Below, in pieces: positions 1 to 64,000 of a stretch of DNA of 64,000 bases. Below the pieces are notes generated by a model. It had not been told where the DNA came from. It made no database searches and saw nothing but the letters and a program-made list of their open reading frames with translations. Source of the stretch: Exilibacterium sp. (GTDB taxonomy: Bacteria > Pseudomonadota > Gammaproteobacteria > Pseudomonadales > Cellvibrionaceae). Numbering within the stretch: the stretch's first letter is position 1; each line of letters opens with the position of its first letter. A program made the translations under genes and the position numbers. The stretch lies in contig JANQMH010000079.1 in the NCBI GenBank assembly GCA_028280195.1, positions 130,750 to 194,749 on the forward strand, given 5' to 3'.

Positions 1-56
1 TGAGTCAGGCGCCAACCGCCGCCACTGCGGTTTAGAGTTTGAGGAGACAGTAGCGA

Positions 57-1598
57 ATGCGCAAAGTAAACGCATCGACTATCGATGAAGAAGTGACCTT
101 CAGTCATCACGAGGAACTGGTTTCCACCACCGATAAACGCGGGGTTATTACTTACGCCAACGAAGCTTTCTGCCGCATCGCCGGTTACGCGGAGCAGGAA
201 CTGGTAGGCCAGCCCCACAGCATTGTCCGACACCCGGATATGCCCAAGGCCGCATTCGCTGATTTGTGGCAGAAGGCCAAAGCTGGTGAACCCTGGCGCG
301 GCGCGGTAAAAAACCGCTGCAAGGACGGGCGCTATTACTGGGTCGACGCTTTCGTGACGCCGATCTACGAGCGCGGAACACTGATCGGCTATCAGTCGGT
401 GCGCACCCACCTGCCCGACGATATCAAACGCCGGGCCGCAGCCGCTTACCGGCGCATAAACAACGGCAAGCGACCCGCCGGCAGGCTCGGCAATCTCGGG
501 GTTAAACACATCACTTATATGACGTCGATAATAGCGCTGTGCCTGCTGGCCGGCACTTTCAGTACCTGGGCCTGGCCGCTGCTGGCGGCAGTGCTGCCCT
601 TTCTGCTCTACTATAGAGAACTGATTACCACACCGGCTTACTTCGCGCAGTTACAGAACCGGTACGACAGCGTCTCGCGCCATATCTACTGCCTGCCGGC
701 GCCCCACAGTGTGGCCGAGTATCACCTGCTGATGCTGCAGGGCAAGGTAAAAACCATTATCGGCCGTATTACCGACAGCACCGCGCCGCTGCGCAGGGGC
801 GCCGAAAACCTGGCCCAGTGCGCCCATCAGGCCAGAGACGGGGTAGCCAGCGAAGCCGAGGAACTGTATCAGGTGGCAACGGCCATGGAGCAAATGACAG
901 CCACCATCGATGAGGTTGCGCGCAGCACCACCGATACCTCCAACAAGGTGAGCCAGGCACACGCCCAGTGCGAAAGCGCCACTGCCGCCATCGGCAACAC
1001 CATGGTCAAAGTCGGCAGTCTGGCCGGGGAAGTGGCCAGGTCTGCCGAAGCGGCGCAGGTGCTGGCCTCGGAGGCGGAAAAGGTCGGGGCAATCATGAAC
1101 GAAATACAGGGCATCGCCGATCAGACCAACCTGCTGGCATTGAACGCGGCGATCGAGGCGGCGCGCGCCGGCAGCCACGGTCGCGGGTTTTCAGTGGTGG
1201 CCGACGAGGTGCGGGCGCTGTCCAAACGCACCCACGACGCCACTGAACAGATTCAGGGCTCGATCACCGACATCCAGACCACTCTGATGCAGTGGTCCGA
1301 TACCATGAAGCGGGGCAAGCAGGCGGCCGATGAGTGTGTTGCCGATACCGAAAACACCGGCCTGATGGTTAAACAGGTGTATGCAGCCATCTCCGATATC
1401 GCCGGCCTGTCACTGCAGATATCCGCCGCCGCCGAGCAGCAGAGTGCGGTTTCCCAGGAGATCAGCGGCAATATCAATAACGTCAAAGAGGTCTCGCGGC
1501 GCAATCTGCAGCAGTCGCAGACGGTTGAAGACGAAGCCATACTGATCGACCAGCGCGCCAACCGGCTGGCCTCGCTGGGGCTTACTTTCGGCAGTTGA
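57..1598 (+). CDS. PAS-domain methyl-accepting chemotaxis protein (Aer-like)
   Basis: Predicted energy/redox taxis receptor that signals through CheW/CheA. Seen: an N-terminal PAS domain (about residues 15-120, with [10 protein letters not shown] and [13 protein letters not shown] as in Aer), a hydrophobic membrane segment at about 153-187, and a C-terminal signalling domain with the MCP hairpin tip around 350-385 ([20 protein letters not shown], then [13 protein letters not shown]). There is no large periplasmic sensing domain, which fits Aer-type receptors that sense the membrane redox state through bound FAD. The length of 513 residues is close to E. coli Aer. A GAGGAG ribosome site lies at 41-46, 10 bases before the ATG. 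The ligand is inferred only from the family. Confidence 0.9.
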
Positions 1599-1831
1599 GT
1601 GACGCCTGCGCAACAAACGCCCGTATCCCATCCAAATGCGCCATATAGGTACAGAAGTTGACCGGCAACTACAATAATCCATAAGTAGGGTTTGCGCCGA
1701 GCGACAAACACTGAGATACTAAGGTGTATTTTGTTGCGGTGCAGCATACAATTAACCATAACGCCCCGTCAAAGCAGCGCATTTGCGCCAAAACAGTGCA
1801 TTTTTCGGGGCATTGCCGTGGAAACTTGCCT

Positions 1832-3112
1832 ATGCTTTATCACCTTTACGAACTCAATCATGCTGTGGTGCGGCCATTCAGGGCTATGGCCAAACTCAAT
1901 GCCAATTGGCTGAGCATGCCGTTCAATCCCGCCTCCTACTCAATGCCGGGCCGTTTTTCGGCGGCGGCAAGTAATTTTTTCCTCTCCGTCACCCGCCGCT
2001 ATGGCAAACCCGAGTGGGGCATCGAGCAGACCACCATTAACGGCTACCCGGTCGGCATTGAGCAGGAGGTGGTGTGGGAAGAGGATTTTTGCCGCCTGCT
2101 TCACTTCAAGCGCCGGCAAGAGGACATGCTCTGCGCCCACGGCGGGCAGCGCTACGATCCGCGGGTGCTGATTGTGGCACCGCTGTCAGGGCACTACGCA
2201 ACGCTGCTGCGCGGGACGGTGGAAGCCATGCTGCCGGAGCACGAAGTCTATGTCACCGACTGGCAGGACGCCCGCAACGTACCGGTGGCCCAGGGACGCT
2301 TCGACCTGAACGACTATATCGACTATGTCGACAGTATGATCCGCCAGTTGGGCCCCAGGGCTCATGTGATCGGCATCTGCCAGCCGGGGCCGCCGGTGCT
2401 GGCGGCCATCTCACTGATGGCCGAGACGGACGATCCGGCCAGGCCCGCTACCATGACATTCATGGGTTCACCCATCGACACCCGGCGCTCGCCCACGGTG
2501 CCCAACGAACTGGCAAAGAAGCGCTCTCACGCCTGGTTCGAACAGAATATGATCTATACCGTGCCGTGGCCCAACCCGGGCGTTATGCGGCGCGTCTATC
2601 CGGGTTTTTTGCAGCTGAGCGGTTTCATTACCATGAACCAGGGCCTGCATATCGACGCCCACAAGGACTACTTCGACCACCTGGTGAAAGGCGACTGTGA
2701 CAGTATTCAAAAGCATCGCGAATTCTATAACGAGTACCTGGCGGTTCTGGACCTGACCGAAGAATTCTATTTGCAGACCATTCGCGAGGTATTCCAGGAG
2801 CACCACCTGCCACGCGGTATGTTTTATCACCGCGGCCGGCTGGTGCGGCCGGAGGCGATCAGCGATGTTGCGCTGATGACGGTCGAAGGGGAGAACGATG
2901 ATATCGCCGGTATCGGCCAGACTCAGGCAGCCCACGACCTGTGTTGTAATATTCCGGAACAGAAGAGATTCGACTACGTACAGCCCGGCGTCGGCCACTA
3001 TGGGGTATTCAACGGCCGCCGTTTCCGCAGTGAAATTCAGCCGCGCATTCGCGATTTTATCCGCTCGAACTTCGACTGGAAAAAGGAAGCGGATTACCGC
3101 GGCGGGAGCTAG
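1832..3112 (+). CDS. phaZ: Intracellular polyhydroxyalkanoate (PHB) depolymerase
   Basis: Predicted cytoplasmic enzyme that breaks down stored poly-3-hydroxybutyrate granules. The alpha/beta-hydrolase fold carries a lipase-like box, VIGICQPGPP, with Cys at residue 183 instead of Ser; this Cys is the nucleophile in Ralstonia PhaZ1-type enzymes. A late His in GVGHYGVF (about residue 389) and an Asp in VEGENDDIAG fit the rest of the triad. I start at the ATG at 1832 (426 residues, MLYHLYELNH) because family members begin this way; the frame is open upstream to 1724 but that part has no family character. It ends 11 bases from the oppositely oriented methyltransferase gene. No PHA synthase is visible nearby. 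Confidence 0.88.
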   Translation: MLYHLYELNHAVVRPFRAMAKLNANWLSMPFNPASYSMPGRFSAAASNFFLSVTRRYGKPEWGIEQTTINGYPVGIEQEVVWEEDFCRLLHFKRRQEDMLCAHGGQRYDPRVLIVAPLSGHYATLLRGTVEAMLPEHEVYVTDWQDARNVPVAQGRFDLNDYIDYVDSMIRQLGPRAHVIGICQPGPPVLAAISLMAETDDPARPATMTFMGSPIDTRRSPTVPNELAKKRSHAWFEQNMIYTVPWPNPGVMRRVYPGFLQLSGFITMNQGLHIDAHKDYFDHLVKGDCDSIQKHREFYNEYLAVLDLTEEFYLQTIREVFQEHHLPRGMFYHRGRLVRPEAISDVALMTVEGENDDIAGIGQTQAAHDLCCNIPEQKRFDYVQPGVGHYGVFNGRRFRSEIQPRIRDFIRSNFDWKKEADYRGGS

Positions 3113-3123
3113 GGCCCGCGGGG

Positions 3124-3738
3124 CTATACCTCGAGCACCAGGCCGCTGGTATTGTGGGGCGCGGCAACGTGCCACATCTGGTAGTCGGCGTCCAGCTTGT
3201 CGATGCAGCGCTGTGCGACTTTGCCGAAAGTCGGCCGCCCCGGATCGCTCAGCACCACCCGCCCGACGCCGGCCTGCTTGGCGCGGCGCACCAGGTTGTA
3301 AAGCGGGTCGACCATGGAATCCCAGAAACAGATATCGGCACCGATAAGCATATCGAACTCGGACAGGTGGGCGCGGGTAACTTTTTCATAGCGGCTGCGC
3401 CAGGTTTCTACCTTGACCCCGTTGATATCGGCATGGTGTTGCAGGAAGGCAAACACCGAGGCGTCGGCATCCAGGGCAGTTACCCGCGCGGCGAATGTCT
3501 TGGCGCAGAAAATACCCCCCAGACCCCAGCCGCAACCGACCTCCAATACCTTCAGGCGCTTTTTCGGCGGCGTCTCCAGCAGATAGTCCATCAGCAGAAA
3601 AGTCGACTTCCAGAACTTGTTGCCGTGGATGGTGGCGGCGCCGGTCTGCTGGCGCAGGCGCCTGATGTCTTTGTGGCTGTTTTTCAGAATTGTCAGGCCA
3701 AATGCTTCACGGCAATAGGCCGCGCCGTTCACTGTCAT
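3124..3738 (-). CDS. Class I SAM-dependent methyltransferase
   Basis: Small methyltransferase of 204 residues. The S-adenosylmethionine-binding motif I, VLEVGCGWGLGGIFCA, lies at about residues 64-79, followed by an acidic residue at the end of beta-2 (VTALDAD). A later FDMLIGADICFWDSM stretch resembles the motif IV region of the Methyltransf_16 / METTL21-like protein methyltransferases. That subfamily acts on protein lysines, but the substrate here is unknown. It is convergent with phaZ and upstream has only a weak ribosome site (GAGCGG). The T-rich stretch at about 3750-3820 upstream has repeated TGCTGTTT-like units and may hold the promoter. Confidence 0.75.
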   Translation of the reverse strand: MTVNGAAYCREAFGLTILKNSHKDIRRLRQQTGAATIHGNKFWKSTFLLMDYLLETPPKKRLKVLEVGCGWGLGGIFCAKTFAARVTALDADASVFAFLQHHADINGVKVETWRSRYEKVTRAHLSEFDMLIGADICFWDSMVDPLYNLVRRAKQAGVGRVVLSDPGRPTFGKVAQRCIDKLDADYQMWHVAAPHNTSGLVLEV

Positions 3739-3904
3739 AAAACCGCTCTATTGTTTTCTGCTGCTGTTTCTGCTGTGGTATTTTGCCGCTGTTTTTTTAC
3801 TGCTGTTTTATTGCCGCCATCTACCCGCCGGGAGGAATGTCCCGGCGAACACCGGGCGGGCCCTATTCTACCTGAGCGGCCCGCGCTGAGGTAGCCGCCG
3901 GCGC

Positions 3905-5392
3905 CTATCGGGCCGGCGCCGGGCGGTTCGGGAATCGGTAGTGCATGACAACCGCCGTATTGGCGGTACTGCCGGCATTCAGCGGCGGCCGGAACTGAAT
4001 TGCCTGTATTTCCTCGCGCGCGCGCGATACGCCCAGGCCGGCCGGACTGCGGGCGACAAACTCGATATCGGTGGCCCTGCCCCGGGCATTGATTTTAAAC
4101 GATGCCGTCGCATGGGCCAGTTGCGCGGCGGCATCCGCCGACAGCGGTTCACCGGGATAGCTCACCCCTTTCAACAGTGACGACCAGCTGACAAACTCTT
4201 TGGCGCGTGTAGTATCTGCCGCAGATTCCTCCGCCTCCGGGCGCTTGTCACCGCCCGGCTGCGTTGCAAATTCGGTGCTGAAAGAACTCTGCGGCAGTAT
4301 CACCGGGCGGGCAAAATACTGCTGCAACTGCCGCGCTTCAAAACCCAGCTCGAGCAGGCGCGCCTCGGCACTGCGATAGCGCTCCAGGGCTCTGCCGACG
4401 GACCCATGGCTGGCCGGGTGTCGCCATGCGCCGGTGCCGGAAAAGCGGGTCCGGACGAGTCCCTTGGTCTGCGCCGACAATAACTCCCAGTCGGCCAGGT
4501 AGATATCCGCCATCACCGCTGCTGCGGCTCCGGCCTGCGGCGCCGCCGCGTAAATATCGCGGATGCGGCGCATCACCTCGCGACCCGCCCGCAGATGCCT
4601 GTTGGCCTGGGCCAGCACCTCGTCACTGCCCTCCTGCTGGCGCGCCAGCTGACTGCGCGAACGCAACAGCAGGGGTTCGGCCAGCAGCTGCTGATTCTCC
4701 CAGTCGTGCACCGTGCTCAGCGCGAGATAGTAGTATGACAGCGCCAGGCGATAGAGCACCGGCGCCAGAGCCGGGTCGCTGTCGCCGTATTGGCGCTCGG
4801 CGGCGGTCAGCATCAGCTGATTGATTTCATTGGCTTTTTCAAGTCGCCCCCGGCGCTGCGCCGCCCTTTCGAAATTCACTACCGCCAGGTGCCAGTTGGC
4901 GGTTTTTTTCAGCCCGGCAACATAGTCCAGCGGCTCCTCCCTGGCGAGCGCACGCTGGTACAGCCATTGCAGCCGAGCAAAGCCGTTATCGACCTGCCCC
5001 CAGCGGCCGGCGGCCATATTGGCCTCGATGGCGGCCTTCAACAGCGGAATCTGATCGCTTGAATAAAGCCCTTGATTGATGCGCGTCAGGTGCATGGCGC
5101 GCTCGAATACACTGGCGGCGGCGGTGTGGTCACCGCGCTGCTGCAGCAGCCGCCCCAGCCCCCAGAGTGGCTCGGCCAGAGTCGCCGCGTAGGGGCCGGT
5201 CTCGGACTCTATCTGCGCTACGGCGCTGCGATAGTGACTGAGTGACTGCGCGAGTTCGGCCGGCGCAGCTGCTCCCGCGTCGGCAGCCGCGGCGGCACCG
5301 CCGCCCCCAGCCGCGGCGGCGACCCAAATCACCACCACCAGCGCTGCGCCACAAACGCGCCCCGCGGCGCCACCAGACCTAAACCACTGCAT
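3905..5392 (-). CDS. Secreted TPR-rich protein with TonB-like C-terminal domain
   Basis: No specific family name recognised. Seen: an N-terminal signal peptide (about residues 1-36, Ala-rich), a long helical middle with tetratricopeptide-like repeats (for example LWGLGRLLQQRGDHTAAASV and neighbours), and a last segment of about 75 residues (ATASFKINARGRATDIEFV through VVMHYRFPN) that resembles the C-terminal domain of TonB-type energy transducers. No transmembrane anchor follows the signal peptide, so it is more likely a free periplasmic protein than a classical TonB. The ATG at 5392 has a GGAAG site 7 bases upstream; an in-frame GTG directly before it (5395) is an alternative. It seems to stand alone. 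Confidence 0.7.
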   Translation of the reverse strand: MQWFRSGGAAGRVCGAALVVVIWVAAAAGGGGAAAAADAGAAAPAELAQSLSHYRSAVAQIESETGPYAATLAEPLWGLGRLLQQRGDHTAAASVFERAMHLTRINQGLYSSDQIPLLKAAIEANMAAGRWGQVDNGFARLQWLYQRALAREEPLDYVAGLKKTANWHLAVVNFERAAQRRGRLEKANEINQLMLTAAERQYGDSDPALAPVLYRLALSYYYLALSTVHDWENQQLLAEPLLLRSRSQLARQQEGSDEVLAQANRHLRAGREVMRRIRDIYAAAPQAGAAAAVMADIYLADWELLSAQTKGLVRTRFSGTGAWRHPASHGSVGRALERYRSAEARLLELGFEARQLQQYFARPVILPQSSFSTEFATQPGGDKRPEAEESAADTTRAKEFVSWSSLLKGVSYPGEPLSADAAAQLAHATASFKINARGRATDIEFVARSPAGLGVSRAREEIQAIQFRPPLNAGSTANTAVVMHYRFPNRPAPAR

Positions 5393-5462
5393 CACATTTC
5401 TTCCAACGGTATGGTTACCGTTATTGCCAGGCGTTCTCTCTAATAGATTGTCGCCGGCAAAA

Positions 5463-7844
5463 TTAATTCAACGGACAATTGTCGACCGGCTGCTGCCAGA
5501 AGCCGGCCAGCGCCTGTTCGAGCCCGGCCGCGCTGCGGCAGTGGCAAACCTGCCAGTGGGCGGGGAAAAGCCGGCGGTAGAAGCTGGCGCCGAAACGCCG
5601 GTCAGCCAGCACCACCACGCCGCGATCGGTTTCACTGCGTATCACCCGCCCCGCTGTCTGCAACACCCGAATCATACCCGGATAGCGGTAGGCATAGTCG
5701 AAGCCGTCGAAACCACGCTGTAGATAATACTGCCGCATCAGCTCCTGTGGCGGATTGACCTGGGGCAAACCGACGCCCACGATAATGACGCCGGCCAGCC
5801 GGTCACCGGCATAGTCCACGCCCTCGCCGTAAATCCCCCCCATAATCGCAAAACCGATGGTTTCTGCGCCGCTGTCAAAGTGCGACAGAAACCGCTCGCG
5901 CACCTCGTCGCCGGAGCCCGGCTGCTGCCTGACCGCGAGCCGCTGCGGGTAGTGGCCGACAAAGTCGTCAAACACCCGGTCGAGGTAGCGGTAGGACGGA
6001 AAGCACACCAGGTAATTGCCGGGGCGGGCGCGAAAGGTACTGTCGATCACAGCCCGGATCTGCGCTACCGCCGGTTCGCGATGCTTGTAGCGGGTATCGA
6101 TATGGTCGCAGATAACCACGCCTTGCTGGCTGCTGGAAAACGGCGAGGGCAGCGACATACGCGCGGTGTGCGGGTCTAAGCCCAGCATCGGCTGAAAAAA
6201 AGCGAACGGCCGCAGCGTACCGGAAAAAAGTACCTGGCCGTGAAAACCGGTATAGCTCGCGCGTAAAAAATCGCCGGCATCCAGGCATTTGAAGGTTACG
6301 GTTTTGTCTCCCTGGCGGCGCGGCGCCTTTTCAGTCATGGTGCGATATACCGCCGCCGCCAGCGGCTCCACTTTGCGATAGCGGTAGAGATCCGGCAGCC
6401 ACTCGGCGACGGCATCGGGACAGTTCAGCCCCTGCTGGTGCAGCAGCTCCAGTGCCTGCACCAGCTTTTCCACCGCACGGGTAATGGTCGGCGCCTTGGC
6501 CGCGGTGGCGGAAAACCCCGGCGGCAGCGGTTTTGACCAGCGATCGATAGCGCGGGCGAGGCCCTTTATCGATGCCGCCAGACCGGGGCGAAGCGGTTCG
6601 CAGATGCGGGCGAGGCCCAGCACCGCCGCGCGCGAGAAGCGTACTGAGTACATATCGCGGGCCCTGTCACTGAGATTGTGGGCCTCGTCCACCAGCAGGC
6701 CTATGCGACTGTCGTTATCGCGGAAATAACTCAGTCCCACCAGCGGGTCGAAGACATAGTTGAAATCGCAGACGACAAACTGCACCCACGGCAGCACCTG
6801 CAGCGACAGCTCGAAGGGGCACAGCCGGTGCCGTGCCGCTACCTCGCGCACCGTCTCCGCGCCAATGCAGCCGCTCTGCAGCAGCTCGCGCCTGGCCGCC
6901 GGCAGGCGGTCGAAGAAACCCAGCCGCAACGGGCAGACGCCCTCCTCGTTCAACTCGCAGCCACCGCTGCGACACTCGCAGATATCATTTTTGGCGTGCA
7001 GCACCAGCGAGGTTATCTGCAGACCGCCGGCACCGAGCGCGGCGAGACAGGCCCGCACCGCATCGCGGCCCTGCTTTTTCGCGGTCAGATAGACGACCTT
7101 GTCGATATGTCCCGCGCCCATGGCTTTAACCGCGGGAAATACGCTACTCACGGTTTTGCCGATACCGGTGGGCGCCTCGGCCAGGTAGCTGGTGTTGTCG
7201 CGCAGGCTGCGAAACACCGCCACGGCCAGATCGCGCTGCCCGCGGCGGTAATCGTTGAAGGGGAAGTCCAGCCGCCCGGCAGTCAGCGACAGCTGCGAGC
7301 GCTGCTGCTCGACCAGCTCCAGCCAGGCGACATAGGCATCGATCAGCGGCAGGCAAAAATCCTCCAGCTCGCAGCGCTGCAAAACCTCTTCCTGGCGGTG
7401 GACGCGATCGGCCTTGAGGTCGTACCAGAGCATGGCGAGGCGCACGCTGTCGGCATGCCCGCTCTGTTGCAACAGGTGGCAGAAACCGTAAAACTTCAGC
7501 TGTGACCAGTGCAGATAACGCTGGCTTTCAGCCAGCGCCTGCGGCGGGCAGTAAGTGCTTTTAACCTCCTCAATAAGCGGCGGCGTTTGCTGCGGATGGA
7601 ACAGATCCGCGCGGCCACTGAGCTGCAGGCGGCGCCCGCGGCGCGATAGCGTCACCTCCAGCCGGTATTCGGCGACGCTGGCGGCGGGCTTTTTTTTCTG
7701 CAGCCGGCTGTGCGCGCGGATACCCTCTTGCGCGCCGGGGCCGTGTGCCGCGTTGAGCAGGTCGCCGCGGCGACAGCTGAACGCTACCACTTGCCCCACC
7801 GGCAGCACCAGCACCGCCGCAGAACCGACCGGTGCATCAGGCAC
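5463..7844 (-). CDS. Rad3/DinG-type DNA helicase with N-terminal Cas4-like nuclease domain
   Basis: Predicted superfamily 2, XPD/DinG-family helicase. Seen: an N-terminal PD-(D/E)XK-type nuclease module (about residues 60-140; SGRADLF then LIEEVKSTY and QLKFYG, the D, ExK and Q/Y signature of RecB/Cas4 nucleases), Walker A APTGIGKT at about 222-229, a cysteine-rich insertion at about 285-345 between Walker A and B that should hold an Fe-S cluster, DEAH at about 385, and motif VI QTAGRVIR near residue 735. The start is a GTG at 7844 overlapping the end of the VRR-NUC gene by 8 bases, so the two are translationally coupled. A role in repair of branched or crosslinked DNA is inferred from the partner. 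Confidence 0.85.
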   Translation of the reverse strand: MPDAPVGSAAVLVLPVGQVVAFSCRRGDLLNAAHGPGAQEGIRAHSRLQKKKPAASVAEYRLEVTLSRRGRRLQLSGRADLFHPQQTPPLIEEVKSTYCPPQALAESQRYLHWSQLKFYGFCHLLQQSGHADSVRLAMLWYDLKADRVHRQEEVLQRCELEDFCLPLIDAYVAWLELVEQQRSQLSLTAGRLDFPFNDYRRGQRDLAVAVFRSLRDNTSYLAEAPTGIGKTVSSVFPAVKAMGAGHIDKVVYLTAKKQGRDAVRACLAALGAGGLQITSLVLHAKNDICECRSGGCELNEEGVCPLRLGFFDRLPAARRELLQSGCIGAETVREVAARHRLCPFELSLQVLPWVQFVVCDFNYVFDPLVGLSYFRDNDSRIGLLVDEAHNLSDRARDMYSVRFSRAAVLGLARICEPLRPGLAASIKGLARAIDRWSKPLPPGFSATAAKAPTITRAVEKLVQALELLHQQGLNCPDAVAEWLPDLYRYRKVEPLAAAVYRTMTEKAPRRQGDKTVTFKCLDAGDFLRASYTGFHGQVLFSGTLRPFAFFQPMLGLDPHTARMSLPSPFSSSQQGVVICDHIDTRYKHREPAVAQIRAVIDSTFRARPGNYLVCFPSYRYLDRVFDDFVGHYPQRLAVRQQPGSGDEVRERFLSHFDSGAETIGFAIMGGIYGEGVDYAGDRLAGVIIVGVGLPQVNPPQELMRQYYLQRGFDGFDYAYRYPGMIRVLQTAGRVIRSETDRGVVVLADRRFGASFYRRLFPAHWQVCHCRSAAGLEQALAGFWQQPVDNCPLN

Positions 7845-9501
7845 TATCGGCCCACTCGACCATCAGCACCCGGTGGGAAATGTGATGTCGGGCAAAATAG
7901 TGCATCCAGCGCAGTTGGTTTTTCTGCAGGCGATCGCCGGGCCCTTTGACTTCCACCAGTTCATAGCCGCCACTGGCGGGAAATGCGATCAGGTCCGGCA
8001 GGCCGGAGCAATGGTGACGTAAATCGGCCAGTTGCCGCCGGAAGACACACCGCCAGTGAGATAGCGGGATATGCCGCAACGCCAGCTCCAGCAATTCTTC
8101 GGACAGGTGCTGCCAGGCAACCAGGGGGTTGGCAATACCGCGCTTGCGCTGAAAAGTGCTTTTGACGATGGCGCCGAAGCGCGGCTCGCAGAGCTCCTGC
8201 AGGCGCCGCTGCAGCAGCGGTTGTCGCGCGGCGACAAATTCCGGCTGGTAAAAGTCGGCCGGCGCCGATTGAAAAGGGTTGAAAAACACACCCGGCCGAT
8301 CGGCGAAAACAATATCCCAGATAAACAGGCCCAGCACGCCGTTAAACAGTGTGTTTTCGACATAGAAGCAATCACAGTGGCAGGACAGATACTGGGCCGC
8401 CGCCAGTTCCACACGGTGGTGCTCACGACCCAGCGTCACCACATCCTCCGGCGGCCGATAGCGGGCCGGTGCCGGCCAGTCGAGTTGCTGCCTGGCAGCC
8501 AGGCGGTGGCCAAACTGCAGCGCGAAGTGATGCTCCTGTTCGGTACCTGGCTCGGCCAGGATATGGCGGCAGACGGCAAGTGCGGCCGCCGGCCCGTCGC
8601 GCTTCAAGGCGATTCTGGCGCGCCGCTCGCGCGCCGGCGGCTGCCGGCATTCGGCGTAGAGCCTGTCGGCTTCAGCCAGGGCACCGAGCCGTTCCAGTTG
8701 CCTGGCCAGTGCCAGGATCAGGCGCTCCAGCCGCCGGGTCAGGGTTTTATCCGCTGCATCTCTGTGCGGCAGGCCGGCGTAGAAGGCCAGCAGTGCCGCG
8801 GCGTCCTGCAGCAGTACGTCTGGCAGTTGCTCATGGCAGCGGTAGTAGTGCAGATGGCGGTCTATTTGCGCGCGCGACTGGAACAGCAGGTAGCGCTGCT
8901 CGAGGGAGTAGTGCTCATAGCGCTGCAGGCCCAGGTCGCGCAGTACGTAGTCGGTCAGGCTTTGCCGCAGGTTGCCGAAATAACACAGTTGAAAGGTGGT
9001 AAACGCGTCGCCGCGGCTGAGCTGATAGACGGTCTCGCCGCGCAACAGGCGGGCGCACAATTCATCGCCGGGCAGATATTGCTGCAGCGCCAGCTCCAGC
9101 TGCTCCCGGCCCAATGCTCGCAACGGCTTTCTATCCGCCGGGCTGGTACAGCGCGTCAACAGTTCCGCTTTGGAAAAAAGCCCGAGCAGCTGCTGTACCT
9201 CGGCCTGCGGGTTGACTGCCAGCAATCCGGCCCGCGATAGCGCCGCGGCGGCAGTCCGCAGGCAGCCGATTTCGGCGTAATCGAGTTTGCCGTGCCGGAA
9301 CAGCGGGCCCTTGCGCGACAGCAGGCGCACGTAGAGTTTCTGCGCATCGGCGGGGGCGGCTTTGAAGCGGGTGTAAAATTCCTGTTCCGTCTCGGACAGC
9401 AACTGCCAGTACCTGCCGGCGACGAATTCCACCAGCGACAGAAAGTTGGCCAGGTAGTAGTCCGGGGGCAGCTCGATAGCGTTTACGGTTTCCATGGCCA
9501 T
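7837..9501 (-). CDS. VRR-NUC domain nuclease (bacterial FAN1-like)
   Basis: Structure-specific nuclease related to FAN1, which cleaves 5' flaps and interstrand crosslink intermediates in characterised members. The C-terminal VRR-NUC domain has GLPDLIAFP (about residue 497) and ELVEVKGPGD (about 515), supplying the PD...ExK metal site, followed by QLRWMHYFA. The N-terminal 400 residues are helical and rich in Leu/Arg, as in FAN1. The length of about 554 residues matches Pseudomonas FAN1. The start is uncertain: ATGs at 9501 and 9495 are both possible with no clear ribosome site, and the frame stays open to 9543. It is first in a two-gene unit with the overlapping helicase. Confidence 0.85.
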   Translation of the reverse strand: MAMETVNAIELPPDYYLANFLSLVEFVAGRYWQLLSETEQEFYTRFKAAPADAQKLYVRLLSRKGPLFRHGKLDYAEIGCLRTAAAALSRAGLLAVNPQAEVQQLLGLFSKAELLTRCTSPADRKPLRALGREQLELALQQYLPGDELCARLLRGETVYQLSRGDAFTTFQLCYFGNLRQSLTDYVLRDLGLQRYEHYSLEQRYLLFQSRAQIDRHLHYYRCHEQLPDVLLQDAAALLAFYAGLPHRDAADKTLTRRLERLILALARQLERLGALAEADRLYAECRQPPARERRARIALKRDGPAAALAVCRHILAEPGTEQEHHFALQFGHRLAARQQLDWPAPARYRPPEDVVTLGREHHRVELAAAQYLSCHCDCFYVENTLFNGVLGLFIWDIVFADRPGVFFNPFQSAPADFYQPEFVAARQPLLQRRLQELCEPRFGAIVKSTFQRKRGIANPLVAWQHLSEELLELALRHIPLSHWRCVFRRQLADLRHHCSGLPDLIAFPASGGYELVEVKGPGDRLQKNQLRWMHYFARHHISHRVLMVEWADSA

Positions 9502-9651
9502 GGTATCGCGGCGGCAACGGGTTGATATAGGCGCGGTCTGCAAGGGCTATTATGGGAATTTTTTGCGTTTAGTAAAGGCGTCTATACTGTCGTACGGTTT
9601 TGTAGCGACCCGGGTATGTTTTGCTCAGGCGGAGATTGTGCCATTCGATCC

Positions 9652-9839
9652 GGCCCGGACCCGGCTTGGGGGTTTGAGACACGGCGTGAATACCCGCAAG
9701 CGGGTCCGGCCCGAAATCACAGATTTCGGGCGTTCCGCGGAGCGAAGTGTTACTTCGCTATTTCCCGCTCCACCCCTGTAGCCTTCACGCCAGCATCCCT
9801 GCTGGCGAGAGTCTCAAACCCCCAAGCCGGGTCCGGGCC
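9652..9839. repeat. Dispersed long-hairpin repeat, copy A
   Basis: A 188-base element bounded by a perfect 29-base inverted repeat (9652-9680 against 9811-9839; the inner end reads GGGGGTTTGAGAC). The interior holds further short palindromes: CCCGAAATC/GATTTCGGG around 9710-9730 and CGCCAGCA-TCCC-TGCTGGCG around 9789-9808. The core recurs in inverted orientation at 9896-10060 and again at the window end. Open frames across it repeat the same peptide fragments and are not considered genes. The structure resembles a MITE or a REP-like palindromic element; no transposase is present. Confidence 0.85.
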
Positions 9840-9895
9840 TGCCACCGCAGTATTATCTACTTCTGTTAAAAAGTATTTCGGGCGGCACATCTCTT

Positions 9896-10060
9896 CGCAA
9901 TGCTTGCAGAAGTCCTCAATAGCAGGAATGCTGGCGAGCAGGCACCGCGGTGGAGCGGATAAAGACGAAGCACCACTTTGCCCAGCAGAACGACCGAAAT
10001 CTGTGATTTCGGGCTGGGCCCGCTTGCGGGGATTTACGGCGGGTTTCTGCAAGCACTGCG
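9896..10060. repeat. Dispersed long-hairpin repeat, copy B (inverted)
   Basis: On the minus strand this copy matches the core of copy A: CCCGCAAGCGGG, then the palindrome around GAAATCACAGATTTCGG, CGCTCCACC, and CGCCAGCATTCCTG. Its outer arms differ from those of copy A: CGCAATGCTTGCAGAA (9896-9911) pairs with 10045-10060 with one mismatch. Thus the core is shared while each copy keeps its own self-complementary arms. The element lies just downstream of the small membrane protein gene and could stop or stabilise its transcript. Confidence 0.75.
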
Positions 10061-10088
10061 GGGAGGTCGGCCGATTCGCTGGCACTGC

Positions 10089-10352
10089 TCAAGACGTTTC
10101 ATCCAAAATAAGAAAGGATAAAAATGTCATAAACAGACTCAAACCCACCACGAAGGGCAGCGCCGGATAGCTCAGCATCAGCAGCCCGGCGAGAATCCAC
10201 AGGTTCTTGACAATATCGCGCTTGCGATGATATTTCGCGGTATAGCGCCGCCAGTGAAAATGCTCCGGGTCCGGCGTTTTCTTTTGCGCTGGCCGCGACC
10301 GAAGGTGTTCCCACATCAGGCGCAGATAAAAAGCTATCAGGGCCTTTAACAT
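10089..10352 (-). CDS. Small two-helix membrane protein, unknown function
   Basis: Not recognised. The 87-residue product has a short basic, aromatic N-terminal half (MLKALIAFYLRLMWEHLR, then HFHWRRYTAKYHRKRD) and two closely spaced hydrophobic segments (NLWILAGLLMLSYPALPF and VVGLSLFMTFLSFLIL), suggesting a hairpin in the inner membrane. The ATG at 10352 is preceded by GGGAG at a spacing of 7, which supports translation; the frame extends two codons to a TTG. It sits between gor and the long-hairpin repeats on the same strand as both neighbours. Confidence 0.6.
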   Translation of the reverse strand: MLKALIAFYLRLMWEHLRSRPAQKKTPDPEHFHWRRYTAKYHRKRDIVKNLWILAGLLMLSYPALPFVVGLSLFMTFLSFLILDETS

Positions 10353-10441
10353 TGCCAAACTCCCAAAAATGCGGTGTTACAACTCAAGTATAGGCGCTGC
10401 GGGAAAATTGGCCGTGTTTTTAGCCGCCGGCGCGGTTCGCA

Positions 10442-11806
10442 CTAAGCCGTGACGACCGGCTCCCGCATGGTGACGAACTCCTCGGCCGCGGTCGGATGAA
10501 TGCCGATGGTATTGTCAAAATCCTCCTTGGTGGCACCGGCTTTTATGGCGATGCCGATACCCTGAATGATTTCACCGGCATCGGCACCCACCATATGGCA
10601 ACCGACGACTTTTCCCGTTGCGGCGTCAACCAGCAGTTTCATAAATGTCTTTTCATCCAGGCCGCTCAACGTGTGTTTCATATGGGTGAAGGAGGACTGA
10701 TAGACCTGGAGTTGGGAATACTTTTCCCGCGCCTGTGCTTCGGTAAGGCCCACGGTGGCGATGTTCGGCTGGGAAAACACCGCGGTCGGAATATTGTCGT
10801 AGTCCACCGCCGCCGTTGCTTTGTCGCCGTATAGATAATGCGCCAGCGCCATCCCTTCTGCAAGGGCTACAGGTGTCAATTCAATTCTGCCGATCACATC
10901 ACCGATGGCAAAAATCGAGGCTTCGTCGGTCCGATAGTTGTCATCGACGATAATCGCACCATTGTCGCGCATCCTGACCGCGGTGTTTTCCAGCCCCAGC
11001 CCCTCGGTTTTGGCGCGCCGGCCGGTGGCGTACATCACCGCATCGACCAGGCTGACCTGACCGTCGGTGGTGGTGACTTCGAGTTCGCCGGAGGGCTGTT
11101 TGACAATCCGCGCGACCGAGGTGTCGAAATGCAGATTGACCCCCTTTTTCCGCATTTCATCGGCCACTACCTTGCGCACGCTGTCGTCAAAGCCGCGCAG
11201 AAACAGCGGCCCGCGGTAGTAGAGGTGGGAGTCGGCACCCAGGCCATTGAAAATGCCGGCGAATTCCACCGCAATGTAACCGCCGCCAACGACGATGACC
11301 CGCCGCGGGAATTCCTGCAGATAGAACGCCTCGTTGGAGGTAATGACATGCTCGGCGCCGGCAAAATCGGGTACGAACGGCCAGCCACCGGTAGCGATCA
11401 GAATACGCTCGCTGCTGTACTCACTGTCAGCCACCCGCACCGTATTGGGGCCGGTAATCTGCGCGCGCCCCTCGATCAGCTCGACGCCGGCACTGGACAA
11501 TATATTGCCGTAAATGCCGTTTAGTCGCTGAATCTCGCGGGTTTTCCTGTCGCGCAGAGTCGGCCAGTGGAAATCGGCCGGCGCCAGCTGCCAGCCGAAG
11601 CCGGCGGCAGCCTCAAAATCCTCGCTGAAATGTGAACCGTAGACAAACAACTTTTTCGGTACACAACCGACATTGACACAGGTGCCGCCCAGATAGCGGT
11701 CTTCGGCCACGGCGACCCGGGCACCCAGCTGCGAGGCTATGCGGCTGGCGCGCACGCCGCCGGAGCCGGCGCCAATTACAAATAGGTCATAATCAAAATT
11801 GCTCAC
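10442..11806 (-). CDS. gor: Glutathione-disulfide reductase
   Basis: Cytoplasmic flavoenzyme that reduces glutathione disulfide with NADPH. Seen: the FAD dinucleotide-binding motif [14 protein letters not shown] at the N-terminus, the redox-active disulfide motif [13 protein letters not shown] (Cys at about 42 and 47, matching the E. coli positions), the NADPH-binding fold [13 protein letters not shown], and the C-terminal dimer-interface motif [12 protein letters not shown] with the catalytic His. The family start corresponds to a GTG at 11806 (protein begins [12 protein letters not shown]) preceded by GAGGAAGATTT; the frame is open a further 55 codons but that part is not conserved. The 454 residues agree with the E. 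coli enzyme (450). Confidence 0.95.
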
Positions 11807-12047
11807 AAATCTTCCTCGTATTGCCTGCGCCCGACTCGGCTGCAGCGCTGGGAAAGACAGCCGCCGGCGGCAGAAGTTCATCCCTGCCAGGCCGGGCGGC
11901 AGCCTTGTCCGGCTTTCGACTGAGGGCGTCAATATACCCAAACCCGCGCTAACAGGCAGGTTATTTATCACTATAGCCCTTATAGAGAAAGTTTAAGCCG
12001 CAGCGCCGGGCGGCGGCCGCAGGCGCCAGCGGCCGGGCCGGCGGCGC

Positions 12048-12314
12048 TCAGGCCTCGATATCGATGCCGCCGGGAGGGCCGCGCCGGCGATCGCGACGGG
12101 AGCGCAGCTCCACCAGCGGTTTGTGCTGCTGCCGGCGGCGATCACCCTGCTTGCGGCGATCGGAGACCGGCTGCTGTGGTGCGGTCTGCGACCTGGATTG
12201 CGGCTGGGCCGCGGCGCCGGGCTTTTCCACATCGATATCGGTGGTGTCGACGCGACTTCTGCGAGTCACTTTTTTGGGTGTGGCTACGGGTGGTGTGGGT
12301 CCTATGATGGCCAT
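12048..12314 (-). CDS. Small Arg-rich hypothetical protein with DRRxxxDRR motif
   Basis: Function unknown. The 88-residue product begins MAIIGPTPPVATPKK and has a strongly basic C-terminal half with SDRRKQGDRRRQQ and RSRRDRRRGPPGG. It is probably disordered. Similar short proteins with an Arg-rich DRR block occur in Pseudomonas-type genomes (from memory, not checked). A GGAGGG site 7 bases before the ATG at 12314 supports expression; an ATG six codons upstream (12332) is possible. It lies between gor and cysG on the same strand. Confidence 0.55.
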   Translation of the reverse strand: MAIIGPTPPVATPKKVTRRSRVDTTDIDVEKPGAAAQPQSRSQTAPQQPVSDRRKQGDRRRQQHKPLVELRSRRDRRRGPPGGIDIEA

Positions 12315-12407
12315 TGTGCAACCCTCCGGCATATCACCTTGAAGGAGTCATAGTCTGAATATCGGCGCCATAGCACGGATCTTGACGCCGCCGCCCGGGC
12401 AAGAACA

Positions 12408-12428
12408 GGGAAAATGTCTCATTTTCCC
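12408..12428 (-). terminator. Perfect 9-base-pair hairpin downstream of cysG
   Basis: GGGAAAATG (12408-12416) and CATTTTCCC (12420-12428) form a perfect stem with a 3-base loop, 23 bases beyond the cysG stop. The T-tract that should follow on the minus strand is weak (TGTTCTTG), so this is a possible terminator or mRNA-stabilising hairpin rather than a clear intrinsic terminator. Confidence 0.4.
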
Positions 12429-12451
12429 CAATTTGGACCGCTTATCGGCTG

Positions 12452-13861
12452 TCAGTGGGACGCTGCAGTGCGATCAGAGGCCGGGGTAAACCAGTTGAGC
12501 TTGTCGCGCAGCCGCACTACTTCACCGATGATTATCAGTGTCGGGGCGTGTACATCCTGTTCAGCCACCAGCTGCGGCAGCCCGGCGATATCCGCGGCCA
12601 GTACCCGCTGCACCGGTGTGGTGCCTTTCTCCACCAGCGCCGCCGGCGTTTGCGGCGAGCGGCCGTGATCGATCAGCGCGCGGCAGATCTCCCGCAACCC
12701 GGTCAGGCCCATGTAAAACACCAGGGTCTGGCCGGGCTCGGCCAGTTCCGGCCAGTTCAGATTGGCGCCGTTATCTTTCAGGTGCCCGGTGACAAAGCGC
12801 ACCGACTGGGCACAGTCGCGGTGTGTCAGCGGGATGCCGGCATAGGCGGCGCAGCCGGAGGCGGCGGTGATACCGGGCACCACCTGAAAGGGAATGTGGT
12901 GGTCCGCCAGCCGCTCGATTTCCTCACCGCCGCGGCCGAAGATAAACGGGTCGCCGCCTTTCAGGCGCAGCACCCGCTGGCCGCGCGCGGCCAGGTCCAC
13001 CAGTAGCTGATTGATATCGCCCTGCGGTACGGCGTGCTCGCGGCGGCGTTTGCCCACATAGATACGCTCGGCGTCGCGGCGCACCAGATCCAGCACCGGC
13101 TCCGACACCAGGCGGTCATAGAGTACCACATCGGCCTGCTGCATCAGGCGCAGGGCGCGGAAAGTGAGCAGGTCCGGGTCGCCGGGTCCGGCCCCCACCA
13201 GATACACTTCGCCGCGCGGCGACTGGGTATCCGGCTGCTGCAGTTGCTGCTCCAGCAGCGTTTCGGCCTGCGCCTCGCGGCCGCTGAACACCAGCTCGGC
13301 GGCGGGTCCCTGCAGGTTTTTCTCCCAGAAGTCGCGGCGCCTGTCGATGTCGGTGAATATCGCCTTGACCCGCTCTCTGAAGCGACTGGCGAGGCCGGCC
13401 AGGCGCCCGTATGCGGCCGGCACCAGCGACTCTATGCGCGCCCGCAGCAGGCGCGCCAGCACCGGCGCCTGCCCGCCGCTGGAAATACCGATGACCAGGG
13501 GGCTGCGATCGACAATCGCGGGCATGATAAACGAGCACAGCGCCGGGCTGTCGACCACATTGACCGGCATCTTTCGCGCCCGGGCATCGGCGGAGACCTG
13601 CGCATTCAAGGGCTCGTTATCGGTGGCGGCGATCACCAGTATACAGCCCTCCAGATGCGCCGCGCGGTAGCCCTCGCGCAATACCTCGCCACCGCTGGCG
13701 GCGGCCATGGCCGCCACTTCCTCCACTACCTGCGGCGCCACCACGCGCAGGCGCGCGCCGGCCTTGAGCAGCAGCCGCGCCTTGCGGCAGGCAATGGCAC
13801 CGCCGCCCACCAGCAGGCAGGGTTGCTGTTTGAGGTCGAAAAATAGCGGCAGATAATCCAT
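12452..13861 (-). CDS. cysG: Siroheme synthase (trifunctional)
   Basis: Makes siroheme for sulfite/nitrite reductase from uroporphyrinogen III: SAM-dependent C2/C7 methylation, NAD-dependent dehydrogenation and Fe chelation. The N-terminal half (about residues 1-205) is the precorrin-2 dehydrogenase/ferrochelatase with a [14 protein letters not shown] nucleotide fold and the [15 protein letters not shown] segment containing the conserved Ser. The C-terminal half (about 215-465) is the uroporphyrinogen methyltransferase with [31 protein letters not shown] and [20 protein letters not shown]. The 469 residues compare with 457 in E. coli. It is last in the ftsK-lolA-rarA-crcB-serS-cysG run, 45 bases after serS. 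Confidence 0.96.
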
Positions 13862-13906
13862 GGCGCGGGCTCGCTGTGCTGCGGCTTGACTGTGGCGCTG
13901 CCCGCG

Positions 13907-15193
<1,287 letters not shown>

Positions 15194-15200
15194 CTACTCA

Positions 15201-15575
15201 CTAAAACAGGCGCAGACTCAGGTAAACCGCCAGGCTGACCGCCGCCAGGCAGCCACCCAGGCTCAAAACGATATAGACCAGTGCCGCCAGTCCGTGGCCG
15301 TTTTGCCACAGGTGCAGCGCATCGAGGGAAAAGGTCGAGAAGGTGGTAAAGGCGCCGAGAAAACCCGCCATCAGCAGGGCGCGCCACTCGGGGCCGATAA
15401 GCCCCCGCTCGACAATCGCCACATAGCACACGCCGATGAGAAACGACCCCAGTATATTGACCAGCAGGGTCGCCAGCGGAAAACGGTTTTCCATCAGCGG
15501 ATAGGTGTAATGGGTTATCGCCTGCCGCCCGAGTGCACCCAGGGCGCCTCCGACGGCCACGGCCAGCCATTGCAT
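15201..15575 (-). CDS. crcB: Fluoride channel Fluc/CrcB
   Basis: Small inner-membrane fluoride exporter acting as an antiparallel dimer. The 124-residue product has four hydrophobic helices, the N-terminal GGALGALGRQ motif, NILGSFLIG in helix 2 with the conserved Asn, and GFLGAFTTFSTFSLD in helix 3, which supplies the Phe/Thr fluoride path and the break helix. No fluoride riboswitch is apparent in the short gaps around it; it seems to be read with rarA (17 bases upstream) and serS. Confidence 0.93.
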   Translation of the reverse strand: MQWLAVAVGGALGALGRQAITHYTYPLMENRFPLATLLVNILGSFLIGVCYVAIVERGLIGPEWRALLMAGFLGAFTTFSTFSLDALHLWQNGHGLAALVYIVLSLGGCLAAVSLAVYLSLRLF

Positions 15576-15592
15576 ATCGTTTACTGCCCCGG

Positions 15593-16948
15593 TCAGTTGG
15601 TTTTTTTCGTCGACATTTGCCCGGCCTGCCCGCTGTGCTGTCGATCGAGTTCGCGCAGATGTTCGAGTTTTTCCTTGATCCTGGCTTCCAGCCCGCGCGC
15701 CACCGGCTCGTAGTAGCGGCGCACCTGCATCTCATCGGGAAAATAGCGCTCGCCCGCCGCATAGCCCTCCTCTTCGTCGTGGGCGTAGCGGTACGCCTGC
15801 CCGTAGGCGAGGTCTTTCATCAGGCTGGTGGGGGCGTTGCGCAGGTGCAGCGGCACATCGTAGCTCGGCAATTGCCTGACATCCGCCATGGCGCTGTTGA
15901 AGGCATTATACACGGCATTGCTCTTGGGCGCTGCCGCCAGATAGACGATCGCCTGGGCAATGGCCAGCTGCCCCTCGGGGCTGCCGAGGCGCTCCTGGGT
16001 ATCCCAGGCGTCGAGCGCCATATGCAGGGCGCGCGGATCGGCGTTGCCGATATCCTCGCTGGCCATGCGTACCACCCGCCGGGCGATGTAGAGCGGATCG
16101 CAGCCGCCGTCGAGCATGCGCGCCAGCCAGTACAGCGCCGCGTCCGGGGCAGAGCCGCGCACCGCCTTGTGCAAGGCTGAAATCTGTTCGTAAAACAAAT
16201 CGCCGCCCTTGTCGAAGCGGCGCACATCGCCGCCCAGCACCTCTGCGAGCGTGGCGCGGGTGACAGTGGCGCCAGCGCCCTGCCCGGCGGCGAGATCGGC
16301 GGCTATCTCGAGCAAATTCAGCGCCCGCCGCGCATCGCCGTCGGCCGCCCGCGCCAGCAGTTGCAGTTCGGCCTCGTCGATAACGACATCGCGCTGCCCG
16401 AGGCCGCGCTCACTGTGCAGCGCCCGCTTCAATACCGCCACCGTCTGCGCCGTATCCAGCGAGCGCAGCACGTAGACCCGGCAGCGCGACAACAGCGCAT
16501 TGTTGAGTTCAAACGACGGGTTTTCGGTGGTGGCGCCGATAAAGATCACCGTGCCGTCCTCCACATAAGGCAGGAAGGCGTCCTGCTGGGCCTTGTTGAA
16601 GCGGTGGACTTCGTCGACAAACAAAATCGTCTCGCGCCCGCGCGCCGCCCGCTCCTGCTCGGCCACCGCTACCGCGGCGCGGATATCCTTGACACCGGCC
16701 AGCACTGCCGACAGCGTTTCGAAGCGGGCATCAGTCAATTGCGCCAGCATTTTTGCCAGTGAGGTTTTGCCCACCCCCGGCGGCCCCCACAGCACCATGG
16801 AGTGCAGCTGATCGCGTTCGATGGCCTCGCGCAGCGGCTTGCCCGGCCCCATCAGGTGCGCCTGGCCGATATAGTCGTCGAGTTGCAGCGGCCGCATTTT
16901 CGCCGCCAGGGGCTGGGGCGGCGGCCGGCTGAACAGGTCCTTACTCAT
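15593..16948 (-). CDS. rarA: Replication-associated recombination protein A (AAA+ ATPase)
   Basis: Clamp-loader-like AAA+ ATPase of the RarA/MgsA/WRNIP1 family that acts at stalled replication forks. Seen: [20 protein letters not shown] at the N-terminus, Walker [14 protein letters not shown] at about residues 47-59, Walker [21 protein letters not shown], sensor 1 [14 protein letters not shown], and the C-terminal tetramerisation region with [17 protein letters not shown]. The ATG at 16948 lies inside the last codons of lolA (ATGAGTAA overlap, 8 bases), so translation is coupled. The 451 residues match the family (E. coli 447). Confidence 0.95.
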
Positions 16949-17567
16949 CGACCAGCACATCGGTGCCCGGCGGCGGCGTAAACAGGAACTGGCCGTCGTC
17001 GAGGTCGCGGTTAACCACCAGGTCGCTCAGTTGTATGGTGGTGGTCTGTCCCAGGCTGTCCGACAGCGTCATGGCAGTGAGGCTGCCGGCGGAAAACGCC
17101 AGCACCAGCTTTTCAAACAGATTGTCCTCCCCCCTGGGTTGCAGTGCAAAGGCGGTCTGACCCGCTGCCGCCTCGGACAGCACGACATCGTACTGCGCGC
17201 GGATCTGTTCCACCTCGCCACTGAGCAACAGCGCCGGCGTCTGCTGCGTGCGCGGGTCGACCGGCCGCACCGTCACCTGCTCCAGATCGGGGTCATAGAG
17301 CCACAGTTTCTGCCCGCTACCCACCAGCAGCTGCTCGTAGGGCGCGCGGGTATGCCAGCGAAACAGGCCCGGCTTTTTCAGCGCGAACACACCCTTGCTC
17401 TGCTCCAGCAGCTCACCCTGGCGATCGATCATACGCTGTTGAAAGCTGCCCGACAGCGTCTGCATGGGCGCCAGCAACTGGCTCAGCTGCTCGACGGCCG
17501 GCGCACTGCCGCCGGCCTGGGCAAAACCGCAAGCAATACTCAACACCACCAATATCAATCTGTACAT
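16941..17567 (-). CDS. lolA: Outer-membrane lipoprotein carrier LolA
   Basis: Periplasmic chaperone that carries lipoproteins from LolCDE to LolB. The 208-residue product has a signal peptide (about residues 1-18, [20 protein letters not shown]), then [19 protein letters not shown] typical of LolA, the [35 protein letters not shown] region of the open barrel (here split across about residues 58-90) and [26 protein letters not shown] at the end. It lies between ftsK and rarA, the usual order in Pseudomonas-type genomes. Confidence 0.93.
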
Positions 17568-17573
17568 GAAGTA

Positions 17574-17616
17574 GTCTCTAGTCTCTAGTCACCAGTCTCT
17601 AGAGGCTGGAGACTGG
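17574..17616. repeat. CTAG-rich intergenic repeat with hairpin (lolA-ftsK gap)
   Basis: The 60-base gap between ftsK and lolA holds repeated AGTCTCT/CTAGTCTCT units and an 8-base-pair hairpin, CCAGTCTC (17592-17599) with GAGACTGG (17609-17616), loop 9. It belongs with two further CTAG-rich elements at about 20142 and 21246. It may modulate the boundary between the ftsK and lolA transcripts. Confidence 0.6.
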
Positions 17617-17627
17617 TAGTTGATCGG

Positions 17628-19973
17628 TTAGTTTTTTGGCGGCGGGGGGGCCAGCACTTCGCGGTTGCCGTTGCTGCCCATTTCGCTGACCACCCCGGCC
17701 GCCTCCATGGCTTCGATCAGGCGCGCGGCGCGATTGTAACCGATGCGCAGTTTGCGCTGCACCGAGGAAATCGAGGCCTTGCGCGATTCGGTGACGAAGG
17801 CAAGCGCCTCATCATAAAGCGCATCGGCTTCGCTGTCGCCACCGCCCTGCTCATCGCCGTCGGTGGTCAGGCCGGGGACGGGAATGCTGTTGGTGCTCTC
17901 ATCGATGACACCTTCGAGATAATTGGGTTCGCCGCGGCGCTGCCAGTCGGCCACCACCTTGTGCACCTCGTGGTCGTCGACAAAGGCGCCGTGCACCCGC
18001 AGCGGCACGCTGGTGCCGGGCGGCAGATAGAGCATATCGCCGTGCCCGAGCAGCTGCTCGGCGCCGCCCTGGTCGAGAATGGTGCGGGAGTCGACTTTTG
18101 ACGATACCTGGAAGGCCATGCGCGTCGGCACGTTGGCTTTTATCAGACCGGTGATCACATCCACCGAGGGGCGCTGGGTAGCGAGAATCAGGTGGATACC
18201 GGCGGCCCTGGCCTTTTGCGCGATACGCGCAATCAGCTGCTCCACTTTTTTGCCGACGATCATCATCATATCGGCGAATTCGTCGATCACCACGACGATG
18301 GCCGGCAGCGGTTCCAGATCCGGCGCCGGCGCCGCCGCCTCGCCGGCGACAAAGTTTTCCTCCGCCACCCACAGCGGATCGGCAATCGGCTTGCCGGCCT
18401 TGATCGCATCCTCAACCTTGCGGTTGAAGCCGGCCAGGTTGCGCACCCCCAGCGCCGCCATCAGCTTGTAGCGGCGCTCCATCTCGCCGACGCTCCAGCG
18501 CAGGCCGTTGGCGGCGTCCTTCATATCGGTGATGACCGGGGTCAGCAGGTGGGGAATGCCCTCGTAGATGGACAGCTCCAGCATTTTCGGGTCGACCAGG
18601 ATCAAGCGCACCTCTTTCGGCGTCGACTTGTACAGCAGGCTCAACAGCATCACGTTGACCCCCACCGACTTGCCCGAACCGGTGGTGCCGGCCACCAGCA
18701 GATGCGGCATCCGCGCCAGGTCGGCGATAACCGGCTCGCCGGAAATATCGTGGCCCAGCGCCAGCGTCAGCGGCGATTTGGAATGCTCGTAGACCGTCGA
18801 GGTCAGCACTTCGCTGAGGCGGACGATCTCCCGGTGTTCGTTGGGGATCTCGATACCGACCACGGATTTTCCCGGAATCACTTCCACCACCCGCACGCTG
18901 ATTACCGCCAGCGAGCGGGCCAGATCCTTGGCCAGATTGGTGATGCGGCTGACCTTGACGCCCGCAGCCGGCTGTATTTCAAAGCGTGTGACTACCGGGC
19001 CCGGCAGCACCGAAACCACTTCAGCGACAATGCCGAAGTCCTTCAGTTTCAACTCCAGCAGGCGCGACATGGCCTCCAGCGATTCCTTCGAGTAGCCCTT
19101 GTCAGTCTGCTTGTCGGCCGGGTCCAGCAGGCTCAGCTGCGGCAGCTCGCCGGTAACCGGGGTGTTGAACAGCGAGACCTGTTTTTCCTTCTGCAGCCGC
19201 GGGCTCGGCTGCGGTTTTGCCGGCGGCGGCTCGATTTTCGGCGGTATGCGCACGGCATCGGCCTTGACCTGTTTCTCCACCGCCAGGCGGCGCTGTCGCT
19301 GGGCGCGGCGGGCCTGGCGGTGTTCGAGCCAGGCTTTTCTGCGCCGCTGAATGGCCGCGCGCACGGCGCCGATGCCGTTCAGTGTCAGGCGCCCGATGGC
19401 ATCCATCAGCCCGAGCCAGGACAGATCGGTAAAAATAGTCAGGCCGAACAGAAATGTCGCCAGCAGCAGCAAGGTACCGCCGGTATAACTGAACGCGCCC
19501 TCCACCGCCTGGGACACCGAAGCCCCCAGCACACCGCCGTTGGAAAACGGCAGATTGGTGCTCTCGCTGCCGTAGTAAATGGAAGCCAGGCCGGTACCGG
19601 CCACCATCACCAGGACCAGGCCGACAACCCGCAGCCCCAGCAGCACCCAGTCCAGACCGATATGCCGTGAGCGGTCGCGGAAAACCAGCCAGGCCCGATA
19701 GGCCAGCATGAGCGGAAACAGAAACGCCAGATAGCCGAACAGGGAAAAGAATACATCGGCCACCCAGGCACCGGTGGGTCCGCCGGCGTTGCGCACGCCA
19801 TCGCCGCTGCCGGTGCTGGACCAGCCGGGGTCTTCAGGGCTGTAGGTCACCAGCGCCAGGATCAGATAGAGGCACACGGCGACCAGGCCGATCAGGGCAC
19901 CCTCCTTCAGAATGCGCAGGGTAAACCCCGCAGCCGCCGGCGGGCGGGTATCGGAGGTATTGGTGGTCTTCAA
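17628..19973 (-). CDS. ftsK: DNA translocase FtsK
   Basis: Septal DNA pump that moves chromosome dimers and activates XerCD at dif. Seen: an N-terminal region of about 190 residues with four membrane helices, a short linker, and the motor domain with Walker [15 protein letters not shown] at about residue 425-438, Walker [16 protein letters not shown], and [20 protein letters not shown]. The C-terminal winged-helix gamma domain ([20 protein letters not shown]) reads KOPS. The 781-residue length is the short-linker form, as in Pseudomonas. The start is a TTG at 19973 with AAGGA 7 bases before it. Divergent from trxB. Confidence 0.96.
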
Positions 19974-21243
<1,270 letters not shown>

Positions 21244-21245
21244 GC

Positions 21246-21289
21246 CAGTTACTAGTCACTAGAGACTAGTAACTAGTGACTAGTAACTG
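21246..21289 (+). repeat. CTAG-rich perfect hairpin between trxB and aat
   Basis: A perfect 17-base-pair inverted repeat (21246-21262 and 21273-21289) with a 10-base loop fills the whole 50-base gap. It is built of alternating TTACTAG, TCACTAG and GACTAGT units. It begins 2 bases after the trxB stop and ends 4 bases before the aat ATG, and no separate ribosome site for aat is visible. There is no T-tract, so it is not a standard terminator; in RNA it should be a processing site or translation-limiting structure. Confidence 0.85.
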
Positions 21290-21293
21290 AAAA

Positions 21294-22079
21294 ATGATTC
21301 CTTGGCTCGATCGGGACAGACTGGAATTTCCGCCGCTGGAGCAGGCCCTGACCTCCCCCAACGGCCTGCTGGCCGCCGGCGGCGATTTGTCGGCGGCACG
21401 GCTGCTGCTGGCTTACCGCAGCGGTATCTTTCCCTGGTATGAACAGGGCCAGCCCATCCTCTGGTGGAGCCCCGATCCGCGCACGGTGATTTTTCCGCAC
21501 AAACTGCATATCTCCCGCAGCCTGCGCAAAACCCTGCGCCGGCAACACTTCGAGATCAGTGCCGACCGGGCGTTTGAGCGCGTCATCAGCGCCTGTGCCA
21601 CCAGGGGCGGAAGCAGCCTGCAGCGCCCGGCGGGCACCTGGATCACCCGGGAGATGCACAGCGCCTACTGCCATTTGCACCAGTTGGGTCGCGCCCACTC
21701 GATCGAGGCCTGGGCCGGGGACGAGTTGGCGGGAGGCCTTTACGGCATCGCCATAGGCCGGCTGTTTTTCGGTGAATCGATGTTCAGTCTGGTCAGAGAC
21801 GCCTCTAAAGTCGCCTTCGTCCACCTGCTGGGACAGCTGGCCGCCTGGGGCTTCGAGATGGTCGACTGCCAGGTCGCCAGCGACCATTTATTCAGTCTCG
21901 GTGCCGAACAAATTCCCCGGCAACAGTTCGCCCAAATGCTGGTAGACTATATTGACAGTGAGCCCGCTATCGGCGGCAGCCTGACTGACAGCGGCCCGGG
22001 CGGCCAAATCTCTGCGGGCACCGGTGGATCGCGGCACCACCACCGCTGGCAACTAACCTGGCACTATCACCATGACTGA
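21294..22079 (+). CDS. aat: Leucyl/phenylalanyl-tRNA-protein transferase
   Basis: N-end-rule enzyme that adds Leu or Phe from aminoacyl-tRNA to proteins with N-terminal Lys/Arg, marking them for ClpS-ClpAP. Seen: N-terminal FPPLEQALTSPNGLLAAGGDL, GIFPWYEQGQPILWWSPDPR, HSIEAWAGDELAGGLYGIA, GRLFFGESMFS and FEMVDCQVASDHLFSLGAEQI, all typical of Aat. The 261 residues slightly exceed the E. coli enzyme (234), with an extra C-terminal tail. Its ATG lies just after the hairpin without a clear Shine-Dalgarno. It overlaps bpt by 8 bases; clpA and clpS nearby act in the same pathway. Confidence 0.95.
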   Translation: MIPWLDRDRLEFPPLEQALTSPNGLLAAGGDLSAARLLLAYRSGIFPWYEQGQPILWWSPDPRTVIFPHKLHISRSLRKTLRRQHFEISADRAFERVISACATRGGSSLQRPAGTWITREMHSAYCHLHQLGRAHSIEAWAGDELAGGLYGIAIGRLFFGESMFSLVRDASKVAFVHLLGQLAAWGFEMVDCQVASDHLFSLGAEQIPRQQFAQMLVDYIDSEPAIGGSLTDSGPGGQISAGTGGSRHHHRWQLTWHYHHD

Positions 22080-22782
22080 TCTGTCGAATATTCGCCTGTT
22101 CGCCACCCACCCCCACAGTTGCAGCTATCTGGTTGACCAGGACGCCACTACGGTATTTGTCGATCCCGCCGCCCCTATGAACGTGCACCTCTACAGCCGC
22201 TTGTCGGAGATCGGCTTTCGCCGCAGCGGCAGCCACCTTTACCGCCCCCACTGCGAGCGCTGCAAAGCCTGTATTCCGGCGCGCATCCCGGCGCGGCGCT
22301 TCAGCCCCAATCGCCAGCAGCGCCGCTGCTGGCGCCGCAACAGCGATCTGCAGGTGCTGATCGCCGACAATCTGAACGGCGACGAGCACTACGCGCTCTA
22401 CGAACGCTATATCACCGAGCGCCACAGCGACGGCGATATGTACCCGCCGACCAGGCTGCAGTTTGACGCCTTTTTAACCAGTGAATGGAACACCACCCAG
22501 TTTATCGAGTTTCGCCAACAGCAGCGGCTGCTGGGCGTTACCGTGTGCGATATCATGGATAACGGCATCTCGGCGGTCTATACCTATTTCGATCCCGCCG
22601 ACGAACACCGCAGCCTGGGCACCTTCGCCATTCTGTATCAGATCGAGCAGGCGCGGCAGCTGGACCTGCACGCCGTCTATCTGGGCTACTGGATCAAGCA
22701 GTGCCGTAAAATGCGCTATAAATCCCAGTTCCGGCCACTGGAAATGCTGGTCGACAACCGCTGGACATCGCTGCAGCCATAG
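22072..22782 (+). CDS. bpt: Aspartate/glutamate leucyltransferase (ATE family)
   Basis: Transfers Leu to N-terminal Asp/Glu of proteins, feeding the ClpS-ClpAP N-end-rule route. The 236-residue product carries the ATE N-terminal Cys motif HSCSYL, the CERCKACIPARI motif that with it may bind a metal or Fe-S centre, YERYITERHSDGDMYPPT, and C-terminal VYLGYWIKQCRKMRYKSQFRP. It starts inside the end of aat and is therefore coupled to it. The aat-bpt pairing near clpA/clpS is conserved in pseudomonads. Confidence 0.93.
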   Translation: MTDLSNIRLFATHPHSCSYLVDQDATTVFVDPAAPMNVHLYSRLSEIGFRRSGSHLYRPHCERCKACIPARIPARRFSPNRQQRRCWRRNSDLQVLIADNLNGDEHYALYERYITERHSDGDMYPPTRLQFDAFLTSEWNTTQFIEFRQQQRLLGVTVCDIMDNGISAVYTYFDPADEHRSLGTFAILYQIEQARQLDLHAVYLGYWIKQCRKMRYKSQFRPLEMLVDNRWTSLQP

Positions 22783-23132
22783 CCGGCAAGCGGCGCCTGC
22801 CAATACCGCGCAGGCGGGGCCCGAAGCACCTGCAACCTGGGGATGTCTGCCGCTGCCGCAGTGACGGTCTGTTTACAAAGGGTACAGCTTCGGCGGCGGC
22901 AAGTGGTGACTTTTTTCTGTTTTGCGGCCAAAGTGGCTTGGCTATACTGCCTAATTCAGGCACAATTCACGCCTGCTCGAAATCACACCTTTTTTCCGGC
23001 GCTGTCGGCGGTGCGCAACCACCGCAGTACAGGTAATGAATGGGTAATAAACTGCAGTAATGTTAGCGTGGCCGGCGATCGGCTGCTGTCCGTGTAGTGG
23101 CTAATAATGGCTAAGCTCGAGGAAAACGCCGA
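22783..23132 (+). promoter_or_regulatory. bpt-infA intergenic region with candidate infA promoter
   Basis: A 350-base gap without a gene. A possible sigma-70 -10 element TATACT lies at 22943-22948 with a weak TTTGCG -35 16 bases upstream, followed by the small palindrome GCCTAATTCAGGC. The remaining leader of about 180 bases to infA has no obvious structure. The infA ribosome site GAGGA lies near 23119. Promoter assignment is by eye only. Confidence 0.35.
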
Positions 23133-23351
23133 ATGGCAAAAGAAGACCATATTGAGATGGAGGGCGAGGTTATCGACACCCTCCCCAATACCACCTTCCG
23201 GGTAAAACTGGAAAATGGGCATGTGGTAACCGCACATATATCCGGCAAAATGCGCAAGAACTACATCCGCATTCTGACCGGCGACAAGGTCAAGGTCGAA
23301 CTCACCCCCTACGATCTGAGCAAGGGTCGCATCACCTACCGGGCGCGTTGA
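23133..23351 (+). CDS. infA: Translation initiation factor IF-1
   Basis: The 72-residue S1/OB-fold protein binds the 30S A site during initiation. Seen: [19 protein letters not shown], the OB-fold [22 protein letters not shown] and the C-terminal [13 protein letters not shown], close to identical with other proteobacterial IF-1. It sits alone on the plus strand, convergent with clpA (8 bases between stops), as in Pseudomonas. Confidence 0.97.
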
Positions 23352-23359
23352 CGGCAGCC

Positions 23360-25636
23360 CTAACTCGTCTCTATTTTCAGGTCGAGTTCACCGTTTTCAA
23401 CAAAGACATGAACCGTTCCACCATTGGCGGATAAGGTACCGAACAGCACCTCCTCGGCCAGGGGTTTCTTAACCTTGTCCTGAATCAACCGCGCCATTGG
23501 CCGCGCGCCCATTTTTTCATCGTAGCCGTGCTCGGCAAGCCAGCTGCGGGCGGCATCATTGACATCCAGAATTACGTTCTTTTCATCCAGCTGCGCCTGC
23601 AGTTCCACCAGGAATTTATCGACAACCGTTTTGATCACCTCCAGGCTCAGCGCGCCGAACTGAATAATGGCATCGAGCCGGTTGCGGAATTCCGGGGTAA
23701 ACATTTTCTTGATCGCTTCCATACCGTCGGTGGAGTGGTCCTGCTCGGTAAAGCCGATCGAGCGACGGCTCATCAACTCCGCGCCGGCGTTGGTGGTCAT
23801 AATGATAATGACATTGCGAAAGTCGGCTTTGCGACCGTTGTTGTCGGTCAGCGTACCGTGATCCATCACCTGCAACAGCAGGTTGAAAACCTCGGGGTGG
23901 GCCTTCTCGATTTCGTCGAGCAGTACCACACTGTGGGGCTGCTTGGTCACCGAGTCGGTCAGCAGTCCGCCCTGATCAAAGCCGACATAACCCGGCGGTG
24001 CGCCGATTAAACGCGATACGGTATGGCGCTCCATATACTCCGACATATCGAAGCGAATCAGCTCCACGCCCATGGCTTTTGCCAGTTGCCGGCACAGTTC
24101 TGTTTTACCAACCCCGGTGGGGCCGGCAAACAGAAACGAACCAATCGGTTTCTCGGCGATACTCAGGCCCGCGCGCGACAGTTTGATGGCCGTGGACAAT
24201 ACCTCGATCGCGTCGTCCTGACCAAAGACGGTCATCTTCAGGGTATCGTCCAGCTTGCGCAGCTGTTCTTTATCGGAGGACGATACACTCTTTGGCGGAA
24301 TTCGCGCGATCTTGGCAACGATATTTTCAACATCGGTAACACCGATGACTTTTTTGCGCTTGCTGTCGGATTGTAATTGCTGAAAGGCCCCCGCCTCATC
24401 GATCACATCGATGGCTTTATCGGGCAGATAGCGATCGGTGATATAGCGATCCGAAAGTTTTGCCGCCGCGCGCAGCGCCGTATCGGTATAGCGCAAATTG
24501 TGGTGTTCCTCAAAGCGGCTCTTCAGGCCTTTGAGAATCAGGTAAGTCTCGTCGACAGTCGGTTCATTGACATCCACTTTTTGAAAACGACGCGACAGTG
24601 CCCGATCTTTTTCAAAGATACCGCGGTATTCCTGAAAGGTGGTGGAACCGATACAGCGCAGTTGCCCGGAGGTCAGCAGCGGCTTGAGCAGGTTGGAGGC
24701 GTCCATCACCCCACCGGAAGCCGCACCGGCGCCGATGATGGTGTGGATTTCATCGATAAACAGCACCGCGTCTTCATGCTTTCTCAGATCGGCAAGCAGG
24801 CCCTTAAAGCGCTTTTCAAAATCACCGCGATACTTGGTACCGGCCAGCAGCGAACCCAGATCGAGCGAATAGACCACACTTTTTAATAGGATTTCCGGGA
24901 CTTCACCGTCTACTATGCGCTTGGCGAGCCCCTCGGCGATGGCCGTTTTACCAACACCGGACTCACCCACCAGCAGCGGATTGTTCTTGCGCCGCCGCGA
25001 TAAAATCTGACTGACACGCTCCACTTCGTCGGCGCGTCCCACCAGGGGGTCGATACGCCCCATGGCCGCCTCTTCGTTGAGGTTGGTGGCGAAGGACTCG
25101 AGCGGACTCTGGCTGGGGCTGCTGTCGGTGCCGATACCGTCCTCTTCGTGGTGTTCGTGGCCCGGGTCAACGCCGTGACCGGAGGAATCGGAGTGGCCGG
25201 CAACCTTGGAAATGCCGTGGGTAATGAAGTTGACCACATCGATACGCGCGATACTCTGCTGCTTCAGGTAGTAAACCGCCTGGCTTTCCTGCTCGCTGAA
25301 AATTGCCACCAGCACATTGGCACCGGTCACCTCCTTCTTGCCCGACGACTGCACATGAAAGACAGCCCGCTGCAGCACACGCTGGAAGCCCAGAGTGGGC
25401 TGTGTCTCGCGCTCGGTATCGTTTTCGGGTATCAGGGGCGTGGTAGAGTCGACAAACTCGATAAGATCCTTGCGCAGGCCATTGAGATCGGCGCCACAAG
25501 CGCGCAGCACATTGGCCGCGGACTCGTTGTCAATCAGCGCCAGCAGCAGGTGCTCGACGGTCATAAACTCATGCCGCTTGGATCGAGCGCCTTTGAAGGC
25601 CAGGTTCAAGGTAACTTCCAAATCCTTGCTCAGCAT
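23360..25636 (-). CDS. clpA: ATP-dependent Clp protease ATP-binding subunit ClpA
   Basis: Hexameric AAA+ unfoldase that feeds substrates to ClpP; with ClpS it degrades N-end-rule substrates. The N-terminal domain (about 1-145) binds ClpS. Walker A motifs are [10 protein letters not shown] at about 222 and [10 protein letters not shown] at about 507. The IGF loop that docks on ClpP is in [10 protein letters not shown] (about residue 620). The 758 residues match E. coli. It follows clpS by 51 bases on the same strand, with GAGG before the ATG. No clpP is in the window. Confidence 0.97.
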
Positions 25637-25687
25637 TGGCTATAACCTCTAAAGCAAAACGTATTTAAAAGCCCGCCTGTATATAAT

Positions 25688-26062
25688 CTAGTCATCATCC
25701 CCACCTGATACCTCGATTTCACACAATAGGGGATGCTGGTTCTCTCTAGCATATTGATTAACTTGAGCCGCTTTAGTTTCCGCGATATCCCGCGTGAACA
25801 CCCCGCATACTGCTTTGCCTTCAGTATGCACCGTCAACATGATCCGCGTCGCTTTCTCCCGGGTCATACCGAAAAATGCTTCCAGGACCTCCACCACGAA
25901 GTCCATCGGCGTATAATCATCGTTTAGCATGACGACTTTGTACAGCGGCGGCCGTTTTAATTTCGGCTGTGCCTCTTCAACGGCGACATCCCCGTCATCA
26001 TAGGGCACTACCTGATCGCCGTCTTTACTTAATTTTAGTTGAAGATAATCCAGATTACCCAT
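25688..26062 (-). CDS. clpS: ClpS adaptor of ClpAP
   Basis: Delivers proteins with N-terminal Leu, Phe, Trp or Tyr to ClpAP. The core has [20 protein letters not shown] (the Asn-Asp-Asp of the N-degron pocket), EVLEAFFGM, and [23 protein letters not shown]. The N-terminal extension is about 15-20 residues longer than in E. coli and carries an acidic patch ([12 protein letters not shown]). The first ATG is at 26062; the frame opens with an upstream TTG at 26077. It is divergent from the csp gene and the first gene of the clpS-clpA unit. Confidence 0.95.
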
Positions 26063-26487
26063 AGAAGATCGGTACAAATTAATGTGTGTTTACCTCAGCT
26101 CCGGCCTATATTCCAGAGCCATTTTAACCGCCTTGCCCATATAGCCCGGGGGAATCGGCCGCAGCGGTGATTGCGCCTATCAAAAAGCCGTCACTCGCAC
26201 CTATATCATACCCGCGGCTGCATATTATCGGCAAAAACTTGACATTCTACTCATTGTTGGTTACAAGGGCAGAGCCTAATCAGGAGTATGGGCTCAGGAT
26301 ACATAATACAAGATACACAATAAAAGCTGCGCAGTGGTAACGCTACACCCTATAAGGCTATAACAATACCAAGCCCCGTATATAAAGCGACAGAATAACA
26401 GCTAACAGAATAACAGCTAATAGTGCGACAAGCCGTATCAGTTTGGAAAGCACTTGCACCTCAAGCGCTAAAAGAAGGATCCAAGCC
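26063..26487. promoter_or_regulatory. Divergent clpS-csp intergenic region
   Basis: A 425-base gap with no gene. The half next to the csp gene is AT-rich (about 26270-26420) and forms a long leader, as expected for cold-shock genes whose 5' untranslated region changes structure with temperature. It contains a tandem duplication of 15 bases at 26391-26420. Exact promoters could not be assigned by eye. Confidence 0.4.
26391..26420 (+). repeat. Tandem 15-base duplication in csp leader
   Basis: CAGAATAACAGCTAA occurs twice head to tail without a mismatch, 68 bases before the csp start. It probably arose by slippage or duplication and lies in the presumed leader RNA. Confidence 0.85.
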
Positions 26488-26757
26488 ATGCCAACAGGTA
26501 CTGTCAAGTGGTTCAATAATGCCAAGGGTTACGGATTTATTCTACCCGATGAGGGCGGAGAAGACCTGTTTGTTCACTACTCTTCCATCCAGATGGACGG
26601 CTATAAGACCTTGAAGGCGGGCCAGGAAGTCACTTTTGATGTCATCCAGGGCGACAAAGGCAAGCACGCTACCAATATTCAGGTACCGGGTGCCGCCAAA
26701 GCACGGCCGGCATCAGTGGAAGAAGAAGGTGAAGCCAAGCTGGAAGCTGTTCCCTAG
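26488..26757 (+). CDS. cspD: Cold-shock domain protein (CspD-like)
   Basis: Single-stranded nucleic-acid-binding OB-fold protein. The 89-residue product has RNP1-like [14 protein letters not shown]2-like DLFVHYSSI and the C-terminal strand [19 protein letters not shown]. After the 68-residue core it carries an acidic tail ([13 protein letters not shown]), as in CspD of pseudomonads, where it is found next to clpS and icd. The ATG at 26488 has AAGGA at a spacing of about 9. In E. coli CspD blocks replication in stationary phase; whether this one does so is not known. Confidence 0.88.
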
Positions 26758-26821
26758 CGGCCAGATCCGACCGATCATTCCCCCCCGGCAGGCCTTATCA
26801 TGTTCGCCTGCCCAATAAAAA

Positions 26822-26844
26822 GCTCCTGCAAGCCTGACAGGAGC
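26822..26844 (-). terminator. Intrinsic terminator of icd
   Basis: Stem GCTCCTG (26822-26828) with CAGGAGC (26838-26844), loop 9. Read on the minus strand it is followed by TTTTTATT, the expected T-tract, 41 bases beyond the icd stop. The csp gene ends on the other side, and the structure may also limit its transcript. Confidence 0.8.
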
Positions 26845-26884
26845 CCCTTGTGTTTGCCATGCGGGCTGCGCTTATGGAGCCCCT

Positions 26885-28138
26885 TCACATATGCTTGATG
26901 ATTTCATCACCAAAGGCGGAACAGGACACCAGTTGGGCATCGTCCATCAGGCGTTCAAAGTCATAGGTGACTGTCTTGGCCCCGATAGCGCCTTCGGTAC
27001 CCTTGACCACCAGGTCGGCCGCTTCATTCCAGCCCAGGTGGCGCAGCATCATTTCCGCCGACAGAATCAGTGAGCCGGGATTGACCTTGTCCTGGCCGGC
27101 ATACTTGGGCGCCGTACCGTGGGTCGCCTCAAACAGGGCCACGGCATCGGAGGTATTGGCGCCGGGGGCGATACCGATTCCGCCCACCTGAGCGGCGAGC
27201 GCGTCGGACAGGTAGTCGCCGTTGAGGTTGAGGGTGGCGATCACGCTGTACTCGGCCGGGCGCAGCAGAATCTGCTGCAGCATGGCATCGGCGATGACAT
27301 CCTTGATCACAATCTCAGTGCCGGTTTTCGGGTTCTTGAGACTGTGCCAGGGCCCGCCGTCGAGCGGCTCGGCGCCGAATTCGTCACGAGCCAGTTCGTA
27401 ACCCCAGTCGGCAAAGGCGCCTTCGGTAAACTTCATGATATTGCCTTTGTGCACCAGCGTAACCGACGGCAGGTCCTGGTCCACCGCGTACTGAATGGCT
27501 TTGCGCACCAGACGCTTGGTGCCCTCGGCCGATACCGGCTTGACCCCGATGCCGACGTTTTGCGGGAAGCGAATCTTGGTTACCCCCATTTCATCGGTCA
27601 GGAACCTGACGACTTTCTCAGCCTCCTCAGTGCCCGCCTTCCACTCGATACCGGCATAAATGTCCTCGGAGTTCTCGCGGAATATCACCATATTGACCAG
27701 ATTGGGCTCTTTGACCGGCGACGGCACGCCGCTAAACCAGCGCACCGGGCGCTGGCACACATACAGGTCCATTTCCTGGCGCAGGGCCACATTGAGCGAG
27801 CGGAAGCCGCCACCCACCGGGGTGGTCAGCGGGCCTTTGATACCGACCACGTACTCCTGGATGGCCTCGAGCGTCTCCGCCGGAAACCAGTCGCCATCGT
27901 ATTTTTCCGCCGCTTTCTCGCCGCAGTAAACTTCCATCCAGGCGATGGATTTTTCCCCGCCATAGGCTTTTGCAACAGCTGCATCGGTGACTTTTTTCAT
28001 CACCGGTGTAATATCCACCCCAATACCATCACCCTCGATGAAAGGGATAATCGGATGTTTGGGAACGTTGAGAGAGTGGTCCGAGTTAACGGTGATTTTG
28101 TCACCTTCGGCCGGGACTTGGATATGCTGATACCCCAT
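26885..28138 (-). CDS. icd: NADP-dependent isocitrate dehydrogenase
   Basis: TCA-cycle enzyme converting isocitrate to 2-oxoglutarate. Seen: [16 protein letters not shown] near the N-terminus, the substrate/phosphorylation loop [17 protein letters not shown] with the regulatory Ser, [13 protein letters not shown], and [20 protein letters not shown] with the metal-binding and NADP-loop residues. I use the second ATG (28138, MGYQHIQVP), which matches Pseudomonas homologues and lies 6 bases after GGAG; the first ATG is at 28141. The 417 residues match E. coli (416). The gene is divergent from rluE. Confidence 0.96.
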
Positions 28139-28408
28139 CATTTACTCCGTAGTGTCGTAGCTCGCGGGTTGTGAAATTGCCACGCAGATCTGCTGCGGTA
28201 GGCCAGGTTTACCAATGCCCAACCGCTTATAACTGACTCCGGTATATCGCCTGGCCCTGGTATCCCGAGCCGGATCGGCGGCAGCCGATAGATATGTGAA
28301 TGACAAGAAGTTGGGGCACTGCGCTTTGGCAGATCCCGAGGAGTATAACAGCTCCCGGCTTTTTTTTGTAATTTGTTTACAAGAATAAGCCATAGACAAG
28401 GATATTTT

Positions 28409-29041
28409 ATGTCCAGACTGATCCTGTTCAACAAGCCTTTCGGCGTCCTCAGCCAGTTCCGCGACGCCGGTGAGCGCCCCACGCTTGGCGATTATATAGC
28501 GCTGCCGCAGGTGTACCCGGCAGGCAGACTGGATCGGGATTCGGAAGGCCTGCTGCTGCTGACCGATGACGGAAAACTACAGCACCAGATCAGCCATCCG
28601 CTGCACAAGCTGCCCAAAGTTTACTGGGTACAGGTCGAGGGCCTGGCCGGCGATGCAGCGCTGCATCAGCTGCGCCGCGGTATCGGCTTGAAAGACGGCC
28701 CCACACGCCCGGCCAAGGTAAATGTCATAGCGCCGCCGCAGGTCTGGGACAGACAGCCGCCGATTCGCAGGCGCCGCAACCTGCCGACATCCTGGCTGCA
28801 GATCACCCTCAGCGAAGGCCGCAACCGCCAGGTGCGGCGCATGACCGCGGCGGTGGGGCTGCCGGCGCTGCGGCTGATCCGGGCGGCCGTGGGCAACTGG
28901 CAACTGGGGCGGCTGCAGCCCGGGGACTCGCGCCTGCTGACCGTGCACCTGCCATCGCCGCCCCGCCCCGGCCGTTCCCATTCGCGCCGCCGGCGTTTAA
29001 AGTCCCGCAGCCGGCAAACGCTGCAACATCCGCGAGATTGA
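28409..29041 (+). CDS. rluE: 23S rRNA pseudouridine(2457) synthase
   Basis: Converts U2457 of 23S rRNA to pseudouridine. The 210-residue product matches Rlu[14 protein letters not shown] at the N-terminus, the catalytic motif [17 protein letters not shown] with the active Asp, NDGP-like [10 protein letters not shown], and [22 protein letters not shown]-terminal Arg/Ser-rich tail of about 20 residues ([15 protein letters not shown]) is extra. The ATG at 28409 follows AAGG. First gene of the rluE-nudJ-mnmA-hflD run. Confidence 0.93.
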
Positions 29042-29047
29042 CGGGAC

Positions 29048-29107
29048 TGTAGTTGAGGGGCTGGTTGAGGGACTGGTTGAGGGCCTGGTTAAGGGCCTGG
29101 CTGAGGA
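29048..29107 (+). repeat. Tandem 12-base repeat upstream of nudJ
   Basis: Five imperfect units of a 12-base repeat, consensus (A/C/G)CTGGTTGAGGG, lie directly between the rluE stop and the nudJ ribosome site. Each unit supplies a GAGG/AAGG ribosome-binding-like core, so the leader contains a row of pseudo-Shine-Dalgarno sites before the real GAGGAG at 29118. The units have diverged by one or two bases. Confidence 0.85.
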
Positions 29108-29130
29108 CATAGTAATTGAGGAGATTGTCA

Positions 29131-29577
29131 ATGACATGGTATCCCCATGTAACCGTCGCCACCGTGGTGGAAAACGACGGGCGCTATTTACTGGTGCACG
29201 AATCATCGGACGGCAGGCTGGTCTATAATCAGCCGGCCGGCCATCTGGACCCGGATGAAAGCCTGGCCGAGGCGGCGCTGCGGGAGACGCTGGAAGAGAC
29301 CGCGTGGGATGTACAACTGACGGGTTTTCTCGGCGTCTGCCTGTATAAATCCCCGTACAACGGCGTGACCTACCTGCGCAATACCTTTCTCGCCACGCCG
29401 CTGCAGCACCACCCGCAGCGGCAGCTGGACCGGGGCATAGCGGCGGCCGTGTGGCTGGACTACGAGCAGATTCTGCAGCGCCGCCGGCAGCTTCGCAGCC
29501 CGATTGTGCTGCAGGCGATTGAGGAACATCGCGCCGGGCGCAACTTCCCCTTGGACCTGGTCTATGACCACAGGTAG
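29131..29577 (+). CDS. nudJ: Nudix hydrolase (NudJ-like)
   Basis: Nucleoside di/triphosphate (HMP-PP) phosphatase of the NudJ group. The Nudix box is GHLDPDESLAEAALRETLEE followed by TAWDV; the usual Gly of the REUXEEXGU core is Ala here, while the metal-binding RE..EE residues are intact. VTVATVVENDGRYLLVHE at the N-terminus is typical. The ATG at 29131 has GAGGAG 7 bases upstream. The 148 residues fit E. coli NudJ (153). In proteobacteria nudJ commonly precedes mnmA, as here. Confidence 0.9.
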   Translation: MTWYPHVTVATVVENDGRYLLVHESSDGRLVYNQPAGHLDPDESLAEAALRETLEETAWDVQLTGFLGVCLYKSPYNGVTYLRNTFLATPLQHHPQRQLDRGIAAAVWLDYEQILQRRRQLRSPIVLQAIEEHRAGRNFPLDLVYDHR

Positions 29578-29637
29578 AATGAGCGCCCGCTCGGCCCGTC
29601 ACCCGGCCGCCGGCGCGGACCAACAGTGTACCCAGAG

Positions 29638-30768
29638 ATGAACAGCTGCAGCGACAATCACCCGGCCCCGGTGCCGCCGGCAGACACCCGCGTCATGGTA
29701 GGCATGTCCGGCGGCGTCGACTCCTCCGTTTCCGCCCTGTTACTACAGCGGCAGGGCTACCGGGTGGAAGGCCTGTTTATGAAAAACTGGGACGAGGATG
29801 ACGGCACCGAGTACTGCACCGCCAAAGCCGACCTCGCCGACGCGCAACAGGTTTGCCGGCGGCTCGGCATCACCCTGCACACCGCCAACTTTGCCGCCGA
29901 ATACTGGGACAATGTGTTCGCGCATTTTCTGGCCGAATACCGCGCCGGGCGCACGCCCAACCCGGACATCCTCTGCAACCGCGAAATCAAATTCAAGGTG
30001 TTTCTCGAATACGCGCAGCTACTGGGCGCCGATATGATAGCCACCGGGCACTATGTGCGGCGCCGCGGCAGCGTGCTGCTCAAGGGGCTGGACGCCAACA
30101 AGGACCAGAGTTATTTCCTCCATGCCGTCGGCGCGGCGGAGCTTTCACGCTGCCTGTTTCCGGTCGGTGAACTCGCCAAGCCCGAGGTGCGGCGCATCGC
30201 CGGCCAGCACGGGCTGATCACCCACGACAAAAAGGACAGCACCGGCATCTGTTTTATCGGCGAACGCCGTTTTAAAGACTTTCTTCAACAGTACCTGCCG
30301 GCCCGGCCCGGCGCCATTGAAACAGCGCAGGGCGAGGTCATCGGACAGCACAGCGGGCTGATGTACCACACTATCGGCCAGCGCCAGGGGCTCGGTATCG
30401 GCGGCGTCAAAGGAGCCGGCGAGGCGGCCTGGTATGTGGTGGCAAAAGACCTGCAGCGCAATGTCCTGCGGGTTGCCCAGGGCGGCGACCACCCGCTGCT
30501 GCTGGCCGCGGCGCTGGTTGCGGGTCAGGCTCACTGGATCAACGCCGCACCGGCGGCGATCCACAGCGAGGCGGGCTACCGCTGTTACGCCAAGACGCGC
30601 TACCGCCAGCCGGACCAGGCCTGCCGGGTATTCGCCGGCAGTGGCGGGACTTGCCTGACGGTGCGTTTCGACAGCCCGCAACGCGCCATAACCCCGGGTC
30701 AGTCGGTGGTGTTTTACGACGCCGATGCCTGCCTCGGCGGCGCCGTCATCGAAGGCGTCACAGACTGA
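29638..30768 (+). CDS. mnmA: tRNA-specific 2-thiouridylase MnmA
   Basis: Installs the 2-thio group on U34 of tRNA-Lys, -Glu and -Gln with sulfur from the IscS/Tus relay. Seen: PP-loop [13 protein letters not shown] at about residue 20-32, the catalytic Cys in [12 protein letters not shown] (113) and the partner Cys in [10 protein letters not shown] (205), and the C-terminal barrel with VGQAHW-like AGQAHW. The ATG at 29638 gives 376 residues; a GTG at 29626 is possible. Followed after 35 bases by hflD. Confidence 0.96.
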
Positions 30769-30803
30769 ATTTCGTGGATTAACGCAGCAGATCGAGGTAG
30801 CAA

Positions 30804-31454
30804 TTGTCGCAGCAAATACCCGCCCCCGGCGCAATACCGGACAAATGGCAGCCCATCACCATCGCTTTGGCCGGCGTCTTCCAGGCCGCCGCACTGGTAG
30901 AACAGATCGCCAAGACCGGTTATCTGCCCAGCGATCCCTACCGCGCCAGCATCGAAAGTCTGTTCGTGGTCAACCCCGACTCGGTGGCGGCGGTGTTTGG
31001 CGATCTGACCGATCTGGAACTCGGGCTCAGAACGCTCAATACCCTGTTGCAGCAGCACCGCGCCAAGGAACACAGCCACACACTGCGTTACGTGCTGGGG
31101 GTGCTGCACCTGCAGAAAAAACTCAGCCGGCAAAAGGATATGCTGGACATCATCGGCAGCCGCCTCAAACAGGCGGAACAACAGGCGGAGCATTTCTCCA
31201 GCACTCACGACAATGTGGTGGCGAATCTGGCCGGGATCTACACCGACACCATCAGCACGTTTCGTTTTCGCATACAGGTAATGGGGGATTACAACTATCT
31301 GCAGCAGCCGCGCATCGCCAACCAGGTCAGAGCCCTGCTGTTCGCCGGCATCCGCGCCGCGACACTGTGGCGCCAGGTCGGCGGCAATCGCCTGCAGGTG
31401 GTGTTGCAGCGCAAGCGACTGTCACAGGCGGCGGAGCGGTTACTGAATCCTTGA
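30804..31454 (+). CDS. hflD: High frequency lysogenization protein HflD
   Basis: Membrane-associated helical protein; in E. coli it binds lambda CII and LptD-unrelated core roles remain unclear. The 216-residue product has ITIALAGVFQAAALVEQIAKTG, PDSVAAVFGDLTDLELGLRTL, TLRYVLGVLHLQKKLSRQ and IRAATLWRQVGGNRLQV, all typical of HflD. The start is a TTG at 30804 with GAGG about 7 bases upstream; no in-frame ATG is available nearby. In pseudomonads purB follows; here the synteny ends. Confidence 0.92.
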   Translation: MSQQIPAPGAIPDKWQPITIALAGVFQAAALVEQIAKTGYLPSDPYRASIESLFVVNPDSVAAVFGDLTDLELGLRTLNTLLQQHRAKEHSHTLRYVLGVLHLQKKLSRQKDMLDIIGSRLKQAEQQAEHFSSTHDNVVANLAGIYTDTISTFRFRIQVMGDYNYLQQPRIANQVRALLFAGIRAATLWRQVGGNRLQVVLQRKRLSQAAERLLNP

Positions 31455-31488
31455 CTGCCGCCCGCGCGGCCTGTGTATCGAGCGGCGA

Positions 31489-32007
31489 CTAGGCCGCCGC
31501 GGGCATAGCCGCAGTGACCTTGGCGGCCCTGCGCTGGCGGGCATAGGCAGCCAGGCCCAGCAGCGAAGTCAGCATAAAGGCAAAAGCCGGGGGCACCGGT
31601 ACCGGCGTCACCTCGAGACCAAATACACCGGTGTTGACAGAGGCGTCGGTAATGGCCAGTATGCTGAGCCAGTACTCCCCGCCCTCTACCACATCGAAGG
31701 TGAGGCGCCTGGGGCCGGTGGCAACCCCTTCCACGAAGGACACCGAGACCACCTCCTCGGCAGTCGTCGAAATCAGTGCGCTCAGCGAGTCGAAAGCCAC
31801 GCCGACGCTCAGGTCTATCAGCTGGAAATTGTATTCGCCCGGCTCGGAGAAGCTGATTTCGCCGCTGAAAGACCAGACCCCCAATACACTCTGGACAATA
31901 CTGCCATCGCCATAACCCGCAATATTCACGGTGCCAGCCTGAACGCTGTGAACGCACAGCAACAACAGCGCCGCCCCGGCAAGATTGGCAAACCTGAATT
32001 TCTTCAT
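31489..32007 (-). CDS. Secreted protein with PEP-CTERM-type sorting tail
   Basis: The 172-residue product has a signal peptide (MKKFRFANLAGAALLLLCVHSVQAG), a beta-rich body of about 115 residues, and a tripartite C-terminal tail: VPVPPAFAF, a hydrophobic helix (MLTSLLGLAAY) and a basic end (ARQRRAAK). This tail is the pattern recognised by exosortases or related sorting enzymes, which should remove it at the inner membrane. It has GGAGGGAATA before the ATG, the same leader as the RHH gene upstream. The tail continues 9 residues beyond the basic patch. Function of the body unknown. Confidence 0.8.
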   Translation of the reverse strand: MKKFRFANLAGAALLLLCVHSVQAGTVNIAGYGDGSIVQSVLGVWSFSGEISFSEPGEYNFQLIDLSVGVAFDSLSALISTTAEEVVSVSFVEGVATGPRRLTFDVVEGGEYWLSILAITDASVNTGVFGLEVTPVPVPPAFAFMLTSLLGLAAYARQRRAAKVTAAMPAAA

Positions 32008-32053
32008 TATTCCCTCCGCATGGTTTGGTTTACGTTTCGAGTTTGTGTGCCGT

Positions 32054-32572
32054 CTAGCGTGCGACAGCGTTGACGACAGCAGGATTGGATGAACCCGGCA
32101 CTGACAGCGTCACATCAGCGCAGGTGCATGCGTTTCCCAGGACATACTTCTCATACAGATAAGTGCGCAGAATTTTCTGCACATCCACCGGGTCGACCGG
32201 CATGCCGCAGATTTCCGCCAGCTTTTTCACCACATATTTCTGATTGAGGCTGGACAGCACCATCAGGTCGAGATCCTCCATATCGACCCGCTGCTCATCG
32301 CCGCTGATATTCTGGTTGAAGATCTTGTTGAGCTGCTCGGTATCGATATGAAAGTAATTCAGCAGCTCCTCGCCGCACTCGAGCCAGGCCGGTATCAGGT
32401 CGGCACCCCTGAGCTTTTCATCGTTGAGCGGCATCAGCTTGGTGAGCATGTTCTTAATCGCATAGCGAAACAGTTCGGATTCCTTGACACGCAAACGCCC
32501 TGATATCTCTTTCATTTTTTTTATGTCTGAATTAGACAATCGCACGGAAATATTACGCTTTGTTTGCTCCAT
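32054..32572 (-). CDS. Ribbon-helix-helix DNA-binding protein
   Basis: Likely transcription regulator. The first 45 residues (RNISVRLSNSDIKKMKEIS, then KESELFRYAIKNML) fit a ribbon-helix-helix (CopG/MetJ-like) fold. The remaining 125 residues are unlike common antitoxins and include a Cys-pair segment, LGNACTCADVT. The ATG at 32572 is preceded by AAGGAGGGAATA, a strong site; the frame is open 19 codons further. It is followed 46 bases later by the PEP-CTERM protein on the same strand, so it may autoregulate and control that gene. Family not recognised. Confidence 0.65.
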   Translation of the reverse strand: MEQTKRNISVRLSNSDIKKMKEISGRLRVKESELFRYAIKNMLTKLMPLNDEKLRGADLIPAWLECGEELLNYFHIDTEQLNKIFNQNISGDEQRVDMEDLDLMVLSSLNQKYVVKKLAEICGMPVDPVDVQKILRTYLYEKYVLGNACTCADVTLSVPGSSNPAVVNAVAR

Positions 32573-33007
32573 TATTCCCTCCTTATGTAGGTGCCTGTCA
32601 TTGACATTTAACGACGTAGACGGGCACAAGTTATCATCTTTTCAGCGTCCTTAAGTTACATAAAAAATAATTTTTAATGACTTTTTTTACATGAAGATAT
32701 AGGCGACAAACCAGGGTAAAAGCGCTCAGGCAGGTAATAAAAACAAAGGTGGTTTATAACTATATATAAGCCGCTGACAGCCAATTGACTGCCGCCGGCA
32801 GGCCTGACAAGGCGATTTGCACAACCACTGAAACGACAGGGACTTTATCGGGTAAGGGGCACTGCCGGCGCGGCAGATTTCAAGCACCGCGCCAGCGGCG
32901 GCAAGCGACGCCGCTGTCTGCGGCAGGTATGGGGTGAAGACGCCGCGGCCGGCAAAAGCGGGCGCTCATGCCCGGCCGCGGAACCGGAGGTTTACTCAGT
33001 TGGGGAC
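32573..33007. promoter_or_regulatory. Intergenic region upstream of the RHH gene, with hairpin
   Basis: A 435-base gap. The part near the RHH gene is strongly AT-rich (about 32650-32700 and 32740-32770, including TATATATAA), unlike the GC-rich flanks, and should hold its promoter and operator. Near the other end a 10-base-pair hairpin (32943-32952 with 32972-32981, CCGCGGCCGG) lies 27 bases past the next gene's stop, without a T-tract; it may act as that gene's 3' structure. No gene seen. Confidence 0.5.
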
Positions 33008-33568
33008 TCAGGCTTTCACTTTGCGGTAGCCCCAGAGACCGATCAGGGCGGTGCCAAACAGCCAGGCGGCGGCCGGCAGGGGTATGAAGGTCAGGCCGTC
33101 AATATTGCCTATCACACTGTTGGGATCACTGAACCCGCCGCCAATGGTGAACACCAGATCCCAGCTGTCGCCGACAATGGGAATATAATCGTCCATCCTG
33201 CTGCCGGCGGAAAAAACACCCGAGGCGTTCAGTATCACCGATGAGCCACTGTCGAAAACACTGAAATTGGAGAAGCTGGCCACCAGGCTGCCGGCGCCAA
33301 CCACCAGGTCACCGGTGCTCTGAGCGAGATCGGCGGTCAGGGTAAACGCCAGGGGATTGTCCAGATTGACGAAACCGCCGGCGTTATCGGTGAAAATCAG
33401 CGGGGCAAAACCGCTGATGGTAAGGTTATCCCCAAACAGAGACACCCCGCTGCCGTCATCCTTAAGTTGCAGATTAGGCGCCTCGATGGCGGCATGGGAT
33501 TGGCCGGCTACGACGAGTAACAGCCATGTCAATACAGTTAATGCAGCTTTATGCTTCACAGTCTTCAT
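33008..33568 (-). CDS. VPLPA-CTERM-type secreted protein
   Basis: The 186-residue product has a signal peptide (MKTVKHKAALTVLTWLLLVVAGQSHA), a beta-rich Gly/Ser/Asn body, and the tail FIPLPAAAWLFGTALIGLWG followed by YRKVKA. The xPLPAAxWLF start of the tail is the VPLPA-CTERM variant of the PEP-CTERM sorting signal. Upstream, 11-base direct repeats (ATGCCCGATTA) occur. It follows the next PEP-CTERM-like gene by 47 bases on the same strand. Function unknown. Confidence 0.8.
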   Translation of the reverse strand: MKTVKHKAALTVLTWLLLVVAGQSHAAIEAPNLQLKDDGSGVSLFGDNLTISGFAPLIFTDNAGGFVNLDNPLAFTLTADLAQSTGDLVVGAGSLVASFSNFSVFDSGSSVILNASGVFSAGSRMDDYIPIVGDSWDLVFTIGGGFSDPNSVIGNIDGLTFIPLPAAAWLFGTALIGLWGYRKVKA

Positions 33569-33615
33569 TGATAGATGCCCGATTAAATGCCCGATTAGAG
33601 TGTGTTATAAATCTA

Positions 33616-34287
33616 TTAGCGAGTCTCGTTGACAGCGGCCGCGCGCCGGCCCAGCGCCAGCCCCAGTGCCAGCAGCAATACCGCCAGCGAACCGGGTGCA
33701 GTCACATCGACAGCGGCCGCATGGCGTATCTGGCCGTTGATGGAGGCGGAGGTGATATCGTTTTGAAACGTATCGGCGCTGAAGACGGCCGGGTCGATGA
33801 TAAAGGCGAGGCTGAACACACTGCTCTCACCCGGCGTCAGGAACTCACTGATACTGCCCGCCACCACATCGATTGTCGCCTCCAGCAACCCGAAGCCAAA
33901 ACCCAGCACACCGCTCAGCGTCATATCGACAATATTGCCCGACAACAGGGTGCCGATTTCATTATCGAATACCACCAGATCGGGATCGCTGGCAGGATCA
34001 CTGCCGAACTGCCCGACAATATTTTGACCGCTGATGAGGCTGCTGAGAAACGTTGCGGAAAATGCATAGCGGGTGATATTGGGATCGTCGGCGGTGGATA
34101 TGTCCGGCGTCACGGAGGTAATTCCGCTGAAGTTGTTGACGATTCCGGAGGACGACAGTTGTCCCGAACCCGCATCGTAGTTCAGCGAGCCGCCGATATC
34201 CAGCACCGGCAGCGCCAGTGCGGTGTTAGAAACAAATAAAAACAGAACAAGAACATGTAATACCTTTGTAGGTAAAATGTCTTTCAT
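33616..34287 (-). CDS. Secreted protein with degenerate PEP-CTERM-like tail
   Basis: The 223-residue product has a signal peptide (residues 1-26, VLHVLVLFLFVSNTALA), a body rich in Ser, Asp and Gly with no Cys, and a C-terminal tail TAPGSLAVLLLALGLALG followed by RRAAAVNETR. The Pro-Gly replaces the usual PEP/PLPA, so the sorting call is tentative; the helix and Arg end are good. An AAGGA site lies 8 bases before the ATG. It probably shares a transcript with the VPLPA-CTERM gene downstream. Confidence 0.7.
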   Translation of the reverse strand: MKDILPTKVLHVLVLFLFVSNTALALPVLDIGGSLNYDAGSGQLSSSGIVNNFSGITSVTPDISTADDPNITRYAFSATFLSSLISGQNIVGQFGSDPASDPDLVVFDNEIGTLLSGNIVDMTLSGVLGFGFGLLEATIDVVAGSISEFLTPGESSVFSLAFIIDPAVFSADTFQNDITSASINGQIRHAAAVDVTAPGSLAVLLLALGLALGRRAAAVNETR

Positions 34288-34387
34288 AACAACGATCCTT
34301 GGCCATCGGCACTCAAGCTATGTCACTGCCCTATATTCTAGCCACTGCGCCCGGCCCAGACCAATGAAAGTTTAGTGATAGTTTTAT

Positions 34388-34424
34388 TGCCGAATTAATG
34401 CGCTTACCGTGCATCAATTCGGCA
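34388..34424 (-). terminator. Inverted repeat downstream of the PKD lipoprotein gene
   Basis: TGCCGAATT (34388-34396) pairs with AATTCGGCA (34416-34424), with ATGC/GCAT adding pairs inside the loop. It is directly followed on the plus strand by a second small palindrome (GCGGGC...GCCCGC). There is no T-tract on the minus side, so termination is possible but not certain. Confidence 0.4.
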
Positions 34425-34447
34425 GCGGGCAGGCGCCCGCTGCGCGC

Positions 34448-37171
34448 CTAAATGGGATCCGGAAACCTGGCAGAGCCCGATACGGTAATACTCTCACACG
34501 GCCCGGCAGCGGGCAGGCAATTCTGCCGCACGGCGCTGAAACTGAAAGTAATCACTTTAAATTCGTTGTCGCCGTCGACAGAATCGACAGTGACGGTGCC
34601 GGTATAGGGGGTGTCGGCAAACAGTCCCCCCGTCCTGGTACACCAGGGTATCTCCGCAAGCGCCTCGATCAGCTGCCCCCGGCAGGTAGCGGGACCGACA
34701 TCGTCGAGCGAGTATTCACCGTTACCGCGACCTTCCGCCTGCAGGTCATAACCGCTCAGCGTAAGGTTCAGCTGCGGGTAATCATTGCCCGTATCCGCAT
34801 TGGTAAACAGGCGGATGGACAGTTCCCGGGCGGCGACATTGGCCCTGGCGAAGGTGCGCCTTATCGGCAGGCGGGTGGTTTCCCCGTTCTGCACCACGAC
34901 CCATTCGCCGCTGACACCTTCGCCCTCGACGGTAAAGGTAAACGCGCTCTGATCGGGGTCATCACTGGCGACGGTAACCAGCGCCGAACGCTCACCCAAC
35001 TGCGCCGGCGCGAAAGTGATGTCGACATCCACCCCGGCGCCGGGCGCCAGTATCTGACTGCCGGTATTCAACACAAACACACTGTCATCGGTGCTGATAT
35101 CACTGATATTGAGATCGCCAGAGCCGTGGTTTTCAATCCGCACCACCGCAACGGCCGAGTCGAAGATATTGGCAGTACCAAAGGCGTGAGCCAGGGAGCC
35201 CTCTGCAATCTCCGTCCCCTGTGCCGTAGTCACGCGGATATTCGGGGCTGGCGCCGTCACCGTTATGCCTAGCGCTTGGCTGTGGGTGGCACCATCAGCA
35301 TCCACCGCAGTAGCCACCACGGTATACTGACCCGCCACGGCATAACTGTGCTGCACCTGGGCCCCTTCGGCGCTGTTGCCGTCACCGAAATCCCAGCTGA
35401 TTTCACAATCGATGGCGGCATCGTCGATCGGATTGACACAGCTGCCGGACAGATTGAAGGGCTCACCCTCGAGACCGGCATCGGCATCGACGGCGATATT
35501 CAGCTGCAGCAGATTGCCCAGACTCCAGTCGATATCGACCACGCTGTTTTCCATGCTGCTGACCAGCAGGGTAATGTTCTCGTGCGCAAACAGCCCGGTC
35601 AGGCCACTGTCGCCGTCCAGCAGCGCGTTCAGTGTTTGCAGAATGTGCGAGATATTCTCCATCGCCAGCGCCTGCTCGCTCTCGAGAATCACGCCGGCGC
35701 CGAACTTGTCGCAGTCGAACAATTCGTCCATCGGCGCATTCAAAAAACTGCCTCTGGCGCTGGCGTTAAGGGCGAGGTAGGCGTCGAAATAGCGTTTTTC
35801 CAGGAGCGCGGTTCTGACTTCGCCATCGCCGTCAATAAGCCCGACCAGACTGTCCAGCAGGGCCTGCTCGGTGTCGTCGCTGAGACAATCGCCGATGTTG
35901 AATACACCCGGATTGGCCAGCCCGAGCAGCGAGGTAATGGAGGGGAACAGGTGCTGGTACAAGGCACTGGCGGCTGCAGCTTCAAACAACGCTGCCCGGT
36001 TCTCAGCCGCTACCTCCCCCAGCAGCCCCGGCCCGGTTACGCTGATATCGATCACCGCCTGAGACGCCAGGCCCTGCGCCAGTGCAAATTCCCGACTGGC
36101 GCCCGGCGCCAGCAGCGTATCCTCGAATGTATCCGAGCTGAGACTGATATAGCGATTGCGCTGATTGCTGGCCGAAATCGACAGTGCCGGCGGTGTCTGG
36201 CGCTGAAAGGCAAAGGCCACCCCCGCCTGCTCCGCAACGGAAGTCGGCGACACCACTGCCACCACCTTCGCGGCGGCATTGCCAGCCGGCCTCGACACCG
36301 GCGCAGCGCCGGCCGCATAGGGCACTGTCGCCAGATAGTCGACAGCCTTTTGCAGCGCGGCCTGCAGCGGCGCGGTCAGCTGTGCGCTGCCCGCCGCCAG
36401 CCCACTCCTGTTCTCGGCCAGCAGGGCTATCTGCTGGCTGAGCGCGTCGAGGCTGTTGTCGGCGTCGAGTGCGGCAGCGAGATCGGCGGCGATATCGCTG
36501 GCTGACAGACCTCTGTCCTGGATCGCCGCCGCGACCGTGGGCTCCAGCAGTACCAGCGCCAGTGCGGTAGTGGCGCTGCTCAACGCGAAGCTGCCGCCGT
36601 CTACGGCGTCGACAAAGGCCAGGTAGATCAGTTCACTGTCGGCGCCGAGCAGTGACACATAAGTATTTTCGAATGTCAGCAGGCTGTCGGCGTCCCCCTG
36701 CAGAGCCGGCTCTCCGGGGCCGCCCTTGGCGGCGTAGTTGCTCAGTAAACGCAGTTCCCGCAGCTCGTAGGCAGAGGGGCGCGCTATCGCCACTTCCACC
36801 TCTACCATGGAGGCGCACTCGACAATCACATCGTCGCGATCGCGCAGGATGATACTGCTCGAGTTCAACACCTCGCACAGCTGGCGCTCGGGCAGGGTGA
36901 CGATATCGACATCGTAGCGCGATGACTCGTCGAGCTTATTGGCAAAGGTGAATGCGCCGTTTTCACTGAGGCTGAGCTGTTCATCGCCGTTGGCAATAGT
37001 GACAGTGCCGTTGAGACCAATAGCCGTACCGCCCAGGCTGAACTGCTCTACCGGCCGCGGTGGCGGTTCGGAGCCGCCGCCGTCGTCGCCGGAGCCGCCA
37101 CCACTGGAACCGCTGCCGCCGCAGCCGGCGAAGGCAAACAGACTACAAAGCAGAAAAAGAATACGCGCCAT
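34448..37171 (-). CDS. Large lipoprotein with PKD and choice-of-anchor D-type domains
   Basis: The 907-residue product starts with a lipoprotein signal (ILFLLCSLFAFAGCGGS; Cys at about 17) and a Gly/Ser/Pro linker. The middle (about 60-560) has Ala-rich helical stretches of unknown family. A PKD-like domain with ISWDFGDGNSAEGAQVQHSY lies at about 590-660 and an ASH/choice-of-anchor D repeat (VVRIENHGSGDLNISDIS, then SALVTVASDDPDQSAFTF) at about 680-770. The end (about 790-907) has four Cys. It is predicted to be at the outer membrane. It is the last gene of the TPS/ExbBD cluster but is set apart by 132 bases and a hairpin. Confidence 0.75.
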   Translation of the reverse strand: MARILFLLCSLFAFAGCGGSGSSGGGSGDDGGGSEPPPRPVEQFSLGGTAIGLNGTVTIANGDEQLSLSENGAFTFANKLDESSRYDVDIVTLPERQLCEVLNSSSIILRDRDDVIVECASMVEVEVAIARPSAYELRELRLLSNYAAKGGPGEPALQGDADSLLTFENTYVSLLGADSELIYLAFVDAVDGGSFALSSATTALALVLLEPTVAAAIQDRGLSASDIAADLAAALDADNSLDALSQQIALLAENRSGLAAGSAQLTAPLQAALQKAVDYLATVPYAAGAAPVSRPAGNAAAKVVAVVSPTSVAEQAGVAFAFQRQTPPALSISASNQRNRYISLSSDTFEDTLLAPGASREFALAQGLASQAVIDISVTGPGLLGEVAAENRAALFEAAAASALYQHLFPSITSLLGLANPGVFNIGDCLSDDTEQALLDSLVGLIDGDGEVRTALLEKRYFDAYLALNASARGSFLNAPMDELFDCDKFGAGVILESEQALAMENISHILQTLNALLDGDSGLTGLFAHENITLLVSSMENSVVDIDWSLGNLLQLNIAVDADAGLEGEPFNLSGSCVNPIDDAAIDCEISWDFGDGNSAEGAQVQHSYAVAGQYTVVATAVDADGATHSQALGITVTAPAPNIRVTTAQGTEIAEGSLAHAFGTANIFDSAVAVVRIENHGSGDLNISDISTDDSVFVLNTGSQILAPGAGVDVDITFAPAQLGERSALVTVASDDPDQSAFTFTVEGEGVSGEWVVVQNGETTRLPIRRTFARANVAARELSIRLFTNADTGNDYPQLNLTLSGYDLQAEGRGNGEYSLDDVGPATCRGQLIEALAEIPWCTRTGGLFADTPYTGTVTVDSVDGDNEFKVITFSFSAVRQNCLPAAGPCESITVSGSARFPDPI

Positions 37172-37192
37172 CTTATTGTTCCCGCAAGCGAA

Positions 37193-37219
37193 ACCGTGCG
37201 GCCGCAGCAGCCGCACGGT
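37193..37219 (-). terminator. Hairpin between coiled-coil and lipoprotein genes
   Basis: A perfect 10-base-pair stem (ACCGTGCGGC with GCCGCACGGT) and 7-base loop, 21 bases before the lipoprotein ATG and about 85 bases after the upstream stop. On the minus strand only TTTC follows, so it may cause partial termination, setting the lipoprotein level below that of the operon. Confidence 0.5.
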
Positions 37220-37303
37220 GATTACTAAAAAGCGGCACCGGCCAGTGCCCGCCTACAAACCACAAACTGTTACCAAGGTATTCATACACTACCCGCAGCC
37301 ATG

Positions 37304-38026
37304 CTATTCGGTGCCCTGAGCACTTTCCAGCACGGGTGCATCCTGGGCTGCGGCACCGGACACCGCCCGCTGTTGTGGCTCAGATCCACGCGACGCGGGC
37401 ACCGCTTGTACGGGGAGCTGCTCAACCGGCTTCAGCAGATGCGCGCTGGCCTGTAAGTCCAGGTCTTCTATCCGGTACTTGTAGTCCTGCACCAGATTTT
37501 CGACTTTTACTTTGGCGATACCGGTAAGCGGCTCGCCTTTTCTCACCAGACTCATAAAGCCCTTTTCATCGTAAAGTACTACAAGTTCATTATTGATTTG
37601 CGTCAGCGCCTCGTTATTACTGTGACACACGTCGAAGTTTTCGGTCTGCATGGTGAGATTTCTGGCCAGTTGCGCGCTGCGCTGCTTTTCCCGCGCCAGC
37701 TCGCCCAGTCTGTCGCGCAGCGAGCCCTGTATATTGCCGTGACTTTGCTTCCACTTCGCCAGTGTGCCCTTGAGTTTTTGCTCGCGCCTGGCCGCCTGCG
37801 ACAGTTTGTCATCGGCCTCGGCCTGGTAGTCCTGGTATTCTTTTTGCAATGCCTGGAGCTGCTGCTGCAGGCTGACTTTTTCTGCATTGACCTGGCGCAA
37901 CATATACTGCGCCCGCGCCAGTGCCTTCTGGTCGCTTTGCTGCGCCAGCAGCGGCGCGCAGACCAGCATCGATACCAGCAGGCAGATGCCGGCCAGATAG
38001 GGTGAAGGTGTTTTTGATCGCATCAT
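37304..38026 (-). CDS. Periplasmic coiled-coil protein of the TPS/ExbBD cluster
   Basis: The 240-residue product has a signal peptide (about 1-28, GICLLVSMLVCAPLLAQQ), a long heptad-rich helix at about 30-150 (ALARAQYMLRQVNAEKVSLQ onward; Glu/Gln/Lys/Leu-rich), a conserved-looking VCHSNNEALTQINNELVVLY segment and a Pro/Ala-rich tail. Not assigned to a named family. Its place after the ExbB/ExbD/TonB genes recalls the periplasmic DUF3450 coiled coils of Vibrio TonB2 systems, but similarity is in layout only. The spacing of 15 bases after the porin gene shows co-transcription. Confidence 0.7.
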   Translation of the reverse strand: MMRSKTPSPYLAGICLLVSMLVCAPLLAQQSDQKALARAQYMLRQVNAEKVSLQQQLQALQKEYQDYQAEADDKLSQAARREQKLKGTLAKWKQSHGNIQGSLRDRLGELAREKQRSAQLARNLTMQTENFDVCHSNNEALTQINNELVVLYDEKGFMSLVRKGEPLTGIAKVKVENLVQDYKYRIEDLDLQASAHLLKPVEQLPVQAVPASRGSEPQQRAVSGAAAQDAPVLESAQGTE

Positions 38027-38041
38027 AACAACCCCTGACAG

Positions 38042-39703
38042 TTAAAATTTGGCCTGCACGTCTACGTGCACGGTATCCACTTCCACATCGCTTTCCAGCA
38101 CACGGCCGTCATCGTCAAACACATCGGCGGCGTCGATTTCCTCGCCGCTGATCCAGCGCAGCGCCAGCGATACGCGGTCGGTCAGATACATCTCACCGCG
38201 CAGCACATAGCCTTTGGCATTGGTGCCGCCCAAGAGAAAGTTCGAATCGGTAAAGGCATCCAGCACCGCATCACCCTCCAGATAGCGGTACTGCAGGGTA
38301 GTCCTCCAGTCGCCCCAGCGCGACATCGACTTAGTGCCGAATTCAAAGCCCAACTGATAGCCGGTATCGCGGTCGGGCACCACAAAGCCCTCACCGATGC
38401 GGCTCTGTATATCGTCGCCATCGAAGGCCAGATTGACCACGCCGTCGGCAATCACGCTCATTCTGTGTTTTTCAAAGCCGGTATAATCGTAGCGCATGGT
38501 CAGGTTTGCCAGTTCGAACTCGGAGGCGAGTGCAAACAGTTCGCGCTGCGAGCCGCCGTCGTCGGCCAGCGCGATATTCTGCAGTGTATTGCCAAACTGG
38601 TAGAACGGCGATGCCGTGGCATCGCGGCCGTCCTGGTTGACGGCGTTGTCTTCCCCCAGCACACCATCGAAATAGTAATAGGTCAGTGCCAGCTGCAGGC
38701 GGCTGTCTTCGCTGAAACTGAAGCTGTTGCCGAGTTGCGCGGCATACAGCCATTTGTCGTCATTGGGCGGCTCGAACACATCGCCGGGCAACACCGCCTG
38801 ATTGATTTCCTGCAGCGGAAACGCGCCCAGCTTGATATAGGGGTCCCAGCGCGGCGACATATCATCGACGGAGCGCAGGGGAAAATAACTGGCATTGACC
38901 CCCTCGAAGGTCATGTCATTGTCCCAGATCAGGTTGGTATGCAGCCACGGGTTGCTAAACCGCCCGCCGCTCAACTCGAGTCCGCCGGCCGGGGTGCGAT
39001 AATTGATATAGGCGAGGTCGAAGCTGCTCGCCCATTTCCGGCCGAAATTACCCATGGTCTGATTGGCGGAAACCGGGTTGCCCTCGTTGCCGGTCAACAG
39101 CCGCACACCCACCTCGACGCCCTCGGCAGGCGCCATTGTCAAGCGCAGCCGGGCACGGGTGCGCAGGCGGTGGCGGTCATCTACGGTATTGACAAGCGAG
39201 TCGCGGCCGGCGGCGTCGACACCGCCGGCGTCATTAATGTCGTTGATATCGAAGAAAACATTGTCCGGGTTGTCGCTGGGGAAAAAGCGGCCTTCGTAGC
39301 GCATGCGCACATCGCCGGACAGGGTAATGCGATTGACCCAGGCGGGCGCCCCCTCGATACCCCAGCCCTCCTCGCGGGCCCGACGCACCACATTGCCCTG
39401 AAGCTCGTCGATGACTTCTTCGCGCACAGTGGTTTTGATTTCATTTTTTACATGGCTGGGAATATAAGGCACGCGCACGCTGTTCGCCGCCTGCGCCGCG
39501 GTTTCCAGCGGCGGTTCACTGGCGGCGCGCTGCTCGCGTTCGCGCACCTTTTCCACCAGCGCCAGCGCTTTCTCCTGTGACAGTATCCCCTCGTCTACCA
39601 GGATATTGAGGATATCGGTAGCGGTAACATCCGCAAATACCTGGGGTTGAACCAGTAACGCCGTCAACCCGGCAACAACAGCCATATTATTTTTAGATGT
39701 CAT
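38042..39703 (-). CDS. Putative outer-membrane porin
   Basis: The 553-residue product has a signal peptide (about 1-24), then the short N-terminal helix DILNILVDEGILSQEKALAL followed by a coiled segment, which is the standard start of the putative-porin family (PF16930), and about 430 residues of alternating amphipathic beta strands ending in aromatic Phe (VDVQAKF), needed for Bam assembly. Motifs include ITLSGDVRMRYEGRFF and LRTRARLRLTMAPAEGVEVG. The substrate is not known. There are no TonB-box or plug features, so it is not a TonB-dependent receptor. Confidence 0.8.
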   Translation of the reverse strand: MTSKNNMAVVAGLTALLVQPQVFADVTATDILNILVDEGILSQEKALALVEKVREREQRAASEPPLETAAQAANSVRVPYIPSHVKNEIKTTVREEVIDELQGNVVRRAREEGWGIEGAPAWVNRITLSGDVRMRYEGRFFPSDNPDNVFFDINDINDAGGVDAAGRDSLVNTVDDRHRLRTRARLRLTMAPAEGVEVGVRLLTGNEGNPVSANQTMGNFGRKWASSFDLAYINYRTPAGGLELSGGRFSNPWLHTNLIWDNDMTFEGVNASYFPLRSVDDMSPRWDPYIKLGAFPLQEINQAVLPGDVFEPPNDDKWLYAAQLGNSFSFSEDSRLQLALTYYYFDGVLGEDNAVNQDGRDATASPFYQFGNTLQNIALADDGGSQRELFALASEFELANLTMRYDYTGFEKHRMSVIADGVVNLAFDGDDIQSRIGEGFVVPDRDTGYQLGFEFGTKSMSRWGDWRTTLQYRYLEGDAVLDAFTDSNFLLGGTNAKGYVLRGEMYLTDRVSLALRWISGEEIDAADVFDDDGRVLESDVEVDTVHVDVQAKF

Positions 39704-39750
39704 AACGCCTAGTGTTTCCTTAATCTGATCGCTTTGTTTGCGTGCAAAAA

Positions 39751-40386
39751 TTAAATAACCGAGGTGATTCGAAACGTAAACCAGTTATCCTGCTCTTCAA
39801 AAGGCTTTGGTCTGCTGAGGCCGCCCAGCTCCGCCAGCAGCCTTTCCAGTACCAGCTTCGCCGCACTGCTGCCCTCCAGCAGTTCGACCTCAAAGCGCGA
39901 AAAGCTGCCGTCGTCCTCCACCCACAGGGTGATTTCCGCCCGGTAGGCCAGCCGCCTGAGTTCTGCGTCCCTGATAATCGCCTTGTTGACCTCGGTTTTG
40001 ACAAACGAACTGTAACCGCCGCCGCCGAGAATACCGCTGCCGCCCTTCTTGCCCACCAGGCCAAAACCGTCGGCGCCCGCCACGCCCTCGGCGTCGATAC
40101 CCAGCTCTTCGCCCATCGACTCGTCCGGCGCATCGTCCGGCATCGGTTCATCGGGTTGCTCCTCGATCACTTCCTCCTCGATCTCCGGCTCCTCGATTTC
40201 TTTCGGCGGCGGCGGCGGGGGGGGCGGCGGCGGCGCGATTACCGTAATCTGCTGAACCACCTTCTTCTGCTGCACATCTTCTTTGAAGAACAGCTGCTTG
40301 AGATACAGCGCCAGCAGTACCGCGCCGCAGATGACGACGACGGTGATGATTGCCGGCAGGCGATTTAGCCACTTGGTTGAGGCCAT
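39751..40386 (-). CDS. TonB-like energy transducer with poly-proline neck
   Basis: The 211-residue product has one membrane helix (about 10-30, PAIITVVVICGAVLLALYLK), ten consecutive Pro at 52-61, an acidic Glu/Asp stretch at about 62-95, a Gly-rich hinge (GLVGKKGGSGILGGGGYSS) and a C-terminal domain of about 90 residues resembling TonB_C (LRRLAYRAEITLWVEDDGSF, VLERLLAELG). The proline neck is short and no classical YP motif is seen. The codons for the prolines hold a run of eight C. It follows exbD by 5 bases, so it belongs with that proton channel. Confidence 0.85.
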   Translation of the reverse strand: MASTKWLNRLPAIITVVVICGAVLLALYLKQLFFKEDVQQKKVVQQITVIAPPPPPPPPPPKEIEEPEIEEEVIEEQPDEPMPDDAPDESMGEELGIDAEGVAGADGFGLVGKKGGSGILGGGGYSSFVKTEVNKAIIRDAELRRLAYRAEITLWVEDDGSFSRFEVELLEGSSAAKLVLERLLAELGGLSRPKPFEEQDNWFTFRITSVI

Positions 40387-40391
40387 AGCGA

Positions 40392-40787
40392 TTATTTCAC
40401 CAGCTTCTGCGTTACCAGTCCCAGCTGATTGATTTCAACCCGCCCCAGAACATCCAATACGTCCACCACCCGCTGGTACTGCACGGTGGCGTCGGCCTTG
40501 ACCACTACCGGCAGTTCCGGGTCGACCGCCTTGTACTGCTGCAGCAGCGATTCCAGCTGATCCAGCGATACGGGATAGGCATCGAGAAAAACCGAGCCGT
40601 CCTGGGTGATCGATATGGCCTTGGTTTTCGGCTCGCTCAAACTCGGCGTATTGCTGGCCTTGGGCAAATCCACCTTGATGCCCTGCACGGTGGCGGTGGT
40701 GAGAATAATGAAAATGATCAACAGCACATAGGACAGGTCCAGCATCGGTGTGACGTTGATATCGTCGTAGATGTCTTCTACGTCCAT
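40392..40787 (-). CDS. exbD: Biopolymer transport protein ExbD
   Basis: Stator-type subunit of the ExbB-ExbD proton channel. The 131-residue product has a single membrane helix preceded by INVTPMLDLSYVLLIIFIIL, with the proton-accepting Asp at residue 17 (Asp25 in E. coli ExbD), and a periplasmic domain with IKVDLPKAS and LPVVVKADATVQYQRVVDVLD. It is placed between the ExbB fusion (3 bases) and the TonB-like gene (5 bases), so the three should be made together. Confidence 0.93.
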   Translation of the reverse strand: MDVEDIYDDINVTPMLDLSYVLLIIFIILTTATVQGIKVDLPKASNTPSLSEPKTKAISITQDGSVFLDAYPVSLDQLESLLQQYKAVDPELPVVVKADATVQYQRVVDVLDVLGRVEINQLGLVTQKLVK

Positions 40788-40790
40788 GGC

Positions 40791-42635
40791 TTATCCTCCT
40801 TCCCGGCCGTGATACTCCGCCAGGCGGGTAATGAATTCGTCACTGAATACGCGCATATCGGCGATGGACTCCTTGATTCTGGAGGTCAGATAGTTGTAAC
40901 CGAACAGCGCCGGAATCGCCACAGTCAAACCCGCCACGGTGGTCAGCAGGGCCGCCGCCACCCCCGGGGCGATAGCGGCGATATTGACATCGCCGGTCAG
41001 GGCAATCGCCGCAAAGGTAATCATTACCCCCAGTACCGTACCCAGCAGGCCGAGAAAGGGCCCGCCGCTGATGGCGATGGTCAACAACACCATTTTTGCG
41101 TTCAAACGCTGAATCTCGCGCACCATCTGTGCATCCAGAGCCGCCTTGATGGCGTCGACCGCCTGCGCGGACAAGCCGCTGGCGCTGGCGCCGACACTCT
41201 TGCCGATACGCCCCTGCACCTCCTGAATACCGCGGTGATAGAGGCGATAAACCGGCGAGCTTTGAAAGTGATCGTGCTTGCCGAAGATGGCCTGGGTAAT
41301 GGGAGAACTCTCCATGGCTTTGTCCTCCTCGGTGTCCTCGTGATCCAGCAGCGCCGGATCGCGATTGCCGAGCCCGGTATAGGCGGCGAGAAAACCGGCA
41401 TTGTCTTTGAGCACACTGTTGATATAGAGCATCTTGCCGATCATCACAAACCAGCTGAGTACCGCCATCACCGCCAGCAGCATAATGATGGTCCAGCCGC
41501 TGTCGCCCATACTGGTCAGCAAGACGGTAAAAATATTCGCACCGCCGCTGCCGGAACCCAGCTGCTCGGCCGGCTGCGGTTTCAGCAGTTTACTGGCCAC
41601 GCCCTGGCTGCTGACCGCGGCTTTGATCCAGTCGCCGTTGCGCGCCACACTGTCGATGCGCAGTTCGTCGATCTCACCGACAAAACCGTTGTCGGCCTGC
41701 GGGTCGGCACCAATTACCCAACTGCCGACGAAGGGCTGCAGCTCGATGGTGGTAAAGGTAACCTCATTGCCGCCGACGAGAATACTGAGGCGCTGCGGTG
41801 ACACCACCAGCGCCAGGTGCTGCCAGGTATCGGCGCTGATGGCGCTGGCCGGCGGCGTCTCGTAAGTCGCTCCCGACAGGGTCTGCAGGCGCGCGGAAAT
41901 ACTGTTGCCGTCGAGTTCCAGCGCCAGCGAGCTGCTGCCGTCGGTGCGCTCCAGCAGGCGCACGCGCTGCTGGCCGCTGGCGGGCTTGAGCCACATCGAC
42001 ACGGTCAGCCCCTTTTGCGCGGTGACATTGAAAGACGGCATATCGGCGACGGTCAGGCGGTTGCCGGCGGCCAAACTCAGACCGGCGGCGATCAGGCTCT
42101 GGTCCGTTACCGTGGCATCATTGCTGGCGGCGTGGGCGCCGTAGGCGGTGGCGTCCTGCGGCAGCGCCTCACCGGCACGGAAATGGTAGACCAGCGCCGT
42201 ATCGGCGTCGTAGCTGCCGGCCGCATCCTGGTTGCTGACCGCCTCGGCATTGCCGTAATACATCCAGATTCGTTCCGTATTGATGCCGCCGGTCACCTGG
42301 GGAAGCTTCACCCAGATATAAATCAACTGATTGATCAGATCGAAAGACTCGACATGGTGCTTTAACGGCGTGTTGTCATCGCCGCCGATAAAACGGATAT
42401 CGGACAGGTCCTCATTGACCAGGAAAAAGTCTTCAAAGTTACCGGTGTGCAGTTTCAGCAGCACCGTGACATCGTTATTGGTCTCGGTCAGGTTGGCGCC
42501 GTTGGGAGAGGCATCGATCGCCACCGCCATGCGATAGGGCCACTCGTCGTTCCACCAGGCCAGCGCGGCGCCACTCCACGATGCGAGGCAGACGAAGGCC
42601 AGTGCGGCCCGCAGCAGCGGTTTAAAAACACACAT
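40791..42635 (-). CDS. DUF2341-LamG-ExbB fusion proton channel
   Basis: The 614-residue protein joins sensory or binding modules to an ExbB channel. Signal peptide about 1-26; DUF2341 at about 27-140 (WWNDEWPYRMAVAID, then INTERIWMYYGNAEA); a LamG/concanavalin-like domain at about 160-345 (GLTVSMWLKPASG, WQHLALVVSPQRLSILVGG, GEIDELRIDSVA); a membrane helix at about 370-400; and a MotA/TolQ/ExbB domain at about 460-605 with ISGGPFLGLLGTVLGVMITF and APGVAAALLTTVAGLTVAIP. Ordinary ExbB is about 240 residues. It starts 2 bases after the TpsA stop, showing direct coupling. The exported part should lie in the periplasm. Confidence 0.9.
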   Translation of the reverse strand: MCVFKPLLRAALAFVCLASWSGAALAWWNDEWPYRMAVAIDASPNGANLTETNNDVTVLLKLHTGNFEDFFLVNEDLSDIRFIGGDDNTPLKHHVESFDLINQLIYIWVKLPQVTGGINTERIWMYYGNAEAVSNQDAAGSYDADTALVYHFRAGEALPQDATAYGAHAASNDATVTDQSLIAAGLSLAAGNRLTVADMPSFNVTAQKGLTVSMWLKPASGQQRVRLLERTDGSSSLALELDGNSISARLQTLSGATYETPPASAISADTWQHLALVVSPQRLSILVGGNEVTFTTIELQPFVGSWVIGADPQADNGFVGEIDELRIDSVARNGDWIKAAVSSQGVASKLLKPQPAEQLGSGSGGANIFTVLLTSMGDSGWTIIMLLAVMAVLSWFVMIGKMLYINSVLKDNAGFLAAYTGLGNRDPALLDHEDTEEDKAMESSPITQAIFGKHDHFQSSPVYRLYHRGIQEVQGRIGKSVGASASGLSAQAVDAIKAALDAQMVREIQRLNAKMVLLTIAISGGPFLGLLGTVLGVMITFAAIALTGDVNIAAIAPGVAAALLTTVAGLTVAIPALFGYNYLTSRIKESIADMRVFSDEFITRLAEYHGREGG

Positions 42636-42637
42636 GT

Positions 42638-45600
42638 TCAGGTTCCCGTGTCAATTAGCTCAATGGTAATAAAGGCCGTGCCGCCATCGGCGTCAGCCCC
42701 GGAAGCGGCGGCAGCCACCGCATTCTGGGCCGATTCCGTGGCCGCGTTGGCGGCGTCGCCGACCCCGGCCACCGCGGCGCTGACCGTGGTATCGGTGGTC
42801 ACACCCACCGATACCCCGCCGACATTGATATTGTCGGCGCCGCGCACCTCGGCGGCGGCAATAAACAGGTCGCCGGCCGATTCGATACCCGCCTCGCCGG
42901 CGTCGACTATACCCAACGCAGTAGACAGAAATGTTGCACCGGGTCCCTCGGCCAGGCTGTAGAAGCGCTGTGCACTGCTGAGTTCTTCACCGGTGCTGCT
43001 GCGGCTGCCGGAGGTGCGGATACCGCTGCCGGACACTGCCGGCGGCCGCACCACGGTGATGGCGCCGGTCTCGACGCTGATCTGGAATTCCGCCGGCGGT
43101 GTCACAAAGGCGGTTTTGGCGCCGCGACCGGCATCGATATCGCCGAAGCTCGACCACAGATTCATATCGCCGCCGGCCAGGCTGAAGGAGCGCGACTCGT
43201 TGACGTTGTAGGCGTCGGCGACAATGCCGTTGACATCGCCCAGGCCCAGCGCCAGCACACCCTGCTCGTCGGGCGCCTTATCGATCTCCAGTGCCTGCAG
43301 TTGCGCGGCGGCCAGCCCCACATCCACCGAACCGGCCGGCGCCATCACGTTCACATCACCGCCGGAGCGGCTGCGGATAACGGAAAACACCAGGCTGATA
43401 TCGCCGCCGGGCTGTGCCTGCGGATCTGTACTGAAATCCTCTCCGGTGCCGGCCTGCCAGGCGGCGAATACCTCTTCGATGCTGTCGAGTTCCCTGCCAT
43501 CGCGGCTGCCGAAAGTGACTTCGCCGGGGCTGCTTATCTCACCGGAAACGATGGCCTGGGTTTTGTCCACCATACCGGCGATGGCAGCGTCGAAATCAGC
43601 GCCGAAAAACATGCGCTGAGCGGTGTAACCGCGTTCGAAATTCACCAGGCTATTGCCGGCATTCAAGCCCTCGCGGCCACCCTGTTTGGTATGTTCGACG
43701 GTAATACGCTCGGCAATCAGCAGCTGCCGCGTGCTGTCGGTGGCATCGAATGTCGCCACGGCAGTGTTCAACTGGGTCGACAGCGGCTGCGCGCTGAAGG
43801 CTTCCAGGCTCTGCCCGGCGGGCAACTGTGCCACCAGATCCGCTTCGCGATCCGGTGTCAGCAGGTACTCCAGGGCAATCAGGCTGCCGATGCCGTTCCA
43901 GTAGTCTTCAAATGCCTGCCGGCGCTCCTGTTCAGAGGCAAAACCGGCCTCGCCGAGAGCCGGAGTGGCAAACAGAATATCGCCGTTGTCGACGAAGAAC
44001 CCGGGATCGGCCAGCGCCACGTCCTTCATCGCACTGACTGAAACCCGCAGCTGCAGCGTCGCATCAAACGCCGACCAGTCGGCGAGGGCCTGCTGCAGAT
44101 TGTCGTAACTTCTGCCCGATGCGCGGCTGACGCTGTCGATCATAATACCGTAGGCATCCGACTCCGCCCCGGTGACGGCGCCCATCTGTGCGAACCAGTC
44201 GACGGCGGACAATTGCTCGAGGCTGTCACTGTCGAGATTGAAATCGGCCAGCGAGGCAATGGACTGGTTGCCGTCGACGCCATCGCCCACCAGCGCCTTG
44301 TAATCACCCCGGCGGTTAAAACCGGCATAGACATGGACACTGGCACCGGCGCTGGGCAGCGCCGGGTTTTCCAGATTGCCGATACTCTCGATACCGCCGG
44401 TGGTACCGAGATCGATATCGCCGCCGGCGCTGACAATCAGATCGCCGGGGCCCGCCAGCTTGATACCTTTGGCGCCGGTCGGTTCCAGTCCCTGACCGTT
44501 GTCTCTGATCGAGACCGGGAAAAGAATATCACCGGTGGCCACAACCTGACTGATATCACCACTGGCGCCGTGCTGTATGTCAAAGGTGGTGTTGATGATA
44601 TCGCCACCGGCAAACACATCGACCTGCTTCGGTATTTCGAACTCCAGATCCAGGCCGTCGCCAATGTCACCGGCCAGGGCGAATATGCCCACCCGCCCGC
44701 TGCCGCTGCGATCGATCAGGCTCTCGCTGTGCGCGCCTTCGACCACGGGATTATCCAGGCGGGCCAAGGGGTTGCTGGTATCGGTCGGCCTGCCTAAACT
44801 GTCGCGCACGCGTATCGCGCCCTCTGGGCGGAACGCATCGGTAATCGTCGGCACCACATCGGCGGTCAGGTCCGGCATTCTGAAAGTGACATTGTCCCTG
44901 CCGGCCAGAATGTCAGCGCCGGCAGCCAGGGTAAAATTCGATTGCGCAGAGGGATATAAATACAGGTTGTTCTCGTCCAGGACGATATCACCGCTCAATG
45001 CACTGATTTCCACCACACTCGGCAGCAGGGAAAAACGTAAATCGCGCGTGTCCTGATAGACCGTGCGGAATTCGTTAGCGGGCAAAAACGACTGCACGCC
45101 ATCTCTGCCAGGTTTGAGCGTGACAGCACTGGCAACCGATGTCAGCCTCACCGCAGTGGTATCAAAGCCATAGACAAAAGTCGATGCCTGCGATTCAAAG
45201 CCGCCGGGCAGGCCGACGATTGCCCGCTGCGAACGGGATGCCGGCAGGCTGAAAGTATTGACGATGGCATCGACGTCGAGGTCCGCACCGGCCAGCAGGG
45301 TCATCTCCGTGTCGGAGCCCAACAGCAGAGACGAGCCCGCCAGGCTGTCGTTGGCACCTATTGCACCGAAGGCTCTGACATTGATGGCTGCGCCGTCATT
45401 GGCAAAACTGCTGTGATAGATATTGGCCCGGCTGTTCACTGTCAGTGAGCCGCCGGACAACAGCTCGAACTGGCGGTCCGCTGTATAGCCCAGGCCCAGC
45501 CCGGGTGTGGAAAAGCCGACATTGTCGATATTGCCGCGGGCCGCGACCTCGATACTACCGCCGCCGACCGCATGGATACCGCCCTTTATCTGATCGACCG

Positions 45601-48600
45601 CCAGGGTCCAGGTGCGAATACCGCTGTAATCGACATTGTTGACGACAAAGTCATCGACCGACAGGCGCTGAATAAAGGTGGCCGGTGTCTGCGACGAGCC
45701 CTCCCCCCTAATATTGCCGCCGATGTCCATGCGAATATCGCCGGACTCGCGGCTGAAGCCGGAAAAGTCGGGCAGCACCGGATACAAATCGGAGTAAATG
45801 CGGTCGCCCCAGGCGGGCAACAGCCGGCCAGGAAAGAAAAAGTCGTCTTGCAGATAATCGGTCTTGCCCAGCGCCGCAATATAGCTGTCGCCGAGCAGCG
45901 TGAAATCGCCGGCGGCAAAAACCTGTATGTCGCCGGTGCCGGTCTGCACAAAGGCATTGCCGCCGAGGGTAATGCTGCCGCTGCCAGCGCGAAAGTCGCT
46001 GTAGGCGTAAGCCGATGCCGGGTCCGAGCCGGCGATCAGGTTGATGCCCCAGGAATCGTCCTGCAGCAGTATCTGGGTGCTTACCGGCCCGACCAGGGTG
46101 TCGGTGGCGGCATTGATGCCGCCGTTTATCGAGATATCCCCCGCCGCGCGCAGTTGCAGTACTCCGGCTTCGCCGGCGGCGGTGCGCAGCCCGGTCAGGT
46201 CGAGAGCGGATACCGACAGGCTGTCAGTGGCGTAAATATCCAGCAGCGGCCTGACGGCAAGCGGCTGCCCGGCGCTGATAAAAACCGAGGCATCAGTGGC
46301 ATCGGCGAGGTTGATCAAATCGCCGGCGAGCGCATCCAGATCCTGCTGGTCAATGGCGGCACGCGCCACCGAATCACTCAACAGCAGGGAAATTGTACCG
46401 CCCACGGTATCGGCCATATCCACCACCACACGGGTCAGGGTATCGGCGGCCGATTTGACGATTTCCAACCCGCCGGCCAGGGTCAGACCGGCTCCCGCGG
46501 CCACCTGCACATCGGCCTCGGGCGATTGAATGGAAAGTATGGAAGGTATGGAAGGTACGGAAAGCGCCGCCTCGCTGGCGGCGACGCGCACCGTAGCCGA
46601 ATCCGCAACGTTGACACCGGCACCGCCGTACAGCACCACCTTCTCGGTGGCGCCGGTCGCTTCGAGGTCACCGGCAATGGTCAATTCACCGGACAGCGTG
46701 GCCAGGCGTATATTGGCACCGCTGAGGCTGTCATCGCTGCCGAGCAGCAAATCCTCGCCGGCCCCGGTCAGCAGAATATCGATATCGCCATCGAAACCGT
46801 TGCCGTTCAGCAGAGCGACATTGTCCATGCCCGCGGCGATGCTGCCGGCCTGCAGGGTCAGATCCACACCACCGGCAGACCACTGCCCGATCGAACCGTC
46901 GTAGCCGCCGCCGGCAAGGCTCAGCTGTCCTCCGGACAGCAGTGCCAACTGACCCTCTGTGCCGCTTTGCTCGGCGCTGCCGAAAATAAAGGCGGTGGGA
47001 TCGGCAACGCTGAGATCACCAGCGGCGCGCACGGCAATCGTACCGGCCGGCGCGCTGCGCACCTGATCCGGGAAAGCCACCCGGTAGGCGCCGACATCGA
47101 GGCTGGCATTCTCACCCAGGACCGCATCGCCGTGTTTGGAGGCAATATCGATATAACCGGAGCGGGCGATGATACGGGTGTCCACACTGACGGCCTGATC
47201 GCCGTCAAAATGGAATATGGCGCCGGGCGAGAAAATCCGGCCGGGATCATCCAGCGGCGGCGCCGCGCTGTACTGTGTGAGCGCCAGGCTGCCGCGGGCG
47301 CCGGCGGAAAACTCACTGAAACCCCGGGCGCCGATGATATTGGCGGCAATATTCATATCGCCGGAAGCGCTCAGGCCGACGGTGCCGCTGGTGTTCAGCG
47401 ACTCGGTGGCCGTGAGGCTGGTCACGGCGGCGTCGGCAAACAAAAACGACGCTTCGCTTTCATCGTCGGCGCGGCCGCTTTGAATATGGATTTGCGCCGC
47501 CTGCAGCGCCAGCGAGGAAGCGGCGGCGGGCGTGTCTGCGGCAAGATCCACCGGCGAATCGCCAATCAGGGTGATCGATTGCGATGCGCTCAGAGAGATA
47601 TCGACAGCCTCGTCGATGTCAATGCGCCGCGAGCGCAGTACCAGTTCAGTGAGCGCCGCGGTGAGACTCTGGTTAAAAGCAATGGTGGAGCCGGCCTTCA
47701 GTTCAGACAACTGCGCCGACTGCAGCAGCTCGCCATCGATGGCGGCACCGGCCGCGGTATCGCCCACCACAATCGTGTCGGCAGCCACCTGCAGGCGGGT
47801 TTCGGCCTGCCCGCCGCCGAGGCTGAGTTGCGCCAGCGAATCGACACCGTCGTAAGCGATGCCGATCGCGCCGCCGGCGGTGACACTGCTGCCCTGCTGC
47901 AGTACAAAGGCCCCGTCCGGATCGCTGACCTGGCTCAAATCCAGGCTGCTGCCGGCGGTGGTGGAAAACAGCGCGGTCACACCCCGGTTGCCGGGCCGCC
48001 AGGTATTGCCGGAAAAACTCGGTGCCGCCGTGCTGTCGATGCGGCTGTTGTTCTGCAGCGCCACCTCCTCATCCGCAGTGACAAGCAGTTCCTGGGTGGC
48101 AATATCGGCACCGTCGAAGGTCACCGAGCGGGCCAGGGGCGCAACCCCCCAGGCGTCCCCCTGCCAACTGCGTTCACCGCCGATCAATACGGAATCGGCG
48201 TCAATCGACGCAAACAGATTCGGGTCGACCAGCAGAGCGCCGTCCACCGGCGATTCGCCAATCACGATATCACCGCTGGCAGCCAGGTCGAAGCTGACCC
48301 CCACCGGCGAGGTAAGCGACGATAAAATAGCACCGCCAAACTGCAGAGACTGGTCGGCGGTTACCACCAGGCGACCGTTTTCCTCGGGGCGGGTGCCCGG
48401 CTGATCGAAGGCAAAGAAAGCGTCGGCATCGGTAATGCGGTATTCGGCCCGCTCATTGACCACACTGCCCGGCTCTACCCGGAAGCCGCTCCAGTTGGCG
48501 GCCCCCACCTGACCGGCGCTGCTGAACCGGCCCGACACCACTTCGGCGCCAAAGCGGTTGCGGGAATTGAAACCCTCGCCCACACCGCCGCTGCTGCTCT

Positions 48601-51600
48601 CCGGGGTGATGAGCAGAGCGCCGGGTAACAGGGCGTAGTTGGCCGGCAACACCGTATAGCTGCCGTCGGCGAGCTGGTCGGAGCCGGACACTTCAAACGA
48701 GGTGCCCCAGGGAATGCCGCTGCCCTCGAATTCGACCCGGTCAAACGGCGCGTAACCGGACTGGTGCTCAGGCAGGATAACGAAGCCCTCGGTATAGGGC
48801 CGGTTGACGAGGATATCACTGCTGCCGCCGAGGCCGGCGACAAATTCGCGCCCGTAAATCCGCCCGCCGCCGGACAGATCGATCTCGCTGCCCTCGGCCG
48901 CTTCAATGGCGGGGGCATTTACCGCCACGACCTTTTCCGGCAGGCTGTCAAAGCGCACCGGTGCGCCGCTGCTGCTGAGTTCGTAGACCCATGAAACACC
49001 GTCGGCCTCGATACGCCCGAGCGGCACATCGCGCGTGCCGGCAACGCTCAAACGCGCCCGCTGCCCCAGCCTGACGGTGTCGGCGGCATTGAGGGTGATG
49101 GCGCCAAAGGGGTTGTCGATGGTGCTGTCGATGACAATGGTGCCGGCATTGATTTCCAGATCGGCCCCCACCGACAGAATCGGGCTGCTGTTACTGCCGG
49201 TGCCGGCAAATTCGAATACGCTGTCTGCGCCGACCAGATCGAAGCTGTAGTCGCTCAGGGTTTCCCCCCACATCAGCGGTGCGGCAAGCAGGATATCCGC
49301 AGCGGTCGTCAAGCCGCTGCTGCCCGGCGTGGTATCCGTGCTGCGGTTGAGCGCACTGCGCAGGCGCACACCGCTACTGGCCAGTATGGCCAGTTCGTCC
49401 GCGCCGGACACTGACAGGTTGCCGAAAAAATCAACCAGTTCGGCATCGACCAGCAGTGATCCCGTTCCCTGCTCCGGGGGGATCACAACCTGCAGGTTCT
49501 GCGTCGCATCCGCCGACTGGCCCAGCTGCACATAGGGCGCCAACAGCTCCAGATCAGCGGCCTGCAAAAAAAGATTCGGCGTGTCCAACACCAGTTCGGT
49601 GGTGGCGCGGATCAGGGTATCGCCGCTGACTGTGATGCGGTTGTTGGCCGCCAGCCCGCCGGCGATGGAGTTATCGACGTCCAGTATCATGCTGGCGGTA
49701 TGACTGCGATTGAGATTGCCGGTGGCGATATGCCCGAGACCGGTGAATTCAACATCGATGGCATCTCCAAAGGCCAGGCCATCAGTGGCGCTGGCCACAG
49801 CATCCTCGCCCAGTATCAGCTGCAGCGACGGATAGTCCCGGTTGGCATCCGTCTCCGTTGAGATAGTTTCACCGAGACGGGTGGTGGTGATATCGTTGGT
49901 CAGCAGATAACCTTGCCGGCCGCCGCCGTAACCCTCGCCGGCATCGCCGAAGTCAATGGTGGCGGCAATATCAAAGCCCTCCTCCGCGGCCACGGTAAAA
50001 CTGCCGGCCGCCAGGGGCGTTCTGATATCCACCAATGCGCCGTTGCTGTTGTCGCCCGAAACAATGCGCCGTGTGGTTTCCACAACCGTGCCGGACAGAT
50101 CGATACGGGCCTGCTCGGCAACCAGCGCATAGCCAAACAGTGCGTTTAGCGCCAGACTGCCGGCATCGACGAGTTTCTTTTCCGTCACCAGCGTGTTAGT
50201 GGGAATATCAATGGCCGTCGCACTTAAGTCGATATCGGCGTTGTCGCCTACCAGCATGTAGTTACTCAGCTGGCTCTCCTCGAGGCGCACCTGCTGCAAG
50301 GTCGCGTTGACACTGCCCCCGGCTATTTTTATCTCGCCATCGAGCAGCAAACGGTTATTGGCCAGTAAATCCACCGACGAGGCGGCCGGCCCGACGATGC
50401 GCGAACCGGCCTCCACGGTCAAAATGCCGGCCGCGTCATTTTCCTCGCTGGCGCGCAGCGCATCGACAATCAACTCGCCGGAACTGGCCAGGTAGTCGGG
50501 CAGCCGCGCAGCGCGCAGCACACTGCCGGCATCGGCGGCGGAAGCGGTGTTAAAAAAATCCGCATTCGCCACCAGACTGGCGTGGCTCAGGTCTATGTCG
50601 GCGTCACTGCGCAGCGTGGCATTGCCATCCACCGCGACGAAGCGATAGGAACCGACCTGGGTGCTGTTAAAAAATGTGTTGTCAATGCGCAGATCGGCAG
50701 CGAACTGCGAATCGCCAAAATCGCCGATGGTGACATCGGTGGCTTCGATCGTTAAACGGCCGCCTTTATCGCCGTCCAGTGCACTGACATTCAAGGGCCC
50801 CTCGATCGCCAGCTCTGCACCTCCGGCGTCCCGCCTGGCCGACAGTGTGATATCACCGGCTTTACCGATAGCCAGTGCGCCGGTGGTGGTCGCCCGGGCA
50901 CCGGCATCGGCAACCAACGCCGCTGTCCGGCCGAGTTCCAGCCGCGCACTCGCCTGCAGACTGATATCACCGGCATCGATCAGCAGGCGCTCCTGCAGGC
51001 CGGCGGACAACTCCGGGTTGTCGTTTACCCATGCCCCGCGGGTGTCGATGGTGCCGGATACCCGCAGCGTGCCTTCCAGACCATTGGGGTCCTGCGGGGC
51101 CTCGCCCACCTGCCGCAGGGCGACATCGCCGCCGCTAGTGCGAATATCACCGAATACATATACACCCCTGCCCGCCAAGCCCAGGGAGGTGCCCTGGCGC
51201 AGGCGCAGGCTGCTGTCGCGTTCCTGCACCACCAGCCCGAGGCCGTTTTCGATAGTGAACTGGGCCGCGCCGCTGTTTTCGATCAAGTCCCTGGACAGCT
51301 GCAGCTCCTGGTCGACAATTTGCTCGGCGACCGCTATCGCCTGGTCGACGATAAAGACATCGTGATTGTCATTGGCGCCGGCAAAAACCAGGTCGATACT
51401 GCCACCGACCGGCAAGTTGGCACCCTCGCGCTGAAACCGCCCGACCCGGGTGCCGGCCAAAAACTGCGCGTCACCGGCAATGTGCTGATGCGGTGCATTG
51501 ATAGTGATGGCACCGGCACCAAAGCCTTCAAAGTAGGCGTCGCGGTAGTAGCGGCTAACGGTGGGCGTAGGGCGAAAGCTGTTTATCTCCCCCCACTTCG

Positions 51601-53404
51601 GGTCCATCAACAGCTGGCCCTCGCTACCGGACACCCCGGCATAGGGATCGAGGGGATTGGCTTCACTGATATCCACCAGGCCGTTGCCGCCGAGTAAGCG
51701 CGTGGTTTCGACCACACCCGCCTCATAACTGACAATACCACCCGACACATCGATTACCGCAGCCTCATCGATAGTGACACTGCCTTTGGCGAGGATATCC
51801 ACACTGCCGCCGCCGGCCGAGCGCTCACTGGCGGTTTTTTCTATGTTTTCCAGCCCCTCGGTCCAATCGAACAGCGGCGTGCCTCTGCGAATATCCACCG
51901 ACAGCGTGCTGCGCAGCAGGACACCGCCTTTTTGTTCGGGGGCATCCCGCAATTCGTTGGAGGTGATAAAAAAATCGATGGTGTTTCTGTCGGCCGATAC
52001 CACGGTATCTTCGGTGCCTGAAACATCGATGACGCTGCCGCCACCCATGGCAAAAAGCGCATCGGTGTCTTCAGCAGCATTGAGATCGCCAATGGTGTTT
52101 TCGCGGGCGCGAACCGTTACCTCGCCGCTGGGTGCAACGATCGAGGCGCCCTCCTCCATCACCACATAGCGCCCTTCGATATTGACCTGGGACTTGGGCT
52201 GGTCCAGGCCGTCGGCAGCGGTGGCCGCGGACCGATCGATGGCGATCTCCATACTGCTGCCTTCACGCAGCGATACATCGCCGGCCTCGCGGCCGACGGC
52301 AATTCGCTCGGTAACCGGCACTTCGGTATTGACATCGAAGTACAGCGCCTGACGCTCCAGCGGATCTTCGCGAAACTGGCTGGTGATGAACAGTTCGGCC
52401 CGATCCCGCGCCAGAATACGTATGCTGCCGTTGACATCGACGGCGGTGCTCGACTTGATCTGCCCGGCCTGTACGATCTCGCTGGCAACCAGGGTGACGT
52501 TACCCAGATTGGCCGTCAGCGCGCCGGCATTGACGACCGCGCCGCGGGCGCCGTCTTCGCGATCGCCGGAATCCACCTCGATCAGATAACCGCGATAATC
52601 GCCGTCGAGCGGATTGGTCAAGGCCAGATAGACATCTTTGCGCGATCCGGCCAGCACCACCTGACCGCCATCGCTGTCGATACTGCCCTCATTGATGACT
52701 TCCGGGCCGGCCAGCAGAATCGGTGCCTGATCACTGCGGATCTGCGCGCCCTGCTGGACAATGATGCGCGGCAGATCCTCGCTGCCCTCGGCGAGATCTT
52801 TGCCGTTGACCAGAAAAGCCTCGCCCCGGTTGATGGCATTGAACAGGGGTTCATTTTCAAACCGCGCCAGCTGCTGCTCGGACAGCTCGCCGTCCATCGG
52901 CGCACCGTTGAACTCCATGGCCGCGGCAATCAGCCCGTGAGTATCTATCTGGGCGTTTTCACCGAAGATGATGCCGTTGGGGTTAATCAGCCAGCAGGCG
53001 CCGTTACAGTTCAGACTGCCGAGAATCTGGCTGGGGGACTGCTGCTGGATGATATTGAGCGCAACCGCCTCACTGTTGGGCTGCTGGTAAGTGACCGCGT
53101 TGCGCTCGCCGATGTTGTAGCTGCCCCAGTAAGCCAGCAGGCGCGCCGTGTCCTGATCGACAATCAGATTGAGGCCGTCTGCAGAGACCCGCAGTTGCGC
53201 CTCACCGGATTTTATGCCGTCTTCGGCCAGCTCCGGCAGCATGTTTTCGATGGTGATGGGAAGATTGAGATCGTCCAGGTAAGAACCGGTATTGGGATTG
53301 GCTCTCCAGCGATCTGTAGGGCGCGGCAGGTCCTGCGCCAGCACGGTAGCCGGCAGGGCAAATTGCGAGACCACCAAGGTGACCAGTACACGCTTGGAAA
53401 ACAT
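42638..53404 (-). CDS. Giant two-partner-secreted exoprotein (TpsA, filamentous haemagglutinin type)
   Basis: The 3,588-residue protein has a signal peptide (FSKRVLVTLVVSQFALPATVLAQ) and a TPS/haemagglutination-activity domain in the first 250 residues, with LNIIQQQSPSQILGSLNCN, two Cys at 133 and 137, and INPNGIIFGENAQID at about 140-154. The rest is a long beta-helix-like array rich in Gly, Ala, Asp and Ser (GDI, AGGDI, LLAGG patterns), without strong sequence repeats and with almost no Cys. No surface-anchor motif is visible at the C-terminus (FITIELIDTGT). The ATG at 53404 follows GGGGGAG. It is likely an adhesin or matrix scaffold exported by the TpsB gene upstream. Very long frames on the opposite strand are shadows. 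Confidence 0.9.
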   Translation of the reverse strand: MFSKRVLVTLVVSQFALPATVLAQDLPRPTDRWRANPNTGSYLDDLNLPITIENMLPELAEDGIKSGEAQLRVSADGLNLIVDQDTARLLAYWGSYNIGERNAVTYQQPNSEAVALNIIQQQSPSQILGSLNCNGACWLINPNGIIFGENAQIDTHGLIAAAMEFNGAPMDGELSEQQLARFENEPLFNAINRGEAFLVNGKDLAEGSEDLPRIIVQQGAQIRSDQAPILLAGPEVINEGSIDSDGGQVVLAGSRKDVYLALTNPLDGDYRGYLIEVDSGDREDGARGAVVNAGALTANLGNVTLVASEIVQAGQIKSSTAVDVNGSIRILARDRAELFITSQFREDPLERQALYFDVNTEVPVTERIAVGREAGDVSLREGSSMEIAIDRSAATAADGLDQPKSQVNIEGRYVVMEEGASIVAPSGEVTVRARENTIGDLNAAEDTDALFAMGGGSVIDVSGTEDTVVSADRNTIDFFITSNELRDAPEQKGGVLLRSTLSVDIRRGTPLFDWTEGLENIEKTASERSAGGGSVDILAKGSVTIDEAAVIDVSGGIVSYEAGVVETTRLLGGNGLVDISEANPLDPYAGVSGSEGQLLMDPKWGEINSFRPTPTVSRYYRDAYFEGFGAGAITINAPHQHIAGDAQFLAGTRVGRFQREGANLPVGGSIDLVFAGANDNHDVFIVDQAIAVAEQIVDQELQLSRDLIENSGAAQFTIENGLGLVVQERDSSLRLRQGTSLGLAGRGVYVFGDIRTSGGDVALRQVGEAPQDPNGLEGTLRVSGTIDTRGAWVNDNPELSAGLQERLLIDAGDISLQASARLELGRTAALVADAGARATTTGALAIGKAGDITLSARRDAGGAELAIEGPLNVSALDGDKGGRLTIEATDVTIGDFGDSQFAADLRIDNTFFNSTQVGSYRFVAVDGNATLRSDADIDLSHASLVANADFFNTASAADAGSVLRAARLPDYLASSGELIVDALRASEENDAAGILTVEAGSRIVGPAASSVDLLANNRLLLDGEIKIAGGSVNATLQQVRLEESQLSNYMLVGDNADIDLSATAIDIPTNTLVTEKKLVDAGSLALNALFGYALVAEQARIDLSGTVVETTRRIVSGDNSNGALVDIRTPLAAGSFTVAAEEGFDIAATIDFGDAGEGYGGGRQGYLLTNDITTTRLGETISTETDANRDYPSLQLILGEDAVASATDGLAFGDAIDVEFTGLGHIATGNLNRSHTASMILDVDNSIAGGLAANNRITVSGDTLIRATTELVLDTPNLFLQAADLELLAPYVQLGQSADATQNLQVVIPPEQGTGSLLVDAELVDFFGNLSVSGADELAILASSGVRLRSALNRSTDTTPGSSGLTTAADILLAAPLMWGETLSDYSFDLVGADSVFEFAGTGSNSSPILSVGADLEINAGTIVIDSTIDNPFGAITLNAADTVRLGQRARLSVAGTRDVPLGRIEADGVSWVYELSSSGAPVRFDSLPEKVVAVNAPAIEAAEGSEIDLSGGGRIYGREFVAGLGGSSDILVNRPYTEGFVILPEHQSGYAPFDRVEFEGSGIPWGTSFEVSGSDQLADGSYTVLPANYALLPGALLITPESSSGGVGEGFNSRNRFGAEVVSGRFSSAGQVGAANWSGFRVEPGSVVNERAEYRITDADAFFAFDQPGTRPEENGRLVVTADQSLQFGGAILSSLTSPVGVSFDLAASGDIVIGESPVDGALLVDPNLFASIDADSVLIGGERSWQGDAWGVAPLARSVTFDGADIATQELLVTADEEVALQNNSRIDSTAAPSFSGNTWRPGNRGVTALFSTTAGSSLDLSQVSDPDGAFVLQQGSSVTAGGAIGIAYDGVDSLAQLSLGGGQAETRLQVAADTIVVGDTAAGAAIDGELLQSAQLSELKAGSTIAFNQSLTAALTELVLRSRRIDIDEAVDISLSASQSITLIGDSPVDLAADTPAAASSLALQAAQIHIQSGRADDESEASFLFADAAVTSLTATESLNTSGTVGLSASGDMNIAANIIGARGFSEFSAGARGSLALTQYSAAPPLDDPGRIFSPGAIFHFDGDQAVSVDTRIIARSGYIDIASKHGDAVLGENASLDVGAYRVAFPDQVRSAPAGTIAVRAAGDLSVADPTAFIFGSAEQSGTEGQLALLSGGQLSLAGGGYDGSIGQWSAGGVDLTLQAGSIAAGMDNVALLNGNGFDGDIDILLTGAGEDLLLGSDDSLSGANIRLATLSGELTIAGDLEATGATEKVVLYGGAGVNVADSATVRVAASEAALSVPSIPSILSIQSPEADVQVAAGAGLTLAGGLEIVKSAADTLTRVVVDMADTVGGTISLLLSDSVARAAIDQQDLDALAGDLINLADATDASVFISAGQPLAVRPLLDIYATDSLSVSALDLTGLRTAAGEAGVLQLRAAGDISINGGINAATDTLVGPVSTQILLQDDSWGINLIAGSDPASAYAYSDFRAGSGSITLGGNAFVQTGTGDIQVFAAGDFTLLGDSYIAALGKTDYLQDDFFFPGRLLPAWGDRIYSDLYPVLPDFSGFSRESGDIRMDIGGNIRGEGSSQTPATFIQRLSVDDFVVNNVDYSGIRTWTLAVDQIKGGIHAVGGGSIEVAARGNIDNVGFSTPGLGLGYTADRQFELLSGGSLTVNSRANIYHSSFANDGAAINVRAFGAIGANDSLAGSSLLLGSDTEMTLLAGADLDVDAIVNTFSLPASRSQRAIVGLPGGFESQASTFVYGFDTTAVRLTSVASAVTLKPGRDGVQSFLPANEFRTVYQDTRDLRFSLLPSVVEISALSGDIVLDENNLYLYPSAQSNFTLAAGADILAGRDNVTFRMPDLTADVVPTITDAFRPEGAIRVRDSLGRPTDTSNPLARLDNPVVEGAHSESLIDRSGSGRVGIFALAGDIGDGLDLEFEIPKQVDVFAGGDIINTTFDIQHGASGDISQVVATGDILFPVSIRDNGQGLEPTGAKGIKLAGPGDLIVSAGGDIDLGTTGGIESIGNLENPALPSAGASVHVYAGFNRRGDYKALVGDGVDGNQSIASLADFNLDSDSLEQLSAVDWFAQMGAVTGAESDAYGIMIDSVSRASGRSYDNLQQALADWSAFDATLQLRVSVSAMKDVALADPGFFVDNGDILFATPALGEAGFASEQERRQAFEDYWNGIGSLIALEYLLTPDREADLVAQLPAGQSLEAFSAQPLSTQLNTAVATFDATDSTRQLLIAERITVEHTKQGGREGLNAGNSLVNFERGYTAQRMFFGADFDAAIAGMVDKTQAIVSGEISSPGEVTFGSRDGRELDSIEEVFAAWQAGTGEDFSTDPQAQPGGDISLVFSVIRSRSGGDVNVMAPAGSVDVGLAAAQLQALEIDKAPDEQGVLALGLGDVNGIVADAYNVNESRSFSLAGGDMNLWSSFGDIDAGRGAKTAFVTPPAEFQISVETGAITVVRPPAVSGSGIRTSGSRSSTGEELSSAQRFYSLAEGPGATFLSTALGIVDAGEAGIESAGDLFIAAAEVRGADNINVGGVSVGVTTDTTVSAAVAGVGDAANAATESAQNAVAAAASGADADGGTAFITIELIDTGT

Positions 53405-53479
53405 AGCTCCCCCTTTTGAATTGAAGCAGCGGCGCCTTGAAGCAGCGGCGCCGCTTGGGCGCCGCCGGAAATCCCACAT

Positions 53480-55057
53480 CTAAAACTCAAATCGCCAACT
53501 GGCCCGGGCGCGGAAGGTATCTTTGCTGACTTCGCCCTCGTCCTTGAGGGCCAACCCTCCGTCCAGTTTTATATTCCACTGATCGGCCACCGTCGCCTTC
53601 AGGCCCAGGCCGACGCTGTCGATAAAAATATTGCCGGCTTGATCCGCCAGCGCTTCGTTTAAATACACCTTGGCGGCATCGTAAAAAAAATGTCCCGACA
53701 GCCCGGACAGTAAGTGCCAGTCTCCGGCCAGCGGCGGTGTCGCCAGCTCCAGCCTGCCGATAAAACCATAGTCACCCTGAATCTGCGATTCGAAGTAACC
53801 TCTGACGCTGGTGATACCGCCGGCACTCATCTGTTCGTTATTGACCAGGGGCGACTCGCTGATCTGGCCGCGCAGGCGATGGCTGAAACGCCACTGCCGC
53901 GGCAGTTGATAGTTGCGGGTCCAGTCAAACTTCCAAATGCCGAAGCTGGCACCCGCCTGGGACTTTTTCTCGTTGAACTCTTCGGAATCGTTGAGCAGCC
54001 GGGAGCCGAAACTGAAGCCGGTCGAGAAGCTGTCGGTTATGTTGCCGCTGCGGTGGAACAGATTGTACTGGGCTGAAAAAGTGGTATAGCTGACCGGCGT
54101 CTGGCGCACTTCGCCGCCGGCAAACACCAGGTCTTCATCAAAGTCTTTGTAATCAATACCGGTGGAGATGCTGTGCACGGCACTTTTGCTCTGCGAAATG
54201 GGCTGCACCCAGCGAAAACCGAAAATCTGCCCCTCGCCGATGACATTGATATCGTTAATGGCGGCCAGTTCGGAGTCCGACAGCACTGCATAGGCAGCCA
54301 GCTTGGCGCCCTTGTCGCCAAACGGGAACAGATAACTGGCGGCCAGTACGTTGACCTCCTCGGTATCTTCCGGCGTGATCTGCATCTGCAGTGAGGCTTC
54401 GTGATGGCGTTGCCACAGATTGCCATAGCGCAAATCCGCCGACACCCGCATATCCGTGGTATTCTCGGTATGGTAATTGGTCATTTCGATACCGCCGTGC
54501 AGTGGAAATTCATCGGCAACATTCAGATCTACATCCACCGTGCCGGGCACCGGACCCGCCTTCAGGGACGGCACTACCTTCAAATCCCTGTTTAGCTGAT
54601 TGGATTTCTGCACATCGGCCTGCAGCGCATTGATGTCCAGCACCTGGCCCGAACTCAGTGACGGAAAGCGCTGGCGAATGCCCTCGAGTGAGAAATAGCG
54701 CGAACCGGCCACCCGCACCCGCCGCACCCGCGCCTCTTCCACCTGCAGGCGAATCACGCCGCCGACTACGTCCTGTTCCGGTACACTCACCGCCGTCGCC
54801 GGATAGCCCGCCTGCCGATAGAGTTGTTGCACAGCCCCGGCAGCTTTGTCCACGTCCTGAATGGTGCGCGCCGCACCGAGGTAAGGCGACAGCGCCCGCT
54901 GCAGGGCTTCGGGGTCGATACTTTCCACCCCATCGACCCTATATTCCCAGATATCGATGAAAGTTACCGCCGCGGCGACAGCGGGCAGCAGCATCAAATA
55001 AACAGTCAAATAAAAACTTACGGCTAATTTAGCGGCGTGTTTTGACATAAATGGCAT
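53480..55057 (-). CDS. ShlB/FhaC-type TpsB outer-membrane transporter
   Basis: Omp85-superfamily partner that exports TpsA. Product of about 525 residues: a signal peptide, two POTRA domains at about 35-190 (VTFIDIWEYRVDGVESIDPE; AGYPATAVSVPEQDVVGGVI; VRRVRVAGSRYFSLEGIRQR), then a 16-strand beta barrel with the ITSVRGYFESQIQGDYG motif (VRGY/F loop) and terminal Phe (ASWRFEF). The start is uncertain: ATGs at 55057 and 55048, neither with a clear ribosome site. It is 75 bases upstream of the TpsA gene, the usual order. Confidence 0.9.
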   Translation of the reverse strand: MPFMSKHAAKLAVSFYLTVYLMLLPAVAAAVTFIDIWEYRVDGVESIDPEALQRALSPYLGAARTIQDVDKAAGAVQQLYRQAGYPATAVSVPEQDVVGGVIRLQVEEARVRRVRVAGSRYFSLEGIRQRFPSLSSGQVLDINALQADVQKSNQLNRDLKVVPSLKAGPVPGTVDVDLNVADEFPLHGGIEMTNYHTENTTDMRVSADLRYGNLWQRHHEASLQMQITPEDTEEVNVLAASYLFPFGDKGAKLAAYAVLSDSELAAINDINVIGEGQIFGFRWVQPISQSKSAVHSISTGIDYKDFDEDLVFAGGEVRQTPVSYTTFSAQYNLFHRSGNITDSFSTGFSFGSRLLNDSEEFNEKKSQAGASFGIWKFDWTRNYQLPRQWRFSHRLRGQISESPLVNNEQMSAGGITSVRGYFESQIQGDYGFIGRLELATPPLAGDWHLLSGLSGHFFYDAAKVYLNEALADQAGNIFIDSVGLGLKATVADQWNIKLDGGLALKDEGEVSKDTFRARASWRFEF

Positions 55058-55331
55058 GAGAAAGCTTTGATGCTGTAGGCAAAAGATCCCGTAAAGTAGC
55101 AGACCCAAAAGACCTGAAAATGAATTTTTTATGTATTTATTGTTGCAAAAAAGATGAATAAAGTGCCGCTATCGTGCGACTAGAGCCGCGACGCGATCGC
55201 GCATGAATTTATTGTTTGTTTAATGGCCTCGAATCGACCGCTGCGGTGTTTTTAATAATATCGGCAACAAGTTTTTATAACCAAGCGCGATGAACTTCCC
55301 GGCAACAGCACCGGGCCATAAAAATAAAAAA

Positions 55332-55352
55332 GGGGCGGTATTGCACCGCCCC
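55332..55352 (-). terminator. Strong intrinsic terminator of the PstS-like gene
   Basis: Perfect 8-base-pair stem GGGGCGGT-ATTGC-ACCGCCCC followed on the minus strand by TTTTTTATTTTTATGG. It lies 30 bases beyond the stop at 55382 and separates this operon from the TPS operon downstream. This is the clearest intrinsic terminator in the window. Confidence 0.93.
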
Positions 55353-55381
55353 CGTATCGACTGACTAAGCGAGGGGATCGA

Positions 55382-56875
55382 TTAGTTGGTGTTAGACACG
55401 TCGACGGGCGTACCGGCGGGGATAACAGCAGCCGCACAGGCACTCGGACCAACCAGACCTTTGTTGAAAGGCAGTACCGGGTTGGCGGGATTCCAGGGTA
55501 TGGAGGGCTGGGTAGCACCCTGCGCCAGAGCCAGAGAACCCACTGCAACGGGGTTGCCGCCATCGAGAATTTCCGGTGTGCGGAAACCATTTAACGGCCG
55601 GTCGTCGTTGGTGGTAGTGCCCGAGTCATCCAGCAGGCTGGCGTTGAAGGTGGCAACAGCGCCTACGTCCTGGGCGGTAGCGACCAGTTCATTGGCCAGC
55701 GCCAGTACTTCACCGGCAACCACATCGGTACGCCACTGAATGGACAGAGTCGCCCAGTTTTGGTACAGGCCGGAGGCCACGTTAGCCAGACTCGGCGTCA
55801 CACCGTCCACGGCGATGTATTTGAAGTTGTTGCGATCGGTACGGCCTTCGTCAACTTTTTCCAGAGACTGGATGCCAATGCCGGTACGGTTCTGTGCATC
55901 CAGGTTGGTCAGGCAACGACCCATATCGGAGGAACCGATATTCTGGTGAATGTAGGGCGGAGGCAGCGGGAAGCCGGGTACCAGCTCGGGAATGTCGATA
56001 TCGTTGGAGCCGCTGTCGCTGGAAGTATCCAGGGCTGTCGGCAGACCCAGGAAGGCCTGGTTGCCGGCACCGCGGTACAGGCACGCATTACCCATGTAGA
56101 AGGTATTGAACTGCGCCTGGGTACCGGAACCGGGTCTGCGCACACACACTTCGACGTTGGGGCTGTCGGGGGTGAGGCCCAGCTGCGACCACTCGGCAAT
56201 GTTACCGGCAAACAGGTTGGCAATGACGGCGGAGGACAGCGACGGCATATCGCTGATTTCATCTGAGCCCGGATTCAGGCCTTGAGCAGTTTGCAGCGCA
56301 TCGCGCAGGTCGGTCGTTACTACGATACCGAAAGTTTGCGCGTTAACCGGGAACACAGACAGCGGCGCGGCCAGGTTGACATTTCTGGAACCGTTGGCGG
56401 GAATGGCGAACAGCTCCGGCTCAACATCGGAGATACCTACCTGGGCCTGAACGTCGATAGTCGTGTCGGAACAGGTCCACTGGCGGCCACCGGGAGTATC
56501 TTCAGTACAGGTGCTGAGATCCAGACCCGCGACCAGACCCAATACCGGATCCGTGGCGTTGGTGACCGGCTCGACACCGGTAGAGGAACCACCGGACTCT
56601 TTGCGGAACAGTACATCGCGATCGCCAGAGATGCCGGCGGCGGAACCGTCGCGCACGGTACAGGAGAACGCCGAGGCAGAGTCGGACGGGTTGTTGAATG
56701 TGTCCAGCGTACTGGCGTCGCAAATCTGGTTGATATAGTTCGCAAACTGAATGTCAGCAGCAGTCGCACCGGAAGTGGTCATGATCAGATCCACATTGGC
56801 GGTGGGCGGCAGTGCCAAAGCCTGTGAAGAGACAACGCCGGCTGCAACGGCAGCCGCTAAACCTTTGATTTTCAT
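55382..56875 (-). CDS. PstS-like secreted substrate-binding protein
   Basis: The 497-residue product has a signal peptide (about 1-21, LAAAVAAGVVSSQALA) and a periplasmic-binding-protein fold of the PstS type: VDLIMTTSGATAADIQFANY, SSAVIANLFAGNIAEWSQLG, VEVCVRRPGSGTQAQFNTF. The ligand may be phosphate or another oxyanion; no ABC permease or ATPase is near. It has a long extra C-terminal region and several Cys (for example QICDAS, FSCTV, STCTED, WTCSDT) that could form disulfides, which suggests an extracellular role. Starts at the ATG at 56875 with GAGGA upstream. It is 51 bases after the VPLPA-CTERM gene and ends in a strong terminator. Confidence 0.75.
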   Translation of the reverse strand: MKIKGLAAAVAAGVVSSQALALPPTANVDLIMTTSGATAADIQFANYINQICDASTLDTFNNPSDSASAFSCTVRDGSAAGISGDRDVLFRKESGGSSTGVEPVTNATDPVLGLVAGLDLSTCTEDTPGGRQWTCSDTTIDVQAQVGISDVEPELFAIPANGSRNVNLAAPLSVFPVNAQTFGIVVTTDLRDALQTAQGLNPGSDEISDMPSLSSAVIANLFAGNIAEWSQLGLTPDSPNVEVCVRRPGSGTQAQFNTFYMGNACLYRGAGNQAFLGLPTALDTSSDSGSNDIDIPELVPGFPLPPPYIHQNIGSSDMGRCLTNLDAQNRTGIGIQSLEKVDEGRTDRNNFKYIAVDGVTPSLANVASGLYQNWATLSIQWRTDVVAGEVLALANELVATAQDVGAVATFNASLLDDSGTTTNDDRPLNGFRTPEILDGGNPVAVGSLALAQGATQPSIPWNPANPVLPFNKGLVGPSACAAAVIPAGTPVDVSNTN

Positions 56876-56926
56876 AGCTTTCCTCAAACTGACTCTAGGA
56901 GAAATAAGGGAAGAAACAGCCACAAC

Positions 56927-57700
56927 TCAAGCCTTGGATGCCTTGCGACGGCGGGCGGCGCCGGCCATACCCAGCAGCGCTGAACCGAACAGCCAGGCGG
57001 CAGCTGGTACCGGAACTGCATACACCAGTTCACCGGTGGCCAGGTCCAGGGTCCAGATCTTGGCGTCCATCTTGACATTGCCACCCTGGGCAGTCGCATT
57101 CAGGCCCACAACCCAGGCGTTGAGCGGGTCCGCATCAGTGCCGGAGGTGTCGACATTGTTGAACGCGAAGGTCAGGCCGCCCAGTTGCTCGCCCCAGACA
57201 TTACCGGCTCCGGCGTAATTGGCGCCTTCGAGGAAAAACACCGGATCATCGACAGTGCCGGCACCACTGGTGGAAGTCGCGAGAACATTTTCGTAGTTCT
57301 CGAAAAACGACAGGCGCGCAGTCAGCGGCGTAACAGCGAGATCACTGGCAGGCATTTGACTGCCGGTGAAGTAAAAGCCGTAGTTGTCCAATTCACCCGG
57401 GACGAACTGAGTCGAGTTACCCGCCACATTGAAGCGGATATCACCGTCGCCGATAAAGGCCAGGCCTTCGGCGCTCAGACCGAAAGTCTGATCAGCCGCT
57501 TCGCCGGTCATGAACTGGCGGGTGGTTACGCCCAAGTCCTGAGTGAAAGACCTGTTATTGTCGGCATTCCACACCGTCAGCACCAGCTCTCCGTCGATGG
57601 GGTTACCCGCATTACCGCCAACACCACTCTCCCATGCAGCGCTAGCTCCAGCGCTAATGAAAACAGCAGCTGCAGCAATAGCCAATTTATCCAATTTCAT
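56927..57700 (-). CDS. VPLPA-CTERM-type secreted protein (operon with PstS-like gene)
   Basis: The 257-residue product has a signal peptide (LDKLAIAAAAVFISAGASA), a body with aromatic and Asn/Gly-rich strands, and the tail VPVPAAAWLFGSALLGMAG followed by AARRRKASKA, a textbook VPLPA-CTERM/PEP-CTERM sorting tail. It has a strong AGGAGG ribosome site 4 bases before the ATG and should be highly expressed. It shares a transcript with the downstream PstS-like gene and is divergent from the exopolysaccharide operon across a 715-base regulatory region. Confidence 0.85.
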   Translation of the reverse strand: MKLDKLAIAAAAVFISAGASAAWESGVGGNAGNPIDGELVLTVWNADNNRSFTQDLGVTTRQFMTGEAADQTFGLSAEGLAFIGDGDIRFNVAGNSTQFVPGELDNYGFYFTGSQMPASDLAVTPLTARLSFFENYENVLATSTSGAGTVDDPVFFLEGANYAGAGNVWGEQLGGLTFAFNNVDTSGTDADPLNAWVVGLNATAQGGNVKMDAKIWTLDLATGELVYAVPVPAAAWLFGSALLGMAGAARRRKASKA

Positions 57701-58415
57701 AAAACCTCCTGCGGTTTTTTAATTAGACGTAAAATTAAAGATAAATATTAAGTGCAACCCGGCTATCTTGGCATCAATACCGATACATCCATTGCAAGAG
57801 ATGCCAAGACCCGCAGCTTTCCGGCCCCGCCTCGCGGCGAGTGTGGCGAGTACTATCAAGATTTGGCTGCAAAGCAGCCACAGGCAATGTAAGCATTGCC
57901 CGGCTCGTCTTAGACGACGCGGCTATTTATAACAGCAATACGGCCGCAGAAAATGACAGGGAAATGAACTTTTTAAGAAATCTTAAATATATGCGGCATG
58001 GCAACGCCGCGTAATACATTTGCATTGAAATTTAATTCTATATGATCGAAATAGGTGCTTTTATCAAACTACAATTAACTGGTAACCAGGCAGTTAAAGG
58101 GTGTTTATGGCTGCTTTTAGAATTTGTTAACGCTGTGCCGGTCTGCGGCGTTTTTCACTCACCGCTTTCACTCATAAAACGGCTGCAGCCGTTGCAGTTT
58201 TTTCGCTGTAATTTGTCGCTGTAATAAATCGGCAATAAATTTGTCAAAAACGCCGCCGGCAGGAACGCGGCAGAGCCCGGCAGCTGAGCTTTTAGCCGCC
58301 TCAGCCAGGCGGCCGCAAGCGTCATAATATCGCAATGAAAGTGACATATTGTGTCCCGCCTGAACAAAAAACGGTGCCCCCCGTCTAACCCGGCAAACCG
58401 AGAGATGCATTGTCA
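57701..58415. promoter_or_regulatory. Divergent regulatory region between VPLPA-CTERM gene and exopolysaccharide operon
   Basis: A 715-base gap without a credible gene. It is AT-rich at both ends and holds three consecutive small hairpins (57865-57917), a GCGGC/GCCGC hairpin near 57990, and the palindrome AACGGCTGCAGCCGTT near 58180 followed by GCAGTTTTTT, which could be a terminator or attenuator on the plus strand. No sigma-54 -24/-12 element with correct spacing was found. The last 30 bases include the weak ribosome site GAGAG for the export gene. Confidence 0.5.
57865..57917. other. Three tandem hairpins in the divergent region
   Basis: GGCTGC-AAA-GCAGCC (57865-57879), GGCAATG-TAAG-CATTGCC (57883-57900) and TCGTC-TTA-GACGA (57905-57917) follow each other with gaps of 3 and 4 bases. 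All are perfect. They may be part of a leader RNA of the minus-strand gene or operator sites. Some local similarity to a c-di-GMP-I riboswitch core exists but not enough for a call. Confidence 0.6.
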
Positions 58416-58970
58416 ATGAAAGTGTTGATCTGCCTAATGCTGTCAGCCGCTGCCGCCGCCGCCCTTGCCCGGGCAGCAGACCCTTATCAGATCAACCCCG
58501 GCGATATCCTGTCGGTTCATATCTGGAACGAGGAGACGCTCAGCCGGCCGGAAATCCTGGTGCGGCCCGACGGCTATATCAGCACGCCCATTCTCGGCGA
58601 AGTCGCCGCCGGGGGGCGCACCATCGAGCAGATTTCCAGCGCTATCGCCGAGGGCCTGAAAGCGTATCTGCGCGACGAACCGGTGGTCACCGTATCGGTG
58701 GCCGCCATCAACGGCAATACGGTCTATGTGGTAGGCAAAGTCAACCGGCCGGGACAGTATGTGATTCGCGCCGCCACCGATGTCACCCAGGCGCTGGCCA
58801 TGGCCGGCGGGATCACCACGTTTGCCGATGAGAACGCCATCAAGATACTGCGCCGCGACTCGCAGGGCGAGCAGCGCGCGATCACTTTTCGCTACAACAA
58901 GGTCAAGGACGGCGAGCGCCTGAGTGACAATATTCTGCTGCAAAGCGGCGATGTGGTGCTGGTGCCATGA
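58416..58970 (+). CDS. Exosortase-system polysaccharide export protein (Wza-like)
   Basis: Periplasmic/outer-membrane polysaccharide export protein. The 184-residue product has a signal peptide (about 1-21), the Poly_export domain (YQINPGDILSVHIWNEETLS, VRPDGYISTPILGEVAAGG) and one SLBB domain (NTVYVVGKVNRPGQYVI through QSGDVVLVP). It is short, lacks a lipobox Cys and the C-terminal helix of E. coli Wza, as is usual for XrtA/EpsH-associated export proteins. Starts at the ATG at 58416; its stop overlaps the next gene by 4 bases (ATGA). Confidence 0.88.
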   Translation: MKVLICLMLSAAAAAALARAADPYQINPGDILSVHIWNEETLSRPEILVRPDGYISTPILGEVAAGGRTIEQISSAIAEGLKAYLRDEPVVTVSVAAINGNTVYVVGKVNRPGQYVIRAATDVTQALAMAGGITTFADENAIKILRRDSQGEQRAITFRYNKVKDGERLSDNILLQSGDVVLVP

Positions 58971-60304
58971 GTGTTGCGCCCGGCCCGGGGCTGGCCGCTA
59001 TCGGCTGCACCCCCCCCTGCCTGCTATTGATGGGCCCGCTGCTGTTGTGCGCAGCAGCGGGCGAGGCGGCGGAACAGCGCCTCGACTGGTCCCTGCGCAG
59101 CGGCTACGAGCACAACGACAATACCCGCCTCAGCGACAGCGACAGGCAATCGCTGGCCGGCCTGTTCCTGACCCCCCGGGCCGCCTACCAGCGCGATAAC
59201 GGCATCGACAAGATACGCCTCGACAGCGAAGTCTCCCTGTCGCGCTTTAACCGTTCCCAGTACGATATCGAAAGCCACAGCGCCACGGCCAATTACAGTC
59301 GCACCCTGCAGCGCCACACCTTCACCCTGGCGCTGGAGAGCGCCAGGCAGCCGACCCGTATTACCGAAATCGACGATACCGGCAACAGCGATGGCGCCGC
59401 ATCGCACCGCGACGACAGTGGCGGCAGCCTGTCGTGGCAGTATCTGCTCGACCCCAATAACCTGGTGCAGTTGAGCGGCGCTTTTCAAAGCACCCGTTAC
59501 GCAAGCGACGAGTTTTCAGACTTTGACTACTACAACCTGGCTTCGGCCTGGCAGCGCTCGCTCTCGACCAGGCTCTCGCTGCAGAGCCAGTTGTATTACA
59601 CGCAATTTGAATCCGGCTTCTCCCAGCGGTTTTCCCTGAGCCCGCAGATCGTCGACAACACTGTCGTTTTCCCACCGGTTGCCAGCGCCGCGGGGGAAGT
59701 GACGACGGAATCCACAACGCTGGGGCTGCAGCTGGGTTTCGAGTGGCAGCTGACCGAGAAACTGGCAACCACCTTCAACGCCGGCACCGCTGCAGTGGAT
59801 ACCGAGCAGATCATCGATATCCCGGTCGCCCGCGTGCCGGTGCAGGGCAGTGACGACGCCATCTTCGGCGGCCGCCAGTCAGCCGACAGCGACAGTCAGA
59901 CCTATACCTTCGAAAGCGAAATCAGCTACCAGCAGGAAACCGGTCGTCTGGCGCTTTCGGCCTCGCGCAGCACCCAGGCCAGCGGCAACGGCTCGCTGAC
60001 CGAGTTCGATAACCTCACCCTGACGTTCGAGCGGGAGTTATCCGAGCGCAGTCAGCTCAATACGCGGCTGCGGGCCGGGCGCCGCCGCACCCTGGACGGC
60101 GATATTATCAGCCTGTCCGACCAGAACCGCCGCTTTTACGACAGCAGCATCAGCTATCGCCTGCGGTTTGCAGAAACGTGGTGGGCCTCGGTGTCACTGC
60201 GCTATCAAACCCAGGAATTCCCCGACCGGGAGAACAGCGGCAGCGCCGAGGCCCTCAGTGGCCTGGTAGCCATCACCTATCGGCCCAGACTCCGCATCTG
60301 GTGA
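58967..60304 (+). CDS. Exosortase-system outer-membrane beta-barrel protein (TIGR03016-like)
   Basis: The 445-residue product begins with a long signal sequence (about 1-33) followed by LDWSLRSGYEHNDNTRLSDS, typical of the TIGR03016/EpsL-like PEP-CTERM-associated outer-membrane proteins. The remainder alternates amphipathic strands rich in Ser, Thr, Gln, Tyr and Arg; these barrel proteins are thought to carry the polymer through the outer membrane in place of the Wza helix. The start overlaps the export gene. The C-terminal residue is Trp after a YRPRLRI strand, as required for barrel assembly. Confidence 0.8.
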   Translation: MSVAPGPGLAAIGCTPPCLLLMGPLLLCAAAGEAAEQRLDWSLRSGYEHNDNTRLSDSDRQSLAGLFLTPRAAYQRDNGIDKIRLDSEVSLSRFNRSQYDIESHSATANYSRTLQRHTFTLALESARQPTRITEIDDTGNSDGAASHRDDSGGSLSWQYLLDPNNLVQLSGAFQSTRYASDEFSDFDYYNLASAWQRSLSTRLSLQSQLYYTQFESGFSQRFSLSPQIVDNTVVFPPVASAAGEVTTESTTLGLQLGFEWQLTEKLATTFNAGTAAVDTEQIIDIPVARVPVQGSDDAIFGGRQSADSDSQTYTFESEISYQQETGRLALSASRSTQASGNGSLTEFDNLTLTFERELSERSQLNTRLRAGRRRTLDGDIISLSDQNRRFYDSSISYRLRFAETWWASVSLRYQTQEFPDRENSGSAEALSGLVAITYRPRLRIW

Positions 60305-60324
60305 GATAAAGAGCAGCTTAGCCC

Positions 60325-62079
60325 ATGGAACAGGAATACGAAGAAGACCAACCGCGATCGATCGGCGACTATATCGCCATCGCCAAACGGCGCCGAAAAC
60401 CCATTGTCATCGTTGCCTGCCTGGTGCTGTCAGTGGCGGTGCTGGCGGCGTTTCTGTGGCCCCCGACCTATCGCTCCACCGCCGTTATTCTGATCGAGGA
60501 ACAGGATGTGCCGCAGGACCTGGTGCGCTCCACCATTACCAGCTACGCCGTGCAGCGCATCGAAGAGATCAGGCAGAGGATTATGACCATCGGCAATATC
60601 ATGTCGATTGTGGAGCGCTTCAAGCTGTATACGGAAGATGAACTCAGGCGCCTGACGCGCACGGAAATTTCCCAGGACTTCCGTTCCGCCGTGATGATCC
60701 AGCCGATCAATGCCGAAGTCATCGATCCGCGCAGCGGGCGGCCCACCGAGGCGGTGATCGCTTTCAGCCTGTCGTTCGAGGGCAGGAAAATCGATACCGT
60801 GCACAAAGTCGCCAATGAACTGGTCACCCTGTACCTCAATGAAAACCTGCGCGAGCGCACTGAACAGTCGACCAGCACCTCGGAGTTTCTGTCTGCCGAA
60901 GCCGGCGCCCTGGACGGCCTGCTCAAAGATCTCGAACAACAGATTTCGGTATTCAAAGAGGAGCACCAGGGCAGCCTGCCCGAACTCAACCAGTTCAATC
61001 TGAGTATCGTCGATCGCAGCCAGCGCGAACTGCTCGACATAACCACCCGGCGCCAGGAACTGGAGCGGCGCAAAATAGAACTGGCGGCAGACCTGGCGCA
61101 GCTCAATCCCACCTCGCCGCAAATACTGCCCAGCGGCCAGGCGGTGCTGAGTGACAGCGATCGCCTCAAAGCCCTGCGCTCGGAATACCGCCAGAAAACC
61201 GCCATCTACCGTCAATCCCACCCCGACCTGCAGCGCCTGCAGCGAGAAATAGGCCTGTTGGAAGACACCCTGGGAGAAGGTGAGGCGGGTTCGGATATCG
61301 CCGGGGAACTGCGCACGGCGCGCGAGCAGCTGCTGCAGTATCGAGACCGCTACACTGACAATCACCCGCAGGTGACCAGGGTGAAAAACATGATCAGCCA
61401 GTTGGAGGACCGGCTATTGATCGAGCAGCGCGCGGCGAGCGAGGTGATTCCCGATAACCCCGCCTACGTACTGTTAAGCACCCAGTTGCAGACCATCGAC
61501 AGCGAGATCGAAGCCCTGCTGCAGAAACAGCAGTCACTGCGGGGGAAAATCGAACAGCACGACAACCTGCTGTCGCGCACCCCAGCGGTGGAAAAGGAAT
61601 ACCAGGCACTGCTGCGGGACTATGAGAACGCGCGGATGAAATACCGGGAAATCAAGGCCAAACAGATGGAAGCCGAGCTGGCCCGCAGCCTCGAGCAGGA
61701 ACGCAAAGGCGAACGCTTTACCCTGATCCAGCCGCCGGAAATCCCCGAAGACCCGGTCAGCCCCAACCGCACCCTGCTGCTGGCTCTGGGCCTGGCGCTG
61801 GCGCTGGCGCTGGGTGCCGGCAGCGGTGTGTTGCTGGAAATGCTCGATCCGCGGGTCTACGGTGAAAAAAATATCGTCGCCGCCACCGGGGTGGCATCGA
61901 TGGTACTGATTCCGTATATGGAAGATGAAAAAGACAGCGGGGCAATGAGGCGGCGCTACCTGTCCTATGCCGGCGGCGCCACCGCCAGCGCGCTGGTGGC
62001 GGTGACGGTATTTCATAATTTTGTCAAGCCTCTCGATGTAGCATGGTTTATTCTGCTGCGCAAACTCGGCCTCCACTGA
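60325..62079 (+). CDS. Exosortase-associated chain-length determinant (Wzz/GumC-like)
   Basis: Polysaccharide co-polymerase. Two membrane segments flank a long periplasmic coiled coil: the first at about 30-52 (PIVIVACLVLSVAVLAAFLW), the second at about 485-512 (LLLALGLALALALGAGSGVLLE), preceded by the Pro-rich PPEIPEDPVSPNRT motif. A third hydrophobic stretch lies near the C-terminus (GGATASALVAVTVFHNF). The central helices (about 200-470) fit XrtA-linked GumC/EpsL-like proteins of about 500-580 residues. The kinase domain is a separate protein (next gene). Confidence 0.87.
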   Translation: MEQEYEEDQPRSIGDYIAIAKRRRKPIVIVACLVLSVAVLAAFLWPPTYRSTAVILIEEQDVPQDLVRSTITSYAVQRIEEIRQRIMTIGNIMSIVERFKLYTEDELRRLTRTEISQDFRSAVMIQPINAEVIDPRSGRPTEAVIAFSLSFEGRKIDTVHKVANELVTLYLNENLRERTEQSTSTSEFLSAEAGALDGLLKDLEQQISVFKEEHQGSLPELNQFNLSIVDRSQRELLDITTRRQELERRKIELAADLAQLNPTSPQILPSGQAVLSDSDRLKALRSEYRQKTAIYRQSHPDLQRLQREIGLLEDTLGEGEAGSDIAGELRTAREQLLQYRDRYTDNHPQVTRVKNMISQLEDRLLIEQRAASEVIPDNPAYVLLSTQLQTIDSEIEALLQKQQSLRGKIEQHDNLLSRTPAVEKEYQALLRDYENARMKYREIKAKQMEAELARSLEQERKGERFTLIQPPEIPEDPVSPNRTLLLALGLALALALGAGSGVLLEMLDPRVYGEKNIVAATGVASMVLIPYMEDEKDSGAMRRRYLSYAGGATASALVAVTVFHNFVKPLDVAWFILLRKLGLH

Positions 62080-62095
62080 CAGACGGGTAATCGCT

Positions 62096-62914
62096 ATGGA
62101 GCGTATTCAGCAAGCTATCGATAAAGCCCGCCGGGAACGCCAGGGCGCTATCGGCAACCAGCAGACAGCGAGCGCAGGCCCGCTCAAACCGGCAGCCCTG
62201 GAGCGGGTGGGCGCGGCGGCAAAGGGCGCCATATCCGTGACCTATTCCCGCACCCGCCGCATCACTTTCAGCGAGGATGAACTGAAGGCCAGGCGCATCG
62301 TCGCCGGCCTCGCCCACGACAGGCGCTCCGAGCCCTACCGGCAATTGCGCAGTCAGATCCTGAAAAAAATGCGCGATGAAAACTGGCGCACACTGGCCGT
62401 TACCAGCCCCACCGGCCGCAACGGCAAAACCCTGACGGCGATCAACCTGGCCATCAGCCTGTCGCAGGAGGTCAATCAAACGGTCATGCTGGTCGATCTC
62501 GACCTGCGCGCGCCCGGCATTGCCACCTCCCTGGGCGTCGACGATATCGACAAGGGGATTGTCGATAACATCGTCAAACACACACCGCTCGAGGACATTC
62601 TGATCAACCCCGGTTACGAGCGTCTGGTCATTCTGCCGGGCACACCCCAGGGGCCCTATACCTCTGAGATACTGTCTTCGCCGGAGATGCGGCAGCTGCA
62701 GTCGGAACTTTATCACCGTTACGAAGACAGACTGATTATCTATGATCTGCCCGCGCTGCTGACCAGTGACGACGCGCTGGTATTTACCCCCAATGTGGAT
62801 GCGACCCTGCTGGTGATTGAAGATGGCGGCTCCAGCAAAGACGAGCTGGAGCGGGCAATCACACTGTTGCAGGGCACCAGACTGATCGGCACCGTGATTA
62901 ACAAACTGCGTTGA
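62096..62914 (+). CDS. CpsD/CapB-type ATPase (exosortase-associated tyrosine kinase-like)
   Basis: P-loop ATPase partner of the chain-length protein. The 272-residue product has SEPYRQLRSQILKKM before the domain, Walker A TSPTGRNGKTLTAINLA, Walker A' VMLVDLDLRAPGIATSLG and Walker B LIIYDLPALLTSDD. It ends at GTVINKLR without the Tyr-rich cluster of true BY-kinases, so autophosphorylation on a C-terminal Tyr tail is unlikely. The Walker A has Arg-Asn where Glu/Gly-Glu is usual. It follows the chain-length gene by 16 bases. Confidence 0.85.
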   Translation: MERIQQAIDKARRERQGAIGNQQTASAGPLKPAALERVGAAAKGAISVTYSRTRRITFSEDELKARRIVAGLAHDRRSEPYRQLRSQILKKMRDENWRTLAVTSPTGRNGKTLTAINLAISLSQEVNQTVMLVDLDLRAPGIATSLGVDDIDKGIVDNIVKHTPLEDILINPGYERLVILPGTPQGPYTSEILSSPEMRQLQSELYHRYEDRLIIYDLPALLTSDDALVFTPNVDATLLVIEDGGSSKDELERAITLLQGTRLIGTVINKLR

Positions 62915-62942
62915 GCGCTGCCGATATACCCGGGAAAAACTT

Positions 62943-63842
62943 ATGTACCTACCACATTTCGACCTCTCACAAAAACCCTTCAGCCTGATCCCCGACCCCG
63001 ACTTCCTGCACTTTTCCAAAAAGCATCGCGCCGCCTACAGCATGCTCGAATACGGTATTTACGAACAGACCGGTATTACCGTCGTAACCGGCGAAGTCGG
63101 CAGCGGCAAGACGACGTTGATAAGACACCTGCTCAACCAGATCAACCACAATCAGCTGAGTGTGGGACTGATCAGCAATACCCACGAATCGCTGGGCGAC
63201 CTGACCTATTGGATCGCCATGGCGTTTGGCATAGAGCACAAAGGCAGGGACAAAACCACTTTATACCGTGACATTCAGGACTACTTCATCACCCGCTACG
63301 CCAGCGGCCGCAATGTGGTGCTTATCGTCGATGAAGCCCAGAATATGAATGCACAGGCACTGGAAGAGCTGCGCCTGTTTACCAATATCAACACGCAGAA
63401 AGACAATCTGCTGCACATCATGCTGGTGGGACAGCCGGAACTGTCCACCAAACTGCAACAACCCAACCTGTTCCAGATCGCCCAGCGGGTTTCGGTGGAA
63501 TACCATCTCAATCCGCTCAACTGGGAGGAGACCTGCGCCTATATAAGGCATCGCCTCGCCACTGCCGGAGGCGCAGAGGATATCTTCGATAACAATGCCC
63601 TGGGCGTAATCTTTTACCATACGGGTGGCATCCCCCGCCTGATCAATACGCTCTGCGACTATGCCCTGGTGCACGCTTATGCGATGGACAAGGTCAAAGT
63701 GGATCTCGATATTGCCATGGAAGTGGTGAGCGGCAGGAAAATCAGCGGTATCAATCGTTTTATAAAACTGAAAGAGGAAGTCGAAGCCGTGCGGCGCACA
63801 CTGCGGGAAACTACCGGTCGTGATATTGCTATTGTAGGATGA
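62943..63842 (+). CDS. Exosortase-associated ExeA-like AAA ATPase (TIGR03015-like)
   Basis: The 299-residue AAA ATPase of the exosortase locus, related to ExeA/GspA. Seen: YLPHFDLSQKPFSLIPDPDF at the N-terminus, Walker A TGEVGSGKTTLIRHLL at about residue 50, Walker B VVLIVDEAQNMN, sensor ELRLFTNINTQ and GQPELSTKLQQPNLFQIAQR. It lacks the C-terminal peptidoglycan-binding domain of full ExeA. Its role in the locus is not proven; it is a hallmark of PEP-CTERM/XrtA polysaccharide clusters. It is 28 bases after the kinase-like gene. Confidence 0.88.
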   Translation: MYLPHFDLSQKPFSLIPDPDFLHFSKKHRAAYSMLEYGIYEQTGITVVTGEVGSGKTTLIRHLLNQINHNQLSVGLISNTHESLGDLTYWIAMAFGIEHKGRDKTTLYRDIQDYFITRYASGRNVVLIVDEAQNMNAQALEELRLFTNINTQKDNLLHIMLVGQPELSTKLQQPNLFQIAQRVSVEYHLNPLNWEETCAYIRHRLATAGGAEDIFDNNALGVIFYHTGGIPRLINTLCDYALVHAYAMDKVKVDLDIAMEVVSGRKISGINRFIKLKEEVEAVRRTLRETTGRDIAIVG

Positions 63843-63919
63843 AATAGATTCTAGTCATTATTGCGGATAGAGCATGCTTAAGAATGACGCTGACCTTTAA
63901 CAAATAACGGTGGTGGCCG

Positions 63920-64000
63920 ACCCGGCCCTAACCCGGTCAGGGTCTGGGGTTCGAGACCCGCCGTAAACCCATCCGTGGGGGCTTCACGCCAGCATCCCTG
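63920..64000. repeat. Dispersed long-hairpin repeat, copy C (cut by window end)
   Basis: The last 80 bases resemble the left half of copy A: GGGGTTCGAGAC (63946-63957; GGGGTTTGAGAC in A), then GCCGTAAACCC, and CTTCACGCCAGCATCCCTG (63982-64000), a 19-base exact match to 9783-9801. The middle palindromic part of the core is missing in this copy. The right arm should follow beyond the window. Confidence 0.8.

Follow-up and report, generated by a model that had tools for sequence, protein, structure and literature searches.

A Pdt-type two-partner secretion locus of Exilibacterium sp. with a dedicated ExbB-ExbD-TonB motor and a candidate motor-binding tag on its exoprotein

Described systems and the layout of the locus

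Two-partner secretion (TPS), exemplified by the FhaB-FhaC and CdiA-CdiB pairs, is the standard example of proteins crossing the outer membrane by a route held to draw on no outside energy source. The SprB adhesin of Flavobacterium, with its GldLM motor, differs from the locus described here in its type IX secretion, its role in gliding, and the family of its motor. It is comparable in that a proton-driven motor acts on a surface adhesin (cf. PMC8986121). A further precedent is SiiAB-SiiE of Salmonella SPI-4, where a Mot/Exb/Tol-type proton channel is encoded with, and serves, one giant adhesin by a mechanism that the excerpted account calls unclear; unlike the exoprotein of our locus, however, SiiE exits by an ABC-driven type I system, and the partner domain of SiiA resembles peptidoglycan-binding proteins (PMC12607715). 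In Pseudomonas aeruginosa, the pdt cluster, which belongs to the response to phosphate starvation, comprises lapA, lapB, pdtA, phdA, pdtB, exbB2, exbD2, tonB4, PA0696, PA0697, and onward (excerpts of PMC2729926, PMC7035377, PMC4971064, and PMC9769906). Its exbB2-exbD2-tonB4 motor is termed "still uncharacterized" in print; with this gene set in PMC2729926, PMC7035377, and PMC9769906, as far as the excerpted texts go, we dropped the claim of the first-pass annotation that the present locus is an undescribed system.

In the window (the whole 64,000-nucleotide stretch analyzed), seven open reading frames (ORFs), read as tpsB, tpsA, exbB, exbD, a tonB-like gene, a porin gene, and a coiled-coil gene, lie on the minus strand between 37304 and 55057, with gaps, computed from the ORF coordinates, of 15, 47, 5, 3, 2, and 75 bases from the 37304 end toward tpsB (Table 1). 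These coordinates and the Pfam matches bear out the gene content, common strand, and spacing given by the first-pass annotation, whose reading of these genes as a TPS locus that encodes an ExbB-ExbD-TonB motor for itself is also supported. TpsA is counted from an internal ATG followed by a signal peptide (its open frame runs to 53479), and the open frame of TpsB extends to 55108. The N-terminal TPS domain of TpsA matches TIGR01901 as well as PF05860, and TpsB combines POTRAs with a ShlB/FhaC barrel, its model (database copy P0248) matching CdiB and FhaC, so that both partners have the defining parts of type Vb secretion. The DUF3739 domain of TpsA had been missed by the first-pass annotation, as had the conserved PstS-like and PEP-CTERM-type upstream neighbors and a further cluster elsewhere in this genome. 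No sigma-70-like promoter was found in the stretches scanned.

Table 1. Features of the locus and its upstream neighbors
Feature	Coordinates	Strand	Basis
Periplasmic coiled-coil protein, no family	37304..38026	-	Pfam scan without match
Porin_5 porin	38042..39703	-	Pfam
TonB-like protein: TM helix, Pro-/Gly-rich stretch, TonB/TolA-like C-terminal domain	39751..40386	-	Relatives and model
ExbD, Asp17 kept	40392..40787	-	Pfam ExbD
ExbB fusion, periplasmic DUF2341 + laminin-G-like	40791..42635	-	Pfam DUF2341, Laminin_G_3, MotA_ExbB
DUF2341 within ExbB	42213..42410	-	Domain match
TpsA exoprotein, 3,588 aa	42638..53404	-	ORF; database copy P0008 of 3,588 aa
C-terminal tag of TpsA, AFITIELIDTGT	42641..42676	-	Motif scans; deviant subtype without GFG
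DUF3739 domain of TpsA	42794..43174	-	PF12545
TPS secretion domain of TpsA	52442..53200	-	PF05860; computed from residues 94-346
TpsB transporter, ShlB/FhaC family, two POTRAs + barrel	53480..55057	-	Pfam ShlB and POTRA_2 (PF03865, PF08479)
Terminator-like stem between PstS-like gene and tpsB, 10 pairs + T-run	55331..55353	-	Consensus scan only
PstS-like secreted protein, conserved upstream neighbor	55382..56923	-	Weak PF12849 and TIGR02136 matches below cut-offs; synteny
PEP-CTERM (VPLPA-CTERM) protein, conserved upstream neighbor	56927..57700	-	TIGR03370 above cut-off; synteny

The layout is a known one, resembling the pdt cluster: as likened from the excerpted published descriptions, both group TpsA, TpsB, ExbB, ExbD, and TonB with a putative porin in a single region, PstS/DING-family proteins occupy the locus numbers ahead of it in P. 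aeruginosa, and the PpiC-type and YbjN-type genes of the Pdt cluster have counterparts in four loci (L016, L045, L048, and L014). In contrast to Pdt, TpsB and TpsA here precede ExbB without an intervening phd-type gene, the PstS-like protein has moved far from LapA in sequence, and a scan of 37 window proteins turned up neither Hxc-type type II secretion genes nor vreAIR genes. None of the seven locus genes supplies the ABC transporter, fusion protein, or TolC-like channel of SiiAB-SiiE. Compared with canonical TPS, the TPS domain and the POTRA-barrel transporter are shared, whereas DUF3739, a tail tag, a private motor, and a TpsB that in most cases could not accommodate an H1 plug helix with its linker are distinguishing.

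The motor has the parts of the ExbB-ExbD-TonB system of TonB-dependent transport, with a MotA_ExbB channel, the ExbD membrane aspartate (motif kept in 44/44 relatives), and the TonB order of transmembrane helix, Pro-rich stretch, and C-terminal domain. Threonines 533 and 566 of ExbB, which we take to be channel residues, are kept in all 41 aligned sequences. The TonB-like protein of the window matches no Pfam family, a gap closed by its many relatives that carry PF13103 and by a model with a TonB/TolA-like C-terminal domain (PDB matches at a probability of 1.00, with a best E value of only 3.8e-3). The locus departs from TonB-dependent transport in the large periplasmic DUF2341 and laminin-G-like region of its ExbB and in having no plug-barrel receptor, either in the locus, as had been claimed for it, or among the 37 window proteins scanned. 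DUF2341 is treated in the available part of one account as an appendage with no assigned function (PMC12505986).

Most motor-linked TpsBs have no room for the usual plug helix: the spacing between signal core and POTRA1 has a median of 21 residues in 17 of them, against 57.5 in 24 controls, although 3 of the 17 keep 48 to 101 residues ahead of POTRA1. In the window TpsB, about 2 residues separate the two, and the P0248 model passes from a signal helix (residues 2 to 26) directly to POTRA1 from residue 31, leaving space for neither H1 helix nor linker. As H1 is usual in TpsB yet dispensable, it does not strictly define type Vb.

Coupling of DUF3739 exoproteins to the motor

Of 276 genomes in the class set, 91 hold TPS exoproteins and 18 the DUF3739 type, 73 of the 91 being without it; 13 added genomes bring the DUF3739 sample to 31. 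The cognate motor is present in 31/31 genomes with a TPS exoprotein whose DUF3739 match is over the cut-off. It was detected through the ExbB fusion in 17 of the 18 class genomes and 12 of the 13 added ones; in the other two (G086 and G490), the missing DUF2341-ExbB was traced to contig ends, and the motor is seen as ExbD-TonB-porin at a contig start. Counting any DUF2341 hit, the domain occurs in 17/18 DUF3739 genomes against 5/258 others (Fisher P = 9e-22). Such recurrence rules out chance neighbors, and the presence of the DUF3739 type in only 18 of the genomes with TPS exoproteins rules out the motor as a general part of TPS. The first-pass annotation would have given way had TpsA and the motor occurred apart as often as together; for the DUF3739 type, they do not. 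What is new here is the tightness of this coupling.

The gene set recurs through several gene orders. The distance between the DUF3739 and DUF2341 matches is 13.7 kb in G219, 19.5 kb in G119, and 23.4 kb in G008, and the two lie on separate contigs in G273, G389, and G480. The porin gene follows tonB in most loci read, even with the TPS genes elsewhere, and in G008 and G480 it adjoins TpsA while the motor sits elsewhere; relatives of the coiled-coil protein adjoin the porin in the majority of loci, with exceptions. Upstream of the TPS genes, 17 of the 18 class genomes have a PstS/DING-like gene. Second-copy DUF2341-ExbB-ExbD-TonB sets with no nearby TpsA occur in 3 of the 18 class genomes, and on contig L013 a motor has no TpsA in the 5 kb of upstream sequence and no porin was found.

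A C-terminal tag and its candidate partner

DUF3739 exoproteins end in a strand-like tag after a variable linker, lying 39 to 65 residues before the end in the longer ones. It outscores every other site of the protein in 139 of 140 leave-one-out scans, ranking second in the remaining one, and it is absent from 32/32 readable tails of control TPS exoproteins, which were selected by an absent DUF3739 match, not by the absence of a motor nearby, and a few of which come from genomes also holding a DUF3739 exoprotein. These controls derive from 44 hand-picked among the matches listed, of which 40 were fetched and 8 dropped (the contig ends before the stop); one of them (L107) has masked letters and another (L109) is possibly in the wrong frame. 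In this comparison, scores are at most 5.8 in controls and at least 10.6 in tagged exoproteins. Weak tags (-0.4 and 6.9) occur in two TpsAs of one alphaproteobacterial family. A tag common to all TPS exoproteins is ruled out by the control tails, and the element is restricted to DUF3739 exoproteins in the sets compared. It had gone unnoticed in the first-pass annotation.

Across 17 loci, tag distances follow those of the TonB C-terminal domain over and above what the other proteins account for (r = 0.50, P = 0.004), the TpsB POTRA being second (0.29, P = 0.05) and the porin showing no tracking (-0.18). Across 27 loci, the TonB C-terminal domain is the sole region with P < 0.05 (partial r = 0.35, P = 0.006). 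Taken by themselves, the 10 added loci show no such TonB correlation (r = 0.11, P = 0.31); their best correlate is the TpsB POTRA (0.44, P = 0.06). ExbD, the porin, and ExbB were not favored as tag partners in the 17- and 27-locus distance tests, nor was the coiled-coil protein in the one separate test applied to it.

A possible mechanism and its alternatives

With something less than even confidence, we tentatively favor a reading of the locus as a Pdt-type TPS system whose dedicated ExbB-ExbD-TonB motor would, through TonB, grip the C-terminal tag of TpsA, the proton motive force (PMF) driving the last export, release, or retention of the exoprotein at the surface. TpsA would exit N-terminus first through TpsB, so that its tail would be the last part in the periplasm. 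Pairing by an extra strand is how TonB engages TonB boxes and how TolA engages TolB or colicin peptides; the C-terminal domain of this TonB may likewise take the tag as an added strand, and its movement by ExbB-ExbD would pull, free, or re-seat the exoprotein within the TpsB pore, which in most cases has no plug helix. To our knowledge, TPS export is regarded as independent of outside energy, which counts against this reading, as do its basis in sequence comparison, the behavior of the 10 added loci, the weak alphaproteobacterial tags and deviant window subtype, the internal tag position in longer exoproteins, the three TpsBs with residues to spare before POTRA1, and the motor sets distant from any TpsA. 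The word "proton" is absent from a TPS review (PMC5422565), and a P. aeruginosa tonB4 mutant is, in the excerpted report, as virulent as the wild type in zebrafish (PMC2729926), a further point against. On balance, the evidence points most to the TpsA tail as the target of the motor, with TpsB/TpsA or the porin, the candidates put forward in the first-pass annotation, as possible targets.

The surface structure probably serves the acquisition of phosphate or phosphorylated compounds together with the PstS/DING-like protein and the porin, a role suggested by the neighboring genes and by regulation in P. aeruginosa, where a shortage of Pi raises pdtA and PA0696 alongside OprO and OprP, two phosphate porins (excerpt of PMC9769906). 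The same evidence, with the PstS/DING-like neighbor and the frequent tonB-porin order, speaks for energized uptake. Here the target of TonB would be the Porin_5 channel, or the porin assembled with the coiled-coil protein, and the cargo brought in would be a phosphate compound or polymer that TpsA and the PstS-like protein had captured outside, the tag serving only to anchor TpsA. We regard this as unlikely: Pfam shows no plug domain in the porin (for which no solved-structure relative was found), the porin and the tag do not diverge in step, a test in which a link between TonB and porin would not have to show, and motor and porin part company on L013 and in G008 and G480. It is quite unlikely that the tag is instead a stop or anchor binding the POTRAs or pore of TpsB during exit, with the motor acting on TpsB, e.g., by opening the pore or freeing a jammed exoprotein; the POTRA correlations and the TpsAs that stay with their transporter in known TPS (PMC5422565, in part) fit such an arrangement, but TonB ranks above TpsB in the 17- and 27-locus tests, and the short, variable TpsB stretch before POTRA1 has, by eye, no conserved motif that TonB could hold. 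Regulatory hitch-hiking, by which TPS, motor, and porin each serve a function of their own in phosphate starvation and travel together without contact, would suit the single Pi- and VreI-controlled regulon of P. aeruginosa (from partial accounts) and the loose gene order, but it is decidedly improbable given the motor in every DUF3739 genome, the lack of that type in most TPS genomes, and the unexpected confinement of the tag to it.

Returning to the TonB-tag reading, a bolder form of it, possible but doubtful, would define a branch of type V secretion powered by Ton: a TonB-box-like element would sit at the C-terminus of the exoprotein itself, so that the PMF would act on the secreted substrate and not on a receptor. 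It would thereby power the last export step of a giant phosphate-scavenging surface filament, its release, or its retraction, via a TpsB pore that has lost its plug. If true, it would show a route by which inner-membrane energy reaches a secreted protein, with a motor always present in the sampled genomes and a cargo tag unseen in the other TPS compared. It would also reduce an uncharacterized P. aeruginosa TonB system to a question of binding to one peptide and would tie giant exoproteins to phosphate acquisition.

The motor-linked TPS locus and its distribution

All seven same-direction genes that the first-pass annotation had claimed for the locus were found, and their coordinates and gaps matched. 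Pfam searches identified TpsB as a transporter of the ShlB/FhaC family and TpsA as an exoprotein of 3,588 residues that has a TPS domain as well as DUF3739 at the far end. The ExbB protein opens with a signal peptide and a WW...W start, after which DUF2341 and then a laminin-G-like domain precede the MotA_ExbB channel. Downstream of it lie the genes for ExbD, a TonB-like protein, a porin of the Porin_5 family, and a coiled-coil protein. In alignments that include a few motor copies without TpsA, the membrane aspartate of ExbD is conserved in 44/44 relatives and two threonines of the ExbB channel region are conserved in 41/41. The model of the TonB-like protein shows a TM helix and a Pro- and Gly-rich stretch predicted as disordered, together with a C-terminal domain of high confidence (pLDDT ~96) similar to TolA-III and TonB domains (best PDB match, E = 3.8 × 10−3, prob 1.00; none of its PDB matches reached E < 0.001). 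Twelve columns are invariant among 44 TonB-like sequences, five of them within the Gly-rich segment.

Features of the window and gene order of the second cluster in the same genome
Feature	Position	Strand	Description
TonB-like protein, Gly-rich segment	39751-40386 (gene); residues ~95-122	-	Highly conserved; between Pro-rich stretch and C-terminal domain; disordered in model
922-aa ORF	34448-37216	-	87 bases past coiled-coil gene; lipoprotein-like start; PKD and choice-of-anchor-D-like domains
Divergent genes	58967-63842	+	Matches to Wzz-like, ParA-like, AAA ATPase
Second cluster (L016)	contig C5		AraC-type regulator, TpsB, ExbB, ExbD, TonB, porin, coiled-coil, PpiC-like gene, tpsA

DUF3739 scored above the cutoff in 18 of the 276 genomes of the window's class (Gammaproteobacteria). 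DUF2341 was found in 23, and the 17 that carry it in an ExbB-sized frame are all also DUF3739 positive; in the five DUF2341 genomes that lack DUF3739, the frames measure 234 or 1,093 to 4,506 aa and were assessed on length alone. Reading of the loci of these 17 genomes recovered ExbB, ExbD, and TonB in every one, and the 18th (G086) has ExbD, TonB, and the porin at the start of a contig. A sample of 397 Pseudomonadota genomes yielded DUF3739 in 19, 13 of them additional, and the DUF2341-ExbB fusion was verified by locus reading in 12 of these 13; in the remaining one (G490), a contig start carries the last part of ExbB along with ExbD, TonB, and the porin. Counting these two contig-start cases, the motor is present in 31/31 DUF3739 genomes (18 from the class and 13 from the phylum). 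Matches to DUF3739 and DUF2341 lie on the same contig, at most 25 kb apart, in 16/18 class and 10/13 additional genomes, with variable gene orders (TpsB-TpsA-ExbB, TpsA-TpsB-ExbB, TpsB-ExbB...-TpsA, divergent, or apart). We rejected the motor as a general TPS part because TPS exoproteins of any type occur in 91/276 class genomes and the DUF3739 type occurs in 18.

Against exclusivity, three class genomes hold a second DUF2341-ExbB-ExbD-TonB set with no TpsA nearby. These sets (L076, L077, and L078) are second copies in genomes that also hold a TPS-linked set; by eye, the first two adjoin V-type ATPase-like genes and the third adjoins type II secretion-like genes. Contig L013 carries ExbB, ExbD, TonB, and the coiled-coil gene, the last again followed by a relative (811 aa) of the window's 922-aa ORF; neither a porin on the contig nor a TpsA in the 5 kb upstream was found. 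The coiled-coil gene was not found in a few of the loci read (e.g., G243, G508, and G599). The window's own genome has a second, diverged cluster on contig C5, whose tpsA runs off the contig end and probably continues on contig C108 (L017), where we found a TpsA end with DUF3739.

The C-terminal tag of TpsA and its favored partner

In the tail of TpsA, DUF3739 is followed by a variable low-complexity linker and then by a strand-like tag with the consensus [S/G/A]-F-[L/I/V]-[T/S]-V-[E/D]-V-[L/I]-G-F-G, in most cases no more than 20 residues from the end. An 11-column weight matrix was derived from 140 exoproteins (119 from a database search, 20 from fetched loci, and the window's, with its database copy excluded), which are not 140 independent cases because the sets share ancestry and some of their content; the median number of residues after the tag is 9. 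In leave-one-out scoring, with the matrix trained without the scored protein and without sites sharing at least 9 identities, the tail site ranked first within its protein in 139/140 cases and second in the remaining one. As a control, 32 C termini of TPS exoproteins without DUF3739 scored at most 5.8, versus at least 10.6 for the tag. Among 17 distinct further TpsAs from the phylum genomes (18 rows, one gene appearing twice), 15 scored at least 10.6. Two TpsAs of one alphaproteobacterial family scored −0.4 and 6.9, yet a similar stretch is present. The window's own tag, AFITIELIDTGT, is a deviant subtype lacking GFG. Most of the longer exoproteins have 39 to 65 more residues behind the tag, often with a second, strand-like VQVLGAG-type motif; such extended TpsA ends are seen in L150, L157, L160, L165, and L175 to L179. 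A further TPS pair of the window's genome, on contig C19 (L072), encodes a 2,372-aa TpsA without a DUF3739 match, and inspection of its end by eye did not reveal the tag.

The C-terminal domains of TonB and TolA take up partner peptides through strand addition, and several TonB/TolA-peptide complexes are, by title, among the PDB matches of the TonB-like model. For every other protein region, we correlated its distances with the tag distances once the mean rank distance of the remaining proteins had been removed (partial r). Over 17 loci, the TonB C-terminal domain gave 0.50 (permutation P = 0.004; jackknife, 0.39 to 0.55), followed by the TpsB POTRA region at 0.29 (P = 0.05) and the remaining regions at ≤0.22; an initial 16-locus version run without permutations had given 0.54 for TonB and 0.48 for POTRA. 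With 27 loci, TonB (0.35; P = 0.006) was the sole region at P < 0.05, POTRA giving 0.16 (P = 0.11), and the 10 added loci by themselves gave 0.11 for TonB (P = 0.31) and 0.44 for POTRA (P = 0.06). Outside the 27-locus set are G033, G480, and L009 to L011 (TpsB absent from the stretches covered), G566 (TpsB divided between two stretches), and G086 and G490. From this co-divergence, TonB is favored, though not proven, as the partner of the tag.

TpsB and the proposed handling of the tail

In TPS export, the N-terminal TPS domain engages the POTRAs first, and the TpsA tail would therefore be the last periplasmic part. With a dedicated Ton motor and a strand-like tag at hand, the simplest arrangement would be one in which TonB takes hold of this tail. 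Pulling by TonB could retain or retract the filament, and release could set its last segment free; either direction is compatible with the sequence.

In most TpsB proteins, an N-terminal H1 helix across the pore is predicted, which is dispensable, followed by a 30-residue linker, which FhaC requires (available portions of PMC5422565). In the model of the window TpsB, the signal helix spans residues 2 to 26 and the first POTRA strand is already at 31. The median distance from the signal core to POTRA1 is 21 residues in 17 motor-linked TpsBs, 19 in 105 of 119 database relatives selected without regard to motor linkage (1 left out without a POTRA hit and 13 whose signal core was not clear), and 57.5 in 24 of 30 control TpsBs (6 dropped without a POTRA hit; 1 of the 24, L149, is motor linked, the others having been chosen blind to neighbors). 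Three motor-linked TpsBs keep 48 to 101 residues before POTRA1. In most of the motor-linked TpsBs, then, the resting pore would need to be held by an element that is not H1.

The closest working parallel to the motor-linked locus is SiiAB-SiiE of Salmonella, where channel deletion leaves SiiE release to the supernatant unaffected and reduces invasion of polarized cells, by a mechanism termed unclear (accessible text of PMC12607715). Because SiiE secretion survives loss of the SiiAB channel, we expect by analogy that motor loss would leave bulk export of TpsA intact and disturb its retention or release.

Precedent and phosphate neighborhood

The first-pass interpretation holds in part: a TPS locus with its own motor stands, and its status as an undescribed system falls, the gene set being already known from Pseudomonas aeruginosa. 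A tonB4 mutant of that species had wild-type virulence in zebrafish embryos, according to the portion of PMC2729926 available. The gene set is known, and the mechanism is open. Literature searches, with most subscription papers outside their scope, returned nothing on DUF3739 or on TPS in combination with a TonB box and POTRA. As far as these searches show, the 31/31 link between DUF3739 and the motor, the tail tag, and the apparent tag-TonB co-divergence are new, as are the TpsBs that mostly lack a plug and the conserved neighbor resembling phosphate-binding proteins.

In 17/18 class genomes this neighbor, a PstS-like gene, precedes the first TPS gene by 25 to 453 bases and shares its strand (324 bases from the tpsB ATG in the window); in the 18th (G133) the contig stops there, and the G086 copy is cut by a contig end. 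It was not found beside the genome's second cluster on C5 or in L014 and L015. The window protein weakly matches PBP_like_2 and PstS models, and G243 has two tandem copies clearly related to DING and phosphatase proteins of known structure. The R..[GS]SGT loop known from PstS was seen in 13/17 PstS-like proteins. Relatives adjoin TpsA or TpsB in 6/13 additional genomes (G389, G508, G599, G566, G480, and G530, the last at the far end on the opposite strand), with upstream stretches covered for part of the others. Beyond the PstS-like gene, the PEP-CTERM-type protein of the window has a counterpart in 13/18 class genomes, some of these being weak matches. The divergent genes of the window resemble the beginning of an exopolysaccharide cluster and, with the PEP-CTERM-type gene, suggest a matrix context.

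In P. aeruginosa, LapA and LapB (PA0688 and PA0689) are DING-like, have phosphatase activity, and are induced, as PdtA is, by Pi limitation (in the sections available of PMC9769906 and PMC2225411). From the PstS-like neighbors together with this Pi regulation, we infer that the likely purpose of the locus lies with phosphate or phosphorylated compounds.
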